Source: Sphingomonas sp. LC-1
Lineage (GTDB): Bacteria > Pseudomonadota > Alphaproteobacteria > Sphingomonadales > Sphingomonadaceae
Direction of reading: 5' to 3'
Length of the DNA: 64,000 nt
Assembly (NCBI RefSeq): GCF_025371035.1
Contig: NZ_JANZXB010000001.1
Coordinates: 186,001 to 250,000 of the forward strand
Part shown: piece by piece, positions 1 to 64,000 of the stretch
How positions within the stretch are numbered: position 1 is the first letter of the stretch
How the letters are laid out: every line of letters begins with the position of its first letter
Position numbers and translations under genes: made by a program
Notes under the pieces: model-generated
The model's database searches: none
What the model was told of the DNA's origin: nothing
What the model saw: only the letters and a program-made list of their open reading frames with translations

Positions 1-854
1 CGAACGATCCCGACCCCGCGCTGATCCCGCCGCAGATCCGCGCGATGCTGGAGGCGGCGATCGCCAGCGGGAATGAGAACGACATCACCACCGTCGTCCG
101 CTATGCGCGCAATGCCGTGCCCGAGGCCGCCGATGCGATCGACGCGATGGCCGATGTGTGGCGCGACGAAAAGACCGCGAGCCGCAGCCGCACCCTGCGC
201 GAGGCGACCTTTTTCGACCTGTGGCACGGCCGTGTCGAACTGGGCGGCTTCGCGACCACCGGGAACAGCCAGAATATCGGCCTGACCGGCGTGGTCGACC
301 TGACCCGCGAGGGGCTGCAATGGCGACACAAGCTTCACCTGCAGGGCGATTATCAGGAAAGCTTCGACGTCACGAGCCGCGAACATTATGTCGCCTCCTA
401 CGAGCCGAACTTCAAACTGAACGCCAACAACTATGTCTATGGCGCCGCGCAATATGAAAGCGACCGGTTCCTGGGCTATTTCAACCGTTTCTCGGCCTCG
501 GCAGGGGCGGGCTACAGCGCGATCCGCAAGCCCAACATGACGCTGGACGTGGAACTGGGCCCAGCCTTCCGTCATACGGAGTTCACCGACGACCGCATCG
601 AGAGCGCCCTGGCGGCGCGCGGCAATCTGAACTTCACCTGGAAGTTGACCCCCGCCATCTCGTTCAACCAGACCGCCTCGGCCTATCTGCAACGGTTCAA
701 CAGCACGGTCGGCACCAACTCCGCGCTCAACGCCAAGGTGTTCGGGCCGCTATCGGCGCAGTTTTCCTACAACGTCCAATATGAAAGCGAGCCGCCGCTC
801 GGCCGCCAGACGACCGACACGATCACCCGCGCATCGGTGGTCTACAGCTTCTGA
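1..854 (+). CDS. DUF481 outer-membrane protein (5' truncated by window edge)
   Basis: The C-terminal part of a DUF481 (YdiY-like, 'salt-induced outer membrane protein') family protein. The open frame runs off the left edge: the codons before the first in-window ATG at 45 are open (reading NDPDPALIPPQIRA), so the true start lies outside. From about residue 65 of the visible part there is a run of amphipathic beta strands (LGGFATTGNSQN, then ...YLQRFNST... and a terminal VVYSF), typical of a small outer-membrane beta-barrel ending in phenylalanine. The family has no settled biochemical role; an outer-membrane location is inferred from the strand pattern. The gene ends 48 bases before the M20 hydrolase on the same strand. 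Confidence 0.8.
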   Translation, partial: NDPDPALIPPQIRAMLEAAIASGNENDITTVVRYARNAVPEAADAIDAMADVWRDEKTASRSRTLREATFFDLWHGRVELGGFATTGNSQNIGLTGVVDLTREGLQWRHKLHLQGDYQESFDVTSREHYVASYEPNFKLNANNYVYGAAQYESDRFLGYFNRFSASAGAGYSAIRKPNMTLDVELGPAFRHTEFTDDRIESALAARGNLNFTWKLTPAISFNQTASAYLQRFNSTVGTNSALNAKVFGPLSAQFSYNVQYESEPPLGRQTTDTITRASVVYSF

Positions 855-902
855 CCGGCGCGGGGGTTCACCTGCCCCCCTTCCATGGCCTAGGCTGTCG
901 TC

Positions 903-2105
903 ATGGACAGTCTGAACAGGATCGAACGGGACGCGGTCGCGTCCGCCGCCGCTTACCCCATGCTGGCGCTGACAGAGCAATGGTCGGCGATCAACAGCGG
1001 CACGCGCAACCTGCCCGGACTGGCGATCATGGCCGATCATCTGGCGGAACGTTTCGGCACCTTGCCCGGCGTCCTGACCATGGTCGCGCCCGACCCGGTC
1101 GAGCGGGTCGGCCCCGATGGACGTCCGGTGCCGATCGAGCATGGCCGGCACCTGCATCTCTCGGTCCGTCCCGACGCGCCCGTGCGGATGCTGTTCACCG
1201 GCCATATGGACACCGTCTATCCGGTCGACCATCCCTTTCAGGCGGTGACGCGGATCGACGCGAACCGGCTGGGCGGGCCCGGCGTCGCGGATATGAAGGG
1301 CGGGCTGGCGGTGTTGCTGGCCGCGCTTCACGCGGTGGAGGAGAGCCCGCTGGCCGATCGGCTGGGCTATGACGTGCTCATTAATTCGGACGAGGAAACC
1401 GGTTCCGCCTCGTCGGCGGCGCTGATCTCCCGACTGGCGGCGGGTAAGGTCGCCGCGCTGACCTATGAGCCTGCGCTGCCCGACGGCACGCTGGCGGGCG
1501 CACGTGGCGGCACCGGCAACTTCACCATCGTCGTGCGCGGACGCAGCGCCCATGCGGGCCGCAATCCCGAGGAGGGCCGCAACGCCCTCGTCGCCGCCGC
1601 GCGCATCACGCTGGAACTCAGCCGGTTGGCGGCGGAGGACATCACCGTCAACCCGGCGCGGATCGATGGCGGCGGGCCCAACAATGTCGTGCCCGACCTC
1701 GCCATGCTCCAGGTCAATTTCCGCCCGCGCGCGCTGGCGGCGATCGAACGGACCGGCCCCGCTATGAAGGCGATCGCAGAGCGTATCGCCGCCGAGCATG
1801 AGGTGGGCGTCGAAATCCATGGCAGCTTTAACCGACCGCCCAAGCCGATCGACGACGGCGCGGCGGCGTTGTTCGAGACGGTGCGTAGCGCGGGTGCCGA
1901 TCTGGGCCTGTCGATCGGCTGGCGGGCGACCGGCGGGGTATGCGACGGCAACAATATCGCGGCGGCCGGCGTGCCGGTTGTCGACACCATGGGCGTTCGC
2001 GGCGGCGCGATCCACTCGCCGGACGAATATATGCTGATCGACAGCCTGGCCGAGCGGGCGGGCTTGTCCACCCTGACGATCCTGCGCATCATCGGTGCCG
2101 CATGA
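903..2105 (+). CDS. M20-family zinc metallohydrolase (ArgE/DapE/carboxypeptidase G2-like)
   Basis: 400 residues. It carries the M20 metal and catalytic signature: FTGHMDTV (H101, D103), GPGVADMKGG (D130, bridging ligand) and DEETGS (E164/E165). The dimerisation (lid) domain lies at about 200-310, with GRSAHAGRNPEEGRNA. The family removes acyl groups or C-terminal amino acids with two zinc ions. It overlaps the astA start by ATGA (2102-2105), so it belongs to the arginine succinyltransferase operon. M20 members ArgE and DapE deacylate N-acetylornithine and N-succinyl-diaminopimelate, so a desuccinylase role in this pathway (doing the work of the unrelated AstE) is a reasonable inference, but the sequence alone does not fix the substrate. 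No signal peptide is seen, so it is probably cytosolic. Confidence 0.85.
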   Translation: MDSLNRIERDAVASAAAYPMLALTEQWSAINSGTRNLPGLAIMADHLAERFGTLPGVLTMVAPDPVERVGPDGRPVPIEHGRHLHLSVRPDAPVRMLFTGHMDTVYPVDHPFQAVTRIDANRLGGPGVADMKGGLAVLLAALHAVEESPLADRLGYDVLINSDEETGSASSAALISRLAAGKVAALTYEPALPDGTLAGARGGTGNFTIVVRGRSAHAGRNPEEGRNALVAAARITLELSRLAAEDITVNPARIDGGGPNNVVPDLAMLQVNFRPRALAAIERTGPAMKAIAERIAAEHEVGVEIHGSFNRPPKPIDDGAAALFETVRSAGADLGLSIGWRATGGVCDGNNIAAAGVPVVDTMGVRGGAIHSPDEYMLIDSLAERAGLSTLTILRIIGAA

Positions 2106-3121
2106 CCAGCTTTCGCATCCGTGCCGCCGTCGACAGCGACCTTCGTCACCTTTACGAAATGGCCAAGCTCACAGGCGGCGGCTTCACCAACCTGCCCCCC
2201 GACCGCCGCGCGCTGACCGCCAAGCTGGCACGCAGCCATGAGGCCTTCGCACGGGAGTCGGACGGCGGCATCCAGGACGAGCTGTTCGTCCTGATGCTGG
2301 AGGACCGCGCCACCGGCGACGTTCGCGGCACCTGCCAGATCTTCACCCGTGTCGGGCAGAAACATCCTTTCTACAGCTATCGCATCGGCACTCTGACCCA
2401 GCATAGCCGCGAACTCGACCGGACCTTTCGCGCCGAGATGCTGTCGCTGACCACCGACCTGGAGGGCGCGAGCGAGGTGGGCGGGTTGTTCCTCCACCCC
2501 GGCGAGCGGGCGGGCGGCTTGGGCCTGCTGCTTGCCCGCAGCCGCTATCTGTTCATGCGCGCCAACCGCGCGCGCTTCGCCGACCGGGTGTTGGCGGAAC
2601 TTCGCGGCGTGATCGACGAGGCGGGGGGATCGCCTTTCTGGGATGGGCTGGCGGGCCGTTTCTTCGGAATGAATTTCCAGCAGGCGGACGAATTCAACGC
2701 CATTCATGGGCACCAGTTCATCGCCGACCTGATGCCCAAGCATCCGATCTACACCGCCATGCTGACCGAGACGGCCCGCGCCGCGATCGGCCTGCCCCAC
2801 CCTTCGGGCCGCGCGGCGATGCGAATGCTGGAAAATGAGGGGTTCGCCTTCGAACATTATATCGACATCTTCGATGGCGGTCCGACCATGACGGCGCGGA
2901 CCGATCAGGTTCGAACGATCCGCGATGCACGCGAAAGCAGGGTCGTCGGTATCGACGTCCATTCGGGGCGCGAGGCACTGGTCGCGGTCGGGCGGCTGGC
3001 CGACTTCCGCTGCGCCTTGGGCGAGATACGCGACGGGGACGGCGGAGTCATCGTCTCCGAAGACACCGCGCAGACGCTCGACCTGTCGGTCGGCGACACC
3101 GTCCTGCATATCGATCGGTAA
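2102..3121 (+). CDS. astA: Arginine N-succinyltransferase
   Basis: 339 residues, close to the usual ~340 for AstA. The enzyme transfers succinyl from succinyl-CoA to the alpha-amino group of arginine, the first step of the AST pathway. The N-terminus FRIRAAVDSDLRHLYEMA begins a GNAT-like acyltransferase fold. Later family hallmarks include TGDVRGTC, GGLFLHPGERAGGLG and FWDGLAGRFFGMNFQQAD. The start at 2102 is chosen because its ATG overlaps the stop of the M20 gene (ATGA) and leads straight into the conserved N-terminus; an upstream in-frame extension is out-of-frame shadow of the M20 gene. astB follows after 5 bases, so the three genes are almost certainly co-transcribed. Confidence 0.95.
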   Translation: MTSFRIRAAVDSDLRHLYEMAKLTGGGFTNLPPDRRALTAKLARSHEAFARESDGGIQDELFVLMLEDRATGDVRGTCQIFTRVGQKHPFYSYRIGTLTQHSRELDRTFRAEMLSLTTDLEGASEVGGLFLHPGERAGGLGLLLARSRYLFMRANRARFADRVLAELRGVIDEAGGSPFWDGLAGRFFGMNFQQADEFNAIHGHQFIADLMPKHPIYTAMLTETARAAIGLPHPSGRAAMRMLENEGFAFEHYIDIFDGGPTMTARTDQVRTIRDARESRVVGIDVHSGREALVAVGRLADFRCALGEIRDGDGGVIVSEDTAQTLDLSVGDTVLHIDR

Positions 3122-3126
3122 GGATC

Positions 3127-4380
3127 ATGCTGAAAGAGATCAACTTCGACGGCATCATCGGCCCCAGCCATAATTATGCCGGGCTCAGCCATGGCAATCT
3201 GGCCGCTACCCGCAATGCGGGCAGGACCTCGCATCCCCGCGCCGCCGCGTTGCAGGGGATCGCGAAGATGCGCGCCAATCTCGCTTTGGGATTGGTGCAG
3301 GGTATCTTTCTGCCACATCCTCGCCCCGATCGGCCTTGGCTCGAACGACTGGCGACGGATTATGACGCGGCCGGCCCGGTGCTCAAGGCACAGGCGCTGT
3401 CGGCCTCGGCGATGTGGGCGGCCAATGCCGCGACCGTTTCCCCCGCCCCCGACAGCCGGGACGGGCGGTGCCATTTGACCGTCGCCAACCTGCTGACCAT
3501 GCCGCATCGCAGCCATGAATGGCCCGCGACCCTGGCGCAGCTTCGCCTCGCCTTCGCCGACCCGGCCTTTGTCGTGCATTCGCCCGTCCCCGCACCGTTC
3601 GGGGACGAGGGCGCGGCGAACCATATGCGGCTGTGCTCAGCGCATGACCGGCCGGGCGTCGAGGTCTTCGTCTATGGCGAAACCGGCGGCCCCTTCCCCG
3701 CGCGCCAGCACCGCCAGGCCTGTGAGGCGGTGTCGCGCGCGCATCGCCTGTCCCCCGACCGCGTGCTGTTCGCGCGCCAGTCGGAGGCGGCGATCGCGGC
3801 GGGAGCCTTTCACAACGATGTGGTCGCCGTCGCCAACGAGCGGGTGTTGTTCGCGCACGAACAGGCCTTTGCCGACCCCGCCCGTCTCTATGCCGATCTG
3901 CGCAGCATCATGCCCGAGGTGGAGATCGTCGAGGTTCCCGCCGCCCGCGTCAGCCTGGAGGATGCGATCGCATCCTATCTGTTCAACGCGCAGCTCGTGA
4001 CCCCGCCGGGCGGCGAGCCGACCCTGATCCTGCCGCAGGAAGCGCGCGACAACGAACCCGTCTGGTCGTGGTTGCAGCACCATGTCGCGGGCAACGGCCC
4101 GATCCGGCGGCTGGAGGTGGTGAATGTCCGCGAGTCGATGGCGAATGGCGGGGGACCGGCCTGTCTTCGCCTGCGCGTCGTGGCCGATCCCGCGACGATC
4201 GATCCGCGCTTCCTGGTCGATCCTGCCCGGCTCGACCGGATCGCCGCGGTCATCGAGGCGCATTGGCCCGAATCGATCGACCCGGACGAGATCGGCGATC
4301 CGGCGCTGATCCAGCGGATCGAAACGGCGCGCACCGCACTGCTCACCGAACTCGACTGTCTCATATTGGCTTCGACTTGA
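3127..4380 (+). CDS. astB: N-succinylarginine dihydrolase
   Basis: 417 residues, slightly shorter than the enterobacterial enzyme (~447). AstB hydrolyses N2-succinylarginine to N2-succinylornithine, CO2 and two ammonia, the second AST step. The N-terminal block FDGIIGPSHNYAGLSHGNLA is diagnostic. Other conserved blocks are SASAMWAANAATVSPAPD, NLLTMPHRSHE, GAFHNDVVAVAN and, near the C-terminus, SMANGGGPACLRLRV with the catalytic cysteine of the amidinotransferase-type pentein fold. It follows astA by 5 bases. astC, astD and a canonical astE are not in the window. Confidence 0.96.
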   Translation: MLKEINFDGIIGPSHNYAGLSHGNLAATRNAGRTSHPRAAALQGIAKMRANLALGLVQGIFLPHPRPDRPWLERLATDYDAAGPVLKAQALSASAMWAANAATVSPAPDSRDGRCHLTVANLLTMPHRSHEWPATLAQLRLAFADPAFVVHSPVPAPFGDEGAANHMRLCSAHDRPGVEVFVYGETGGPFPARQHRQACEAVSRAHRLSPDRVLFARQSEAAIAAGAFHNDVVAVANERVLFAHEQAFADPARLYADLRSIMPEVEIVEVPAARVSLEDAIASYLFNAQLVTPPGGEPTLILPQEARDNEPVWSWLQHHVAGNGPIRRLEVVNVRESMANGGGPACLRLRVVADPATIDPRFLVDPARLDRIAAVIEAHWPESIDPDEIGDPALIQRIETARTALLTELDCLILAST

Positions 4381-4419
4381 CGCTTGGCCTTTGGGTCGTG
4401 CGGTGGTGTAACCGTGCCC

Positions 4420-4638
4420 ATGTGGTCCCGCATCGTCGCCCTGTTCACGATCAAGACGAAGTTCGAGGCATTTCTCGTCATCTATGGGCTCGGGCTCGGC
4501 GCGGTCGAGCGGGGGATGCATTATCTATCGGCCTATCCGGGCTGGCCGGGCCGGATCCTGTTCCTTGCCTGCCCCATCGCGGTGTTCATGGCAGGGTCCC
4601 GAATCCTGGACTCGCTGGAGCGGGACTATCGTGATTGA
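4420..4638 (+). CDS. Small two-helix membrane protein of unknown function
   Basis: 72 residues from the ATG at 4420 ([10 protein letters not shown]); an upstream GTG at 4414 or TTG at 4384 is also in frame. Two hydrophobic stretches ([12 protein letters not shown] and [14 protein letters not shown]) predict two membrane segments joined by a short loop, followed by a charged tail ([11 protein letters not shown]). The pattern resembles a conserved hypothetical of sphingomonads, but no function is known. It sits 39 bases after astB and 49 bases before cysD on the same strand, so it could end the ast transcript or lead the cys transcript. Confidence 0.6.
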
Positions 4639-4687
4639 CAGGATAAGTTGGTCGCACGGTTCGCTGGCGACATTATCTGACAATCCG

Positions 4688-5587
4688 ATGACTGGCCTAA
4701 CTCACCTGCAACGCCTCGAAGCCGAGAGCATCCATATCCTGCGCGAAGTGGTCGCCGAGACGGAGCGGCGGGTAATGCTCTATTCGGTGGGCAAGGATTC
4801 GGCGGTGATGCTGCACCTTGCCAAAAAGGCATTCTTCCCGGCACGCCCGCCCTTCCCCCTGCTCCATGTCGACACGACCTGGAAGTTCCGGGCGATGTAC
4901 GAACTCCGCAACCGTGCAGCCGAGGAAGCGGGCATGGAGCTGATCGTCCACCGCAATCCGGAGGCCGAGGCACTGGGGATCAACCCTTTCGACCATGGCA
5001 GCCGCCACACCGATATGTGGAAAACCGAAGGGCTCAAGCAGGCGCTGACCGCTGGCGGCTATGACGCGGCCTTCGGCGGCGCACGGCGCGACGAGGAGAA
5101 GAGCCGCGCCAAGGAGCGCGTCTTCTCCTTCCGCTCGGCCGCGCATGGCTGGGACCCCAAGGCACAGCGCCCCGAATTGTGGAACCTCTACAATAGCCGC
5201 ATCCACAAGGGGGAGAGCATCCGCGTCTTCCCGCTGTCCAACTGGACCGAACTCGATATCTGGCAGTATATCCTGCAGGAAGGCATCGAGATCGTGCCGC
5301 TCTATTTCGCCGCCCCACGCCCGACGGTGGAGCGCGACGGCCTGTTGCTGATGGTCGATGACGACCGCTTCCAGTTCCGCCCCGGCGAGGTGCCGGTGGA
5401 TCGCTCGATCCGCTTCCGCACGCTCGGCTGCTACCCGCTGACCGGCGCGGTGGAAAGCGAGGCGGCAACGCTGTCCGAAGTGATCCAGGAGATGCTGCTG
5501 ACCACGACGTCGGAGCGACAGGGGCGTGCGATCGATCACGATCAGGCCGCCAGTATGGAGAAGAAGAAGCGCGAGGGATATTTCTGA
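4688..5587 (+). CDS. cysD: Sulfate adenylyltransferase subunit 2
   Basis: 299 residues, the usual CysD length (~300). With CysN it makes adenosine 5'-phosphosulfate from ATP and sulfate. The PP-loop ATP pyrophosphatase motif is [15 protein letters not shown] (residues ~35-50), followed by [26 protein letters not shown] and [12 protein letters not shown], all CysD/PAPS-reductase-superfamily hallmarks. The start at 4688 gives [20 protein letters not shown], the conserved N-terminus; the frame stays open upstream but shows no homology. The stop overlaps the cysNC start by one base (TGATG), implying translational coupling. Confidence 0.97.
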
Positions 5588-7500
5588 TGACCGCCTATCA
5601 ACCCGACGCGCTGATCGCCGCCGATATCGACGCCTATCTCGCCACCCACGCCGCCAAGTCGATGCTGCGCTTCATCACCTGCGGCTCGGTCGATGACGGC
5701 AAGTCGACGCTAATCGGGCGGCTGCTCTACGATTCCAAGACGATCTTCGAGGATCAGCTGAGCCAGCTCGAGGCGGACAGCCGCCGGGTCGGTACGCAGG
5801 GGCAGAATATCGACTTCGCGCTGCTGGTCGACGGCCTCGCCGCCGAGCGCGAACAGGGCATCACCATTGATGTCGCGTACCGCTTTTTCGCGACAGAGAA
5901 GCGCAAGTTCATCGTCGCCGATACGCCGGGCCACGAGCAATATACCCGCAACATGGTGACGGGCGCCTCGACCGCCGACCTGGCGGTGATCCTGATCGAC
6001 GCGCGCAAGGGCGTGCTGACCCAGACGCGGCGGCACAGCTATCTGGCGCATCTGGTCGGGATCAAGGAGATCGTGCTGGCGGTCAACAAGATGGATCTGG
6101 TCGGCCATGACCAGTCCGTCTTCGACGCCATTGTTGCCGACTATGCCGCCTTCGCGAAGACCATCGGGATCGAACACTTCAACGCCATCCCTCTGTCGGG
6201 GCTGACCGGCGCGAATGTGACCACGCCTTCACCCGACATGCCCTGGTATGAGGGCCCCGCGCTGCTCCCGCATCTGGAGACGGTGGCGATCGACGGCGAC
6301 CGCGCGGTGGTCGCGTCGTTCCGTATGCCGGTCCAGTGGGTCAACCGACCCGATCTCGATTTCCGCGGCTTTGCGGGCCTGATCGCCAGCGGTCGGGTCA
6401 GCGTCAGCGACCGCGTCCGGATCGCGCCCTCGGGTCGCACGACCAGCATAGCGCGGATCGTCACCTTTGACGGCGACCGCGAAGAGGCGATTGCGGGCGA
6501 GGCGGTGACCTTGGTGCTGGCGGAGGAAGTGGACTGCTCGCGCGGCGACGTGATCGCCGCGGCCGAGGACCCGCCCGAAATCGCGGACCAGTTCGTCGCC
6601 ACCATCGTCTGGATGGCCGATGCGGCCATGGTGCCGGGGCGCAGCTATTCGCTCAAGCTCGGTACGCAGGTGGTCGGCGCGACCGTCCAGCCGCCGCGTC
6701 ATGTGATCGACGTGAACAGCCAGGAACAGCGTCCCGCCGACACGCTGGCGCTCAACGATATCGGCCTGGCAGAGGTCTATGCCGACCGCCCCATCGTGTT
6801 CGAGCCCTATGATAAGGGCAGTGCATTGGGCGGGTTCATCCTGATCGACCGCGCGACCAACGCGACGGTCGCAGCAGGGATGGTCGATCACGCACTGCGC
6901 CGCGCCCAGAATGTCCATTGGCAGTCGGCGGTCATCACCCGCGAGGCCCATGCCCGGCAAAAGGGCCAGACGCCCAAGGTCCTGTGGTTCACCGGCCTGT
7001 CGGGATCGGGCAAGTCGACCATCGCCAATCTGGTCGAGCAGAAGCTCCACAGCATGGGCCGCCACAGCTTCCTGCTGGACGGCGACAATATCCGCCATGG
7101 CCTGAACCGCGACTTGGACTTCTCCGAAGCCGGGCGGGTGGAGAATATCCGCCGGGTGGGCGAGGTTGCCAAGCTGATGGCGGATGCGGGACTGATCGTG
7201 CTCACCGCCTTCATCTCGCCCTTCCGGGCCGAGCGGGACATGGTCCGAGCGCTGCTTCCTGCGGGCGAGTTCATCGAAATCTTCGTCGACACGCCGCTGG
7301 CCGTGGCGGAGGATCGCGACGTGAAGGGCCTTTATGCCAAGGCGCGCGCGGGTGAGATCGCCGAGTTTACCGGTATCTCCAGCCCCTATGAGGCTCCAGA
7401 GCGACCCGAAATGCGGATCGACACGACCAAGGAGACGGCGGAGGAAGCGGCCAGCCGGATCGTCGAGCGGGTCCTGGGCATCTGGAGCTACGACCTGTGA
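5587..7500 (+). CDS. cysNC: Bifunctional sulfate adenylyltransferase subunit 1 / adenylylsulfate kinase
   Basis: 637 residues in two fused enzymes. Residues ~25-440 are the EF-Tu-like GTPase CysN: P-loop [12 protein letters not shown], switch region [12 protein letters not shown], and NKMDL for guanine recognition. Residues ~455-637 are the APS kinase CysC: P-loop [21 protein letters not shown] and the ISPFRAERD loop. Together they form APS with CysD and phosphorylate it to PAPS. The fusion is common in alphaproteobacteria. It is coupled by overlap to cysD upstream and to cysQ downstream (GTGA). No cysH, cysI or cysJ is present here. Confidence 0.97.
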
Positions 7501-8228
7501 GCGACGCCGAACTCGCCCGGTCGGTCGCCGTCGAGGCCGGCGAACTGCTCAGGCACCTGCGCGCTTCGAGCGGGCTGGAGGGTAAGGCATTGGGGGCGCT
7601 GGGCGACCGGGACGCCAACATGCTGATCCTCGATCGGCTGCGCGCCGCACGACCGGACGACTTCATCCTGTCCGAAGAGTCGGTCGACGACCGCGCCCGC
7701 TGCGCCGCGCGGCGGGTGTGGATCGTCGATCCGCTCGACGGAACCCGCGAATATGCTACCGGCTCGGACGAATGGGCGGTCCATATCGGACTGGCAATCG
7801 ATGGTAGCCCGGCACTGGGTGCGGTGGCGGTGCCCGACCGGCGTCAGGTTTTCGCGACCGACGACCTGCCTCCCCGACATGACCCCTGCCCGGTCGGACT
7901 GCGCGTCGTCGTCAGCCGCAGCCGGGCCCCCGACATCGCACGCTGCGTCGGCGACCGGCTGGGCGCGACACTGATCCCGATGGGTTCGGCGGGCGCGAAG
8001 GCGATGGCCGTGGTCGAGGGGCGTGCCGATGTGTATCTGCATGACGGCGGGCAATATGAATGGGACAATTGCGCGCCCGCCGCCGTCGCGCTTGCCGCCG
8101 GCCTTCACGCCTCGCGGATCGACGGACGACCGCTCGTCTATAACTGTGAGAATCCGCTGCTCCCCGACCTGCTGATCTGTCGGCAGGAGGTCGCCGGACT
8201 GGTCCTCGACGCCATCGCCAAGGGGTAA
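7497..8228 (+). CDS. cysQ: 3'(2'),5'-bisphosphate nucleotidase (CysQ-type)
   Basis: 243 residues of the inositol monophosphatase/CysQ superfamily. The metal motifs are LSEES (residues ~61-65) and [12 protein letters not shown] (~81-92), with a later [13 protein letters not shown] block and [10 protein letters not shown] near the C-terminus. It is expected to hydrolyse 3'-phosphoadenosine 5'-phosphate, the by-product of PAPS use, which fits its place after cysNC. The GTG start at 7497 overlaps the cysNC stop (GTGA) and gives a sensible N-terminus ([18 protein letters not shown]). Confidence 0.92.
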
Positions 8229-8376
8229 GGCGTTTGCGCCTTGGCCGTCATGATCCGTGTTATGTCACCGACATTTCCTGGGCGCGTGACCTTGTAACGT
8301 CACATGGGCTGGTCCATGGGCGTGCGATGCTGCGGCCGTTACCCTATCCTGATGCCTTCGCGGGGCGGATCGCGCG
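8229..8376. other. Intergenic leader of the ZIP-like gene, with a GTGAC/GTCAC inverted repeat
   Basis: This 148-base gap between cysQ and the ZIP-like permease holds an inverted repeat GTGAC-(8 nt)-GTCAC at 8286-8303 and a second GTCAC preceded by TGTTAT near 8260-8270. It may be an operator for the metal permease. It does not match a Crp box spacing, and I cannot assign a regulator. Confidence 0.25.
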
Positions 8377-9087
8377 ATGACACTGATCCCCCTGGCGTTC
8401 GGCTTGGCGGCGATGATGGCGACGCTGGCGGGCGGGATGCTTGCGCTGCGTCTGCGCCACCGGATCGGCATCGTGCTGGGCGTCACCGCGGGGATCGTCG
8501 TCGGCGTCGCGCTGTTCGATCTGGTGCCCGAGGCGCTGGAGTTGGCGGGCGATCGCTGGGCGGTGCGACAGTTGATGGGGTTCACCGCCATGGGGCTGGC
8601 GGGTTACATGCTGCTCGACCGCGCGCTGGCGCGGATACCGCGTACGGCAGCGGCGTCGTGGCGCGGCGATCTCGGCCCGGCAATGCTTTGCCTGCACAGC
8701 ATGATGGATGGACTGGGCATCGGCCTGGCGTTTCAGATCGACACGGCGGCGGGCTGGATGATCGCGCTGGCGGTGCTGACGCATGACGTGGCGGACGGGG
8801 TGAATACCGTCAGCCTCAGCCTGGCCGCGCGATCGGAAGCGGCGGCGCGGCGCTGGCTGCTCCTGAACGGCGCAGCCCCGATGCTGGGTGTGCTGATCGG
8901 GCTGGGCATCTCCATCCCGGCATCGATGCTCGCCCCGCTGATGGCGCTGTTCGCCGGCGTCTTCCTGTATATCGGCGCGTGCGAACTGGTGCCGCGCAGC
9001 CAGTCGCTCGATCCCCGCTTCCGGACCAGCATCGCCACCATTGCGGGCATCCTGCTGATGCTGGGCGTCACCCACTTCGCCCATTGA
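8377..9087 (+). CDS. ZIP-family metal permease-like membrane protein
   Basis: 236 residues and strongly hydrophobic, with about seven or eight predicted membrane segments. Two histidine-containing helices match the ZIP transport path: HSMMDGLGIGLAF (~107-119) and LTHDVADGVNTVSL (~132-145). ZIP proteins bring divalent metals such as zinc into the cytoplasm; the substrate here is not determined. It is a lone gene after the cys operon, ending at a strong hairpin shared with the convergent DUF892 gene. Confidence 0.75.
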   Translation: MTLIPLAFGLAAMMATLAGGMLALRLRHRIGIVLGVTAGIVVGVALFDLVPEALELAGDRWAVRQLMGFTAMGLAGYMLLDRALARIPRTAAASWRGDLGPAMLCLHSMMDGLGIGLAFQIDTAAGWMIALAVLTHDVADGVNTVSLSLAARSEAAARRWLLLNGAAPMLGVLIGLGISIPASMLAPLMALFAGVFLYIGACELVPRSQSLDPRFRTSIATIAGILLMLGVTHFAH

Positions 9088-9126
9088 AGCATCGCCGCCG
9101 GGGAAGGGTGTTCCGGCGACGATGCT
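9088..9126. terminator. Bidirectional terminator hairpin
   Basis: A 14-bp stem with one mismatch: AGCATCGCCGCCGG at 9088-9101 and CCGGCGACGATGCT at 9113-9126, with an 11-base loop. It lies between the convergent ZIP-like gene (ends 9087) and DUF892 gene (ends 9145). There is no long T tract. Confidence 0.65.
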
Positions 9127-9144
9127 CCCTTGACCGACAGGGTG

Positions 9145-9663
9145 TCAGGCGGGTTCGGCGGCCTGCGCCGCTGCGTTGGTGCCGCCTTCGGCCATGCCGG
9201 TTAGCTTTTCGTCGGTCGCCTTCTCTTCGGCCAATGTCTCGTCGAGGATCGCCGCGCAGTCGCTGCGGCCCAACTGACGCGCCCAGGAGACCAAAGTGCC
9301 GTAGCGGGCGATCTCATAATGCTCGACAGCCTGGGCGGCGGCGATCAGCGCGGCGTCGAGAACGCGCTTGTCGGCGACTTCGCCCGCCACCTCATTGGCT
9401 TCCTTGATGATACCGTCGATCGCCGGGCAGGTGACGGCCTTCGGCGTCTCCCCATGCATTTCGAATACCTGTTCCAGACGACGGATCTGCCCTTCGGTTT
9501 CGCGCAGATGTTGCTCGAACCCCGCCTTGAGCTGCGGATCGGTCGCCTTCTCGATCATCTTGGGCAGCGCCTTGGTGATCTGATGCTCGGCATAATAGAT
9601 GTCTTGAAGCTGATGGACGAACAGGTCGTTCAGCGTCGCGATGTCCTTGGTGAATAGGCCCAT
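9145..9663 (-). CDS. Ferritin-like DUF892 protein (YciE/YciF family)
   Basis: 172 residues. The N-terminus MGLFTKDIATLNDLFVHQLQ and the helices with YYAEHQITKALPKM, GFEQHLRETEGQ and VEHYEIARYGTL are hallmarks of DUF892, a four-helix ferritin-like fold with a possible dimetal site (Glu and His from those helices). The family is linked to general stress, without a proven reaction. The start at 9663 is taken because upstream sequence in the same frame overlaps the SDR gene. It is the last gene of a minus-strand cluster with SDR, alcohol dehydrogenase and SRPBCC genes, 17 bases after the SDR stop. Confidence 0.9.
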   Translation of the reverse strand: MGLFTKDIATLNDLFVHQLQDIYYAEHQITKALPKMIEKATDPQLKAGFEQHLRETEGQIRRLEQVFEMHGETPKAVTCPAIDGIIKEANEVAGEVADKRVLDAALIAAAQAVEHYEIARYGTLVSWARQLGRSDCAAILDETLAEEKATDEKLTGMAEGGTNAAAQAAEPA

Positions 9664-9680
9664 GATCCGTCTCCTCGAGG

Positions 9681-10463
9681 TTATCGGTCGGCCGAGCCGG
9701 GCTCGGCGATCTTGCGATGCGCTTCGGCCAGCACCGATTGCGGCACCACGCCAGACCCGGCGACCTGCAGCTTGTTCTTCAGTCCGGTGGTAATATGCCC
9801 CTCGCCCGCCATCATCGCGTTCCAACCCTTGCGGGCGACCTCGGCGGGGTCGTCCTTCTTGCTCTGCCCGACATTGGTGTCGAGCATGTCGGCGCGGGCG
9901 AAAAACTCGGTCTCGGTCGGCCCAGGCATCAGCGTGGTCAGGGTGACGCCCTTTTCCTCCTTCAACTCGTTGCGCAGCGCCTCGGTGAAGTTGTCGATGA
10001 ACGCCTTGGTCGCGTTGTAGATCGCATTGAAGGGGCCGGGGATGAAGCCGACGATCGAGCCGGTGACCAATACCCTGCCCTCGCCCTGTCGGACCATCGC
10101 CGACAGCACGCGCTGAAGGATATAGACGGTGCCCGTGACATTGGTATCGATCGACCGCCGCCAATCCTCCAGCGACTGGTCAAGGAAGCCGCCGCCCTTG
10201 CTGTTGCCCGCATTGGCGCACAACACGTCGATCCGCCGTCCGTCCGCCGCCGCGAGCAGCGTGTCCACGCCCTCCAGCGTCGCCAGATCGGCCTCGACCG
10301 GCTGGACCCGTGCACCCTCGGCCGCCAGCTTGCTCGCGGCGGTATGGATGGCGGGCTCATCCGCGACGATCAACAGGTCATAGCCCGCCTTCGCCGCGCA
10401 CATCGCCAGATGATAGCCGATGCCTGTCGAGGCACCGGTCACGATCGCGAATTTTTCTGCCAT
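9681..10463 (-). CDS. Short-chain dehydrogenase/reductase
   Basis: 260 residues of a classical SDR. The cofactor motif TGASTGIGYHLA is at residues 9-20, with DLATLEGVD and LCANAGNS following. The catalytic residues are the Ser of VTGSIVGFIPG and YNATKAF (Tyr-x-x-x-Lys). An Asp/Glu-rich beta2 end is not clear enough to choose NAD or NADP. The substrate is unknown. It lies 11 bases downstream of the alcohol dehydrogenase within a likely stress operon. Confidence 0.88.
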   Translation of the reverse strand: MAEKFAIVTGASTGIGYHLAMCAAKAGYDLLIVADEPAIHTAASKLAAEGARVQPVEADLATLEGVDTLLAAADGRRIDVLCANAGNSKGGGFLDQSLEDWRRSIDTNVTGTVYILQRVLSAMVRQGEGRVLVTGSIVGFIPGPFNAIYNATKAFIDNFTEALRNELKEEKGVTLTTLMPGPTETEFFARADMLDTNVGQSKKDDPAEVARKGWNAMMAGEGHITTGLKNKLQVAGSGVVPQSVLAEAHRKIAEPGSADR

Positions 10464-10474
10464 GATGCGTTTCC

Positions 10475-11650
10475 TTACTGACCGGGCTTCAGCACGATCT
10501 TGGTCACTTCATTCTGCTTGTCATGGAACATCCGATAGCCATCAGGCGCCTGTTCCAGCGGCAGGCGGTGCGAGATGAGGAAGGTCGTGTCGATCTTCTC
10601 CTCCATGATCGCGTCGAGCAGGCCCGGCAGGTAATGTTGGACATGGGTCTGCCCGGTCTTGAGCGTCAGCCCCTTCTGCATCACCGCGCCGAGCGGAAAT
10701 TTGTCGACGAAGCCGCCATAGACGGCCGGCATCGACACGCGCCCGCCCTTGCGGCACGCCAGGATCGCCTGGCGGATGGCATGGATGCGGTCGGTGCCCA
10801 GGAAGGTCGATGCCTTGATCTGGTCGATGGCATTGTCGACGAACAGGCCGTGCGCCTCCAGCCCGACCGAGTCGATGACGGCATCGGGCCCGATCCCGCC
10901 GGTCATCACCATCAGCGCATCATAGGTCGCGCTTTCCTCGAAATTGATCGTCTCGGCGCCGAACTGGCGGGCGAGCTCCAACCGGTGCGGAAAGTGGTCG
11001 ATCGCGATCACCCGCTCCGCCCCCATCAGGAACGCCGACTGCACTGCGAACAGACCGACCGGGCCGCATCCCCAGACGGCGACCGTATCGCCCGGCTCGA
11101 TCTGGGCATTCTCCGCCGCCATCCAGCCGGTGGGCAGGATGTCGGAGAGGAACAGCACCTTTTCGTCGTCCACTCCCTCGGGAATGACGATCGGCCCAGT
11201 GTCGCTGAACGGCACGCGGACATATTCCGCCTGCCCGCCCGCATAGCCGCCGGTCATGTGGCTATAGCCGAACAGCCCGGCCATGGGATGGCCGTAGAGC
11301 TCGCGCGCAATATCCTGATTGTCGGCGGGCAGGCCGTTTTCGCAGCCAGAATATTGATGCTTGCCGCAATGATAGCAGGAGCCGCACGCGATGGTGAACG
11401 GCACCACCACCTTCTGCCCCTTTTTCAGCGTGGAGCCCGAGCCCGTCTCGACTACCTCGCCCATGAATTCATGGCCGAGAATGTCGCCTGACTTCATGGT
11501 CGGGATATAGCCGTCATAAAGATGCAGGTCGGACCCGCAAATGGCGGTCGCCGTCACCTTGATGATCGCATCGCGCGGATTGACGATTTCGGGATCGTCC
11601 ACATTGTCGATGCGAACGTCATGCTTGCCGTGCCAGGTCAGTGCCTTCAT
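10475..11650 (-). CDS. Zinc-dependent alcohol dehydrogenase (formaldehyde-dehydrogenase-like MDR)
   Basis: 391 residues of the zinc MDR family. The catalytic-zinc region is [12 protein letters not shown] (Cys ~38) with GHEFMGEV (His ~60, Glu ~61). The structural-zinc cysteines lie in [17 protein letters not shown] (~90-105). The NAD fold has [11 protein letters not shown] (~195). The long loop and [10 protein letters not shown] context resemble glutathione-independent formaldehyde dehydrogenase relatives. The substrate is unproven. Its first codon overlaps the last codon of the upstream SRPBCC gene (11647-11650), showing translational coupling. Confidence 0.9.
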
Positions 11651-12237
11651 GCGCCCTGCTCCTCAAGCTGTTTTGGGTTCATCGCATTGGTCGCGACCTC
11701 GCCGGTCTCCATCAGTTGCTTGAAGCGCGCCAGGTCGCGGCGGACCTGGATATTGGGCTCGCGCTGAAAGAGTTTGGCGACCAGCTTGCCGATCACGCCT
11801 GCGGGCGGATCATAGAGGATGGTGGCGGAGACGACGGTGCCCCGGGCGCCCGCGTCGCGAAAGGTCACCCGACCCGAATTGGCGATATCGGCACCCTCGG
11901 CAGACGCCCAGGCGATCAGCGACCCTTCAGTCTCTTCAGTGACGATCGCATCCCATTCGACGGTGGCGCCACCCGGTGCCTTGACCACCCAATGGGAGCG
12001 CTTGGTATCGAGCACGTCGATCCGCTCGACATTCTCCATCACGCTGGCAAGGTTGGAAAAATCGCGCCACCAGGCGAACAGATCGGCGGCGGGGCGGTTG
12101 ATCGTCACCGCCCATGCCGCCAGAGTGTCGCCGCGATCCTCGATCGCTTCGTTCGTCGTGATCCTGACGGCGGCGGCGCTGTCTTTCGACGTGGACAGGG
12201 GCGCATCGTCATAGGGTCTGTCGGCGATGTCCGGCAT
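11647..12237 (-). CDS. SRPBCC (START-like) family protein
   Basis: 196 residues of the SRPBCC/polyketide-cyclase-like fold: [25 protein letters not shown] (a ligand-binding-fold hallmark), [20 protein letters not shown] and [12 protein letters not shown], then a C-terminal helix with [19 protein letters not shown]. Proteins of this type occur with MDR/SDR genes in stress clusters, without an assigned ligand. It is the first gene of the SRPBCC-ADH-SDR-DUF892 run. Its 5' region holds a perfect TTGAT-n4-ATCAA box 88 bases upstream of the start codon. Confidence 0.85.
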
Positions 12238-12267
12238 AAGCCATTCTCCTAATTCCTTGCCCCGGAC

Positions 12268-12292
12268 AGCGTCGGATGAGGGTGGTTGTTCC
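12268..12292 (-). promoter_or_regulatory. Candidate EcfG-type stress promoter
   Basis: On the minus strand, GGAAC (plus 12288-12292), 16 bases, then CGCT (plus 12268-12271). The alphaproteobacterial EcfG consensus is GGAAC, 16-17 bases, CGTT, so there is one mismatch at -10. The predicted start would leave a leader of about 20-25 bases with an AGGAG ribosome site before the SRPBCC gene. Confidence 0.35.
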
Positions 12293-12318
12293 TTAATTAA
12301 TGATGTTTTTCCAATATC

Positions 12319-12332
12319 TTGATGAACATCAA
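12319..12332. promoter_or_regulatory. FNR/FixK-type binding site
   Basis: A perfect inverted repeat TTGAT-GAAC-ATCAA, identical to the FNR/FixK/Anr consensus TTGAT-n4-ATCAA. It lies between the crp/fnr-like gene (stop at 12367) and the SRPBCC start (12237). An AT-rich TTAATTAA lies at 12293-12300, about 29 bases toward the gene, close to where a -10 would sit for class II activation. The adjacent Crp/Fnr-family protein is the natural candidate regulator. Confidence 0.75.
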
Positions 12333-12366
12333 TGATCCGGTGCTGCGGTGCGCACCGCCGTCGTGC

Positions 12367-13086
12367 CTACATACCGGACACCCGAATCTGCGCCCGGCCG
12401 ACCTTGCGGGCCAGGCTCTTGGGGTCCGGGATCGTCATCGACCGCGACGACCAGATCAGATCGCCCGCCCGTCTCGCCGCCTGGAGCATCCGGTTCACAT
12501 GCACCGCCGTCAGCCCCAGCGCATCCGCCAGCGTTTCCTGCGTGATCGGCAGTTCGAAACTGCGCCCCTGCGCCAGTTCGCCCATGGTCAGCCGCTCCTG
12601 CAACTCCAGCATGAGGTCGCCGATCCGCTCCATCGCGTTCATCCGGCCCAGCCGCGCGATCTGCGCCAGCAGAAAGGCCTCGTCCAGCGCATGAGCGACC
12701 GCATAGGCCTCGTCCAGCGCGGGACTCGTCCCCCAGGCGGGTGGGACGCAGGTGGTGACTTCGGTCAGCGTGATGACGCTGGTTGGGGCGACCGGCTTCT
12801 GATGCTGGTAAAGCCCGATCACATCGCCCGGCAGCAGGAAGTTCAGGAATTGCCGCCGCCCATCGAGCAGGATGCGCACCCGCGCCGCCCAGCCGGACAG
12901 GATCAGGTGCGGGCTGGCAATATCCCGCCCCTCGACCATCAGGTCGCGACGGGGTCGGAACAGTTGCGGCCGGGCCATCGCGTCTAGCAGCGCGGACTCG
13001 GCGGCCTTGTCCAGGACGGCCAGTCGCGCAAGGCGACTAAATGCCGGCAGCGAATTCCCAAGCGGGCGAGCCAGGCCGTACATCAT
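12367..13086 (-). CDS. Crp/Fnr-family transcriptional regulator
   Basis: 239 residues: an N-terminal cyclic-nucleotide-binding-like beta roll (LILSGWAARVRILLDGRRQFLNFLLPGDVIGL, ~62-93) and a C-terminal winged HTH (ITQETLADALGLTAVHVNRMLQ, ~179-200). The recognition helix VHVNR matches the FixK-like alphaproteobacterial subgroup. There is only one cysteine, so the FNR-type [4Fe-4S] cluster is absent and direct oxygen sensing of that kind is ruled out. It precedes the SRPBCC-ADH-SDR-DUF892 genes on the same strand with a consensus FNR box between, and probably controls them. The start could be 13086 or 13083 (two ATG in a row). Confidence 0.9.
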   Translation of the reverse strand: MMYGLARPLGNSLPAFSRLARLAVLDKAAESALLDAMARPQLFRPRRDLMVEGRDIASPHLILSGWAARVRILLDGRRQFLNFLLPGDVIGLYQHQKPVAPTSVITLTEVTTCVPPAWGTSPALDEAYAVAHALDEAFLLAQIARLGRMNAMERIGDLMLELQERLTMGELAQGRSFELPITQETLADALGLTAVHVNRMLQAARRAGDLIWSSRSMTIPDPKSLARKVGRAQIRVSGM

Positions 13087-13599
13087 GGCTTTTTCTCCGC
13101 ACGCGTGAAGCCCGCCCGATTCTTCCGTCCCGGATGGAATAGAAACGGCGCCTGGTCTGTCCGAACATGCGAGATGGGTCGGCTAGGATTCATCGCAAAC
13201 TATCCTCATCGCGCCGCCGACCCGTCACGGTCGCACGGCGATGGCGATGACGCGACGCACGTCACCGAGACTGACAATATTGGGGGCTCGACGGAGCCGA
13301 ACCGTTGGCAGTTCCCTGGATCAGCTTGCCATCACGGTCATGGCAGGCAGATTGAGCACCACCGGAGTTTTCCGTCCACAAGGACTACGAACAACCGTGC
13401 GGCACGCTCCATAATTCACATCAATATTACGCATTTTTCGAGCGTTAGGTATATTTTCGGGGCCGAGCGACCCGGAAATGCATTGCATTCGGACCTACGG
13501 CGCGGGCGTCCCGGCCCGCACCGCGTGTGGTGGATGAGACATTCCCTTTGTCCAAACACGCCCTATGGTGCGCGCCTTTTACCTCCAAGAGGCCTTGCC
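13087..13599. other. 513-base intergenic region without a recognised gene
   Basis: This region separates the divergent crp/fnr-like and aminotransferase genes. It is open on the plus strand in the aminotransferase frame, but no homologous N-terminal extension is visible. An AT-rich patch at about 13405-13460 stands out in this GC-rich DNA and may hold promoter elements. I see no RNA gene or repeat. Confidence 0.4.
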
Positions 13600-14790
13600 A
13601 TGCGTTTCGCGAACCTGACCCGCCAGCCCGACGATCCCTTGTTGCGGATCATCGGCCAGCACGCCGCCGACCCTCGCGCCGACAAGATCGACCTGGGCGT
13701 CGGCGTGTTTCGCGATGAGGAAGGTCGCACCCCGGTGATGACCGCCGTCAAAGCCGCCGAGACCCGCCTGCTCGCCGAACAGCCCAGCAAGTCCTATCTC
13801 GGGCCCGAAGGCGATACCGGCTTCGTACGTGCGCTGGGAAGGCTGGTGGTCGCAGACACCGTATCCGCCGATCGCATCGTCGGTCTACAGACCCCCGGCG
13901 GCACCGGGGCGCTGCGCCTCTGCGCAGAGTTGCTCGCCCGCGCCGGTGTGCCGCGTATCTGGATCGGCAGCCCGAGTTGGGCCAACCACGCGCCGCTGTT
14001 CCGCCAGGCCGGGGTCGAGCCTGCGATGATCCCTTGTTACGATCTCACCGCCCAGCTCTTCGATCTGTCAGGTTTTCTGAAGGGACTGGACGGCGCGACG
14101 GCGGGCGATGCGGTGCTGCTGCACGGATGCTGCCACAATCCGATCGGGATCGATCCCGACGCCGCCGGATGGGCGGCCATCGCGGAGCATGTTGCGGCCC
14201 GGTCGCTGACGCCCGTGGTCGACCTAGCCTATCAGGGGCTGGGCGACGGGTTCGACCAGGATGCGGCGGGTGCGCGTACGATCCTGGCGGCAGTGCCCGA
14301 GGCGCTGCTTGCCTATTCCTGCGACAAGAATTTCGGCCTCTATCGCGAGCGGACCGGCGCGCTGTTCGCGCTGTCGCCGGACGCCGGGACCGGCGCGGTG
14401 GTGTTGTCCAACCTGTTGGCGCTGGCGCGGGCCAACTGGTCGATGCCGCCCGATCACGGCGCGGCGGTCGTCCGCCTCATCCTGGAGGACGAGGCCCTGA
14501 CCCGCGAATGGCGGGACGAACTGGAAACGATGCGGCAACGGCTAGAAGGCCTGCGCTCGACGCTGGCGGCGGGGGGCCGGATCGGCGCGATCGATCTGGG
14601 CGCGGTGGCGCATGGCAAGGGTATGTTCGCAACGCTGCCCCTCTCACCCTCGCAGGTCGAATGGCTTCGGGACCGCCACGGCATCTATATGGCCGGGTCG
14701 GGCCGGATCAACATCGCCGGCTTCAACAGCGCAGCGATCGGACGCTTCCATGCGGCGCTGCGGGACATGGCGGCGAACGGGGTGGCCTGA
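13600..14790 (+). CDS. Aromatic amino acid aminotransferase (class I, TyrB/AspC type)
   Basis: 396 residues, the normal length for the aspartate/aromatic aminotransferase Ia subgroup. The N-terminus PDDPLLRIIGQHAAD and KIDLGVGVFRDEEGRTPVM is typical of TyrB/AspC. The PLP lysine is in YSCDKNFGLYRER, the phosphate/substrate-binding arginine in GSGRINIAGF, and WANH is the Trp of the ring-stacking motif. It would transfer amino groups between aromatic amino acids or aspartate and 2-oxoglutarate. The ATG at 13600 begins the conserved N-terminus; a longer frame from 13105 is not supported. It is monocistronic and ends at a strong bidirectional terminator. Confidence 0.9.
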   Translation: MRFANLTRQPDDPLLRIIGQHAADPRADKIDLGVGVFRDEEGRTPVMTAVKAAETRLLAEQPSKSYLGPEGDTGFVRALGRLVVADTVSADRIVGLQTPGGTGALRLCAELLARAGVPRIWIGSPSWANHAPLFRQAGVEPAMIPCYDLTAQLFDLSGFLKGLDGATAGDAVLLHGCCHNPIGIDPDAAGWAAIAEHVAARSLTPVVDLAYQGLGDGFDQDAAGARTILAAVPEALLAYSCDKNFGLYRERTGALFALSPDAGTGAVVLSNLLALARANWSMPPDHGAAVVRLILEDEALTREWRDELETMRQRLEGLRSTLAAGGRIGAIDLGAVAHGKGMFATLPLSPSQVEWLRDRHGIYMAGSGRINIAGFNSAAIGRFHAALRDMAANGVA

Positions 14791-14820
14791 ACCGCGCCCC
14801 TATAGGGGAATATAAACAGA

Positions 14821-14858
14821 AAAGGGGGCGCGTCCGGTTGTCCGAACGCGCCCCCTTT
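14821..14858. terminator. Bidirectional Rho-independent terminator
   Basis: A perfect 13-bp stem: AAAGGGGGCGCGT at 14821-14833 and ACGCGCCCCCTTT at 14846-14858, 12-base loop. It lies between the convergent aminotransferase (ends 14790) and xylA (ends 14899). T-rich sequence follows on both strands. Confidence 0.85.
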
Positions 14859-14898
14859 CATTGCGGGAAGCGGGCCGGATCGACCGGCCCGCCACGCC

Positions 14899-16221
14899 TT
14901 ACTTGCCCGAATGGACGATCCGGTTGACGAGATTCTCGATCCGCTCCTGACGGCCCGAACGCGGGCGGGGATCGACCGCCTTCTGCTCGGCGAGGTCCGC
15001 GATGCCGGCCAGGTCGAGGCCACCGATCTGCTGACCGAAATCGCCGTCCCAACCGGCATAACGCTCGGCCTTGATCGCATCCAGGCGACCGTCCTCGATC
15101 AGCGCGGCCGCGTTGAGCAGGCCCTTGGCGACGACGTCGATGCCACCGACATGGCCGTGGAACAGATCGACCGCATCCATCGACTGGCGGCGAACCTTGG
15201 CGTCGAAGTTGAAGCCGCCGGTGGTGAAGCCACCCGCGCGGATGATTTCCAGCATCGCCAGAGTCAGTTCCTCGACCGAGTTGGGGAATTGGTCGGTATC
15301 CCAACCATTCTGGTGGTCGCCGCGATTGGCGTCGATCGATCCGAAGATGCCCAGCGCACCGGCGGTGGCGATCTCGTGCTCGAAGGTATGACCCGCCAGC
15401 GTCGCGTGGTTCGCCTCGATATTGACCTTCACTTCATTCTCTAGGCCGTACGCCTTGAGGAAGCCGTACACGGTCGCCGTGTCGAAGTCGTACTGGTGCT
15501 TGGTCGGCTCGTGCGGCTTCGGCTCGATCAGGATGGTGCCGTTGAAGCCAATCTTATGCTTGTGCTCGACGACGAGGCTGAGGAAGCGGCCCAGATTGTC
15601 GAGTTCGCGCTTCATGTTGGTGTTGAGCAGCGTCTCGTAACCCTCGCGGCCGCCCCACAGCACATAGTTGGCGCCGCCCAGGCGATGCGTCGCTTCCAGC
15701 GCGTCGCGGACCTGCATCGCACCGAAGGCATAGACTTCGGGGTCCGGGTTGGTCGCGCCACCGGCGGCGAAGCGCGGATGGCTGAACAGGTTGGCGGTGC
15801 CCCAAAGCAGCTTGCGGCCCGACGAGGCCTGGAGCTTTTCGAGGTGATCGACCGCCTCGGCGAAGTAACGGCGATGCTCGGCCACGCCCTGCGCATCGGC
15901 CATTACGTCGACATCGTGGAAACAGTAATAAGGCACGTCGAGCTTCGAGAAGAAGTCGAACGCGACCTCACGCTTCTGGGCGGCAGCCGCGCTGTCATTG
16001 GCACCGGCATGCCAGGGGCGGTTGAAGGTGCCGCCGCCGAACACGTCCGAACCCGGCCAGCAGAAGGTATGCCAGAAGCAGGCGGCGAAGCGGAGATGCT
16101 CCTCCATCGTCTTGCCCAGCACGACGCGGTTCTTGTCGTAGAAGCGATAGGCCAGCTCATTGTCGCTGTCCGGGCCTTCGTAACGGATCGTCGGGATGTC
16201 GGCGAAAAAATCGGTAGCCAT
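14899..16221 (-). CDS. xylA: Xylose isomerase
   Basis: 440 residues, the class II xylose isomerase length. It converts D-xylose to D-xylulose in the cytoplasm. Hallmarks are [22 protein letters not shown] at the start, YYCFHDVD (catalytic His), [28 protein letters not shown] and [19 protein letters not shown] (metal ligands). The start at 16221 gives [10 protein letters not shown]; the frame open upstream is a shadow of xylB. Only one base separates the xylB stop from this start, so it is the third gene of the GH43-xylB-xylA operon. Confidence 0.98.
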
Positions 16222-16222
16222 A

Positions 16223-17671
16223 TTAGGAATTCCTCGGAGTGATGCGGGAATAGCTGTCGCGGAAACGCGCGATCTTGGGAGCGAAGCGCTCGGCGAGCGC
16301 GGGGTCGGGAGCAATGGTGTGCGACACGGGCGGCGGTGCGCAGACTTCCTCCGGCGAGCCGCCATCGACCGCCAGTTGCGCCAGGCGTGCGGCGCCCAGT
16401 GCCGGTCCGACCTCGCCACCCTTGAGATAGACGAGTTCGACCCCGAGCGCCGCGGCCAGGGTCTGGCCCCAATAGGAAGAGCGTGCCCCGCCGCCGATGA
16501 CGGAGAGTTGCGACAATTCGGTCCCGGCCTCGCGCAGCACCGACAGGCCGTCGGCCAGCGCGAACGCCACGCCTTCCAGCACCGCCTGCGCAAGACGTTC
16601 GGGCGTGGTGTCATGATCGAGGCCCAGGAACGCGCCGCGCACCTCGGCATCGTTGTGCGGGGTCCGCTCGCCCGACAGATAGGGCAGGAAGATTTCGGGG
16701 CCGCTCGCCGGGCCGACGCTTTCGGCCCGGGCGAAGAGCTCGGCGGCACCCGGCGTACCGGTCAGCCGCGCGACCCAGTCGATGCACGCCGCCGCCGACA
16801 GATGCACCGACATCTGGTGCCAGACATTGGGCAGACAGTGGCAGAAGGCATGGACCGCCCCCGCCGGATTGGGACGGAATTCCCTGGTCGCGGCGAAGAT
16901 CACGCCCGACGTGCCCAGTGACAGCAGCGCGTCGCCGTCCTTGACCACGCCCACGCCCGCGGCACCGGCGGCATTGTCGCCACCGCCGCCCGCGACCGGC
17001 ACCTGATCGATGCCCCAGGCCTCGGCGACTTCGGCACGCAGATGGCCGGTCTGCGCCGTGCCCTCGACCGCCTGCGGCATCTGTTCGCGGGTCAGACCGG
17101 TGGCGGCGAGAATCTCGTCGCTCCATTCGCGCGCCGCCACATCGAGCCACAAGGTGCCCGCCGCGTCCGACACGTCCGATGCTTTCTCACCCGTCATCCG
17201 CAGCCGGACATAGTCCTTGGGCAGCAGCACGGTGCGGACCTGCTCGAAAATCTCCGGCTCGTGATGGGCGACCCATAGCAGCTTGGGCGCGGTGAAACCC
17301 GGCATGGCCAGATTGCCTGCGATGCGATGAAGCGCAGGCGCCTTGGCCTCCAGTTCCGCACATTCGGCATGACTGCGCCCGTCATTCCAGAGAATGCCCG
17401 GGCGCAGCGGCTGATCGTCCGCGCCCAGCAACGTCGCGCCATGCATCTGCCCGGCCAGACCGATGCCGCGCACCGCCCGACGGACCGCCGGATCGATCGC
17501 GCGGACCGCCGCCGTCGTCGCCTGCCACCAGGCTTCGGGATCCTGTTCGGACCAGAGCGGCTGGGGGCGCTGCACGGTCAATGCCGCCGTCCCCTGCCCC
17601 ACCACGGCGCCATGTTCGTCGAGCACCACGGCCTTCACGCCGGACGTGCCGATGTCGATACCCAGAAACAT
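16223..17671 (-). CDS. xylB: Xylulokinase
   Basis: 482 residues of the FGGY sugar-kinase family. It phosphorylates D-xylulose to xylulose 5-phosphate. [21 protein letters not shown] is the first ATP-binding motif, [12 protein letters not shown] the substrate site, and [10 protein letters not shown] carries the catalytic Asp. [14 protein letters not shown] and [14 protein letters not shown] are also family signatures. It lies 9 bases after the GH43 gene and 1 base before xylA. With xylA it defines the isomerase route of xylose use rather than the oxidative Weimberg/Dahms route. Confidence 0.97.
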
Positions 17672-17680
17672 CCGCCGTCC

Positions 17681-18820
17681 TTACTTCACGAAGGGGTCGA
17701 TGGTCGGGATCGTGCCGTCCGGGTTGAACTTCAACTCGGTCATCTTGACGTTGCGCAGGTGGTTCTTGTTCGACAATTGCGTGTCGGCGTAGAACAGCCA
17801 CCACTTGCCCTTCCACTCGACGATCGAGTGATGGGTCGTCCAGCCCTGAACCGGGCTCAGGATATGGCCCTTGTACGTGAAGGGACCATAAGGGCTGGTG
17901 CCGATCGCGTAGTTCAGGAAATGCGTGTCGCCGGTCGAATAGGTATAGTAGTATTTGCCGTCGCGCTTGAAGACCCACGACGCCTCGAAGAAGCGGCGGT
18001 CATGATCGCCGCCCAGCACCGGCTTGCCCTTTTCGTCGAGGATGACGACGTCGCGCGGCGTTTCCGCGAAGGTCTTCATGTCGGGATTCAGCTTGGCGAT
18101 CTTGCCGGAAATGGCGGGCTGGTCGTCCTGCTTCAGGTCGGTGTCGCTGCCGTTCGGATCGTACTTGCCGTCCTTCCAGCGCTGAAGTTGACCGCCCCAG
18201 ATGCCGCCGAAATACATATAGGCCGTGCCGTTCGCGTCCTGGAAGACGGCCGGGTCCATCGAGAAGCTTCCGGGGATCGCCTCCGGCTCGGCCTTGAACG
18301 GGCCCATCGGATCCTTGGAGGTCGCGACGCCGATGCGGAACGCGCCCAGGCCGTTGCGATCCTTGGTCTTATCGCGCGCCGGGAAATAGAGATAATAGGT
18401 GCCGTCCTTATAGGCGGCGTCGGGGGCCCACATCTGCTGCGAGGCCCAGGGCACGTCCTTGACGTCGAGCGCAACGGGGCCGACGGTGACCGGACCACCG
18501 GGCTCGTCCATGCGCAACACGCGATAGTCGCGCATCGCATATTGGTTGCCCAGATCGTCGTCCTTGGTCTCGGTCGGGATGTCGTGACTGGGATAGACGT
18601 AGAGCTTGCCGTCATTCCAGACATGCGCGGACGGGTCGGCGGTGAAGATGTCGCGTACCAGCGGCTGCGACAGATAGTGGCGGCCATCGGGCGATGTCGG
18701 ATTGGCGTCGTTCGACGCGGTGGCAGTGTTTCCCTGCGCCGCATTATCGGCCGTCTGCGGCGATCCACATGCCGCGGTGCCAAGCCCCAGAACCAGGCTG
18801 GCCATCATCAAGCGCTTCAT
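17681..18820 (-). CDS. GH43-family glycosidase lipoprotein (arabinofuranosidase/xylosidase type)
   Basis: 379 residues. Residues 1-18 form a lipoprotein signal with lipobox LGTAAC, then a low-complexity Asn/Ala/Thr linker, then the five-bladed propeller of GH43. Expected catalytic residues are the Asp of TADPSAHVW (general base), the Asp of SMDPAVF and the Glu of FFEASWVFKRDG (general acid). It should remove xylose or arabinose from oligosaccharides at the membrane surface, probably in the periplasm. It is first in the operon with xylB and xylA, so breakdown and catabolism are produced together. A LacI-type operator overlaps its predicted promoter. Confidence 0.88.
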   Translation of the reverse strand: MKRLMMASLVLGLGTAACGSPQTADNAAQGNTATASNDANPTSPDGRHYLSQPLVRDIFTADPSAHVWNDGKLYVYPSHDIPTETKDDDLGNQYAMRDYRVLRMDEPGGPVTVGPVALDVKDVPWASQQMWAPDAAYKDGTYYLYFPARDKTKDRNGLGAFRIGVATSKDPMGPFKAEPEAIPGSFSMDPAVFQDANGTAYMYFGGIWGGQLQRWKDGKYDPNGSDTDLKQDDQPAISGKIAKLNPDMKTFAETPRDVVILDEKGKPVLGGDHDRRFFEASWVFKRDGKYYYTYSTGDTHFLNYAIGTSPYGPFTYKGHILSPVQGWTTHHSIVEWKGKWWLFYADTQLSNKNHLRNVKMTELKFNPDGTIPTIDPFVK

Positions 18821-18866
18821 CGCTTTCTCTCTCCCATTCGCCCCGTATCCAGGGCTTTGACGGCAC

Positions 18867-18878
18867 GATAGCGCTATC
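18867..18878. promoter_or_regulatory. LacI-type operator in GH43-xylB-xylA promoter (site 1)
   Basis: A perfect palindrome GATAGCGCTATC, 46 bases upstream of the GH43 start. On the minus strand it overlaps the -10 of a candidate promoter: TTGCAT at plus 18889-18894, then TATCGT 18 bases on. It shares the core TA-n-CG-n-TA with five other sites in this locus and resembles the XylR xyl-box known from other proteobacteria. Confidence 0.65.
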
Positions 18879-18933
18879 AGCGGCGAGGATGCAAGGCCGG
18901 TTCGTCGTTTTCCGGGGACAGCTGTTCCGCATG

Positions 18934-19018
18934 GCCTTCGACTTCGCTCAGGCTGAACGGAGCGCGAGATCAGGGCGCCTCATCCCATCATCCGTTCAGC
19001 CTGAGCGAGGTCGAAGGC
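18934..19018. repeat. REP-like inverted repeat
   Basis: Two 27-base arms, 18934-18960 and 18992-19018, are reverse complements with one mismatch, separated by a 31-base loop. The outer core GCCTTCGACTTCGCTCA recurs at 29499-29515. It lies between the divergent GH43 and esterase promoters, so it is not a simple terminator. Such elements are typical dispersed palindromes of sphingomonads. Confidence 0.7.
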
Positions 19019-19045
19019 AAACGGATTCCCCCTCCGCGCCGACGC

Positions 19046-19083
19046 TTGACAATGCTAGCCCCGCCCTGTTGGTAACGATATTC
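19046..19083 (+). promoter_or_regulatory. Esterase promoter with LacI-type operator (site 2)
   Basis: TTGACA at 19046-19051 is a consensus -35. About 18 bases downstream, TGGTAACGATATTC (19070-19083) covers the -10 region and contains the shared core TA-A-CG-A-TA. The right half of the palindrome is weak, so this is the poorest of the six sites. Confidence 0.45.
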
Positions 19084-19162
19084 AGGCCCCGCTCATCCCG
19101 TTGCGGGTCGACCCTTTCGTAAAGACCGGTACGCTTATGCCGGCGCGATTTCAGGACAGAGG

Positions 19163-20242
19163 ATGACCCGCATGGCCCTTCGCTTTTCGCCCTCTTGCTG
19201 GCTGTTCGCCGCCGGTGTCGCGCTGCTGCCGCTCTCCGCCCTTCCCGCGCAGATGGCGACGCAGACCCCCCCCACGGTACCGGGGGCCAAGCCCGTCACG
19301 GTCGAGCGGATCAAGGTCCATTCGACCGCCATCGACGGCAATCTGGAGGGCAATAGCGCGGACCGCGACGTGATCGTCGTCCTGCCGCCCGACTATGCGA
19401 GGAACAAGGCCCGCCGCTATCCGGTCGTCTATGCGCTGCACGGCTATTCGATCGGTGCGGACCAATGGACCAAGGAAATCCATGTGCCCGCCTCGATCGA
19501 AGGCGCCTTTGCGCGCGGGGTGCCGTCGATGATCCTCGTCTTTCCCGACAGCAAGACGATGCACAACGGGTCGATGTACTCCTCGTCGCAGACGGTGGGC
19601 GATTTCGAGCGGTTCATCAGCCACGACCTGATCGCCGCGATCGATACGCGCTACCGCACCATCGCCCGGCGCGAAAGCCGGGGCCTGGCAGGTCATTCGA
19701 TGGGCGGATACGGCACCGCGCGGATCGGAATGAAGCATGCCGACATGTACGGCGCCATCTATATGATGAGCCCCTGTTGCCTGTCGCCGCGCATGATGGC
19801 CCGGCCCGAAGGCACCGACGAAAAGTTGCTGAGCAGCCTTTCCTCGCCCAAGGAGTCCGAAAAGCTGAACTGGGGCCAGCGCGCGATGCTCGCCGCCTCG
19901 GCCGCCTGGTCGCCCAATCCGAAGAACCCACCGCTCTATCTCGACCTGCCGGTCAAGGACGGCAAGTTGCGCGAGGACGTCACCGCCAAGTGGCTGGCGA
20001 ACACCCCCCTCGCCTTTGTCGACCAATATGTCGCGCCCTTGCGCAGCTATCGCGCGATCGCGCTGGATGTCGGGTCGCAGGACGGGTTGAAGGCCGATGC
20101 CCAGGCGCTGCACGACGCCCTGGATCGCTATGGCATCGCACACCGGTTCGAAATCTACGACGGCGATCATGTCAACCGGATCGGCGTGCGCTTTCAGGAG
20201 CAGGTGCTTCCCTTCTTCGGCCGGTCGCTGGTGACGAAATGA
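19163..20242 (+). CDS. Secreted alpha/beta-hydrolase esterase (CE1/esterase-D-like)
   Basis: 359 residues. Residues 1-~30 are a signal peptide (CWLFAAGVALLPLSALPAQ). The esterase D/CE1 fold follows: VIVVLPPDYARNKARRYPVVYALHGY, nucleophile elbow GHSMGGYGTAR, an acid residue likely in DVGSQDG, and the catalytic His of YDGDHVNR. In a xylan locus it is likely to remove acetyl or feruloyl groups from xylan side chains; that substrate is inferred from neighbours. A second Met (MALRF) lies 9 bases downstream of the chosen start. It is monocistronic and convergent with the GH3 gene. Confidence 0.85.
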   Translation: MTRMALRFSPSCWLFAAGVALLPLSALPAQMATQTPPTVPGAKPVTVERIKVHSTAIDGNLEGNSADRDVIVVLPPDYARNKARRYPVVYALHGYSIGADQWTKEIHVPASIEGAFARGVPSMILVFPDSKTMHNGSMYSSSQTVGDFERFISHDLIAAIDTRYRTIARRESRGLAGHSMGGYGTARIGMKHADMYGAIYMMSPCCLSPRMMARPEGTDEKLLSSLSSPKESEKLNWGQRAMLAASAAWSPNPKNPPLYLDLPVKDGKLREDVTAKWLANTPLAFVDQYVAPLRSYRAIALDVGSQDGLKADAQALHDALDRYGIAHRFEIYDGDHVNRIGVRFQEQVLPFFGRSLVTK

Positions 20243-20247
20243 TCCGG

Positions 20248-20280
20248 GCCTGTTCCTCTCCTGCAAGGGGAGGAACAGGC
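20248..20280. terminator. Bidirectional terminator hairpin
   Basis: A perfect 11-bp stem GCCTGTTCCTC (20248-20258) / GAGGAACAGGC (20270-20280) with an 11-base loop, between the convergent esterase (ends 20242) and GH3 gene (ends 20288). It has no long T tract. Confidence 0.7.
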
Positions 20281-20287
20281 TGGCCGC

Positions 20288-22973
20288 TCAATCCGCGATG
20301 GGGCGAGTGCTATCGATCCGAAACGGTGTGCTGCGGGTCGGAACGCCCGTACCGGGCTGGCCCGAGCCGATCGAGACCCGATAGTCGCCCTTCATCACCA
20401 TCCGTGTGCCATCGGCATCGACCGCGCTCAGGTCACGCGGAGCCAGGTTGAAGGTCAGGCTGCGCCGCTCGCCGGGTGCCAGATGGACCCGCTGGAAACC
20501 GCGCAAAGCGATGCGCGGTGCGCCCTCGAGCTTGGGGAAGTCGAGGTAAAGCTGCGCCACCTCGTCCCCCGCGCGGCGACCGGTGTTGCGCACCTCGGTG
20601 GTGACGGTCATGCTCCCGTCCGCGTCCGAGCGGACCGAAAGCGGCGCATAGGCGAAGCTGGTATAGCTCAGCCCAAAGCCAAACGGATAAACGGGGGTGC
20701 CGGTAAAGTAACGATAGGTCCGCCCCTTCATCGCATAGTCGCCAAAGGGCGGCAGGTCCTCGACCGAACGGTAGAAGGTCAGCGGCAAGCGACCCGCCGG
20801 GTTGGTCTTGCCCGACAGGACGTTGCCGACCGCCAGCCCCCCGGCCTGCCCCGGATACCAGGCTTCGACGATCGCATCCGCATTGGCCTTGGCCCAGGCG
20901 AGGTTCACCGGGCTGCCGTTCATCAGCACCACGACCAGCGGGCGGCCGGTCGCCTTGGCCTGTTCGAGCAGCGCCTGTTGCTCGGCGGGCAGGTCCAGCG
21001 TCGTCTTGTCGCCGCCCTTGAAGCCGGGCACGGAGATCGGCGCCTCCTCCGCCTCCAGATCGGAGGTCAGGCCGACGACCGCGACCAGCGCGTCGCTCGC
21101 CTTCGCCGCCGTGCGAAGCTCGCCCGCCGGATCGTCGGATACGCGCTTCCAGACAAGGTTGATGCCGGTCAGGATTCGCGCCTCGGTCGTGACGGTGATC
21201 GGGTAGCGACGCCCCTTTTCCAGCGTGACGGTCCTCATCGTCGGCAGGCTGTTCCATGAGGCCTTGGTCAGATCGACAAAGGGCTGCCCCTCAAAGGTCA
21301 TCGCCCCGTTGAAACCCGATATGCCCAGCCGATAGCGTCCGCTCTCCGGTGGAACGAGATAGCCGGTCCAGACCGCCCGATGCACGTCGCGGACCGAGGA
21401 CAGATCCAGGCTGCGCGAGGCGGCATTGGCCTCGACACGGGTGACGACGGGGCGATCCTCGAACCGCGCAGTCTTCAGCCATTCGCCCAGCGCACCGGGG
21501 GCGAAGCGTTCGGGAATCCGGCCCAGGACGTTGTAATAGCGGGCGAGAAGGCCGGGCTGCCCCTCTTCGGTCTGGAGCGCAGCGGTCGGAATCGGGTCGC
21601 CATCGGTGAAGGTCTCGGCGAAGGGCACATAGCGGATCTGCGCCCCTGGCATCGCGCGCCGCAGCCCGTCGACCACCGAGAATGCCGGTCCCGACAGCGA
21701 CGAGGAATAATTGCCGCGCAATACGCGCGTCGCATCGCCGAGCGGGCCGATCACCGCAATCCGGGCGCTGGGCTTCAGCGGCAATATGCCCTTGTTCTTC
21801 AGCAGCACCAGGCTCTTCTCCGCCACCTCCAGCGCAAGTGACCGATGCGCGGGCGTGTCGATGTCGGCGGCGGAACTGGTCTGGATCGATAGCGGACGCA
21901 GGCCGGGCAGGTCGCCCGTGCGATAGCGCGCCGCGAACAAGCGGGTCAGCGAGCGGTCGACGTCCGCGACCGAGATCAACCCGCGCGACAATGCCTCGCG
22001 ATAGGGATTGGTCAGCCCATCGGTATCGGTCAGCGTCGCATTGTTGCACTCGTTATCGACGCCCGCGCGCATCGCGGCGGCAACCGCGCTGGCGGCGTCG
22101 GGGGCGTAATGATGATTGGCGGCAATGTCCTTCACCGCGTCGCAGTCGGACACGACATAGCCGCGAAAGCCCCAGCGTCCGCGCAGATAATCCTTGAGCA
22201 GCAGGTCGCTGCCGCAGGCGGGTTGTCCGTCGATGCGGTTATAGGCACACATGATCGAACCCGCGCCGCCCTCTACGATCGCCGCGCGGAAGGCGGGGAG
22301 GTAGGTATCGACCAGATCGTGGCGCGAGACATAGACATTCGCCTCGTGCCGCGTGGATTCCGGGCCGCTATGCACCGCATAATGTTTGGGCGTCGCGACC
22401 ACGTCGATCCGCGTCGGGTCGGTGCCCTGCATGCCCCGCACGAAGGCCACGCCCATCTTCGCGGTCAGATACGGGTCTTCGCCATAGGTCTCCTGCCCCC
22501 GGCCCCAAGCGCGGATCGCGGAAGATGTTGATGTTGGGCGACCAGGTGTCGAGCCCGGTGCCGATCCGTCCCATTCGCCCCGTCTGGCGAGCGAGCGCGT
22601 GGAGCCCGCGCACCTCGCTGCTGATCACCTGAGCCGCGCGGCCGACCAGCGCATCGTCGAAGGTCGCGGCCAGCCCGACCGGTTCCGGGAAGTTGGTCGT
22701 CGGCACCGGCCCAAGGGCGCCGTGGAGCGACTCCGTCCACCAATTATAGGCGGGCACGTCCAGCCGGGCGATGGCGGGGGCGGTGTTGAGGAGTTGCGCC
22801 AGTTTCTCGTCGGTCGTCATGCGCGCGACCAGACGGACTGCCAGTGCCTCGGCCTGGTCCACCCCGTCGGTCGCCGGAGCCACCGCCGTTCCGCCCTCCT
22901 GCGCTTGTGCGATGGCGGCCTGCGCTGTTGAAAGCGCCAGGACGGACAAGACCGATGCACGCCATGATCTCAT
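20288..22973 (-). pseudogene. GH3 beta-xylosidase, interrupted by a one-base frameshift
   Basis: Two overlapping frames together encode one ~894-residue GH3 enzyme. The 5' frame (22973 to ~22507) gives a signal peptide, then TTDEKLAQLLNTAPAIARL and NINIFRDPR. The 3' frame continues with MGVAFVRGMQGTDP, the nucleophile motif GYVVSDCDAV, a PA14 insert (~GYLVPPESGRYRLGISGF) and a C-terminal Fn3-like domain. Deleting one A of the AA at 22507-22508 (plus strand) restores DPRWGRGQETYGEDPYLTAK, the exact family motif. So the break is either a recent inactivating mutation or a sequencing error. If intact it would release xylose from xylo-oligosaccharides in the periplasm. It is divergent from GH27 and carries an operator in its promoter. 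Confidence 0.9.
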
Positions 22974-22997
22974 GACAATCCACTCCCATGATGTTTT

Positions 22998-23011
22998 TGT
23001 TACCGTTATCA
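22998..23011. promoter_or_regulatory. LacI-type operator in GH3 promoter (site 3)
   Basis: TGTTACCGTTATCA, an imperfect palindrome with core TA-C-CG-T-TA, 25 bases upstream of the GH3 start. On the minus strand it overlaps the -10 of a candidate promoter (TGGACA, 16 bases, TAACGG). Confidence 0.6.
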
Positions 23012-23088
23012 GCCGCGCGATGCCTGTCCAGCCGACAAATCCTCCGCAATCGATCGCGGTCGGTGGACAGCCGCGGATTAGTCCGACA

Positions 23089-23102
23089 AGATAGCGTTAA
23101 AA
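23089..23102. promoter_or_regulatory. LacI-type operator in GH27 promoter (site 4)
   Basis: AGATAGCGTTAAAA with core TA-G-CG-T-TA. It overlaps the -10 (AAGATA, 23088-23093) of a candidate promoter whose -35 is TGGACA at 23064-23069. It precedes GH27, first gene of the GH27-GH10-GH43-GH43 run. Confidence 0.55.
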
Positions 23103-23120
23103 CAGATTGGGAGGATGGCT

Positions 23121-25043
23121 ATGCCCCGGACAATGCGGATGATTTTGGCATGCAGCGTGGCGCTGCTGGGACTGGCGAGTCCTCTGTCTGCGCTCGCGCA
23201 AACGGCAAGTGTCGATCCGCTCGCGCCGACCGGCCGATGGAGCGCGAACGATCAGGGGCAGGCCGCCCTGCCGCCCATGGGGTGGAATAGCTGGAATGCC
23301 TTCAACAGCGACGTCGACGAGGAAAAGGTGATGGCCTCGGTCAAGCTGATCGCCGACAAGGGGCTGCGCGAGGCGGGCTATCGCTACATCAATATCGACG
23401 ATGGCTGGTGGCTGCGCCGTCGCCAGCCCGATGGTCGCATGGTGATCCGCGCCGACAAATTCCCGTCTGCCGCAGCCGGTCCCAACCAGCAGACCAGCTT
23501 TCGCCCATTGACCGACCGGCTCCACGCCATGGGGTTCAAGGCGGGCATCTATTCAGACATCGGCCGCAACAGTTGCGGCCAGGTCTATACGCCCAATTTC
23601 GCCAACCAGCCCGAGGGAAGCATCGCCGAACGCGAAGTCGGGCTATACGGGCACGCGGATCAGGACATCGCACTCTATTTCGGCGAATGGGGTTTCGACT
23701 ATATCAAGGTCGATGGGTGCGGCATTCGTGGATTGGGCAAGGATGCCGACCATGTCCGCAAGGGCGATTACCGTGAACTGACCCCGTTGATCGACATGAA
23801 CGCGCTGGCGCGGACCGATATTCCCGCCGTGCGCGCGCTGTACGATCAGGTCGCGGCGGCCCTGAAGCGCGAAAATCCGGATGGCGACTATATCTTCTCG
23901 CTCTGCCTGTGGGGTTCGGCGGATGTGCGGTCCTGGGGCAAGCAGATCGGCAATGTCTCGCGCACCAGCGATGACATCACCGCGCACTGGTCGCGGATGC
24001 TGACCAATTTCGACACCAGCGCCACCCGAGCGCTCTATGCCCATCCGCATGGCTGGAACGACCCCGACATGCTGTTCGTCGGATCGGGCGAATTCGACGC
24101 GAACCACATGACCGAGGCGCGTTCGCACTTCGCGCTGTGGGCGATGATGAACGCGCCGCTGCTGATCGGCTTCGATCTGCGCCAGGCCAATGCGGAACAG
24201 ATCGCGCTGCTGGGGAACCGGGCGATCATCGCGCTCAACCAGGACCCGGCCGGGCATCAGGCGATCCCGGCCTATCTATCGGACGATGTGCAGATTTTCG
24301 TGAAGACGCTGGCCAATGGAGACAAGGCGGTGGCGATCCTGAACCGCACTGCCTCCCCCGTCACTCCCGTCCTGACCGCCGATCACCTGAAGCTGCGCGG
24401 CGACCGCCCGGTGGCGATGACCGACCTGTGGACCAGGCAGAAGAGTCGCTTTTCGGGTGAGACGAAGCTGACGCTCGCACCGCACCAGACGCTGATCTTC
24501 CGCGTGTCGGGCGAACGTCGCCTGCCGCGCGGCCATTATCTGTCGGAGACGCCGGGCGACGTGAACCCGGCGGAGGACGGCATCCGCACTCCCGAAGGCG
24601 ATCCGACCATCCATCACGAACTCAGCCCCTGGGGCGGCACCAAGGGGCCGGGCGACTTCCCGCAATATGGCGGCTGGGGTGGTGCGCAGGCGGACCGCAC
24701 GCCGTTCGGACGGCCGCTGCACCTGGCGGGCAAAGTCTATGATACCGGGCTGGGCGTGCTCGCCAATTCGCGGCTGGAGGTGCGCAACCCCGGCCAGTCC
24801 CGGTTCGGCGCCACGATCGGCATCGATGACTCCGCGACGGCGCGCGGTCGACGCGTGGTGTTCGAAGTCTATGGCGACGGCAAGCTGCTCGCCCGCTCGC
24901 GTCCCATGGCCCTGAACGACGCGCCGGCGACGATCGAGGCGGATGTGCGCGGCCGCAAGCTGATCGAACTGGTCGCCCGTGCCGATAGCGCTCCCGATGC
25001 CGCCCTGCCGGTGACTTGGGCCGATGCGCGGCTACTCGACTGA
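23121..25043 (+). CDS. GH27 alpha-galactosidase with C-terminal NPCBM domain
   Basis: 640 residues. Signal peptide at 1-~27 (MILACSVALLGLASPLSALAQ). The GH27 TIM barrel starts at PPMGWNSWNAF; IDDGWW follows, the nucleophile is Asp198 in YIKVDGCG, and the acid/base is likely in SRTSDDIT (~284-285). A beta-sandwich follows the barrel, then an NPCBM-type domain (~500-640; GGWGGAQADRTPFG...YDTGLGV). GH27 releases terminal alpha-galactose, and some members act on beta-L-arabinopyranose. I chose ATG 23121 because TTGGGAGG (23107-23114) is 6 bases before it; an ATG at 23115 touches that ribosome site. GH10 follows after 94 bases. Confidence 0.9.
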   Translation: MPRTMRMILACSVALLGLASPLSALAQTASVDPLAPTGRWSANDQGQAALPPMGWNSWNAFNSDVDEEKVMASVKLIADKGLREAGYRYINIDDGWWLRRRQPDGRMVIRADKFPSAAAGPNQQTSFRPLTDRLHAMGFKAGIYSDIGRNSCGQVYTPNFANQPEGSIAEREVGLYGHADQDIALYFGEWGFDYIKVDGCGIRGLGKDADHVRKGDYRELTPLIDMNALARTDIPAVRALYDQVAAALKRENPDGDYIFSLCLWGSADVRSWGKQIGNVSRTSDDITAHWSRMLTNFDTSATRALYAHPHGWNDPDMLFVGSGEFDANHMTEARSHFALWAMMNAPLLIGFDLRQANAEQIALLGNRAIIALNQDPAGHQAIPAYLSDDVQIFVKTLANGDKAVAILNRTASPVTPVLTADHLKLRGDRPVAMTDLWTRQKSRFSGETKLTLAPHQTLIFRVSGERRLPRGHYLSETPGDVNPAEDGIRTPEGDPTIHHELSPWGGTKGPGDFPQYGGWGGAQADRTPFGRPLHLAGKVYDTGLGVLANSRLEVRNPGQSRFGATIGIDDSATARGRRVVFEVYGDGKLLARSRPMALNDAPATIEADVRGRKLIELVARADSAPDAALPVTWADARLLD

Positions 25044-25137
25044 GCCCGATCGATACGGATGGACGTCGTCGTTGGATGGCCTTGCCGTTTCTGGGTGGCC
25101 ATGCAACTGTCCTGACAAAGGAAAAAGGGAGAGGGTG

Positions 25138-26274
25138 ATGAAACCCAATTGGCAAGGGCCGGTGCTGACCCGTCGTCAGCAACTGGCCGGTATGACGGGC
25201 GGTCTGGTAATGGGAGCGCTCCCGTCTGTGGCATGGGCCGCTGGTTCGGACGTGCCGCTTCGCGATCTGGCCGCGCAAAAGGGCATCCTGTTCGGCACCG
25301 CGATCAGCGCTGGCCGGGGCTCGCCGATCAACGACCCCGCTTATGCCGCGGTCGTCACGCGCGAATGCGCGACGCTGGTGCCCGAGAATGAGATGAAGGT
25401 CTATGTCGTCGGCAATGATCCCCGACATCTGAACTTCGCCCCCGCCGACCGTATCGCGGGGTTCGCGCGTGACCATCGTATGAAACTACGTGGGCACACG
25501 CTGCTGTGGAATTACGAAAAATATATATCGCCCGCATTGGCCGAGCAGGTCCGTACCACGGGGGCAGAGACATGGCTCCGCGCCTATATCGCACAGGTCG
25601 CGGGCCATTTCGGCGATCAGATCTATAGCTGGGACGTGGTCAACGAGACGATCAATCCCAAGACCGGCCAGATCCGGGGCACGGTGTTCGATCAGGCACT
25701 CGGCTTCGACATATTCAAGATCGCCTACGACGCCGCGCGCGAGCACGCCCCCTATGCCCAGCGCGTCTATAACGATTACATGTCGTGGGAAGTCGGCAAC
25801 GAGGCCCACCGCGCGGGCGTGCTCCGCCTGCTGGAGCGGTTCCGCAAGGAGAATGTCCCCGTCGATGCGCTCGGCATCCAGAGCCACCTGGGCAATGACG
25901 GCAGCCATTCGCGCATCCAGCAGGCGGAGTGGAGGCGTTTCCTCGATGCCGTCACCGCCATGGGCTATCGCCTGCTGATCACGGAATTCGACATCAACGA
26001 CCGCGAAATGCCGCGCGACGTGGCGCAGCGCGATGCGAAGACGGCGGCGGTGGCGCGCGACTATCTGGACATGATGTTCTCCTATCCGCAGCTCGACCAG
26101 TTCCTGTGCTGGGGCCTGTGGGACAAGCATAGCTGGCTGAACGGCTTCGCGCCGCGCGGCGACGGACTGCCGCAGCGCCCCCTGCCCTATGACGATGCGT
26201 TGAAGCCGAAGCCGCTCCGCGCCGCCATTGCCGACGCTCTGCGCGCCGCCCCCGTTCGAAAGGGTATTGCATGA
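25138..26274 (+). CDS. GH10 endo-1,4-beta-xylanase
   Basis: 378 residues. The N-terminus has a twin-arginine-like signal (TRRQQLAGMTGGLVMGALPSVAWA), so export may use Tat. The GH10 barrel follows: ATLVPENEMK, RGHTLLWN, acid/base Glu170 in SWDVVNE and nucleophile Glu283 in LLITEFDI; CWGLWDKHSWL closes the barrel. It cuts internal xylan bonds to give xylo-oligosaccharides, the key depolymerase of the locus. It starts at 25138 after a GGGAGAGGG ribosome site; an upstream extension is not homologous. Its stop overlaps the next gene by ATGA. Confidence 0.96.
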   Translation: MKPNWQGPVLTRRQQLAGMTGGLVMGALPSVAWAAGSDVPLRDLAAQKGILFGTAISAGRGSPINDPAYAAVVTRECATLVPENEMKVYVVGNDPRHLNFAPADRIAGFARDHRMKLRGHTLLWNYEKYISPALAEQVRTTGAETWLRAYIAQVAGHFGDQIYSWDVVNETINPKTGQIRGTVFDQALGFDIFKIAYDAAREHAPYAQRVYNDYMSWEVGNEAHRAGVLRLLERFRKENVPVDALGIQSHLGNDGSHSRIQQAEWRRFLDAVTAMGYRLLITEFDINDREMPRDVAQRDAKTAAVARDYLDMMFSYPQLDQFLCWGLWDKHSWLNGFAPRGDGLPQRPLPYDDALKPKPLRAAIADALRAAPVRKGIA

Positions 26275-27938
26275 TCCGCCCGGTATTGACCGCGCTCGTT
26301 CTATCTCTGGCCATGGCTGGCGGGGCGACGGCCCAGACCGCGACCTTCGAGCGCTTCACCTATCAGGGCCGCTCGATCGAACAGGCGAAGCCCGCGTCGG
26401 GCCAATTTCTGAACCCCGTCATTTCAGGCTATTATCCCGATCCGTCGGTGACGCGGGTGGGCAAGGACTATTATCTCGTCAACTCGTCCTTCGCTCATTA
26501 TCCGGGCCTGCCGATCTTTCACTCCACCGACCTCGTCCACTGGACCCAGATCGGCAATGCGATCGATCGGCCGGGGCAGCTCGACTTTACCGGACGCGCG
26601 GTGTCGGAGGCGGTGTTCGCGCCCGACATCACCTATCACGACGGCACCTTCTATATCGTCAACACCTGCGTCCAGTGCCGGGGCAATTTCGTCATCACCG
26701 CCAAGAACCCGGCGGGGCCCTGGTCCGACCCGATCTGGCTGCCCTTCGAAGGAATTGATCCGTCGATCTATTGGGAAGGGGACCGCGCCTATATCGTCAA
26801 CAACCGCGCCCCCGCCGAGCCGCCCCGCTATGACGGCCACCGTGCCATCTGGGTGCAGGAATATGACTGGCGCGCCGGGAAAATGGTCGGCGAAAGTACG
26901 CAGTTGATCAATGGTGGCGTCGACCTGTCCAAGAAGCCTGTCTGGATCGAAGGCCCGCATATCTTCAAGAAGGATGGCTGGTATTATCTCACCGCCGCCG
27001 AAGGAGGGACCAGCGTCAACCACTCGCAGGTCGTATTGCGATCGAAGGCGCTGCGCGGCCCCTATGTGCCGTTCGCCGGCAATCCGATCCTGACCCAGCG
27101 CGATCTCGATCCGAAACGCCCGCATCCGATCAGCGCGGCGGGTCATGCCGAACTGGTCCAGACGCAGAACGGCGACTGGTGGGCGACCTTCCTGGCGACG
27201 CGCCCCTATGCCGAGGATTATTACAATATCGGGCGCGAGACCTTCCTGTTGCCGGTGACGTGGAAAGACGGCTGGCCGATCATTCTGGACAAGGGCAAGA
27301 CGGTGCCCTGGACGCTCGCCAAGCCCCGCCTGCCCGCATCCCCGCCGCACAAGCTGCCGACCAGCGGCGATTTCGGCTATACCGACGAGTTCGACGGCAA
27401 TCGGTTGGCGATGCAGTGGATCGGCATCCGTACGCCCAGAACGCCCTTCTACACCGTCGCGAACGGCACGCTGAATATGCGCGGCGGCGATGCGCTGGGC
27501 GATCGGCAGGGCGTACCGGGCTTCGTCGGACGGCGGCAGCAACATGCGATCGCCGATGTCTCGACCACGTTGCGCTATGCTCCCGCCAAGGACGGCGCGC
27601 GCGCCGGGCTGGTCGCGATCCAGAATGACTATGCCTATCTGTTCTTCGGTCTGACCCGCATCGACGGCCAGCCCCGGATCGCGCTCTACAAGCGGGAGGG
27701 TCAGAACACCCGTGACGAAGCCGCGCCCGAGACGCTCGTCGCCTCCGCGCCCTTCACCGCGAGCGGCCCGGTGACGCTGACCATCCATGCCAAGGGCGGG
27801 CAGATGGCATTCGACTATGCGGTCGGCGGCAGGACCATGACGCTAAAGCCCGATCTCGACGTGCGTTTCCTCAGCACGGCACGCGCCGGCGGCTTTGTCG
27901 GCACGGTGATCGGCCCCTATGTCTATGAGGCACGGTGA
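26271..27938 (+). CDS. GH43 beta-xylosidase/arabinofuranosidase with C-terminal beta-sandwich
   Basis: 555 residues. Signal peptide at 1-22 (LTALVLSLAMAGGATAQ). The GH43 propeller occupies ~45-330: base Asp57 in YYPDPSV, the middle Asp of EGIDPSIYW and acid Glu of VWIEGPHIFKK. The rest (from GDFGYTDEFDGNRLAMQW) is the extra beta-sandwich of large GH43 xylosidases. It should act on xylo- or arabino-oligosaccharides in the periplasm. It overlaps GH10 upstream (ATGA) and the next GH43 downstream (TGATG), so the three are coupled. Confidence 0.92.
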   Translation: MIRPVLTALVLSLAMAGGATAQTATFERFTYQGRSIEQAKPASGQFLNPVISGYYPDPSVTRVGKDYYLVNSSFAHYPGLPIFHSTDLVHWTQIGNAIDRPGQLDFTGRAVSEAVFAPDITYHDGTFYIVNTCVQCRGNFVITAKNPAGPWSDPIWLPFEGIDPSIYWEGDRAYIVNNRAPAEPPRYDGHRAIWVQEYDWRAGKMVGESTQLINGGVDLSKKPVWIEGPHIFKKDGWYYLTAAEGGTSVNHSQVVLRSKALRGPYVPFAGNPILTQRDLDPKRPHPISAAGHAELVQTQNGDWWATFLATRPYAEDYYNIGRETFLLPVTWKDGWPIILDKGKTVPWTLAKPRLPASPPHKLPTSGDFGYTDEFDGNRLAMQWIGIRTPRTPFYTVANGTLNMRGGDALGDRQGVPGFVGRRQQHAIADVSTTLRYAPAKDGARAGLVAIQNDYAYLFFGLTRIDGQPRIALYKREGQNTRDEAAPETLVASAPFTASGPVTLTIHAKGGQMAFDYAVGGRTMTLKPDLDVRFLSTARAGGFVGTVIGPYVYEAR

Positions 27939-29491
27939 TGCGGCGCAGCCTCTCGCTCACCCTGCTGGCGGCAACGCTCGGCGGCGTATCGGCCATGGCG
28001 GCGGCGCAGGCCTGGCAATCGGATCGGGGCGACGGCAGCTATGCCAATCCGCCGCTTTATGCCGATTATCCCGATCCCGACATCATCCGCGTCGGTCAGG
28101 ATTTCTACTTCATCACCACGACTTTCGCGAACGTCCCCGGCCTGACCATCATGACCTCGCGCGATCTGGTGAACTGGCGGTTCGTCGGCCATGTCATCGA
28201 CCGGCTGGAGGGGTTGCCCGAATATGAGCTGAAGAACGGCGGGGCCTATCGCAAGGGCATCTTTGCGCCCAGCCTGCGCTATCATGACGGGGTATTCTAC
28301 ATCGCCGTGACGCCGGTGGGCGAGAAGACGCGCATCTACCGATCCAGGGACATTCGCGGGCCGTGGCAGATGAACCGGTTGAGCGAAGAAGCCTTCGACC
28401 CCGGCCTCTTCATCGACAAGGACGGCAGCGCCTATGTCATGACCTCGGTCGGTTCGGACGGCACGACGACCCTGCTCAGCCTCAGCCGCGACCTGCGCAC
28501 CGTCACCGACAAGCGCGTCGTCTATTTCAACAAGGGCGCGGAAGGCTCGAAGATCGTCCGGCGGGGCGATTATTACTATATGTTCAACGCCATCCCCCGG
28601 CGGCTGGGGATGACGGTGTCGCGCGCCAGGAGCCTGTTCGGCCCATGGGAGACCCGCGACCAGATCGACGACAAGACCGGCGGGCACCAAGGGGCGATCG
28701 TCGATCTGCCCGACGGCAGCGACTATGGTTTCGTCATGACCGATGCGGGCGCGATCGGGCGGATGACCAATATCAGCCCGGTCTTCTGGCGGGACGGCTG
28801 GCCCGTCTGGGGCACGCCAGACGCGCCGGGCCGCGTCCCCGTGACCGCGCGCAAGCCGATCCAGGGACAGCCGGTCGGCGTCCTTCCCGCCTCCGACGAC
28901 TTTTCCGGGCGGACTCTCGGCCTGCAGTGGCAGTGGAACCACAATCCGCTGGACGATCGCTGGTCGCTGACCGAGCGGCCGGGCTATCTCCGGCTTCGCG
29001 CCACCCAGGCTCCCGCGCTGTGGAGCGCCCGCAACACGCTTCTCCAAAAGGGGCAAGGGCCGTTCAGTCGCGGCGTCGTCGCGATCGATACGACGCATAT
29101 CGTCGCGGGCGATCAGTGCGGCTTCGGCACCTTCGGTAAATATAGCGGGCATATCGCCATCGGCCGAGGGCGCGACGGCCGACCGACGCTCACCATGCGG
29201 GTGATCGAGGACGTCGCCACGGCTCAGAAAACCGAAATCCGCGTCGATGCGCAGCCGATAACCGCCAAGCGGCTGTTCCTGCGCACCGATATGGACTTCA
29301 AGACCGACCGGGCCAGCGTCGCCTACAGTATCGACGGCCGGGACTGGCGGACGTTGGGCGGCGATTTCCCGCTCGCCTTCGATTGGCGGACGGGGACGTT
29401 CCAGGGACAGCAATATGCGCTGTTCTGCTACAATTCGAAGGCGAAGGGCGGGTGGATAGATGTGGACAGCTTCACGCTGTCGGGGCGGTAA
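27938..29491 (+). CDS. GH43 glycosidase (xylosidase/arabinofuranosidase) with C-terminal beta-sandwich
   Basis: 517 residues. Signal peptide at ~1-24 (LTLLAATLGGVSAMAAAQA). GH43 propeller: base Asp in YADYPDPDIIRVG, middle Asp in AFDPGLFIDKDG, acid Glu in AEGSKIVRRG, then a C-terminal sandwich from DDFSGRTLGLQWQWNH. It differs enough from the preceding GH43 to suggest another linkage or substituent. The ATG at 27938 overlaps the previous stop by one base; a GTG at 27935 is the alternative. It ends the GH27-GH10-GH43-GH43 cluster. Confidence 0.92.
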   Translation: MRRSLSLTLLAATLGGVSAMAAAQAWQSDRGDGSYANPPLYADYPDPDIIRVGQDFYFITTTFANVPGLTIMTSRDLVNWRFVGHVIDRLEGLPEYELKNGGAYRKGIFAPSLRYHDGVFYIAVTPVGEKTRIYRSRDIRGPWQMNRLSEEAFDPGLFIDKDGSAYVMTSVGSDGTTTLLSLSRDLRTVTDKRVVYFNKGAEGSKIVRRGDYYYMFNAIPRRLGMTVSRARSLFGPWETRDQIDDKTGGHQGAIVDLPDGSDYGFVMTDAGAIGRMTNISPVFWRDGWPVWGTPDAPGRVPVTARKPIQGQPVGVLPASDDFSGRTLGLQWQWNHNPLDDRWSLTERPGYLRLRATQAPALWSARNTLLQKGQGPFSRGVVAIDTTHIVAGDQCGFGTFGKYSGHIAIGRGRDGRPTLTMRVIEDVATAQKTEIRVDAQPITAKRLFLRTDMDFKTDRASVAYSIDGRDWRTLGGDFPLAFDWRTGTFQGQQYALFCYNSKAKGGWIDVDSFTLSGR

Positions 29492-29497
29492 TCCCTT

Positions 29498-29536
29498 GGC
29501 CTTCGACTTCGCTCAAGCCAAGCGAAGTCGAAGGCC
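29498..29536. repeat. REP-like perfect palindrome, possible bidirectional terminator
   Basis: Two perfect 16-base arms, GGCCTTCGACTTCGCT (29498-29513) and its reverse complement (29521-29536), with a 7-base spacer. It shares GCCTTCGACTTCGCTCA with the repeat at 18934. It lies in the 63-base gap between the convergent GH43 and halogenase genes, where it could end transcription from both sides. Confidence 0.7.
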
Positions 29537-29554
29537 ACGCATCACCCTCAACGC

Positions 29555-31099
29555 CTAGATTGTCGGCAATCCCCGCTCGACGATCTTGCGGATCAGGTCG
29601 CGGTGGCGAGGCAAGCCAGCGAGCATCCGCCCCGTCTGCACGTCATTTTCGCGGCGCGCACGCTCGGCGACGATGGCTTCCGCCTCCAAGCTGCCGGGGG
29701 CGATCTCGGTCCGCTGGCCCATGCCGTAGAGGACATATTGATAACTTGCCGAGGGGAAGACCTCCTCCACCCGGTCGAACTCGTCATGCATCCACGGCGC
29801 CTGGTAACGCCATAACTCCATCAGCGCCTGCAACCGATCGGGCATCGTCTCGGGACGGCAATTGTCACGCCAGAAGTCGCTATCGGTCCGCTTCGTCAGC
29901 GAGTAATGCAGCTTCAGGAAATCGACGATCCTCCCCCAGCGATAGAGGGTCGTATCGTTAAAGCGCCGCGCGACCGTGTCCATCACCTCGCGACAGGCGG
30001 GCATCTGCTCGGCGATCAGCTTGGCCGACAGCTCGATGAGCACGATGGCCGAGGCTTCCAGCGGTTCGAGGAACCCGGCGGCCAGCCCGACCGCCACACA
30101 GTTGCGCTCCCAGAAACGGATCCGGTGCCCGGCCCTGATCTTCAGCTCGCGCACCGGCAGGTCGCGACCCGCATCACCCAAATAGGCGCGCAATTCCCGT
30201 TCCGCTTCGTCGCGGTCGATATGGCTGCTGGAAAAGACATGTCCCACGCCGCGCCGGGTGGGCAGGCCGATGTCCCATATCCATCCCGAGGACTGGGCGG
30301 TCGAAATGGTGTGGGACGCGATCGGCGCATCCGCATCGTCATAGGGCACCTGGATCGCCAGCGCCGTGTCGCAGAACAGCACATCGTTCAGCGGCTTGAA
30401 CGGCACCCCCATCGCCTCGCCCAGCAACAGCGAGCGAAAGCCGGTACAGTCGACGAACAGGTCGCCCGTCACCTCGCCCGCCTGCGCCGTCCGCACGGCG
30501 CGAATATCACCGTTTTCGGTCAACGACACCTGTTCGACATCGGCCAGGACATGGCGCACGCCCAGTTGCTCGCAGCAATGGCGGCGGAGGAAGTCGGCGA
30601 ACTTTCCTGCGTCGAGATGATAGGCGTAATTGGCCAGCGCTTCATATTCGGGGGTTGCGATCGTCTTGGGGGCGAGGCCCGCGTCGCAAATCCGCCCCTG
30701 CGGTGTCACCGCGTCGCAGAAGCTGCCATCCCCCTCACCCACCAGCCAGTGCGGCGCGAGGTTCACCTGCCCGAAGCTTTGCGGCAGCATCAACGGGTGG
30801 TAATAACCGTCATCCGCCGCGCCGGTGGTCCAGCGGTTGAACCGCGCGCCCTGTTTGAACGAGGCGTCGCATTCGCGGAAGAACGCGGTTTCCGACACGC
30901 CCATGCGTTTCAGGGTCGTGCGCAGCGTCGGCCAGGTCCCCTCGCCCACGCCGATGATCGGGACATTGGGGGCTTCGACCAAAGTGACGGTGAAGCCATG
31001 CGGCCGCCGCCCCTGATGCCGCGCGGCGATGACGCCCGCGGTCAGCCATCCGGCAGTACCGCCGCCGACGATCACGATATTCTGAACGGGCTGAACCAT
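29555..31099 (-). CDS. Flavin-dependent tryptophan-halogenase-family protein
   Basis: 514 residues. FAD-binding GGGTAGW at ~12-18, ASFKQGARFNRW with a lysine (~82) at the place of the halogenase catalytic lysine, and FLEPLEASAIVLIE near residue 340 all mark the tryptophan halogenase family. The WxWxIP motif reads WIWDIGLP: both tryptophans are kept but Pro is replaced by Gly. The family makes HOX from FADH2, oxygen and halide and uses it on aromatic rings. Relatives next to TonB receptors are known, but their natural substrates are not. It follows the receptor by 70 bases on the same strand. The ATG at 31099 is preferred to an in-frame TTG at 31117. Confidence 0.88.
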   Translation of the reverse strand: MVQPVQNIVIVGGGTAGWLTAGVIAARHQGRRPHGFTVTLVEAPNVPIIGVGEGTWPTLRTTLKRMGVSETAFFRECDASFKQGARFNRWTTGAADDGYYHPLMLPQSFGQVNLAPHWLVGEGDGSFCDAVTPQGRICDAGLAPKTIATPEYEALANYAYHLDAGKFADFLRRHCCEQLGVRHVLADVEQVSLTENGDIRAVRTAQAGEVTGDLFVDCTGFRSLLLGEAMGVPFKPLNDVLFCDTALAIQVPYDDADAPIASHTISTAQSSGWIWDIGLPTRRGVGHVFSSSHIDRDEAERELRAYLGDAGRDLPVRELKIRAGHRIRFWERNCVAVGLAAGFLEPLEASAIVLIELSAKLIAEQMPACREVMDTVARRFNDTTLYRWGRIVDFLKLHYSLTKRTDSDFWRDNCRPETMPDRLQALMELWRYQAPWMHDEFDRVEEVFPSASYQYVLYGMGQRTEIAPGSLEAEAIVAERARRENDVQTGRMLAGLPRHRDLIRKIVERGLPTI

Positions 31100-31169
31100 G
31101 GGAGTGGAAAGGTCCAAGAAGCGGCGGGGATGTCAAGCCGAAGCCCGACATCCCCACCAATGGCTATCG

Positions 31170-34100
31170 TCAGAAGCGATAGCGCGCGCCGAGGGTGAAG
31201 CGCCGACCGTAATCGAACACGTCGAGCAGCTGGTTCTTGAACCGGCCATGGGTGCTCTGCTTGTTCTTGTTGATGTTCAGCGCCTCGGCGAAGATCGAGA
31301 AGTTCTTGGTGACGTCATAGCTGCTGGTCAGATCGACCTGGAAGCTCTGGTTCACGAAGGTCGGCTCGGCGCCATAGGAGCCCGTATTCTGGTTCTGGCC
31401 AAAGCCCGACAGATATTCGTCACGCCAGTTCAGCGCGGTGCGGAACTGGAAGCCGTTCTTGTCATAGAACCCAACGAAATTCGCCGAATTCGCCAGGCCC
31501 GTCACCGCGAAACCGCTCTGCCCGACGATCTTGGGGTCATAGGGCTTGTTGGTGTTGACGAAGGTGGCGTTCGCTTGGAAGCCGAAGCCGCTGTCGCCGA
31601 AGACCTGCTGCCAAGCCAGCTCAACGCCGCGCACCGTCGCATCCGGGCCGTTGACCTGCGCCGAAATGGCGAAGACCGCCGGACGGCCCGTGGTCGGGTC
31701 GATCACGTTGTTCACCGTCTGGTTGGTGACACCGCCGACGATGAAGTTGCTGACATTCTTCAGGAAGAAGTCGACCGCCAGATACGAGTTGCGCTGGTAA
31801 TACCATTCCGCCGCGACGTCGAAATTGTCGGCGAGATACGGCTTCAGGTTGGGATTGCCGCCGCTGCCCGACAGGGCGCCGACGCGCTGCCCGTTGCCGA
31901 TGCCGACCACGGGGTTGAGCAGGCTGAGGCCCGGACGAGTCAGCGTACGCGATGCGTCGAAACGCAATTGCAGCTTGTCGGTCACTTCCAGTCGCAGGTC
32001 GAGCGAGGGTAGCAGGTACGAATAGCTGCTGCTGCTGGCCACCGGCTGCGTGTCGGTAAAGGCAATCGACAGCAGCGACGGGTCGGCGGTCGAAGTGGTG
32101 ATGACCGTCGGCTGGCGCCCCTGTCCGACCGAGTTCAGTCGCGTATTCTCGTTGCGCATGCCGATCGCGATATGCAGCGGCATGTTCGCCACCTGCGCCT
32201 CGATCGCGGCACTGAAGAACAGCGACCAGGTCTTTTCGTTGACGCGCAGGATGCTGCCCGGATCGACCTGCTCGACGAAGCGCCCGGTAAAGCCGTTCAG
32301 GCCATTGCCCGCGTCGCCCGGCGCCGGATAGTTGAAGCCCGGAATATTCTGCGCATAGGGATTGCCCAGCCCCGACAGATAAGCCTGATAGGCCGCCGGG
32401 CTGTAGACCAGGACCGATGGCGGCAGGCTGCCCGAGAAGCCCGAGATGAAGTTATTGAGGCTGATCGATCCCTGATACAGCCCGGCGGGCAGCGGCGAGA
32501 TGCCCGTCGTACGACCCGACGGCGCGCCGTAACCGGCATAGGCCTGCCAGAAATTGTTGGTGAAGGTGCTGCGGTTCAGCAGGTTGAAGGTGTCGTCGGT
32601 ATATTGACCGCCCGCCTTCAGGACGAGATTCTCTTCCTTCCAGGTTGCGACGCCACGGAATTGCTTCAGCTCGTCGGTGTTCTTCTGGGTCTGGAGCACG
32701 GTGACGTGCGAACCGATAAGCGACGGATCGGCCCAGGCCGCGCCATTGCCGGCGGGACCGAAATTGCTGATCGTCGGGAATGCCTTGTTGCTGTTCGCGG
32801 TGACGTTGAAGCCCAGATTGGTGCCCAGCGCGCCGCCATAGCCGATGTCGCCGTTGCTGCTGCCGATCGTGTTGCCGGGGTTCAGCCAGCTCTTGGCATA
32901 GGCGCCGTCCGCCTCGACCGTCAGCTTCTCGTTGACGTCCCACTTGACGTTCAGGCCGGTCTGGTTGGTCTGAAGGATCTGCTTGTTCATCGCCGCGGTG
33001 AAGTCGGTCGGCGACCCCGCCTGGGTAAAGCTGACCGCCGTGCCGTTGGCGTCCTGCGTCACGTTGCGCAGGTCGGGCTGGCTGAACCAGACGCCGAAGC
33101 CATAGACGTCGGTCGAGATGGTCTGGCGCGAGAAGTTGTTGTCCAGCGTGACCATCAGGTCGTTATTGGGATGCCATTGCAGCGCGATGCGGCCATCGAC
33201 GCGTTCGTCCTTCGTCTGCTGCTGCTCGGCGCCATATTGCTGCGGGAACCAGCCGGTCAGGGTGCGGCGGTTGCTGGCGGCGGCGCTGGCATCGTCGGTC
33301 GGCGCGCAGGTGGCGGCAGTGCTGCCGGCGAGCTGACAGGGGGCGAAGTTGCCGCCCGGCCAACCCGACACGTAAACGCGGTTGGTATCGGTATCACGCC
33401 GCGTGTAGATGAAGCTCGACAGGATACCGACCGTGTCATTGGCGAAGGTATCGCTGACCAGCGCGCCGAGCGTCGGGACGACATGCCCCGCCCGGTCCTG
33501 AAGCGAGCCCGAAGCACTGGTCGCCACGCGGAAGCCGGGATGGTCGAACGGCTTGGGGAACTGGATGTCGACGGTCGCGCCGATCGAGCTGGACGCCAGC
33601 GTCACGTCGGGCGTCTTCAGCACGCTCAACTGACCGATAAAGTCCGAACCGACGGTGCTGAAGTCGATCTGACGACCACCCGTCGCGGTCGAGATGCGAC
33701 GACCGTCATAGAGGGTGGTGTTGAAGTCGCCGCCAAAGCCGCGAACGGTGATACCGGTCGGCTCGCCGCGCGCGCCGGAACGCTGAATCGACACGCCAGG
33801 CAGACGCTGAAGCGACGCCGCGACGTTCGAATCAGGAAATTTACCAATATCTTCCGCGGAGATGGCGTCGACCACGCCGGTCGCGGTCCGCTTGATGTCG
33901 AGGTTGCGCTGGAGCGAGCTGCGCAGGCCGGTGACGATGATCTCGCCCTCCGACACCTCGCCCGCGGGGGACGGCGCATTGTTCTGCGCGCTGGGGGCGG
34001 TCGCCTGATCCTGCGGGGTTCCGGCTTCCTGTGCGGTGGTGGTGTTGGCTTGAGCCGGGGTGTCCGGGCGAACGGCTCCAGGAGCCGTAGTCTGAGCAAA

Positions 34101-34205
34101 GGCCGCGCCGGGCGCGATCATCGCCAGGGCCATCAGCGGCGACACGCCGGTCATCAGGCCACGGCGCGACACGAATGCGCCTACAAAGCTAGTGCGAGAC
34201 ACCAT
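31170..34205 (-). CDS. TonB-dependent receptor (carbohydrate type)
   Basis: 1011 residues. Long signal region at ~1-40, an Ala/Gln/Thr-rich spacer, a plug starting near EGEIIVTGLRSSLQRNLDIK with FPDSNVAASLQRLPGVSIQRS and ITVRGFGGDFN, and a 22-strand barrel ending ...GARYRF. There is no STN signalling domain, so it imports rather than signals. The length and spacer are typical of sphingomonad/Caulobacter polysaccharide receptors. Location suggests uptake of xylo-oligosaccharides. The start at 34205 follows AGGGGAAG; the frame extends upstream without homology. A promoter and operator lie 75-103 bases upstream. Confidence 0.95.
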   Translation of the reverse strand: MVSRTSFVGAFVSRRGLMTGVSPLMALAMIAPGAAFAQTTAPGAVRPDTPAQANTTTAQEAGTPQDQATAPSAQNNAPSPAGEVSEGEIIVTGLRSSLQRNLDIKRTATGVVDAISAEDIGKFPDSNVAASLQRLPGVSIQRSGARGEPTGITVRGFGGDFNTTLYDGRRISTATGGRQIDFSTVGSDFIGQLSVLKTPDVTLASSSIGATVDIQFPKPFDHPGFRVATSASGSLQDRAGHVVPTLGALVSDTFANDTVGILSSFIYTRRDTDTNRVYVSGWPGGNFAPCQLAGSTAATCAPTDDASAAASNRRTLTGWFPQQYGAEQQQTKDERVDGRIALQWHPNNDLMVTLDNNFSRQTISTDVYGFGVWFSQPDLRNVTQDANGTAVSFTQAGSPTDFTAAMNKQILQTNQTGLNVKWDVNEKLTVEADGAYAKSWLNPGNTIGSSNGDIGYGGALGTNLGFNVTANSNKAFPTISNFGPAGNGAAWADPSLIGSHVTVLQTQKNTDELKQFRGVATWKEENLVLKAGGQYTDDTFNLLNRSTFTNNFWQAYAGYGAPSGRTTGISPLPAGLYQGSISLNNFISGFSGSLPPSVLVYSPAAYQAYLSGLGNPYAQNIPGFNYPAPGDAGNGLNGFTGRFVEQVDPGSILRVNEKTWSLFFSAAIEAQVANMPLHIAIGMRNENTRLNSVGQGRQPTVITTSTADPSLLSIAFTDTQPVASSSSYSYLLPSLDLRLEVTDKLQLRFDASRTLTRPGLSLLNPVVGIGNGQRVGALSGSGGNPNLKPYLADNFDVAAEWYYQRNSYLAVDFFLKNVSNFIVGGVTNQTVNNVIDPTTGRPAVFAISAQVNGPDATVRGVELAWQQVFGDSGFGFQANATFVNTNKPYDPKIVGQSGFAVTGLANSANFVGFYDKNGFQFRTALNWRDEYLSGFGQNQNTGSYGAEPTFVNQSFQVDLTSSYDVTKNFSIFAEALNINKNKQSTHGRFKNQLLDVFDYGRRFTLGARYRF

Positions 34206-34279
34206 CTTCCCCTCTCCTACGTTTCTATGTTCCTGCGCGACCGGTGTTGTGCCCACCGTACCGCCCATTCGATGCCGAT

Positions 34280-34308
34280 ATGTTAGCGGTATAACGGATG
34301 CTTAACAA
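34280..34308 (-). promoter_or_regulatory. TonB-receptor promoter with LacI-type operator (site 5)
   Basis: Minus strand: TTGTTA (plus 34303-34308), 17 bases, TAACAT (plus 34280-34285), a good sigma-70-like promoter. The operator-like TGTTAGCGGTATAA (plus 34281-34294, core TA-G-CG-G-TA) covers the -10. The leader would be about 60-65 bases. Confidence 0.6.
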
Positions 34309-34446
34309 GCCATTTGTCAGAGCGTTCTCGAGCCGCTAGTCCCTCGCCTTGACGAGCGGCTCGTGGAGACGGACAAACCGGGGGCTCGTCGCCCGGATCG
34401 TGCGCGCCGAACCGGGATGGAGAGGAATCGAAAGGACCGAATCGCC

Positions 34447-35136
34447 ATGGCCGAAATGGAATTGCTCGACAGCGCGCAGCATGCCGCCCTTCGCGTCTCG
34501 ACCGCGCCCGATGCCGGCCGCCACTTCGTGCAACTGGTAGCCGAGGAGTTCCTCGATGCCGCGCTGCACTACCCTATCCTCTTTGCGCGCCATCCCGAAA
34601 CGGGCGATCTCTATCCCGGTGCGCTGATGGGGTTGGTGCCGGACGAAAATCTCTGCCTCGCCCCGAACGATGCGTTGGCCGGTTATCGCCCCGCCGATCT
34701 GGAGCGGCAGGGTTTCTATGTGTCGGGCGAGAATATCGCGATCGACCGCGACCATGCCGCGCTGGCCCAGGGGCAAGGAGACCCGGTCTTCGAAATGGAT
34801 GGCGGGGCGGCCCCGGCGCTGCGTCGCGTGCAGGCTGCGCTGCGGCGCCTGCATGTCGGATTGCCGCAAACGGAGGCCTTTATCCAGCGGATGATGGCGC
34901 ATAAGCTGGTCGAGCCGATCGACCTGAACTTCCAGTTCGACAATGGCGAGTCCCTGAGGCTGGACTCGCTCTACACCCTCGGCCTCGATACGCTGCACGC
35001 GCTGCCCGACGAGGTGGCACTGACGCTGTTCCGTTCGGGCGATCTGCAACTTGTCTATGCCATCACCGGATCGGTGCGGCACCTGCCCTTCCTCGCCCGC
35101 CGACGCAATGACCGGTTGAGCGGACTGGCGCGGTGA
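34447..35136 (+). CDS. SapC family protein
   Basis: 229 residues. The pattern VQLVAEEFLDAALHYPILFARHPETGD, PGALMGLVPDENLC, YRPADLERQGFY and LHVGLPQTEAFI matches the SapC family, whose members stand beside TonB receptors and halogenase-like genes in sphingomonads, Caulobacter and xanthomonads. The biochemical function is unknown; it has no signal peptide. ATG 34447 (MAEMELLDS) is preceded by AAAGGA. It is divergent from the receptor and overlaps the cupin gene by GTGA. Confidence 0.85.
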   Translation: MAEMELLDSAQHAALRVSTAPDAGRHFVQLVAEEFLDAALHYPILFARHPETGDLYPGALMGLVPDENLCLAPNDALAGYRPADLERQGFYVSGENIAIDRDHAALAQGQGDPVFEMDGGAAPALRRVQAALRRLHVGLPQTEAFIQRMMAHKLVEPIDLNFQFDNGESLRLDSLYTLGLDTLHALPDEVALTLFRSGDLQLVYAITGSVRHLPFLARRRNDRLSGLAR

Positions 35137-36140
35137 GCGGCGCGGCGGTCGAGATCGACATCGCGCGGCTCGACGGACCGGAGGCGTTTCGGCGGCTGGT
35201 GGCCGAACCCTGTCGACCGGTCGTGCTACGCGGCGCGGTGCGCGACTGGCCGCTGGCAAGGATCGCCGGGGGCGATGCCGCCGCGCTGCAGGACTATTTC
35301 ACCCGGTTCGACGCGGGTCGGCAGGTGGAAGCCTTTGTCGGCGATGCCGCGATCGCGGGGCGCTACAACTATACCGAAGACCTTTCGGGTTTCAATTTCC
35401 GCCGCGAGTCGATGCCGCTACGCGATGCCATTGCCCGCATCGTCGCGGGCAGCGATACGGACGAGACGCTCTATGTCGGATCGCTGCCCATTCCCCTGGT
35501 CCTGCCGGGCATGGCGGAGGAGAACCGTCTGGCTTTCGTACCGGCCGGTGTCGCGCCGCGCATCTGGATCGGCCATGCCTCGACCATCGCCTGTCACTAC
35601 GACATGATGGACAATATCGCCTGCGTGGTCGCGGGACAGCGGCGCTTCACCCTCTATCCCCCCGAGGCGATCGGCTACCTGTATGTCGGACCGATCGATC
35701 ATAATATGGCGGGGCAGCCAGTCGCCCTCGCGGCTGAGGCCAGCCCCGACGATCCCCGCTATCCCCGGTTCGAACAGGCGCGAAGCCAGGCGATCACCGT
35801 CGACCTTTCGGCGGGCGATGCGCTCTATATGCCCAAACTGTGGTGGCACCGGGTCGAGGCGAGCGGGACGCTCAATATCCTGGTCAACTACTGGTGGGAC
35901 GCTTTCCCGGTCGGCGCGGACCAGCCCTTCGCCACCCTGCTCCTCGCGATGAGCGCGATTGCCGCCCGGCCGGAGGTGGAGCGCGCGGCGTGGCGGGCCT
36001 GGTTCGACCATTATGTGTTCCGCCCCGATGGCCACCCGCTGGCGCATCTGCCCGAAGAACGGCACGGGATATTGGGCATGAGCGCGGAAAATCTCGGCAT
36101 CCTGCGCGCCCATGCCATGCGCATGCTTCGCGGCGGCTGA
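35133..36140 (+). CDS. Cupin-8/JmjC-like Fe(II)/2-oxoglutarate oxygenase-type protein
   Basis: 335 residues of the cupin_8 (FIH/JmjC-like) family. A likely metal triad is His155 and Asp157 in CHYDMMDN and His239 in LWWHRVE; RRFTLYPPE is the strand that follows. The RPVVLRGAVRDWPLA N-terminus is also typical. Such proteins hydroxylate proteins or small molecules with 2-oxoglutarate and O2; the substrate here is unknown. It starts with GTG overlapping the sapC stop. With sapC, the halogenase and the receptor it forms the recurring four-gene module. It ends 9 bases from the convergent GH115. Confidence 0.85.
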   Translation: MSGAAVEIDIARLDGPEAFRRLVAEPCRPVVLRGAVRDWPLARIAGGDAAALQDYFTRFDAGRQVEAFVGDAAIAGRYNYTEDLSGFNFRRESMPLRDAIARIVAGSDTDETLYVGSLPIPLVLPGMAEENRLAFVPAGVAPRIWIGHASTIACHYDMMDNIACVVAGQRRFTLYPPEAIGYLYVGPIDHNMAGQPVALAAEASPDDPRYPRFEQARSQAITVDLSAGDALYMPKLWWHRVEASGTLNILVNYWWDAFPVGADQPFATLLLAMSAIAARPEVERAAWRAWFDHYVFRPDGHPLAHLPEERHGILGMSAENLGILRAHAMRMLRGG

Positions 36141-36149
36141 TCGACCGGG

Positions 36150-38621
36150 TCAGCGGGGCGACGCAGTGGGATCGAGCGTGATCCCCTCCACGACGACGTC
36201 GGGATCGACCAGCCACAGGGTCACGCGGTGCCGGCCCTGCGACAGCATGGGCAGGGCCAGGGTCGCGACGCGGCGATTTTCGATCACCGAGCGGCCCCAG
36301 TTCGCCTCGGTCTCACCGGCCATCAGGTTGAGCATGGTCGGCGCGCCGTCATCTATCGACACCGCGATGCGATGCTTGCCCCCGCCGCGCACGTCGAGGC
36401 CGGGCGCCGCCACGACACCCAGGGTCGCGGGGCCGGACCGATCCCAATTCATGTCATAGGCGATATGCGGACTGTCCCCGCCCGGCCGCTCGATCACGGG
36501 CGCGGAGGCCGGTGTCGCGACCATCGCCGCCCCCTCGGCCGTAAAGCCCGCCACAGCTTCCCACCGGATGCCGCGTCCATCAACCGCACGCCCGGCATCC
36601 GCCGCGATCCGCAGGCGTGGCGAAGGGGTCGAAGGCGTCAGCGGCAACGGCTTCGCGACCGTCGCCAGCGTGGGCATCACGTCGGCATCGGGCTGTTGCC
36701 AGCCGGTATAGCCGATATGCGTCTGTGCCATCATGCTCGGCCATTTGCCGCCCGCCGTCTCAACCTCATAGCGACGACGAATTTGCGCATCGCGGGCGAA
36801 ATAGCCCCGCGCCGCTGTCGCAAAGCGCTCCGCCGCCGCGCCGTCCCCGGCCTGGGCGGCGGCACGATTGGCGGCGACGGCCTGATACAGGCGATGCAAA
36901 TTGGTCATCGCCTCGACCCGGTGCAGGACCAGTTCGTAATAGGAGTCACGTAGATTCTCGGGCAGCCGCGCCTCGACCGACCGCGCGTCCCTGTCGAGCG
37001 CATTCCATTCGCCCAGCACGCGGTCCCATTCCCCACCTGTCAGGTCATAGGTCGTCGCATCGATCAGTTCGGGTTTCCGACGGCTCGCCAACCGACCATA
37101 GCGGGTCAGCAGCGCACCGATCTCCGCCCCGCGCGCCGCGCCGAACTGCTGTGCCGCCCAGCGCGTCGGATAGGCCTGCATCGCTGCCAGATCCATCCGC
37201 GCCGGGTTCCATGCTATGTCGAGGAAGAAGCTGGTCGGATATTCCATCGGCTTCAGGTCGCCGACATTGACGATCCACAGCCGATCCGCACCGAACTGGT
37301 CGGCCATGCGCATCTGCTGCCACACGCGTGGAATGGCATTGGTGTCCAGCCACTTGTAGTTGCGCGGACCGCCGACATAATCGAAATGATAATAGACACC
37401 CGCCCCGCCCGCGCGCCGTTCGCCCAGCGGGGGCAGGCGCCGGATATTGCCCCAATTGTCGTCGGCGAACAGCAGGGTCACATCGTCGGGAACGCGCATC
37501 CCCTTGTCGTAATAATCCTGCACTTCCTTGTAGAGCGCCCAGACCTGCGGCGTTTCGGCGGCGGGTCGTTTGGTGACGTCGGCGATGATCCGGCGCTGGT
37601 CCCGGACGATGCGTTCGAGCAGATCGGTGGCGGTGCCCTCGGTCATCGGCTCGTCGCCGTCGCCGCGCATCCCGATCGTCACCGGGTCCTCGGCCTTGCC
37701 GCGCCGCTCGATCCCCTTGCGCCAGAACGCGCGGAGGGCGTCGGCATTCCTGCTATAGTCCCATGGGCCGGTGCCCTCGCGTTTCCAGTCCGCCTGCGCG
37801 CGCTGCATCGGCTCGTGGTGCGAGGTGCCGAGCAGCACCCCCATCTCCTGCGCCAGCGGGGCGGAGGCCGGATCATCCTCCCATAGCGACTTGCCCCACA
37901 TGGCGGGCCACAGGAAATTGGCCTTGGAGCGCAGCAACAGGGTGAAGACCTTTTCATAGGCCAGGTGATTGACCCCGCCGAAGCTGGCCCGCGCCCAGCC
38001 GCCAAAGCCCGGCTCCTCGTCGTTGATGAAGATGCCGCGATACTTCACCACCGGGCGATCGGCGACGCGCCCCGCCGTCAGGTACAGGGTCGGGTGACGC
38101 TGCGCCGGGACATCGGCCCACCAGGTGCATGGGCTGACCCCCGCCTTGGCGCTGATGTCGTACAGGCCGAAAATGGTGCCGCGGCGATCCGCGCCCACGA
38201 TCACCAGTGCGCGCGCGACGCCCGGCATGGGATTGTCGACCACCTGCTGAACATAGCCTTCCCATTGGCCCGCCAGTCCCGACACGTCGAGCTTGCCCGC
38301 CTTGACCAGCGCGTCGATCGGCGCGCTATGTCCCAGCGTGCCTGCAATCACGCTGGCGCCGCGCGAGACATCCGTGCCCAGGCGGACGTCGCCGCCGCCG
38401 ACCGCCTTCAGGTCCGCAACCAGATCCCTTGCCGCGCGGGCTACGCCGGGCTCGTCCCCGGCATCCACGACGATCGTCGCGGTGCGGCCCGGCGCGAGCA
38501 AGGCCAGGCTTCCCGGTGCCGCCCGCTCGCACGCCACGACCGGCCCCGAACAATCCGCCGCCCAGGCCGCACCCGGCAACAGTGCCGTCAACGCGACGGA
38601 CAGGAAAAACTGGCGCATCAT
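36150..38621 (-). CDS. GH115 xylan alpha-1,2-glucuronidase
   Basis: 823 residues. Signal peptide at 1-~22 (QFFLSVALTALLPGAAWA). GH115 hallmarks: YRGIFINDEEPGFGGWA, LLRSKANFLWPAMWGKSLWEDDP, GTSHHEPMQRAQ, TIGMRGDGDEPM, LLFADDNWGN and YHFDYVGGPRNYKW. The enzyme removes (4-O-methyl) glucuronic acid from xylan, including internal residues, which exposes the chain to GH10. The last ~150 residues are the C-terminal beta domain. The start is one of two adjacent ATGs (38621 or 38618) after GGGAG. It is divergent from the SGNH esterase. Confidence 0.94.
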   Translation of the reverse strand: MMRQFFLSVALTALLPGAAWAADCSGPVVACERAAPGSLALLAPGRTATIVVDAGDEPGVARAARDLVADLKAVGGGDVRLGTDVSRGASVIAGTLGHSAPIDALVKAGKLDVSGLAGQWEGYVQQVVDNPMPGVARALVIVGADRRGTIFGLYDISAKAGVSPCTWWADVPAQRHPTLYLTAGRVADRPVVKYRGIFINDEEPGFGGWARASFGGVNHLAYEKVFTLLLRSKANFLWPAMWGKSLWEDDPASAPLAQEMGVLLGTSHHEPMQRAQADWKREGTGPWDYSRNADALRAFWRKGIERRGKAEDPVTIGMRGDGDEPMTEGTATDLLERIVRDQRRIIADVTKRPAAETPQVWALYKEVQDYYDKGMRVPDDVTLLFADDNWGNIRRLPPLGERRAGGAGVYYHFDYVGGPRNYKWLDTNAIPRVWQQMRMADQFGADRLWIVNVGDLKPMEYPTSFFLDIAWNPARMDLAAMQAYPTRWAAQQFGAARGAEIGALLTRYGRLASRRKPELIDATTYDLTGGEWDRVLGEWNALDRDARSVEARLPENLRDSYYELVLHRVEAMTNLHRLYQAVAANRAAAQAGDGAAAERFATAARGYFARDAQIRRRYEVETAGGKWPSMMAQTHIGYTGWQQPDADVMPTLATVAKPLPLTPSTPSPRLRIAADAGRAVDGRGIRWEAVAGFTAEGAAMVATPASAPVIERPGGDSPHIAYDMNWDRSGPATLGVVAAPGLDVRGGGKHRIAVSIDDGAPTMLNLMAGETEANWGRSVIENRRVATLALPMLSQGRHRVTLWLVDPDVVVEGITLDPTASPR

Positions 38622-38660
38622 CACTCTCCCGCACCCCGGAGAGATGGATCCCCATGGGCT

Positions 38661-38694
38661 TTGTCATTGGCCTTGCCGATCGTTATCGCTACCA
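38661..38694 (+). promoter_or_regulatory. SGNH esterase promoter with LacI-type operator (site 6)
   Basis: TTGTCA (38661-38666), 17 bases, TATCGC (38684-38689). The operator-like CGTTATCGCTACCA (38681-38694, core TA-T-CG-C-TA) covers the -10. It sits between divergent GH115 and the esterase and might serve both. Confidence 0.6.
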
Positions 38695-38739
38695 TGAGGC
38701 TATGCCGCAAGCGCGGATCGACATGAGGAGGGGATGGAC

Positions 38740-40002
38740 ATGAACAAGGCGCGCGCCTTTCATCGGGCAGCCGGTCGCCTGACCGGGCTGATCGCCCTGA
38801 GCCTGACGCTGGCTGCGGCGGCCCCCGCGCGGGAGGTTCGCTGGACGCCCGGCTGGGGTTCCTCCCAGATGCGACTGGACGGACCGAACGTCGAAAAGCT
38901 GGCCAGGACCGGCCCCGCCACCATCCGACAGATCGTCCGCCTGACCGCCGATGGCAGGACCGTCCGCCTACGTCTGTCCAACATCGCGGGACAGGTGCCG
39001 ATGACGATCGGTGCAGCGACGATCGGCCTCGCCCAGCCCGGCCAGTCGCGGGTTGCCGCGCCGCAGCCGGTGCTGTTCGACGGCGCGCGCGACGCGGTCG
39101 TGCCGCCGGGGGCCGAAATCTATTCCGACCCCATCGCCCTGCCCGTCGCACGCGGTGCCGATGTGGCGGTCAGCCTCTATTTCCCGCAAGCCGTCACCAC
39201 CCCGACCGGCCATTCGGGCGCCCGCTCCACGACCTACCTTGTCGCGGGCGATGCGACGGGCCGCGAAAGCCTGCCCGAAGCGCAGAAGATCGGCGGCTGG
39301 TGGAGCCTGTCCGACATCGAGGTTCGCGACGCGGCGCAGACGGCAACGATCGTGACGATCGGGGACTCGATCACCGATGGCTATGGCATCGTCGACGACA
39401 GCAATACGCGCTGGCCCGACGAACTGGCCAAGCGGCTGGCGGCATCGCCCGCGACACGCGGCTTTTCGATCGTCAATGCCGGGATCGGCGGCAACCGGGT
39501 GCTGCTCGACGGATTGGGGCCCAGCCTGATGGCGCGGTTCGATCGCGACGTGATCGCGCGGCCGGGCGTCACCCATGCGCTGGTGCTGGAGGGCGTAAAC
39601 GACCTGGGCGTGCTGACCCGCGAACATCCCGTGGACGCCGCGACGCACCAGGCGATCGTGCGCCAGATAAGCTTCGCCTATCGCCAGCTGGCCGAGCGAG
39701 CCCATGCGCACGGCATCCGCCTTATCGTCGGTACGATCACGCCGTTCCAGGGCAATGATTATTATCATCCCGGCCCGGAGACCGAGGCGGACCGACAGGC
39801 GATCAACCGCTTCATCCGCACTTCCGGGCTATTCGACGGCGTGGTCGACTTCGACAAGGCGCTAGCCGATCCGGCGCAGCCCGCCCGGCTGCTGCCCGCC
39901 TATGACTGTGGCGACCACCTCCACCCCAGCGCGGCGGGCTATCGCGTCATGGCGCAGGCGGTGCCCCTGGCGCTGTTCGGCAAGGCACCCCCGCGTCGCT
40001 GA
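38740..40002 (+). CDS. Secreted SGNH/GDSL hydrolase (putative carbohydrate esterase)
   Basis: 420 residues. Signal peptide (LTGLIALSLTLAAAAPA), a beta-sandwich-like N-terminal domain with TPGWGSSQMRL and RQIVRLTADGRTVRLRLSN, then an SGNH domain from ~205: block I VTIGDSITDG (Ser nucleophile), NAGIGGNRVL (Gly), LEGVNDLG (Asn) and DHLHPSAAGYR (Asp/His). This layout fits deacetylases of plant polysaccharides, matching acetyl-xylan in this locus. ATG 38740 is 6 bases after GGAGGGG; ATG 38734 abuts it. It abuts the convergent fecA-like gene with no gap. Confidence 0.88.
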   Translation: MNKARAFHRAAGRLTGLIALSLTLAAAAPAREVRWTPGWGSSQMRLDGPNVEKLARTGPATIRQIVRLTADGRTVRLRLSNIAGQVPMTIGAATIGLAQPGQSRVAAPQPVLFDGARDAVVPPGAEIYSDPIALPVARGADVAVSLYFPQAVTTPTGHSGARSTTYLVAGDATGRESLPEAQKIGGWWSLSDIEVRDAAQTATIVTIGDSITDGYGIVDDSNTRWPDELAKRLAASPATRGFSIVNAGIGGNRVLLDGLGPSLMARFDRDVIARPGVTHALVLEGVNDLGVLTREHPVDAATHQAIVRQISFAYRQLAERAHAHGIRLIVGTITPFQGNDYYHPGPETEADRQAINRFIRTSGLFDGVVDFDKALADPAQPARLLPAYDCGDHLHPSAAGYRVMAQAVPLALFGKAPPRR

Positions 40003-42417
40003 TCAGAATGCCGCGTCCAGCCCGATCCGCAGCGTCCGGGGACGCAGCGGCGTCACCTGATCCCGCCCGGTGGTGAAGGGGGTGCCCAGCGCGAAACGGT
40101 TGCCGCGCACATCGGCCAGGTTCGTGATCCCCGCCGTCAGGCCATAGCCGCCCAGCCCCAGCCGGGCGGTCACGCCGCTGTCCAGATAGCTGCCCTGCAA
40201 CTCGCCCAGGACCGGCCCGACGCCCAGTCTGGACGAGCCGACATAGCGCAGCCAGCCATCGACCCGCAGGTCACGCCCGGCCGCCAGCGTCCGGCGATAC
40301 GTCGCGCCCGCCCGCGCCGTGATCCGGGCGATATTGGGAATCTGGCTCAACCGCGCCAATATGGCCGCGCGCGCCGTGACGGGATCGGCGACTAGCCCGT
40401 CCATCAGCGTGAAGGCCCGCGCGCTCGACGGCTCGTCGATGCGGCTGTCATTATAGGAGACGGCCCCTTCGATCCGCAGGCCGGGGGCGAGCCGGAAGCC
40501 CGCCAGCGCCTCGATCGTCCAGAGCTGGCCATCGCCGATATTGGCGGTGCTGGGCAGGCCGGTCGCATCGATGAAGTCCGCCTGTATGTCGCGCCACGCG
40601 GTATGGGCCAGCGTCAGCGACCCGTCGAACCGGTCGCGTCCTGGCCGTCCACCGCGCAGGCCCGCCTCGATCGTGGCCACCCGGTCGTTACGGAACCGCC
40701 GGACCAGCGGCCCCTCGATCGTCAGTCCGCCGGGGCGGAAACCCTGTTGATAGCGCAGGAAGAGCTGCGCGCCCGGCGTCAGATCGACCAAAGCGGAGGC
40801 GGAGGGCAGCAGGATCGTCTGCGCGCGCCGCCCCGTCACCTCACGCAGCCGCGCCATCGCCTGGAGCGACAGGGCGGCGGGCAAATCCTCTCCCGCACCG
40901 TCGAGCACCGAATGCGTGACCCGCAGACCGCCGGTCGCCAGCAGGCCGGGCAGCACGCGCAGGCTTCCCTCGCCGTATAGCGTCGCCTCCTCCACCGTGT
41001 TGACGACGCCGGTTCGCGGCACCAGCGCGCCCGGCTCGCCGAACAAACGGGTCAGGCGGGTACGATTGTGGACATAGCTGAACCCCGCCAGCCAGCCCGA
41101 TCCGTCGGGCGCGGATTGCCATGCCCGCGTCTCATTGGCCTGCATTCGCGTTTCATTGGCCTGGGCGAACAATTGCACCGGTCCGCCCGGCGGGGTCGCG
41201 TCATAGCGTTCCATCAGGTCGTGCGCGGTCACCCCGCTGCTCGAACGGAAGCGGACGCTGCCCAAATGCCCCGACAGGACGAGTTGCGCCTGGCCGAAAT
41301 CGGCCGAAAAGCCTTCGGTCACCGGGGCGGAGCGGGTGAGCGGCGGCCCGTCGCGATCGGCATATTGGCTGTCCGCCCCCCGGATGCGCTGGCCGAGGCC
41401 GATCACCTCGACTTTCCACTCATCGCCCAGATCGGCACGGATCGCGACGCGCCCGCCAAGGATGCGGGTGCGGTTCACATCGGTCCGCCCGAGCAGCGGC
41501 TTGTCGATATAGCCGCCCTCGCTCGCGCTATCCGCTACAACCCGCACCGCCAGCCGATCGGCGATCAGGGGCAGGTTGAGCACCGCCTGCCCATCCACCC
41601 CCGGCGCGCCGTTCGTGGTCGCCGATCCGCCGAGCATCACCGATCCCCCGGCGCGGCTCGGATCCGGCGCGTTGGGGACCAGCCGGATCAACCCACCCAG
41701 CGAGCCCGCGCCGTAGAGCGTCCCCTGCGGCCCCTCCAGCACCTCGACGGCGGCGAGATCGGCCAATCGCAGATCGGGGTCCGGCGCGTTGTAGCTGAGC
41801 CGCAAATCGCCGAAATACTGCCCGACCGTCGCCTGGGTCGGCCCGGTGAAGCTGGAGTCCGCAATGCCCCGGATGAACAGCTTGTTGCGCCCCGCCCCCA
41901 GATAGGTGGAGGCAATCGCCGTCATTCGGTCGGCGAGTTTCGAGGTTCCACCCGCGCCGCCCAGCTCCAGATCGGCACCGGCCACCTGCACGACCTGCCC
42001 AGCGAAATGGTCGCGGGTCGTGTCGCGCTTGCCGGCGGTGACGACGACATCGCCGGAGGGGATTTGCGGCGGCGGAATGCTGACCGGGCGACGGACGATT
42101 CTCGCAACCGGGGCTTTCTGACGCGGGGTCAGCCGCCAGCTTCCGGGTCCTAGTTGGTGGACCTGCGCACCGCTGCCCCGTGCGATCAGGCCAAGGGCCT
42201 GTTCGACCGACCATCGCCCGCGCAGGCGGGGCACCGGCCGATCCCATAGCCGCGCATCGGGCACCACGATGTTGGCACCCGCCTGCCGTCCGAGCGCCAT
42301 CACCTGCGCGCCTACGGTTCCGGCGGGCAGGTCGATGGCGACGCGATCGGCCGCGATGGCGGGCATGGCCGCGGCCATCGCCAGCATGCAGCACGACCCC
42401 GCCTCCCAATGCTTCAC
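40003..42417 (-). CDS. TonB-dependent receptor with N-terminal STN domain (FecA-like)
   Basis: 804 residues. Signal peptide (~1-22), an STN domain at ~25-100 (VAIDLPAGTVGAQVMALGRQAGANIVV...WRLTP), then plug (GDVVVTAGKRD, RNKLFIRGIADSS, VEVLEGPQGTLYGAGSLGG) and barrel ending in DAAF. The STN domain contacts FecR to relay ligand binding. It overlaps fecR by four bases, so the three genes form a classic cell-surface signalling operon. The ligand could be a siderophore or an oligosaccharide. A QANETR heptad is duplicated near residue 425. Confidence 0.9.
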   Translation of the reverse strand: MKHWEAGSCCMLAMAAAMPAIAADRVAIDLPAGTVGAQVMALGRQAGANIVVPDARLWDRPVPRLRGRWSVEQALGLIARGSGAQVHQLGPGSWRLTPRQKAPVARIVRRPVSIPPPQIPSGDVVVTAGKRDTTRDHFAGQVVQVAGADLELGGAGGTSKLADRMTAIASTYLGAGRNKLFIRGIADSSFTGPTQATVGQYFGDLRLSYNAPDPDLRLADLAAVEVLEGPQGTLYGAGSLGGLIRLVPNAPDPSRAGGSVMLGGSATTNGAPGVDGQAVLNLPLIADRLAVRVVADSASEGGYIDKPLLGRTDVNRTRILGGRVAIRADLGDEWKVEVIGLGQRIRGADSQYADRDGPPLTRSAPVTEGFSADFGQAQLVLSGHLGSVRFRSSSGVTAHDLMERYDATPPGGPVQLFAQANETRMQANETRAWQSAPDGSGWLAGFSYVHNRTRLTRLFGEPGALVPRTGVVNTVEEATLYGEGSLRVLPGLLATGGLRVTHSVLDGAGEDLPAALSLQAMARLREVTGRRAQTILLPSASALVDLTPGAQLFLRYQQGFRPGGLTIEGPLVRRFRNDRVATIEAGLRGGRPGRDRFDGSLTLAHTAWRDIQADFIDATGLPSTANIGDGQLWTIEALAGFRLAPGLRIEGAVSYNDSRIDEPSSARAFTLMDGLVADPVTARAAILARLSQIPNIARITARAGATYRRTLAAGRDLRVDGWLRYVGSSRLGVGPVLGELQGSYLDSGVTARLGLGGYGLTAGITNLADVRGNRFALGTPFTTGRDQVTPLRPRTLRIGLDAAF

Positions 42418-43364
42418 CTGCGCGGTTCCAGCGTCCAGCCCGCTCCGTCACGCCGCACGTTCACGTCCATCAACGGCCCCAGCAATTGCGGATCGCGCCG
42501 CACCGCCGCCAGATTGATGGTGCCACGAAACGGCTTCGCGGCGATGGCGGGCGCGACGTCGACCGGCTGCGGCAGGAAGCGCGACACATCCTCCGCCACC
42601 TCGCTCAGCGGCGCGCCATCGAAAGCGAGACGCCCTTCGCGCCAGCCGCCGACATCGGCGGGCGACGCGCTTTCGCGGATCAGTTGATCCTGCATCGCCA
42701 CGACCGCCTGCCCCGCATCGAGGCGCAGCGCGGCCCCTTCGGGATCGACCATCACCGCGCCTTCGGCCACCGCGACGCGGGTGTGCCGGCTACCCAACCG
42801 GACGTCGAAGACGGTGCCTAGATCGACCAGCGCCAGCGAGCCCGCCTTTACGGCAAAGGGATGATCCGCATCATGGCGAACCTGGAACAGCGCCTCCCCG
42901 CGCGCCAGCACGGCCCGGCGCGGATCGCCATGGTCCAGTTCGACCCGGCTGTTCCCGGCAAGCTGGATGACGCTGCCATCCGACAGCGGCACCTTGCGCA
43001 ACTCCCCTGCCGCCGTTTCGACCGCATAGGGCTGTGCCCGGTCCTGCCAGACAGTGACGCCGACCGTCGCCACCAGCGCGGCGGCGACCGCACCGCCGAT
43101 CCAGCGCAGGGGCCGACGGCGTGGCATCTCCTGCATCGGCGACGGCGTAGGGGCTTCCCAGACCTCGGGATGGGCGGCGAGCGCCTCCTCCGCGTCGAGC
43201 AGGGTCGCGGCCATCCGGTCATAGCGTTCGGCATGGGCTGGGTCGGCCTCCAGCCATTCGGTGAAGCCGTCCCAATCCGCGCGAGCCGGGTCGGCCATGC
43301 GCAGGGCCCAGTCCAGGGCGACCGCATCCGGGGCGGAGAGAGCGATGGGGCGGTCCTGGCTCAT
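42414..43364 (-). CDS. FecR-type anti-sigma/signal-transducing protein
   Basis: 316 residues. N-terminal DUF4880-like domain with ALDWALRMADPARADWDGFTEWLEADPAH, one membrane helix (~90-108, WIGGAVAAALVATVGVTVW), then the periplasmic FecR domain (YAVETAAGELRKVPLSDGSVIQLAGNSRVEL). A C-terminal part meets the STN domain. It relays the signal from the receptor to the sigma factor. It overlaps both neighbours (ATGA). The start 43364 gives MSQDRPIALS. Confidence 0.9.
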   Translation of the reverse strand: MSQDRPIALSAPDAVALDWALRMADPARADWDGFTEWLEADPAHAERYDRMAATLLDAEEALAAHPEVWEAPTPSPMQEMPRRRPLRWIGGAVAAALVATVGVTVWQDRAQPYAVETAAGELRKVPLSDGSVIQLAGNSRVELDHGDPRRAVLARGEALFQVRHDADHPFAVKAGSLALVDLGTVFDVRLGSRHTRVAVAEGAVMVDPEGAALRLDAGQAVVAMQDQLIRESASPADVGGWREGRLAFDGAPLSEVAEDVSRFLPQPVDVAPAIAAKPFRGTINLAAVRRDPQLLGPLMDVNVRRDGAGWTLEPRR

Positions 43365-43855
43365 CCGATCTGTTCCTTGAGCGCGGCGAGCGCATGGGCG
43401 GCCATGCGGAGATCGCTTTCGACGGTGCTGATGCTGATGCCGAGTTCGGCGGCGACCTGTTTCTGGGGCACGCCGTCCATCCGCACCCTTCGGAAGACCA
43501 GTGCAGGACGTTCGCCCAGCGCGAGCAGCGTCGCCGCCACCCGCTCGGCGGCCTGCCGCGCCTCCACCGCGCGTTCGGCGGCGGGCGGCTCGGGTCCGGC
43601 ATTGCCCTCGGCCCAGGCCAGGTCGCGCTGTTCGGACTGGCGCCGCGAGCGAAAGCGGTCGATCATCAGCATGTCGGCCGCGCGATAGAGATAGGCCAGC
43701 GGATTGGCGATCGGACCGTCCATCCGGCCCGCCACCTTCAGCCACAGGTCCTGGACCAGATCCTCCGCACCATCGCCCGCGCCGCGCGCCGTCAGGAAGC
43801 GCACGAGCTTGTCGCGATTGGCGAGGAAAACGGCCTCGATCCCGGTGGGCGTCAT
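43361..43855 (-). CDS. FecI-like ECF RNA polymerase sigma factor
   Basis: 164 residues. Region 2: FLTARGAGDGAEDLVQDLWLKVAGR...NPLAYLYRAADMLMIDRFRSR; region 4: RPALVFRRVRMDGVPQKQVAAELGISISTVESDLRMA. It is the FecI-like first gene of a sigma-FecR-receptor operon. ATG 43855 begins the conserved N-terminus; the frame is open upstream but not homologous. Confidence 0.9.
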   Translation of the reverse strand: MTPTGIEAVFLANRDKLVRFLTARGAGDGAEDLVQDLWLKVAGRMDGPIANPLAYLYRAADMLMIDRFRSRRQSEQRDLAWAEGNAGPEPPAAERAVEARQAAERVAATLLALGERPALVFRRVRMDGVPQKQVAAELGISISTVESDLRMAAHALAALKEQIG

Positions 43856-43918
43856 GGTCTGAACCGGACAAAATGGGCGGAAGTCTCGCCGTTTAGACGA
43901 AGCCTCCGCCCGTGAAAA

Positions 43919-43949
43919 GGAGCCCCACCGGGACGCAAGGTGGGGCTCC
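43919..43949 (-). terminator. Rho-independent terminator of the autotransporter gene
   Basis: A perfect 11-bp stem GGAGCCCCACC (43919-43929) / GGTGGGGCTCC (43939-43949), 9-base loop, followed on the minus strand by TTTT. It lies 47 bases past the autotransporter stop. Confidence 0.8.
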
Positions 43950-43995
43950 CGTCGCCCGCGCACGCTACAGGGGGGATGCACGCGGACGAACCCTG

Positions 43996-46900
43996 TCAAA
44001 AGGCGAATTGCAAGGCGGCCCGCGCCGACAGCGCGACGTCGCCCAGCCGCTGCTCGGCATTGACCTCGCCGCTCAGCCGGATCTCGCTGGTCCCGGTGAT
44101 CGCACGCACCCGGCCGATCCAGCCACCGCCCCGCGCCTCCGGGTCGAGGATGAAGGGCGTGCCGTCGCCGAAGCTGGCGACCGTCCGGCCCAGCGCACCC
44201 GCCACGCGTTCGCGGCGACCGCCCTCGATCTCCAGGCGGCTCCACTGCGCATAGCGATTGTCGCCGCCGAAATTAATGCCCGCCGCGACGCTGGCGGTCA
44301 GCGCCAGTTCGTCGCTGGTCCGCTTGCGCACGGTCAGGTCATAGCCGGTGCCGCCGCCGCTCTCGCGATAGCCATCCTCGTTCAGCCGGTAATAATCGAC
44401 CGCCAGGATGGGACGGACGTTGAACTGGCCGACCCAATGCTCCCACGACACCGAGCCCGAGCCCGAATAGAGCATGCCCTTCCAGTCGGCGGTCGCGCGA
44501 CGCTGTACCGCCTCGGTCCCGACGACGCCGTCGAACTGACGCTGCGAATCGAAGGACAGGAAGGCCGCCGAGCCGCGCGCCTGCGCCGCCAGCGCACCCC
44601 AGCGTGCGCGCCAGAAGCCCGCCAGCTCATATTGGCTGTAGTTCACCCGGTTGACCGCCGACCCTTCATTGTCGCGTCCGCTCATATAGGAGAGCGAGGC
44701 CCCGAAATTGCCGGCATCGGTCTTGTGCTCGATCCCGCCGCTGACGCCCCAGCCGCGCACGTCATAGCTTCGGGTGGAGCGGGTGCCCTTGGACGAGTCC
44801 CAGCCCAGCGGGGTCAGCCAATAGCCCCATTTGCCCTCTTCGCTGAATTCGCCAGCGGGCTCGCGAAGCTGCGCGGCGGCGGCGCGCGAGGCGAGCGTCA
44901 CCCCCTCGAACACGCCGCCCGCATAGTTGGGCAGCATCTGTTCGACCGCGCCACGGAAGGCCGCACCATCGTAAATACCCCGGATGGCGTCGGACAGCTT
45001 GGCGTCCGAACCGATTGCCGCATCGATCGCGTCGAAGGCGCTGACGCCCGCATTGCTGAGGCCCAGTTCGGTCTTGGCCTTGCGGCTGACCTCGACCGCG
45101 ATTTCATTGGGCTGAGCGGCGACGATCGCCCCCTTATAGAGGAACGGCATGGCGCTGGGGGCCAAGGTCAGATTGCCCGCCCCCGTCAGCGTGCCCGAGC
45201 GCAGGACGACATAGCGTCCGGTCACATCGGTTCCGCCCGACACGCGCAGCGCCAATTGGCTGTTCGCACCGATCGTCGTCGCGCCGCCGACCTGGATCAG
45301 ATTGCCGGTCGGGTTCGCCTTGTCGAGCGCGACGCTGAGGATCGACTGGTCGCCCATGGTTAGCGAGGCGATGTTGGTCACGCCGTTCGCCGCGAAGGTA
45401 CCGCCGCCGTTCGCGACCGTTACCGCGACATGCGAGGCATTGGCCAGACGGCCCGCAAAGACGCCCTTGCCGGTGATCGCCACCACATCCTGGCCAAGCC
45501 CCACGAAATCCGCCACCCCGTCGAACCGCGCGGTATCGCCGATGCTCAGCGTATCCGCGCCGGTGCCGAAGGTCGCCGTGCCTGCATAGGTGCCCGCGCC
45601 GCTCATCTCCAGCCGGTTGCTGCCGGTGCCGAAGCTCACATCGCCGGTGACCGAGCCCGCGCCGATCTGAAGCCGGTCGTCACCGCTGCCGAAGCGGATC
45701 GCGCCGGCGATCGTCGGTGCCGCTGCGCCGGATGCGGGGGCGATCTGGCGGACGATCGCGCCGCTGTTGTTCGCCGACAGGTCGATCGCGGTGCTGCGCG
45801 AGCTGTCCGCCCCGGCCCCGGCGATCGCGCCCGCATTCTCCACCAGCGTCAGGCCGCCGGTCCGGTCGAGGATCGCGGTTGCGCCGGCTCCGGCCGAGGT
45901 CGCTCGGATCGCGCCGGTGTTGCGGATCGTCGGTACCGATGCGCCGCTGTCGATCAGAATGGCGGTGCTGATAGCAGAGGTGCCGCCGCCGGTGGCGGTC
46001 ACCGCACCGCCGATGCGCAGTTCAGGCGTCGAGGCCCCGGCGCCGAAGCGGATCGCGGTCGCCGCCGCACCGTTCGCCGTCGCCTGCACGGTACCGCCGA
46101 CCGAAACGCCCTGCGCGATCTGGACGTTGCCGCCCTGTCCGCCGATGGTCAGCGCATTGGCGGAGACGCCGCTATAAACGCCGACGCCCGAAATACGGCC
46201 GTTGATGACCAGGCCGGGTGCGGGCGTGCTGCCGCCGGTAGCACCGATGACGATGGCCCGGTCCGCCGCGCCGATCAGCATGGCGGGGGCCGCGCCGTTG
46301 GAGATCAGGTCCGCCGTCTTGCCGGTCGCATTGCCCAGGGTGATGCCGCCCGCGACATTGCCCGCCACGACCAGCGCCGATCCACCCTGGAGCAGATCGT
46401 CGGGATCGAGCTTCGATACGTCCGCGGGCGCGGTGGTGTAGCGATAGCCGGTTGCGCCGATCCCGCCTTCGATGGTCAGCGCGCCGCCGACATCGCCGTC
46501 GATTCTGGCGCCCACCGCGCCCTCGCCGATCGCGACGATCGTCCCGCCCAGCGTGACATTGCCCGACACCGCGCCGGTCCGCACGCCGACCGAACGGTCG
46601 CCGGTAACGGTGACCTTGCCCGACTGCGCCAGATTGCCGGTCAGCGGGCCGGTCAGATAGATGCCGGCCGAGTCATTCCCCTTGACCGTGATCTCCGAGC
46701 TGTTGGTGATATTGCCGGTAAAGGCGCCCGCGGTGCGGATGCCGGTACGCCGCGCACCCTCGGCGAACGGACCATCGAGATCGCCGTCCTTGTCGATGTC
46801 GACGGGGGTGTAGCTTTCGTCGATGACGATCTTGCCGGTATTGGTGATCTCGCCGCTCACGCCCGCCGCCGCGCCGATACCGACCGCGTCATTGGCGTCG

Positions 46901-47139
46901 GTGATCTGGATGGTGCCGGCATTGGAAAGCTTGTTGTTGCTGTCGATGGTGACGGCGGTGCCGCCGCTCGTCACGACGCTGCCCGCCGCCGCGATGCTGA
47001 CGTCGCCCGCCGCGCCGTTGTTGACGGTGGCGGTGCGGACCGGGGTGGTTCGCTTGGTGTCGATGACGGTCTGGGCCGAGGCGGCCGTCCCCGCCGCCAG
47101 GGCGAGTGTGGCGGTCGAGGCGAAGAGCAGACGATGCAC
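43996..47139 (-). CDS. Autotransporter (type Va) with Ala/Gly-rich beta-helix passenger
   Basis: About 1047 residues from a GTG at 47139, chosen because AGGGGA is 8 bases upstream and the next residues (HRLLFASTATLALAAGTAASAQ) form a signal peptide. The passenger (~25-770) is a repetitive Gly/Ala/Thr/Ile-rich beta helix with recurring T-A-x-G-x-x-A/GNV motifs and no clear enzymatic domain. The C-terminal ~270 residues (from EGKWGYWLTPLGWDSSKGTRS) are the autotransporter barrel, ending in QFAF. It is probably surface-exposed, for adhesion or biofilm. It lies 140 bases upstream of the FecI-like gene on the same strand but is separated from it by a terminator. Confidence 0.88.
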   Translation of the reverse strand: MHRLLFASTATLALAAGTAASAQTVIDTKRTTPVRTATVNNGAAGDVSIAAAGSVVTSGGTAVTIDSNNKLSNAGTIQITDANDAVGIGAAAGVSGEITNTGKIVIDESYTPVDIDKDGDLDGPFAEGARRTGIRTAGAFTGNITNSSEITVKGNDSAGIYLTGPLTGNLAQSGKVTVTGDRSVGVRTGAVSGNVTLGGTIVAIGEGAVGARIDGDVGGALTIEGGIGATGYRYTTAPADVSKLDPDDLLQGGSALVVAGNVAGGITLGNATGKTADLISNGAAPAMLIGAADRAIVIGATGGSTPAPGLVINGRISGVGVYSGVSANALTIGGQGGNVQIAQGVSVGGTVQATANGAAATAIRFGAGASTPELRIGGAVTATGGGTSAISTAILIDSGASVPTIRNTGAIRATSAGAGATAILDRTGGLTLVENAGAIAGAGADSSRSTAIDLSANNSGAIVRQIAPASGAAAPTIAGAIRFGSGDDRLQIGAGSVTGDVSFGTGSNRLEMSGAGTYAGTATFGTGADTLSIGDTARFDGVADFVGLGQDVVAITGKGVFAGRLANASHVAVTVANGGGTFAANGVTNIASLTMGDQSILSVALDKANPTGNLIQVGGATTIGANSQLALRVSGGTDVTGRYVVLRSGTLTGAGNLTLAPSAMPFLYKGAIVAAQPNEIAVEVSRKAKTELGLSNAGVSAFDAIDAAIGSDAKLSDAIRGIYDGAAFRGAVEQMLPNYAGGVFEGVTLASRAAAAQLREPAGEFSEEGKWGYWLTPLGWDSSKGTRSTRSYDVRGWGVSGGIEHKTDAGNFGASLSYMSGRDNEGSAVNRVNYSQYELAGFWRARWGALAAQARGSAAFLSFDSQRQFDGVVGTEAVQRRATADWKGMLYSGSGSVSWEHWVGQFNVRPILAVDYYRLNEDGYRESGGGTGYDLTVRKRTSDELALTASVAAGINFGGDNRYAQWSRLEIEGGRRERVAGALGRTVASFGDGTPFILDPEARGGGWIGRVRAITGTSEIRLSGEVNAEQRLGDVALSARAALQFAF

Positions 47140-47378
47140 GAATATGGTCCCCTTTGTGCGCTTTTGCCCTGTGAGACGGAGCCGCCGGGCCAAAACCTTG
47201 GGAGCCGGATTAAAAATTTGTCAGGTGGCCACCCGGTGTTGACGATTGCAGCGGAGAGGATCAGAGGGCGGCGCAGACGCGGGAGCCCCCGCGTCGTTCC
47301 AGAAAGCGAGAACATGTCCAGCGACAGTTCCAGTAGCGCCGCACGCCCCGGGGTCGTCCGCTAGTTTCGCGAAACTGG

Positions 47379-47409
47379 CTTTCGTCCGCCCGGGTCGTGC
47401 GGACGAAAG
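47379..47409 (+). promoter_or_regulatory. RBS-sequestering hairpin in the mgtE leader
   Basis: A perfect 11-bp stem, CTTTCGTCCGC (47379-47389) and GCGGACGAAAG (47399-47409), with a 9-base loop. The 3' arm holds most of the mgtE ribosome site GAAAGG (47405-47410), 6 bases before ATG 47417. An upstream copy of TCGTCCGC (47354-47361) could pair with the same arm, and a palindrome AGTTTCGCGAAACT (47363-47376) lies between them. This looks like alternative RNA structure for translational control. Confidence 0.5.
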
Positions 47410-47416
47410 GTTTGAA

Positions 47417-48775
47417 ATGGTCAACGATCTGATTGCCGGTGTCACCGCCGGTTTCCGTTCCTCCCGGCGCGGCCTGTCCATCGCCGATCTCGTCGATACG
47501 CTCCAGTCGCTGCCCGTCGAGGAAGCGGCCGATGCCCTGACGCAAATGCCCGATGCACGCGCGGTCGCGGTGCTCGACAGCCCGGAGCTGCGCTGTGCCG
47601 CCGAAATGCTGGCGCTGCTGCCCCCCGCACGCGCCGCCGCTCTGGTCTCGCAAATGGCGGAGGACCGCGCCGCCGACGTGCTGGCCGAGTTGGACGAGGC
47701 GGACGCCGCGCCGATCCGGGCCGAACTCCCCGCCCCCGTTCGCGCGTCGATCGACACGCTGCTCCGCTGGCCGCCGGACAGCGCGGGCGGCATGATGACG
47801 ACCGAATATGTCGCCGCCTCCGCAGACGCCAGCGTCGCCGAGGTGCTGGCGCATATCCGCACCGTCGAGCGCAGCCGCGAGACCGTCTATTCGGTCTTCC
47901 TGCTCGAACCGCAGGGGCGGCTGGTCGCCACCGTCTCGCTGCGCCAGTTGATCGCCGCCGAGCCGGACTCGCACGCCATTGATCTTGCGCGCGGCCATGA
48001 TCCGATCACCGTCGCACCCACCACCGACCGCGAAGAGGTGGCGCACCTGATCCGCCGCCACGATCTGCTCGCCTTGCCCGTCACCGACGAGCAGGGTCGC
48101 CCGATCGGCATCGTCACCGTCGACGACGTGCTCGACGCGCTGGTCGCCGCGCATACCGAGGATACGCAGAAGTTCGGCGGCGTCGAGGCGCTGGACAATC
48201 CCTATCTGGAGACCGGCTTCCTCGCGATGATCCGCAAGCGCGCCGGGTGGCTGAGCATCCTGTTCTTTTCCGAGATGCTGACCGCCAGCGCGATGCAGCA
48301 TTTCGAATCCGAACTGGAGCGCGCGGTCGTGCTGACGTTGTTCATCCCGCTCATCATGAGTTCGGGCGGCAATAGCGGCAGCCAGGCGACCTCGCTCATC
48401 ATCCGGGCACTCGCGCTGGGTCAGGTGCGCCTGCGCGACTGGTGGCGCGTGGCGCTGCGCGAGCTTCCGGCGGGGATGACGCTGGGGGCGATACTGGGGC
48501 TGCTCGGCATCGCGCGGATCGCCTTGTGGCAGACGATCGGTTTTTACGATTACGGGCCGCATTGGGTGCTGGTGGCGACGACGGTCGGCACGGGGCTGAT
48601 CGGCATCGTCACCTTCGGCTCGCTGGCGGGATCGATGCTACCCTTCGTCCTGCAACGGCTGGGCTTCGATCCGGCCAGCGCATCGGCGCCGTTCGTGGCG
48701 ACTTTGGTCGATGTGACGGGGCTGGTGATCTATTTCACCATCGCGCTGGCGATCCTGTCGGGGACGTTGCTCTAA
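47417..48775 (+). CDS. mgtE: Magnesium transporter MgtE
   Basis: 452 residues, standard for MgtE. N-domain (LVDTLQSLPVEEAADALTQMP...) of superhelical repeats, a CBS pair (~120-250: RETVYSVFLLEPQGRLVATVS, PVTDEQGRPIGIVTVDDVLD), then five membrane helices from ~280 with RAGWLSILFFSEML, MSSGGNSGSQATSLIIRALALG (pore) and the C-terminal LVIYFTIALAIL. It conducts Mg2+ inward and is gated by Mg2+ at the N/CBS domains. ATG 47417 is placed by GAAAGG 6 bases upstream; the frame is open further 5' without homology. Confidence 0.97.
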   Translation: MVNDLIAGVTAGFRSSRRGLSIADLVDTLQSLPVEEAADALTQMPDARAVAVLDSPELRCAAEMLALLPPARAAALVSQMAEDRAADVLAELDEADAAPIRAELPAPVRASIDTLLRWPPDSAGGMMTTEYVAASADASVAEVLAHIRTVERSRETVYSVFLLEPQGRLVATVSLRQLIAAEPDSHAIDLARGHDPITVAPTTDREEVAHLIRRHDLLALPVTDEQGRPIGIVTVDDVLDALVAAHTEDTQKFGGVEALDNPYLETGFLAMIRKRAGWLSILFFSEMLTASAMQHFESELERAVVLTLFIPLIMSSGGNSGSQATSLIIRALALGQVRLRDWWRVALRELPAGMTLGAILGLLGIARIALWQTIGFYDYGPHWVLVATTVGTGLIGIVTFGSLAGSMLPFVLQRLGFDPASASAPFVATLVDVTGLVIYFTIALAILSGTLL

Positions 48776-48795
48776 GCTCCAATATCCGATTGAGC

Positions 48796-48829
48796 GGAGG
48801 GGGGGCGGCGCTGGCGGCGCCCCCCTCCC
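48796..48829. terminator. Terminator-like GC hairpin
   Basis: An imperfect G-run/C-run stem (GGAGGGGGGGCG paired with CGCCCCCCTCC) centred in the 103-base gap between the convergent mgtE and GH16 genes. A second short hairpin CTCCCC-GTGC-GGGGAG lies at about 48849-48866. Neither has a clear T tract. Confidence 0.5.
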
Positions 48830-48878
48830 TCGGTCATGCTGACCACCTCCTCCCCGTGCGGGGGGAGACGATTGCGAC

Positions 48879-49739
48879 CTAGCGCTTCCAGTAGCGGACA
48901 TAATCCACGGCCATATGCTGCGGCAGCGCGGCGTCGTCGACGCCCTTCTGCCCACCCCAGTCGCCGCCGACCGCCAGGTTCAGGATCAGCGAATAGGGCC
49001 GCGTGAAGGGCCATGCCGCCGCGCCGCCGGGCTTGTCGTTCTTCACCTGCATATAGCCGCGACCGTCCACGCCGATGGTGATGACATCGGGTGTCCAGTC
49101 GAGTTGATAACGATGAAATTCCGTGCAGGCATTGGCGACGTTCGTCTCGCTGCCCCGCTGCGTCTTCCTGACGTGATTATAGGCCGCCGAATGGACGGTG
49201 GCGTGGATGACATTGGGGTTCCATCCGACCATCTCCATGATGTCGATCTCGCCGCCGTCGGGCCAGCGCGCGCCATCCATCGGGAGGAGCCAGATGGCAG
49301 GCCACATGCCCCGGCCACAGGGCAGCTTGGCGCGCACTTCGTAAAAGCCATAACCCAGCGTCTTCTGCGTCACCAGCTTGGCCGAGCTATAGGCCTGTCC
49401 GCCCCAGTCCGGCTCGTTTTCAGCGCTCTCTCGCCGCGCCTCGATGACCAGTGCGCCATTCTCCACCCGCGCATTGTCGCGTTTCGGCCCGACATAATAT
49501 TGCAGTTCGTGATTGGGCCAGCCGCGCTTGTTCGCCGACACGTCCCAGCGCCAGCGGCTGGGATCGATCCTGCGGTTGAATTCGTCGCCAAAGGTCGGCG
49601 CGGTCCGGGGCGTCGTCATCGGGCCGTCAAATTGGGTGTTGGTCGCCCCCAGCGTCTCGGTCCGGGTTTCCTGCGCGTGCACCTCCCCCGTCGCCAGCAG
49701 GGAGGCCCCAGCCAGCATCGCCCAAGCCCAACGCCTCAT
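48879..49739 (-). CDS. GH16-family endo-beta-glucanase/laminarinase-like enzyme
   Basis: 286 residues. Signal peptide (WAWAMLAGASLLATGEVHAQ). GH16 jelly roll: TFGDEFNRRIDPSRWRWD, NHELQYYVGP, YGFYEVRAKLP, catalytic GGEIDIMEMVG (E-I-D-I-M-E) and HRYQLDWTPD; ends YVRYWKR. It hydrolyses beta-1,3 or mixed-linkage glucans. It is not part of the xylan cluster proper and has no LacI-type site in its upstream region. The start 49739 follows GGAGAG; the frame open upstream overlaps the SDR gene shadow. Confidence 0.92.
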   Translation of the reverse strand: MRRWAWAMLAGASLLATGEVHAQETRTETLGATNTQFDGPMTTPRTAPTFGDEFNRRIDPSRWRWDVSANKRGWPNHELQYYVGPKRDNARVENGALVIEARRESAENEPDWGGQAYSSAKLVTQKTLGYGFYEVRAKLPCGRGMWPAIWLLPMDGARWPDGGEIDIMEMVGWNPNVIHATVHSAAYNHVRKTQRGSETNVANACTEFHRYQLDWTPDVITIGVDGRGYMQVKNDKPGGAAAWPFTRPYSLILNLAVGGDWGGQKGVDDAALPQHMAVDYVRYWKR

Positions 49740-49816
49740 CGCCTCTCTCCCATGGTCCTTTGCCCGCCAGCCTAATCCCCTCCTCCGTAAAAGGCCATGC
49801 CGGCGGGCCGGGGACC

Positions 49817-50620
49817 TCATCCGGCGATGGTGAAGACCGAACCCGAATCCACGCGTATCCCCGCACCGTTGATGAAGCTCGCCCGCTCCGACACCAGAAA
49901 GGCGACGGCGGCGGCGACTTCCTCCGCCTTGCCGCGGCGCTTCAACACCATGCCGGGGCGCTCCTCGTCGAGGAAGCTGTCGATCGCCTCGTCGAAGCTC
50001 ATGCCCTTTTCCTCGGCGCGCTTCTCCATCATCTTGTCGGTCATCGGCGTCGCGATGAAGGCGGGCGAGACGGTGTTCACCAGAACATTGTCGCCGCCAT
50101 AAGCCTTGGACAATCCTTTCGCGAGGCTGAGGATGCCAGCCTTGGATGCGCAATAAGGCAGTTCCTCGACATAGGGCTGTACCGCATCTTCCGATGCGAA
50201 CAGGACCACCCGGCCCCAGCCCTTGCGGCGCATCGCTGGGATCGCCTCGCGGCACATGCGCACCGCGCCCATCAGGTTGATGTCCAGCGTCTCCAGCCAG
50301 CCGTCATCGCCCGTTTCCAGAAAGTCGCCCTGCGCGCCGGTGACGCCCGCCGCATTGATATAGATGTCGGGCTCGCCCAGCTTGTCGCGAACCTCGCGCC
50401 ACAAAGCCGTGACCTCGTCCGGCTTGGTCACGTCACCGGTGACCGCGATCACCTCGCCCAGCGGAGCAAGTTCCTCGACCGCTTCATCAAGCGTGCCGCC
50501 CGGCTTGTCGGTCAGGGCGACGCGCACCCCGGCCTCCAGCAACAACCGTGCGGTTTCCTTGCCCATGCCCGAATCCGATCCGCTGATCAGTGCGATGCGG
50601 CCATTGATACCCAGATCCAT
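49817..50620 (-). CDS. Short-chain dehydrogenase/reductase
   Basis: 267 residues. SDR signature: ALISGSDSGMGKETA (a Gly-rich cofactor loop with Ser-Asp-Ser rather than Ala-Ser), DVTKPDEV, YINAAGVTG, the catalytic Ser in VVLFASEDAVQPYVEELPYCASKAG (Tyr-x-x-x-Lys). The Asp after beta2 (ALTDKPGG) suggests NAD preference. The long insert KRAEEKGMSFDEAIDSFL sits in the substrate loop. The substrate is unknown. It is 77 bases upstream of GH16 on the same strand. Confidence 0.88.
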   Translation of the reverse strand: MDLGINGRIALISGSDSGMGKETARLLLEAGVRVALTDKPGGTLDEAVEELAPLGEVIAVTGDVTKPDEVTALWREVRDKLGEPDIYINAAGVTGAQGDFLETGDDGWLETLDINLMGAVRMCREAIPAMRRKGWGRVVLFASEDAVQPYVEELPYCASKAGILSLAKGLSKAYGGDNVLVNTVSPAFIATPMTDKMMEKRAEEKGMSFDEAIDSFLDEERPGMVLKRRGKAEEVAAAVAFLVSERASFINGAGIRVDSGSVFTIAG

Positions 50621-50832
50621 CGTCTTGCTCCTTCGTCGCCTTGCGCCCATGCAAATGATCGGGTCGGGGCGGCGGCGCCCCATGTCATCGATGCAGATCA
50701 ATATTGCGCCGATGAAAGGTCGAACCGGCATAGGGTTCCGAGGATAAGTCTTTGATCCCCGGCGGAACGACGCCATCCCCCGCCCGTTCGAAAACGCAAC
50801 CGATCCTGGGGGAGTCCCGAACGTTGCGCCCG

Positions 50833-53800
50833 ATGTCAGACGCCGAAATCGCCACCATGCCCCCGTCGGGGGACGGACCCCACACAATGCTGGGCGTGAC
50901 CGAACTCGCGGCGGGTGCGGCCGAGCAATTGCAACGGTCCGACATCCTATTGGCGGCGACCGACGAGACGCGCGCCCTCGCCGTCACGCGTGTTCTGGCC
51001 GCGATCATGCCCGATGCGACGATCCTGTTCTGCCCCGGATCGGACGCACTGCCCGGCGACGACGCGCCCGCCTCCCCCGCCAATGTGGGTCAGCGCGTGT
51101 CGGCGCTCCATGCCCTGCGTGCGGCGCTGGCAGCGAAGACGCGTGGCCGGATCGCTCTGGTAACCTCGGGCGAGGCGCTGGCGCGGGCGCTGCCCTCACC
51201 CGCGACCTTCGATGCCGAGCCGCCTTGCGTCGCCAAGGACGAGCCGTGCGACCTGACGCGACTTTACGACCTGCTGCTCGAACTCGGCTATATCGCGGAC
51301 GAACGGGTGGACGAACCCGGCGAGGTGGCGCTTCGCGGCCAGGTGCTGGACGTGTTTCCCGCCGATGCCGAACAACCGCTGCGTATCGAGGTGACCGATG
51401 GGCGGATCGCTGCGATCCGCTCTTACGATCCCGCCGACCAGCGCAGCACGGGCGAAGTCGACCGCCGTGAACTGGGCCGGGTGGCCGAACCCGCGCCGGG
51501 CAGCGAGCCGACGAGCCTGATCGAACATCTGCCCGACGCGCATCTCATCATCGAGCCGGCCGCCGACGAACGCCGTCGTCGCCGGCTGCTTCTGAGCGCC
51601 GATGTCGCCAAGCGCGGCTCAAAGCGCGCGTCGCGTGACATGATCGCGGACAAGTGCTGGTCCGCCCTGCTTGCCGATCGCCGGACCGCCGCCATCGACC
51701 GGATCGGTGAAGTGCCGCCACGCTTCGTCGAGCGCCGCGCACCCTTGCGGGACTTTGCCGCAAAGGCACGGGCCGCCCGCGAAAAGGGCATGCGTGTCGT
51801 CCTGGTCGGCAGCGAACGCGACCTTCGCTTTCTGGGGCGGCGGGTGGACAATGTCCTGCGAACCCCTTCGGTCCGGGTCAAAAGCTGGTCGGAGGTGATG
51901 AAGGCCGCGCCCGGCGCGTTGTTGATGCTGGCCGCGCCTGCCGAGCGCGGCTTCGAGCGAAAGGGTATCCTAGCGGTCACCGCCGCCGATTTGCTGGGTA
52001 GTCGCGCGGATCGGGAAGACGGCAAGGCACGGCGGGTCGACCTGTCGTTGATCCATACCGCCGAAATCCGGGTCGGCGACACCGTCATCCACGAGGATCA
52101 CGGCATCGCCACCGTCGAGGGGATCGAGCCGATCGACATGCAGGACGGGGTCCAGGGCGATGCGATCAAGCTCGCCTATGCCAAGTCGGCGACCCGCCTC
52201 GTTCCGGTGGCGGAGGCGGATCGGCTGTGGCGTTATGGCGGCGAGGATGACGCGGTCCGCGCCGATACGCTCGACGGGAAGAGCTGGCACGAGCGCCGCA
52301 GGGGCATCGACGAGGCGATTGCCGAGACCGCCCGCCACCTGACCGAGATGGCTGCCGAACGCGCCGGGCAACATGCCCCGGTGCTCGATCCGCCGGTGGC
52401 CGACTATGAGCGCTTCGCCGCCGGTTTTCCGTTCAGCGAAACCCCCGACCAGTTGACCGCGATCGAGGCGGTGCGTGCCGACCTGTCATCGGGCCGCCCG
52501 ATGGATCGCCTGATCGTCGGCGATGTCGGCTTCGGCAAGACCGAGGTCGCCTTGCGCGCCGCCGCCATCGCCGCTTTGGCGGGGCGGCAGGTGGCGCTCG
52601 CCGCACCGACCACGGTGCTCGCACGCCAGCATCTCGACAGCTTCACCCGCCGCTTTGCCGATAGCGGCATCACCGTCGCCGGGCTGTCGCGCCTGTCCTC
52701 CGCCGCGGAGAAGCGCCAGGTCAAGGCGGGGCTGGCCGATGGCAGCATCCGGGTCGTGATCGGCACCGGCGCGGTCGCGGCCAAAGGCGTCGCCTATAAG
52801 GACCTTGCCCTGGTCATAGTCGATGAGGAGCAGCGCTTCGGTGCCAGCGACAAGGCACGGCTCCAGGCGCTGTCCGCCGGGCATGTCCTGACCCTGTCGG
52901 CGACGCCGATCCCGCGCACGCTGCAATCCGCCCTAGTGGGACTGCGGCAATTGTCGATCATCGCGACCCCGCCCGCCCGGCGCCAGCCCATCCGCACCGC
53001 CGTGTCGGCATTCTCGCCCGAAACGCTGCGTGCGGCCCTGCTACGCGAGCGATCGCGCGGCGGGCAGAGTTTCGTGGTCGTGCCCCGCATCGCCGATATG
53101 GCCCCCCTCGCCGAGAAGCTCGCCAAGATCGTTCCCGAACTGGAGGTGCTGCAAGCCCATGGCAAGCTGCCGGCCGCCGAAATCGACGATGTGATGGTGC
53201 GTTTCGGGCGCGGCGACGGCGACGTCCTGCTAGCGACCAACATCATCGAGGCCGGACTGGACGTGCCGCGCGCCAACACCATGGCGGTCGTCCATGCCGA
53301 CCGCTTCGGCCTGTCGCAGCTTCACCAGTTGCGTGGGCGGGTCGGGCGCGGTCATCGGCGCGGGCAGGTGCTGCTGTTCACCGAGGCCGACGACGCCATC
53401 GCCCCGCATACGCTCAAACGGCTGCGGACGCTGGAGGCGTTCGACCGGCTGGGCGCGGGCTTCGCGATCAGCGCGCGCGACCTGGACATGCGCGGCGCCG
53501 GGGACCTGCTGGGCGATACGCAGGCGGGGCATATGCGGCTGATCGGCGTCGAACTTTACCAGCAACTGCTGGAGGATGCGCTCCGCACTGCGCGGGGCGA
53601 GACGGTGGAGCGCTGGACACCCGAGTTACAGGTCGGGGTCGAGGGACGCCTGCCCGCCGACTGGATTCCGGACGAGGATCTGCGCATCTCGCTCTATGCC
53701 CGGTTGGGACGGCTGCGCGACGATGCCGAACTGGACGATTTCGAGGGGGAGCTGGAGGATCGCTTCGGCGAACTGCCCGAAGAGGCCCGCCTGCTGATCG

Positions 53801-54009
53801 CGCTCGCCCGGTTGCGGGAGCGGATGCGCGCCCTGGGGATCGCACGGGTCGATGCCGGACCCGCCGCCATCGCGCTCACCCCGCATGGCCGCGATGCCGA
53901 ACTGGATGGGATAGAGGGGCTGGAAGAGAAGAATGGCCGCTTCCTGCTCAAGGAACGGCACGACGCTCCCGCCGAGCGCCTTTCGCGTCTGGCCGATCTG
54001 CTCGCCTGA
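50833..54009 (+). CDS. Mfd-like transcription-repair coupling helicase (probable paralogue)
   Basis: 1058 residues from ATG 50833; a TTG at 50752 is a weaker option. N-terminal UvrB-like module (RGQVLDVFPADAEQPLRIEVTDGRI, ~170), CarD-like RNA-polymerase-interacting domain (VGDTVIHEDHGIATVEGIEPI, ~410), then RecG/Mfd translocase: Walker A GDVGFGKTEVA (~562), DEEQRFG (~663), SATPIPRTLQSALVGLRQLS and LHQLRGRVGRG. The TRG-region sequence SFVVVPRIADM differs from the usual Mfd YLxNxVxxI, and the protein is about 90 residues short of canonical Mfd. So it may be a second, divergent copy rather than the housekeeping one. Confidence 0.8.
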   Translation: MSDAEIATMPPSGDGPHTMLGVTELAAGAAEQLQRSDILLAATDETRALAVTRVLAAIMPDATILFCPGSDALPGDDAPASPANVGQRVSALHALRAALAAKTRGRIALVTSGEALARALPSPATFDAEPPCVAKDEPCDLTRLYDLLLELGYIADERVDEPGEVALRGQVLDVFPADAEQPLRIEVTDGRIAAIRSYDPADQRSTGEVDRRELGRVAEPAPGSEPTSLIEHLPDAHLIIEPAADERRRRRLLLSADVAKRGSKRASRDMIADKCWSALLADRRTAAIDRIGEVPPRFVERRAPLRDFAAKARAAREKGMRVVLVGSERDLRFLGRRVDNVLRTPSVRVKSWSEVMKAAPGALLMLAAPAERGFERKGILAVTAADLLGSRADREDGKARRVDLSLIHTAEIRVGDTVIHEDHGIATVEGIEPIDMQDGVQGDAIKLAYAKSATRLVPVAEADRLWRYGGEDDAVRADTLDGKSWHERRRGIDEAIAETARHLTEMAAERAGQHAPVLDPPVADYERFAAGFPFSETPDQLTAIEAVRADLSSGRPMDRLIVGDVGFGKTEVALRAAAIAALAGRQVALAAPTTVLARQHLDSFTRRFADSGITVAGLSRLSSAAEKRQVKAGLADGSIRVVIGTGAVAAKGVAYKDLALVIVDEEQRFGASDKARLQALSAGHVLTLSATPIPRTLQSALVGLRQLSIIATPPARRQPIRTAVSAFSPETLRAALLRERSRGGQSFVVVPRIADMAPLAEKLAKIVPELEVLQAHGKLPAAEIDDVMVRFGRGDGDVLLATNIIEAGLDVPRANTMAVVHADRFGLSQLHQLRGRVGRGHRRGQVLLFTEADDAIAPHTLKRLRTLEAFDRLGAGFAISARDLDMRGAGDLLGDTQAGHMRLIGVELYQQLLEDALRTARGETVERWTPELQVGVEGRLPADWIPDEDLRISLYARLGRLRDDAELDDFEGELEDRFGELPEEARLLIALARLRERMRALGIARVDAGPAAIALTPHGRDAELDGIEGLEEKNGRFLLKERHDAPAERLSRLADLLA

Positions 54010-54086
54010 CCGTCATCTTGACCCAGGCCATTGGCCGCTATCGCCGGACGGCATAAGAGCAGCGCCGATACGAGAGGACTTTTCCC

Positions 54087-55163
<1,077 letters not shown>

Positions 55164-55175
55164 CCCGAACAGGAC

Positions 55176-55210
55176 GATGCGCCCGACCCCGTGACAGGAT
55201 CGGGCGCATC
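55176..55210. terminator. Bidirectional terminator hairpin
   Basis: A perfect 11-bp stem GATGCGCCCGA (55176-55186) / TCGGGCGCATC (55200-55210), 13-base loop, between the convergent aldo/keto reductase (ends 55163) and Gly-rich protein gene (ends 55229). Confidence 0.75.
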
Positions 55211-55228
55211 ATGTTGCGCTGATCGGAC

Positions 55229-56104
55229 TTAGTCGGCGGCCTTCTTCACCTCGCCCTGTCCCATGGCCGAAATCAGCGCACTGCCCGAACCCGAGAAATT
55301 GGCGGCGGGCAGATCGGCCACGCGGTTGCCGACCTTCACCAGCACCCGCTCGACCGCACCCTGGGCGTTGGTGCGGACCGATTGCACCGCGCCGATCGCA
55401 CGGCCCCGCGCATCGGTCACCGCCATGCCCGGATTGACGGGAAAGCCTCCCGCCTGCGCCGCGCCGCTACCGGCCAGCGCCAGATTGCCGGTGGCGGACA
55501 GGTTGCCGCCAGCCCCGGACAGCGCGCCCGATCCCGAACCCGCCGTCGATCCGGCGACATTGCCGCCAGTCGCCGCCGCCCGGTCGGCCAGGTTGGACAC
55601 GGCGCCGCGCGCCCGATTGCCTACCGCACCCGCCGTATTGCGCGCCCGCTCGGCGACATTGCCGACGGTGTTCACGCCGCGCCCCGCAGCATCGCGCACC
55701 GCATCGGTGCCGATCAGTTGCGCATCGACGCCGCCGCCAAGCGAACCCGAAGCCGAGCCGCTGCCCGATCCCGATGCCCGCCCGATCCGGGTCGCGCTGT
55801 CCAGCGTCGAGCCACCCGAGGCATCGCCCGACGCCGCCACCCGTCCGCGGCGCAGATCGACGCTGCGGTCCGCCCGTGCCGAGCCCCGCGTGCGGGTCGC
55901 GGTATCCGTCGCGATCCGGCCCTGATCGGCCATGCTACCCAGCGAGCCCGTCGCCGATCCGGCCACGCCGCCCGTCGCACCGCCGAGTTGACCACCCAGA
56001 CCACCGGCCAGTCCACCGGCACCACCAAGCAATTGTGCCGAAGCGGGCATCGCCACCAGCGCCACGGCAAGGATCGCGCTGCTCGAAAGAAATTTCTTCA
56101 TCAT
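55229..56104 (-). CDS. Secreted Gly/Ala/Ser-rich protein with PRC-barrel-like C-terminus
   Basis: 291 residues. Signal peptide (KKFLSSSAILAVALVAMPASAQ) and a long low-complexity region of Gly, Ala, Ser and Arg (~25-215, e.g. GSGSGSASGSLGGG). The C-terminal ~70 residues (MAVTDARGRAIGAVQSVRTN, then VLVKVGNRVADLPAANF) resemble a PRC-barrel. Likely periplasmic or envelope-associated; function unknown. The start 56104 is first of two ATGs after AGGAGA. Its promoter repeats the motif found for the neighbouring sigma factor and protease. Confidence 0.8.
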   Translation of the reverse strand: MMKKFLSSSAILAVALVAMPASAQLLGGAGGLAGGLGGQLGGATGGVAGSATGSLGSMADQGRIATDTATRTRGSARADRSVDLRRGRVAASGDASGGSTLDSATRIGRASGSGSGSASGSLGGGVDAQLIGTDAVRDAAGRGVNTVGNVAERARNTAGAVGNRARGAVSNLADRAAATGGNVAGSTAGSGSGALSGAGGNLSATGNLALAGSGAAQAGGFPVNPGMAVTDARGRAIGAVQSVRTNAQGAVERVLVKVGNRVADLPAANFSGSGSALISAMGQGEVKKAAD

Positions 56105-56129
56105 CGTTCTCCTTAACTTCTGGAACGAC

Positions 56130-56156
56130 AACGGCGCGGCCTTCCGGTTTAATCCC
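56130..56156 (-). promoter_or_regulatory. Candidate ECF-type promoter of the Gly-rich protein gene
   Basis: Minus strand: GGGATTAAAC (plus 56147-56156), with CGTT at plus 56130-56133. GGGAT to CGTT spacing is 18, identical to the two promoters at 57510-57543. Confidence 0.55.
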
Positions 56157-56171
56157 GACTTTTTTTGAAGA

Positions 56172-57464
56172 TCATGGTGCCGGGGTACGACATTCCCCGC
56201 AAACCATTCCACGGCCAAAGTTTTTATCATGGCCCCTTGCCCCCAGATCCTTCGCTTCGCCGTCTATCCGGGCGAGGACCGCGCGTGCCTGACCGGGATT
56301 CAGCGCCGGATAGACAGCGGCGATCCGCCCCGCGACCAGCGGCGCGGCAAAGGACGTGCCCCGCACCTTCATCCGCCGAGCGCCCAGTCCGATCGCCAGC
56401 ATGTCCGCACCCGGCGCGACATAGTCGATATGCGATGCCCGCCCCGCCTCGATCAGCAGACGGTTGCGCGCATCGACCCCGCTGACCGCCACGACGCCGG
56501 GATAGGAGGCCGGATAGGCGGGGGGCGAGGCGGGACCGTTATTGCCGACCGCCGCGACGATGATCAGTCCCCGCGCCTGCGCCGCCGCCACGACCCGCGC
56601 GAGCAGCGGATTGGCGGGCCCGACGAGACTGATCGTCGCGACCGGCACCCGCTGTTCGACCAGCCAACCCAGCGCCTTGGCGATGGCAGTCGCATTGCCG
56701 CCCGCAGGGTCGGTGCCATAGACATCCGCCGACGCGATCCGCGCGCCGGGCAGCGATCCCCGGACCGGGCCCTTGCCCGAAATCAAGGAAGCGACGGCGG
56801 TGCCGTGGTCGTCCGGCCTGGGCGCGCCCGTCGCGAAACCGCGCATCAGCGCCGCCCCCTCAACTCCACCATCGATCACGCCGACCATCGCGGCCGGCCC
56901 GTCCACCGATGCCCCGTCCGCACCCATCGGCGTCACCGTCCCCGTGCCGCTGGCCAGATGAAGCTGGTCCGCGCTGACCTCACCACCCAACCTGGCGATC
57001 ACGTCCAGCGCCTTCTTCAACGGCAGGCCGCGCGGCACCCGCAATCGGGCGAAGGACACGCCCAGTACGTCGTCGCGCTCGATCACCACGAAGCCTTGCG
57101 CGGCAACAGCGGCCAGCAGCGCGTCGCTCGGCGCGTCCACGACCACTTCACCAGCGCGCGCGGGAAATCCGTTCGGATCGAGCGCGATCGCATCGGGATG
57201 ATCGCGCACCAACTGAGCGTAAGCGGCGCGTCGGAGATCGTCGAGCCGGTTGGCCGCTGCCCGGGCCGTCCCCTCGACGCCGTTGCGAATGGGATCGACC
57301 ACCCCCTCGACCATCGGCCGGATCGTCGAAGGAAGGCCACCCGGCAAGGACGGCAGACTGGGCAAAGCCCCGCCTAGCTGCGCATCGGCACTTCCGACCC
57401 CGAGCGCACAGCCGGTCATGGCGGCCATCACGCCCAGAAACCGAAAGCACCGTTTGCTCACCAC
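56172..57464 (-). CDS. S8-family (subtilisin-like) serine protease
   Basis: 430 residues. Signal peptide at ~1-28 (FLGVMAAMTGCALGVGSADA), a pro-region to ~180, then the S8 domain: Asp in MVGVIDGGV, His in DDHGTAVASLISG, oxyanion Asn in AAVGNNGPASPP, Ser in RGTSFAAPLVAGR. The triad is intact. It is secreted or periplasmic. It is divergent from an ECF sigma factor and shares a symmetric promoter region with it, so it may belong to that regulon. The start is GTG 57464 or the adjacent GTG 57461, after GGAGAG. Confidence 0.92.
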   Translation of the reverse strand: MVSKRCFRFLGVMAAMTGCALGVGSADAQLGGALPSLPSLPGGLPSTIRPMVEGVVDPIRNGVEGTARAAANRLDDLRRAAYAQLVRDHPDAIALDPNGFPARAGEVVVDAPSDALLAAVAAQGFVVIERDDVLGVSFARLRVPRGLPLKKALDVIARLGGEVSADQLHLASGTGTVTPMGADGASVDGPAAMVGVIDGGVEGAALMRGFATGAPRPDDHGTAVASLISGKGPVRGSLPGARIASADVYGTDPAGGNATAIAKALGWLVEQRVPVATISLVGPANPLLARVVAAAQARGLIIVAAVGNNGPASPPAYPASYPGVVAVSGVDARNRLLIEAGRASHIDYVAPGADMLAIGLGARRMKVRGTSFAAPLVAGRIAAVYPALNPGQARAVLARIDGEAKDLGARGHDKNFGRGMVCGECRTPAP

Positions 57465-57509
57465 CGCTCTCCCATTGAAAAATTCGACCTGACATGGATT
57501 AGACGAACA

Positions 57510-57543
57510 GGGATTAAACGATCCCGGTCATCCGTTTCATCCC
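57510..57543. promoter_or_regulatory. Symmetric divergent ECF-type promoter pair
   Basis: Plus strand: GGGAT (57510-57514), 18 bases, CGTTT (57533-57537), toward the sigma gene. Minus strand: GGGAT (plus 57539-57543), 18 bases, CGTTT (plus 57516-57520), toward the protease gene. The outer 11 positions of each side form an inverted repeat GGGAT-n-AAACG. The implied leaders are ~18 bases (sigma) and ~45 bases (protease). Confidence 0.55.
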
Positions 57544-57562
57544 TGTCATCAAGGAACCACGC

Positions 57563-58048
57563 TTGGCTGCATTCGAAAAGGAGTTGTTGGCGCTGCTGCC
57601 GCGACTGCGGCGGTTCGCCCGATCGCTCACCCATGATGCGGCGGACGCGGACGATCTTTGCCAGGTCACGGTCGAAAAGGCGCTGATGGCGCGCGGCTCG
57701 TGGCAGGCGGGGACGAGATTGGATAGCTGGATGTACCGGATCATGCGCAATGCCTGGATCGACACTGCCCGTTCCCGCTCGCGCGCGGCGGAGACATTTG
57801 TGGGAGAAGATGCGGGGCTGTCGGTCGGCGCGACCGGCAATGCCGAGGCGCGCGTCGCGCTTAACGAGGTGGATGCCGCGATGCGCACCCTGCCCGACGA
57901 ACAGCGCGAGGCGGTGGCACTCGTGCTGGTCGAAGGGCTGGCCTATAAGGAAGCCGCCGAGATACTCGACATTCCCATGGGCACCCTGACCTCGCGGCTG
58001 GTACGGGGACGACAGGCGCTGATGGCGCGATTGGGAGAAGCGGCATGA
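57563..58048 (+). CDS. ECF RNA polymerase sigma factor
   Basis: 161 residues. Region 2: LLPRLRRFARSLTHDAADADDLCQVTVEKAL and TRLDSWMYRIMRNAWIDTAR. Region 4: MRTLPDEQREAVALVLVEGLAYKEAAEILDIPMGTLTSRLVRGRQAL. It starts with TTG at 57563, supported by AAGGAA six bases upstream and no better start in frame. It overlaps the anti-sigma gene by ATGA. It probably drives its own gene and the S8 protease gene. Confidence 0.93.
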   Translation: MAAFEKELLALLPRLRRFARSLTHDAADADDLCQVTVEKALMARGSWQAGTRLDSWMYRIMRNAWIDTARSRSRAAETFVGEDAGLSVGATGNAEARVALNEVDAAMRTLPDEQREAVALVLVEGLAYKEAAEILDIPMGTLTSRLVRGRQALMARLGEAA

Positions 58049-58743
58049 CGATCGAACCCGAAATGCTGATGGCCTATGCCGATGGCGCACTCGATCCCCT
58101 GAACGCCAAGCGGGTCGAGCGTGCGATCGCCGACGACCCGGCGCTGGGCGAGGAGGTCGCGCTTCATCGTCGCCTGAAGGCGCGTCTGGCGAGCGCCTAT
58201 GCCCCGGTCGCCGACGAGCCCGTGCCCGACAAGCTCGCCGCGATGCTGACCAGCAATGTCGTGCCGATGCCGCAAAGGACGCCGTCGCGCCCCCGCCTGT
58301 CGCTGCCCGTGTGGCAGTCGGCGGCGGCGATGGCGGCCTGTCTGGTGGTGGGCGTGCTTCTGGGGCGGCAGGTCGATCAGGGGCCGATCGCGGCCACCGA
58401 CCATGGCCTCTATGCCGCAGGGCCGCTGGCCAGCGCACTCGACCGTCAGGCAAGCGGGGCGGCAGGGCCGGTGCGGATCGCGGTCAGCTTCCGCGCGCAG
58501 GACAATGGTTTCTGCCGCGTGTTCCAATCCGCCGCCGCCGACGGCATCGCCTGTCGCGATCCCAGGGGTTGGGCACTGCGCCGGACCATGCCGGGCAGCG
58601 CGCCACAGGCCAAGGGCGGCTATGCCCAGGCCGGGTCGTCGGATGCCGAACTCATGGCGGTGGCGCAGGACATGATGGCCGACATGCCGCTGGACGCGGA
58701 AGGCGAGAAGGCGGCCATCGCCAAGGATTGGCGCGGACACTGA
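58045..58743 (+). CDS. Anti-sigma factor (membrane-bound)
   Basis: 232 residues. The cytosolic N-terminus (PEMLMAYADGALDPLNAKRVERAIADDPALGEEVALHRRLKARL) is a ZAS-like anti-sigma fold without the zinc-binding His/Cys set. One membrane helix at ~92-106 (AAAMAACLVVGVLLG) and a periplasmic domain follow. It overlaps the sigma gene by four bases, the usual sigma/anti-sigma arrangement. Two cysteines in the periplasmic part (GFCRVF, IACRDP) could form a disulfide. Confidence 0.85.
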   Translation: MTIEPEMLMAYADGALDPLNAKRVERAIADDPALGEEVALHRRLKARLASAYAPVADEPVPDKLAAMLTSNVVPMPQRTPSRPRLSLPVWQSAAAMAACLVVGVLLGRQVDQGPIAATDHGLYAAGPLASALDRQASGAAGPVRIAVSFRAQDNGFCRVFQSAAADGIACRDPRGWALRRTMPGSAPQAKGGYAQAGSSDAELMAVAQDMMADMPLDAEGEKAAIAKDWRGH

Positions 58744-58858
58744 GCTTTGCCGAACCGCTTGCCACGCCGGAAAGACATGGTTTTCGGAAAGCGAGCGTTT
58801 CGCGGATCATAGCGAGACGAAGGATGCATCGAACCCCCTGTCGTCCTATCTTCCTTTC

Positions 58859-59875
58859 ATGAAGAAGATCGGTTTCCTGTCCTTCGGCCATTGGTCGCCC
58901 TCCCCCCAGTCCGCGACGCGCTCGGCGCAGGACGTGCTGCTCCAGTCGATCGACCTTGCCGTCGCGGCGGAGGAACTGGGGGCGGACGGCGCCTATTTCC
59001 GCGTCCATCACTTCGCGCAGCAACTCGCCTCGCCCTTCCCCCTCCTCGCCGCCGTGGGTGCGCGGACGAAGCGGATCGAGATCGGCACCGGCGTGATCGA
59101 TATGCGCTACGAAAACCCCTTTTACATGGTCGAGGATGCCGGATCGGCGGACCTGATCAGCGGCGGTCGCCTGCAACTGGGGATTAGTCGCGGGTCGCCC
59201 GAGCAGGTGATCGATGGCTGGCGGCATTTCGGCTATGGTCCGGCGCAAGGCGAGACGGACGCCGATCTCGGCCGCCGCCATGCAGAGGTGTTCCTGCACC
59301 TGCTCAAGGGCCAGGGTTTCGCCAAGCCCAATCCGCGCCCGATGTTCCCCAATCCGCCGGGTCTGCTTCGTCTGGAGCCGCATTCGGACGGCTTGCGCAA
59401 CCGTATCTGGTGGGGATCGGCCTCCAACGCCACCGCCATCTGGGCGGCGCAGCGCGGCATGAATTTGCAAAGCTCCACCCTGAAGGAAGATGAGAGCGGC
59501 GAACCCTTCCACGTCCAGCAGGCCAAGCAGATCCGTGCCTATCGCGAAGCCTGGGCCGCGGCGGGGCATCAGCGGACGCCGCGCGTGTCGGTATCACGCT
59601 CGATCTTCGCGCTGACCACCGATCAGGATCGCGCCTATTTCGGACGGGACGACAGCACAGACCAGGTCGGGATCATCGACAATATGCGGGCCGTCTTCGG
59701 CCGTTCCTATGCCGCCGAGCCCGAAAGGCTGATCGAGCAGCTCCGCGCCGATGAAGCGATCGCCGAGGCCGACACGCTGTTGCTGACCGTGCCCAATCAG
59801 CTGGGCGTGGCCTATAACGCGCATGTGATCGAGAACATCCTGCGCCATATTGCCCCGGCGCTGGGCTGGCGCTGA
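58859..59875 (+). CDS. LLM-class flavin-dependent oxidoreductase (luciferase-like)
   Basis: 338 residues of a luciferase-like monooxygenase/F420-type barrel: GFLSFGHWSPSPQSATRSAQD, AAEELGADGAYFRVHHFAQQLASPFPLLAAVGARTKRIEIGTGVIDMRYENPFYMVEDAGSADLISGGRLQLGISRGSPEQ. It probably uses FMN with a reductase partner; the substrate is unknown. It is monocistronic, 115 bases after the anti-sigma gene. The ATG at 58859 starts the conserved strand 1. Confidence 0.88.
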   Translation: MKKIGFLSFGHWSPSPQSATRSAQDVLLQSIDLAVAAEELGADGAYFRVHHFAQQLASPFPLLAAVGARTKRIEIGTGVIDMRYENPFYMVEDAGSADLISGGRLQLGISRGSPEQVIDGWRHFGYGPAQGETDADLGRRHAEVFLHLLKGQGFAKPNPRPMFPNPPGLLRLEPHSDGLRNRIWWGSASNATAIWAAQRGMNLQSSTLKEDESGEPFHVQQAKQIRAYREAWAAAGHQRTPRVSVSRSIFALTTDQDRAYFGRDDSTDQVGIIDNMRAVFGRSYAAEPERLIEQLRADEAIAEADTLLLTVPNQLGVAYNAHVIENILRHIAPALGWR

Positions 59876-59942
59876 CGAAGCAAGGGCCTTGGCGAAAGCC
59901 GGAGCCCTTCGAGCATTCATTGGATTGCAGTGTCAGGAAAAA

Positions 59943-60019
59943 TGGCGCGCCCGGAACGATTCGAACGTCCGACCCTCAGATTCGTAGTCTGATGCTCTAT
60001 CCAGCTGAGCTACGGGCGC
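59943..60019 (-). tRNA. tRNA-Arg (anticodon ACG), copy 1
   Basis: 77 bases including encoded CCA. On the minus strand it reads GCGCCCG-TA-GCTC...GAGC, anticodon stem TCAGA/TCTGA with loop CTACGAA (anticodon ACG), T arm GGACG-TTCGAAT-CGTTC, and CGGGCGC-G-CCA. All four stems pair. It reads CGN arginine codons after A34-to-inosine editing. Confidence 0.97.
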
Positions 60020-60054
60020 GCATGGGGTCTTTGGTAAGACCTGATGTGATCCAC

Positions 60055-60131
60055 TGGCGCGCCCGGAACGATTCGAACGTCCGACCCTCAGATTCGTAGT
60101 CTGATGCTCTATCCAGCTGAGCTACGGGCGC
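60055..60131 (-). tRNA. tRNA-Arg (anticodon ACG), copy 2
   Basis: Identical in all 77 bases, including CCA, to the copy at 59943-60019, with a 35-base spacer (60020-60054). It is upstream in the direction of transcription, so both may come from one transcript. Tandem duplication is the simplest origin. Confidence 0.97.
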
Positions 60132-60271
60132 GCTGTGGAGGTGGGCTCTTAGAAGCGGTTCGGGATCATGGCAAGCCCTTCGGACAGGTTATCCACATTT
60201 TTTCCGAACACCGCCTCGAACCGCACGCGCGACGTTTTCTCCCGGCCCTTCTTCCGTCTAGGATGGCGGGA

Positions 60272-60799
60272 ATGACCCAGTTCCCCTTTGTACCTCGCCC
60301 TCTCGCTTTGGCTTGCCTCGTATCGGCCACGATCTTGTCGGCCTGCGCGCGTGATCGCGATACCGCGCCCTATCCCTCGCTCGCGGTCCGCCCGGTCGAG
60401 AAGCAGGGCTTTGCCGAGCCCGTGACGAAGCCGGTCGCGCTCCGCCCCGATCCTGCGCTCGACACCGAAATCGCGGCGATCGCCGGTCGCCTTTCCGCCG
60501 TCGAGGGTGAGTTCACCAAGGCGCACCAGCTTGCCAGCACCAGCGCAGCCAGGGCGCGTGGCCAAGGCGTCGGCAGCGACGCATGGCTGACCGCGCAGAC
60601 CGATCTGGCGGCGCTCGACGAGATTCGTGCGCGCACCTCTGGTCTGCTGACCGAGATTGACGACCGCGCCATCCAGCGCGCGGCAGCGTTGGAGCCCGAT
60701 TATCCCGCGCTGACCGATCTGCGTAGCCGCACGGCGGCGGTGGTCGAGCGCGAGGCGCGGCAGATCAAGGCACTGTCCGACAGCCTTCCGGCGGGCTGA
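60272..60799 (+). CDS. Small lipoprotein of unknown function
   Basis: 175 residues. Signal peptide with lipobox ATILSAC (Cys ~22). The mature part is helical and charged (DTEIAAIAGRLSAVEGEFTKAHQLASTSAARARG), with no recognised domain; it may be a coiled coil in the periplasm. The start is ATG 60272 (MTQFPF) or ATG 60263. It ends 5 bases from the convergent gene. Confidence 0.75.
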   Translation: MTQFPFVPRPLALACLVSATILSACARDRDTAPYPSLAVRPVEKQGFAEPVTKPVALRPDPALDTEIAAIAGRLSAVEGEFTKAHQLASTSAARARGQGVGSDAWLTAQTDLAALDEIRARTSGLLTEIDDRAIQRAAALEPDYPALTDLRSRTAAVVEREARQIKALSDSLPAG

Positions 60800-60804
60800 T
60801 CCGG

Positions 60805-63009
60805 TCAGAACTGCCGGATGAAGGGCAGGACGCTGGAATAGTCGTCGGTCCAGGGGGCAAGGCCGGACGGAGCCACTGCGCGCTTCCAGTCCCCGCCTCG
60901 CGCCTCCAGCGCGCGGAGCAATGCCGCATCGCGCGACAATGCCAGCCAGACCGATGTGGTGGCCGAATCCTGTTCGTCCAGATCGGAGGGGATATAGGTC
61001 AACTTGCCGATCGCCCATCCCCCATCCCGCGCGGCGGCGGCCACGAGCGGCTCCAGATCGACGAAACGATTGGAGATATGGACGAGCAGCAACCCGCGCC
61101 GCGACAGGACTCGGGCATAGGTCGCAAAGGCCTCCCGCGTCAGGAGATGCGCCGGAACCGCGTCGGAAGAAAAGGCGTCCAGCGCCAGCAGGTCGAGGCT
61201 GTCGGGGGCTTCGGCTGCTAGCCGGATACGCGCGTCGCCGATGCGGATGACCGGATCGGGCAGGCAGCGGCGGAGATAGCTGAACTGCCCCGTATCGCGC
61301 GCGATGCGGACGATGACCGGATCGATCTCGTAGAAGCGCCAGTGCTCGCCTGCCCGCGCATAACAGGCGAGCGTTCCCGTGCCGAGGCCGACCACGCCGA
61401 TTCGCGCGGATGGACCGAAGAGCGCGGGCGCGGCGCGCATCGCCCGCCCCACGCCCGAATCCGGCGCATAATAGGTGGTCGGAATCCGCTCACGCGCTTC
61501 CGATCCGCGAAGCTGGATGCCGTGGACGGTCGATCCGTGATCGAGTTCGCGATAGCCGGGTTCGTCGCGCACGGTGTAGACGCCGAAATAGCTGCGCATC
61601 CTTGCGTCGCGCTCCATCGACAGTGATAGTGCGCGATAGCCGCCGAAGAGCACCAGCGCCCCGGCCAGCAACAGCGCAAAGCCGGTCCGCGCGCCGATGG
61701 TGGCAAAGGCGAGCAGCGCGATCATGAGGAACGCGGGCCCCTGCCGATCTTCGCCGAACCACGCTGCCGGGCCGCCCAGTCTCAGGCCGAGCAACAGCCC
61801 GATGACGATGACGAGGACGGCCAGCATGACGGGGCGATGCCGCACCCACAGATTGCGCAGTCCCATGGTCATGAACTGCTGCGGGACCAGCATGCCCGCT
61901 GCCAGGATCAGCAGCGGATACTCATAGGTCCAGTCGAACAGCACCGGGGCCATGATCCCGGCGAACACACCGCCCAGCGCGCCGCCGACCGCCATCCAGA
62001 GGTAGAAGCCCGTCAGCCGGTCCACCGCCGGTCGTACCCGGTAAAGCGCGGTATGCAGCGCCACCGACACCATGAAGAGCAAGAGTAGCGCGACGGCCGC
62101 ATTGAAATAGGGCCGCCCCGGATAGCCGCCCATGATGACCCCGCCGAACAGCAGGAGGGTGACCGGCGCGATCCGGGTAAGCGTGTCCGCCGCGGCCCGC
62201 CGCGTCGCGAAGGCGATGATGAAGCTCAGCAGATACAGCCCCAGCGGCAGGACCCAGAGCAGCGGCATCGCGACGATGTCGGTCGTGATATAGGTCGAGG
62301 TCGCAAGCACCAACCCCGACGGCACCGCCGACAAGGCGGTCCATACCCCTCGGCGTCGCCATCCCGGCGGTGGCGATGCTGGCACCTGATGCCTCTCCCG
62401 GTCCTGTCCGGGGGGCAGCCGCGTCGCACAGGCCAGCACCAGCACCGCCAGCAGGGCATAGCCAATGCTCCACAACCAGCTTTGCCCGCGCAACATCATC
62501 GCGGGCTCGACCAGCAGCGGATAGGCGATCAACCCGGCAAAGCTGCCCAGGTTGGACGCCGCGTACAACGCATAGGGGTTGCTCCCCGGCTGGGCGAGCG
62601 CGAACCAGCGCTGCACCAGCGGGGCCTGCGCCGACACCGCGAAGAAAAGCGGGCCGATCGACAGGCCGAGCAGCCACGGCACCCAAAGCGCGAGCTCGGC
62701 ATCCGGCGGCAATTCGACCGCCATCAACCCGATCGGCAGCCAAAGCGCCGCGCCCGCAAGCAATGTCAGGTGGACACCCGCCTGCACGCGTGGCCCCCAC
62801 CGCCCCAGCGCATGGGCATAGGCACAACCGCCCAGCAGCAGCGCCTGATAGACGAACATCGCGGAGTTCCACACCGCCGGCGCGCCACCCAAACGTGGCA
62901 GCGCCATGCGTGCCACCAGCGGCTGGACGAGGAACAGCAGGAACGATCCGGTCAGGATCGTCGCCACGAACAGCGCCCGCACGGGCAGGCTGGACGTCCG
63001 GGCGTGCAC
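60805..63009 (-). CDS. Fused membrane transporter-like / spermidine-synthase-like protein
   Basis: 734 residues from GTG 63009, which lies 20 bases after the hemB stop; a longer frame would overlap hemB. Residues ~10-460 are hydrophobic, with about ten or more membrane helices (LFVATILTGSFLLFLVQPLVARMALPRLGG). Residues ~500-734 are a spermidine-synthase-like Rossmann domain: RIGVVGLGTGTLACYARAGEHWRFYEIDP, DSLDLLALDAFSSDAVPAHLLT. The lysis of the fold into two halves is typical of fused MFS/spermidine synthase proteins; the aminopropyl acceptor is unknown. Confidence 0.85.
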   Translation of the reverse strand: MHARTSSLPVRALFVATILTGSFLLFLVQPLVARMALPRLGGAPAVWNSAMFVYQALLLGGCAYAHALGRWGPRVQAGVHLTLLAGAALWLPIGLMAVELPPDAELALWVPWLLGLSIGPLFFAVSAQAPLVQRWFALAQPGSNPYALYAASNLGSFAGLIAYPLLVEPAMMLRGQSWLWSIGYALLAVLVLACATRLPPGQDRERHQVPASPPPGWRRRGVWTALSAVPSGLVLATSTYITTDIVAMPLLWVLPLGLYLLSFIIAFATRRAAADTLTRIAPVTLLLFGGVIMGGYPGRPYFNAAVALLLLFMVSVALHTALYRVRPAVDRLTGFYLWMAVGGALGGVFAGIMAPVLFDWTYEYPLLILAAGMLVPQQFMTMGLRNLWVRHRPVMLAVLVIVIGLLLGLRLGGPAAWFGEDRQGPAFLMIALLAFATIGARTGFALLLAGALVLFGGYRALSLSMERDARMRSYFGVYTVRDEPGYRELDHGSTVHGIQLRGSEARERIPTTYYAPDSGVGRAMRAAPALFGPSARIGVVGLGTGTLACYARAGEHWRFYEIDPVIVRIARDTGQFSYLRRCLPDPVIRIGDARIRLAAEAPDSLDLLALDAFSSDAVPAHLLTREAFATYARVLSRRGLLLVHISNRFVDLEPLVAAAARDGGWAIGKLTYIPSDLDEQDSATTSVWLALSRDAALLRALEARGGDWKRAVAPSGLAPWTDDYSSVLPFIRQF

Positions 63010-63029
63010 CGATGCGGGCCGAACCGGGC

Positions 63030-64000
<971 letters not shown>

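Follow-up and report, generated by a model that had tools for sequence, protein, structure and literature searches.

According to our analysis, the xylan locus of this Sphingomonas, a member of the S. zeae group, carries palindromic sites, here called predicted xyl-boxes, that are very probably the operators through which a LacI repressor of the XylR type, encoded in trans on contig C12, switches the xylan genes. The locus lies within a 64,000-nucleotide stretch of DNA, called here the window. The boxes stand ahead of its genes, they are conserved in relatives, and boxes of this kind are associated with the C12 LacI family. Judged from the sequence, breakdown, uptake and use of the xylan sugar are probably switched together. 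In the absence of inducer a dimer of the C12 LacI protein would occupy the boxes and block the promoters of the xylan genes; an inducer, probably D-xylose or a xylo-oligosaccharide product, would free the repressor, and the xylan hydrolases, TonB import, the xylE-like transporter and xylAB would come on together, with distant glucuronate and oxidative genes turned on along with them. A regulon of this kind, testable and with its candidate regulator named, would join xylan breakdown, TonB import and xylose isomerase, probably also glucuronate and oxidative genes.

All six site sequences reported by the first-pass annotation are present in the window, the first, given as a 12-mer, belonging to a 14-mer frame with its start at 18866, and in coordinate order they differ from the consensus TGNTANCGNTANCA by 1, 2, 0, 2, 1 and 1 mismatches. 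The four with at most one mismatch are found ahead of GH43-xylBA, GH3, the TonB receptor and GH115/GDSL. The gene names given to the xylan locus agree with the protein families found by profile matches, and the distances below refer to gene starts from a codon-usage caller. The minus-strand operon GH43-xylB-xylA begins with a GH43 enzyme (17681..18820, PF04616), followed by the FGGY carbohydrate kinase XylB (16223..17671, minus strand, PF00370 and PF02782) and the xylose isomerase XylA (14899..16221, minus strand; TIGR02630, 655.8 bits, cut-off 533); its box, CGATAGCGCTATCA (18866..18879, minus strand), is 45 bp upstream of the operon start at 18820. A weak box with two mismatches, TGGTAACGATATTC (19070..19083, plus strand), is 79 bp upstream of the esterase gene (19163..20242, plus strand, PF00756).

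The mismatch-free box TGTTACCGTTATCA (22998..23011, minus strand) is 24 bp upstream of the ATG at 22973 of the GH3 gene (20288..22973, minus strand, PF01915/PF00933). Being 109 bp upstream of GH27, it possibly serves that gene also. GH27 (23121..25043, plus strand, PF16499), the first gene of a GH27-GH10-GH43-GH43 series, has in addition a doubtful box with two mismatches, AGATAGCGTTAAAA (23089..23102, plus strand), 18 bp upstream, so that both boxes fall within the short GH3/GH27 gap. Aligned to the intact 886-aa GH3 of S. zeae, the GH3 gene runs in two frames that change near 22413-22507, either because the gene has decayed or because the sequence contains an error. Ahead of the TonB-dependent receptor gene (31170..34205, minus strand; TIGR01782, 560.4 bits, cut-off 310), TGTTAGCGGTATAA (34281..34294, minus strand) is located at 75 bp. 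Tryptophan-halogenase-like, SapC and cupin genes (29555-31099 and 34447-36140) also accompany this receptor gene in those relatives that were examined. The last box, CGTTATCGCTACCA (38681..38694), was assigned by the annotation to the SGNH esterase; the site does stand ahead of that gene, and we widen its target to two divergent genes, GH115 (36150..38621, minus strand, PF15979) and the GDSL/SGNH esterase (38734..40002, plus strand, PF13472), from which it is 59 and 39 bp upstream, respectively.

Conservation was followed in S. zeae (G149, locus L222), where the entire locus is present in the same order. Five of the six sites are kept there: among their specified positions 1 of 50 has changed, as against 5 of 20 unspecified ones and 329 of the 785 columns in the flanks. 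The count leaves out the broken site 23089 and becomes 4 of 61 specified columns with the sixth site included. The boxes at 18866 and 38681 are identical in the two genomes, and that at 34281 is conserved. The counterpart of 22998, TGGTAACGGTATCA, has changed at three unspecified positions and kept all specified ones, as would mark an operator. At 19070 the counterpart is TGGTAACGATACCC, with one mismatch. The best matrix score in S. zeae at the place of 23089 is -5.2. Among more remote relatives within the family, drawn from 149 genomes searched, with a box defined as at most one mismatch within 350 bp upstream of a called start, an upstream box was found at 12 of 15 GH43 loci (3 without; one further locus has a box with two mismatches and another a box ahead of the preceding gene), at 8 of 14 other GH3 loci (6 without) and, by strict count, at 4 of 8 TonB-receptor loci, two more having one at an uncertain distance. 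The figures are 3 of 15 for other GH115 loci (12 without) and 2 of 29 for other esterase loci (27 without). The esterase box at 19070, weak alone, owes its place among the candidates to S. zeae and few others.

A matrix was made from 59 sites of named genomes, mostly sites beside one LacI gene, with the three nearest genomes left out. Its six best positions in the window, best first, are 22998, 18866, 33383, 38681, 34281 and 23089, five of which belong to the annotated set. Site 23089, at rank 6, has 0 better positions in 160 kb of background, and site 19070, at rank 14, is unremarkable: per 100 kb of background, 5.6 positions score as well or better. Position 33383, an exact match, sits inside the TonB-receptor gene and arises from codons for RDTDT. 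We rejected it as an internal operator: the DNA match is kept in G112 and G125, but G055 keeps the residues while synonymous codons break the match, so that it is probably a coding coincidence.

The regulator had been expected outside the window, and indeed none of the 10 LacI places in the genome is inside it. The proposed search for a LacI-family gene adjoining another match led to contig C12, where one intergenic match is found between a LacI gene (L027:7774-8841), our candidate XylR, and a xylE-like transporter gene. The protein has the HTH and ligand domains along its whole length by profile search, as LacI/GalR regulators such as CcpA and RbsR do, but differs from these in that it reaches no NCBIfam equivalog cut-off; the transporter, a XylE-like sugar porter, scores well with the XylE model, below the equivalog cut-off. 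No box was found ahead of the candidate xylR gene itself in this genome. Orthologues of the C12 LacI adjoin GH43-xylBA in G055 and G112 and lie within a few kb of it in G045 and G125, and other relatives stand by xylE, GH67 and GH3. Of 581 related stretches the best 80, the nearest named LacI loci, were taken; an intergenic box is present at 60 of them and absent from 20. At the same loci 59 control palindromes give a mean of 1.6; the highest control, a shifted version of the same core, reaches 17, and the second highest 7. At these best 80 of 581 loci, boxes occur upstream of GH43 (6/7), FAA hydrolase (9/12), XylE (11/19), GH67 (11/23), ILVD/EDD dehydratase (5/12) and other genes (16/157). 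The comparison thus supports the annotation's reading of LacI-type operators that resemble the xyl-box and would tie degradation, import and catabolism into one regulon under a regulator encoded elsewhere.

The sites might instead be chance AT-rich matches near promoters, chosen because intergenic DNA is TA-richer; two of the six do carry two mismatches, and a likeness to the -10 element is built into the motif. Against this, the locus (14899-42387) has 4 intergenic matches with at most one mismatch to TGNTANCGNTANCA, while 59 permuted palindromes average 0.034 with a maximum of 1. At up to two mismatches there are 6 intergenic matches versus a control mean of 0.42, though one control, which carries the same TAnCGnTA core, gives 5 and another gives 4. 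The consensus was derived from the six sites themselves, therefore independent tests carry more weight, and both the conservation pattern in S. zeae and the matrix made from other genomes speak against chance. The annotation had named motif occurrence at random positions as often as in promoters as the outcome that would count against it. A pattern search of the whole genome found 34 places with at most one mismatch, of which 13 fall within genes and 21 are intergenic, as compared with 28 of 143 intergenic matches for control palindromes counted in the window and eight arbitrary 20-kb stretches (p about 3e-6, Fisher). Five of the 21 have no gene starting from them. As the pattern read backwards, taken as control, occurs at 11 and 194 places in the whole genome versus 5 and 34 for the real one, only placement, not total count, speaks for the motif. 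We consider the chance explanation almost certainly wrong; for four sites it is already refuted, and for 23089 it may still hold.

It could also be asked which LacI protein the boxes belong to, since a second LacI gene, on contig C3 (L026:5930-6970), adjoins a TonB receptor and an arabinanase-like gene. Its product is 48-53% identical to the C12 LacI and has almost the same recognition helix, and G125 carries a TAACGTTA-type box at its orthologue of the TonB-receptor gene, with a C3-type LacI gene on the same contig; both observations would suit an assignment of the window boxes mainly to the C3 paralogue. The boxes near the two kinds of genes differ at position 6, however, where A is found in 13 of 14 half-sites near C3-type LacI genes (7 sites chosen by hand) versus 18 of 114 in the C12-type set. 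Within L026:5930-11074, which takes in the C3 LacI gene, the arabinanase-like gene and the TonB receptor, the receptor has the perfectly palindromic box TGGTAACGTTACCA, whereas position 6 of the window boxes is G, C, T or A, and none of the six sites is A/A. We therefore regard ownership by the C3 paralogue as quite improbable, and this paralogue seems, from the boxes near its relatives, to use TAACGTTA and not TAGCGCTA. Somewhat less unlikely, though still doubtful, is that the sets of boxes bound by the two LacI proteins overlap and the locus answers two signals: the recognition helix is common to both, the window has mixed half-sites, and G112 and G125 also have both genes, yet the box classes near each gene are clearly distinct. 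One receptor gene bears either box class in different genomes, and we infer that the TonB receptor may have come under a different regulator in different lineages. More speculatively, and with somewhat more doubt than belief on our side, the two paralogues could split the pentose polymers between TAGCGCTA and the sister box TAACGTTA, with genes such as that of the xylan TonB receptor passing from one regulon to the other when positions 6 and 9 of their operator change symmetrically. Paralogue and sister box together make a small natural case of operator/regulator divergence.

Control by the C12 repressor would place the locus in a kind of regulon already described in Caulobacter and Xanthomonas, and the LacI paralogue with its sister box is the modest new point. 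The Xanthomonas xyl-box, in the excerpted text of PMC7748154 (citing Dejean et al.), is TGGTAGCGCTAACA, with repression by XylR; the four strong boxes of the window fit it and are likewise upstream of xylose or xylan genes. The excerpts describe for Xanthomonas campestris the same 14-bp palindrome, a LacI-type regulator, XylA, xylan enzymes and TonB receptors (PMC7748154; PMC1790865 for the TonB receptors and the palindrome). Unlike that system, ours belongs to the Sphingomonadaceae, its probable regulator is encoded in trans next to a xylE-like gene, and positions 6 and 9 show less regularity in the window boxes. A palindrome, there of 20 bp, is also upstream of the xylose-regulon genes of Caulobacter crescentus, and it also precedes Xanthomonas xylose genes and two xylose-induced TonB-receptor genes, according to the excerpted PMC1790865. 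A partial literature search returned no paper on a Sphingomonas XylR regulon, and the excerpted part of PMC10766802 holds nothing helpful on these groups.

Elsewhere in the genome intergenic matches mark other possible members of the regulon. They are found ahead of GH67 and of a MR/MLE-MFS pair with a TonB receptor nearby, of a SASA-type esterase, of UxuA/UxaC and a PfkB kinase, of GH9, of a TonB receptor accompanied by a tryptophan-halogenase-like gene, of another TonB receptor, and of an alpha/beta hydrolase and an M13 peptidase. A further match precedes a FAA hydrolase gene beside ILVD/EDD dehydratase, SDR and aldehyde dehydrogenase genes; this cluster (L038:7642-17641), which also includes an aldose epimerase gene and has its box ahead of the FAA gene, is by gene content a candidate oxidative pentose pathway alongside xylAB. 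Caulobacter, whose XylR is a LacI repressor, takes an oxidative xylose route. Unlike Caulobacter crescentus, this Sphingomonas genome has both xylAB and a candidate oxidative operon with a box.

The first-pass annotation had laid each operator over a -10 element. The sites are upstream of genes as it proposed and may overlap the -10, but promoter scoring lends this no support: for each box, the highest-scoring -35/-10 pair that overlaps it does not stand out from pairs obtained after shuffling the flanks (P 0.05-0.63, seven tests), in part because the motif has a -10-like look of its own. TTGACA, 17-18 bases ahead of the esterase box, and TTGCAT, ahead of the GH43 box, are both kept in S. zeae and would be compatible with a -10 overlap.

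Two smaller observations can be added. The recognition helix of the C12 LacI reads SLMTVSRVIN here (L027:7774-7940), in S. zeae and in S. pseudosanguinis (L222, L223), and SPMTVSRVIN in most other relatives seen; the SLM form may go with looser boxes. Between the GH43 and esterase promoters, at 18935-19020, there is a short inverted repeat, CCTTCGACTTCGCTCAGGCTGAACGG and its mirror, which is found elsewhere in S. zeae too.
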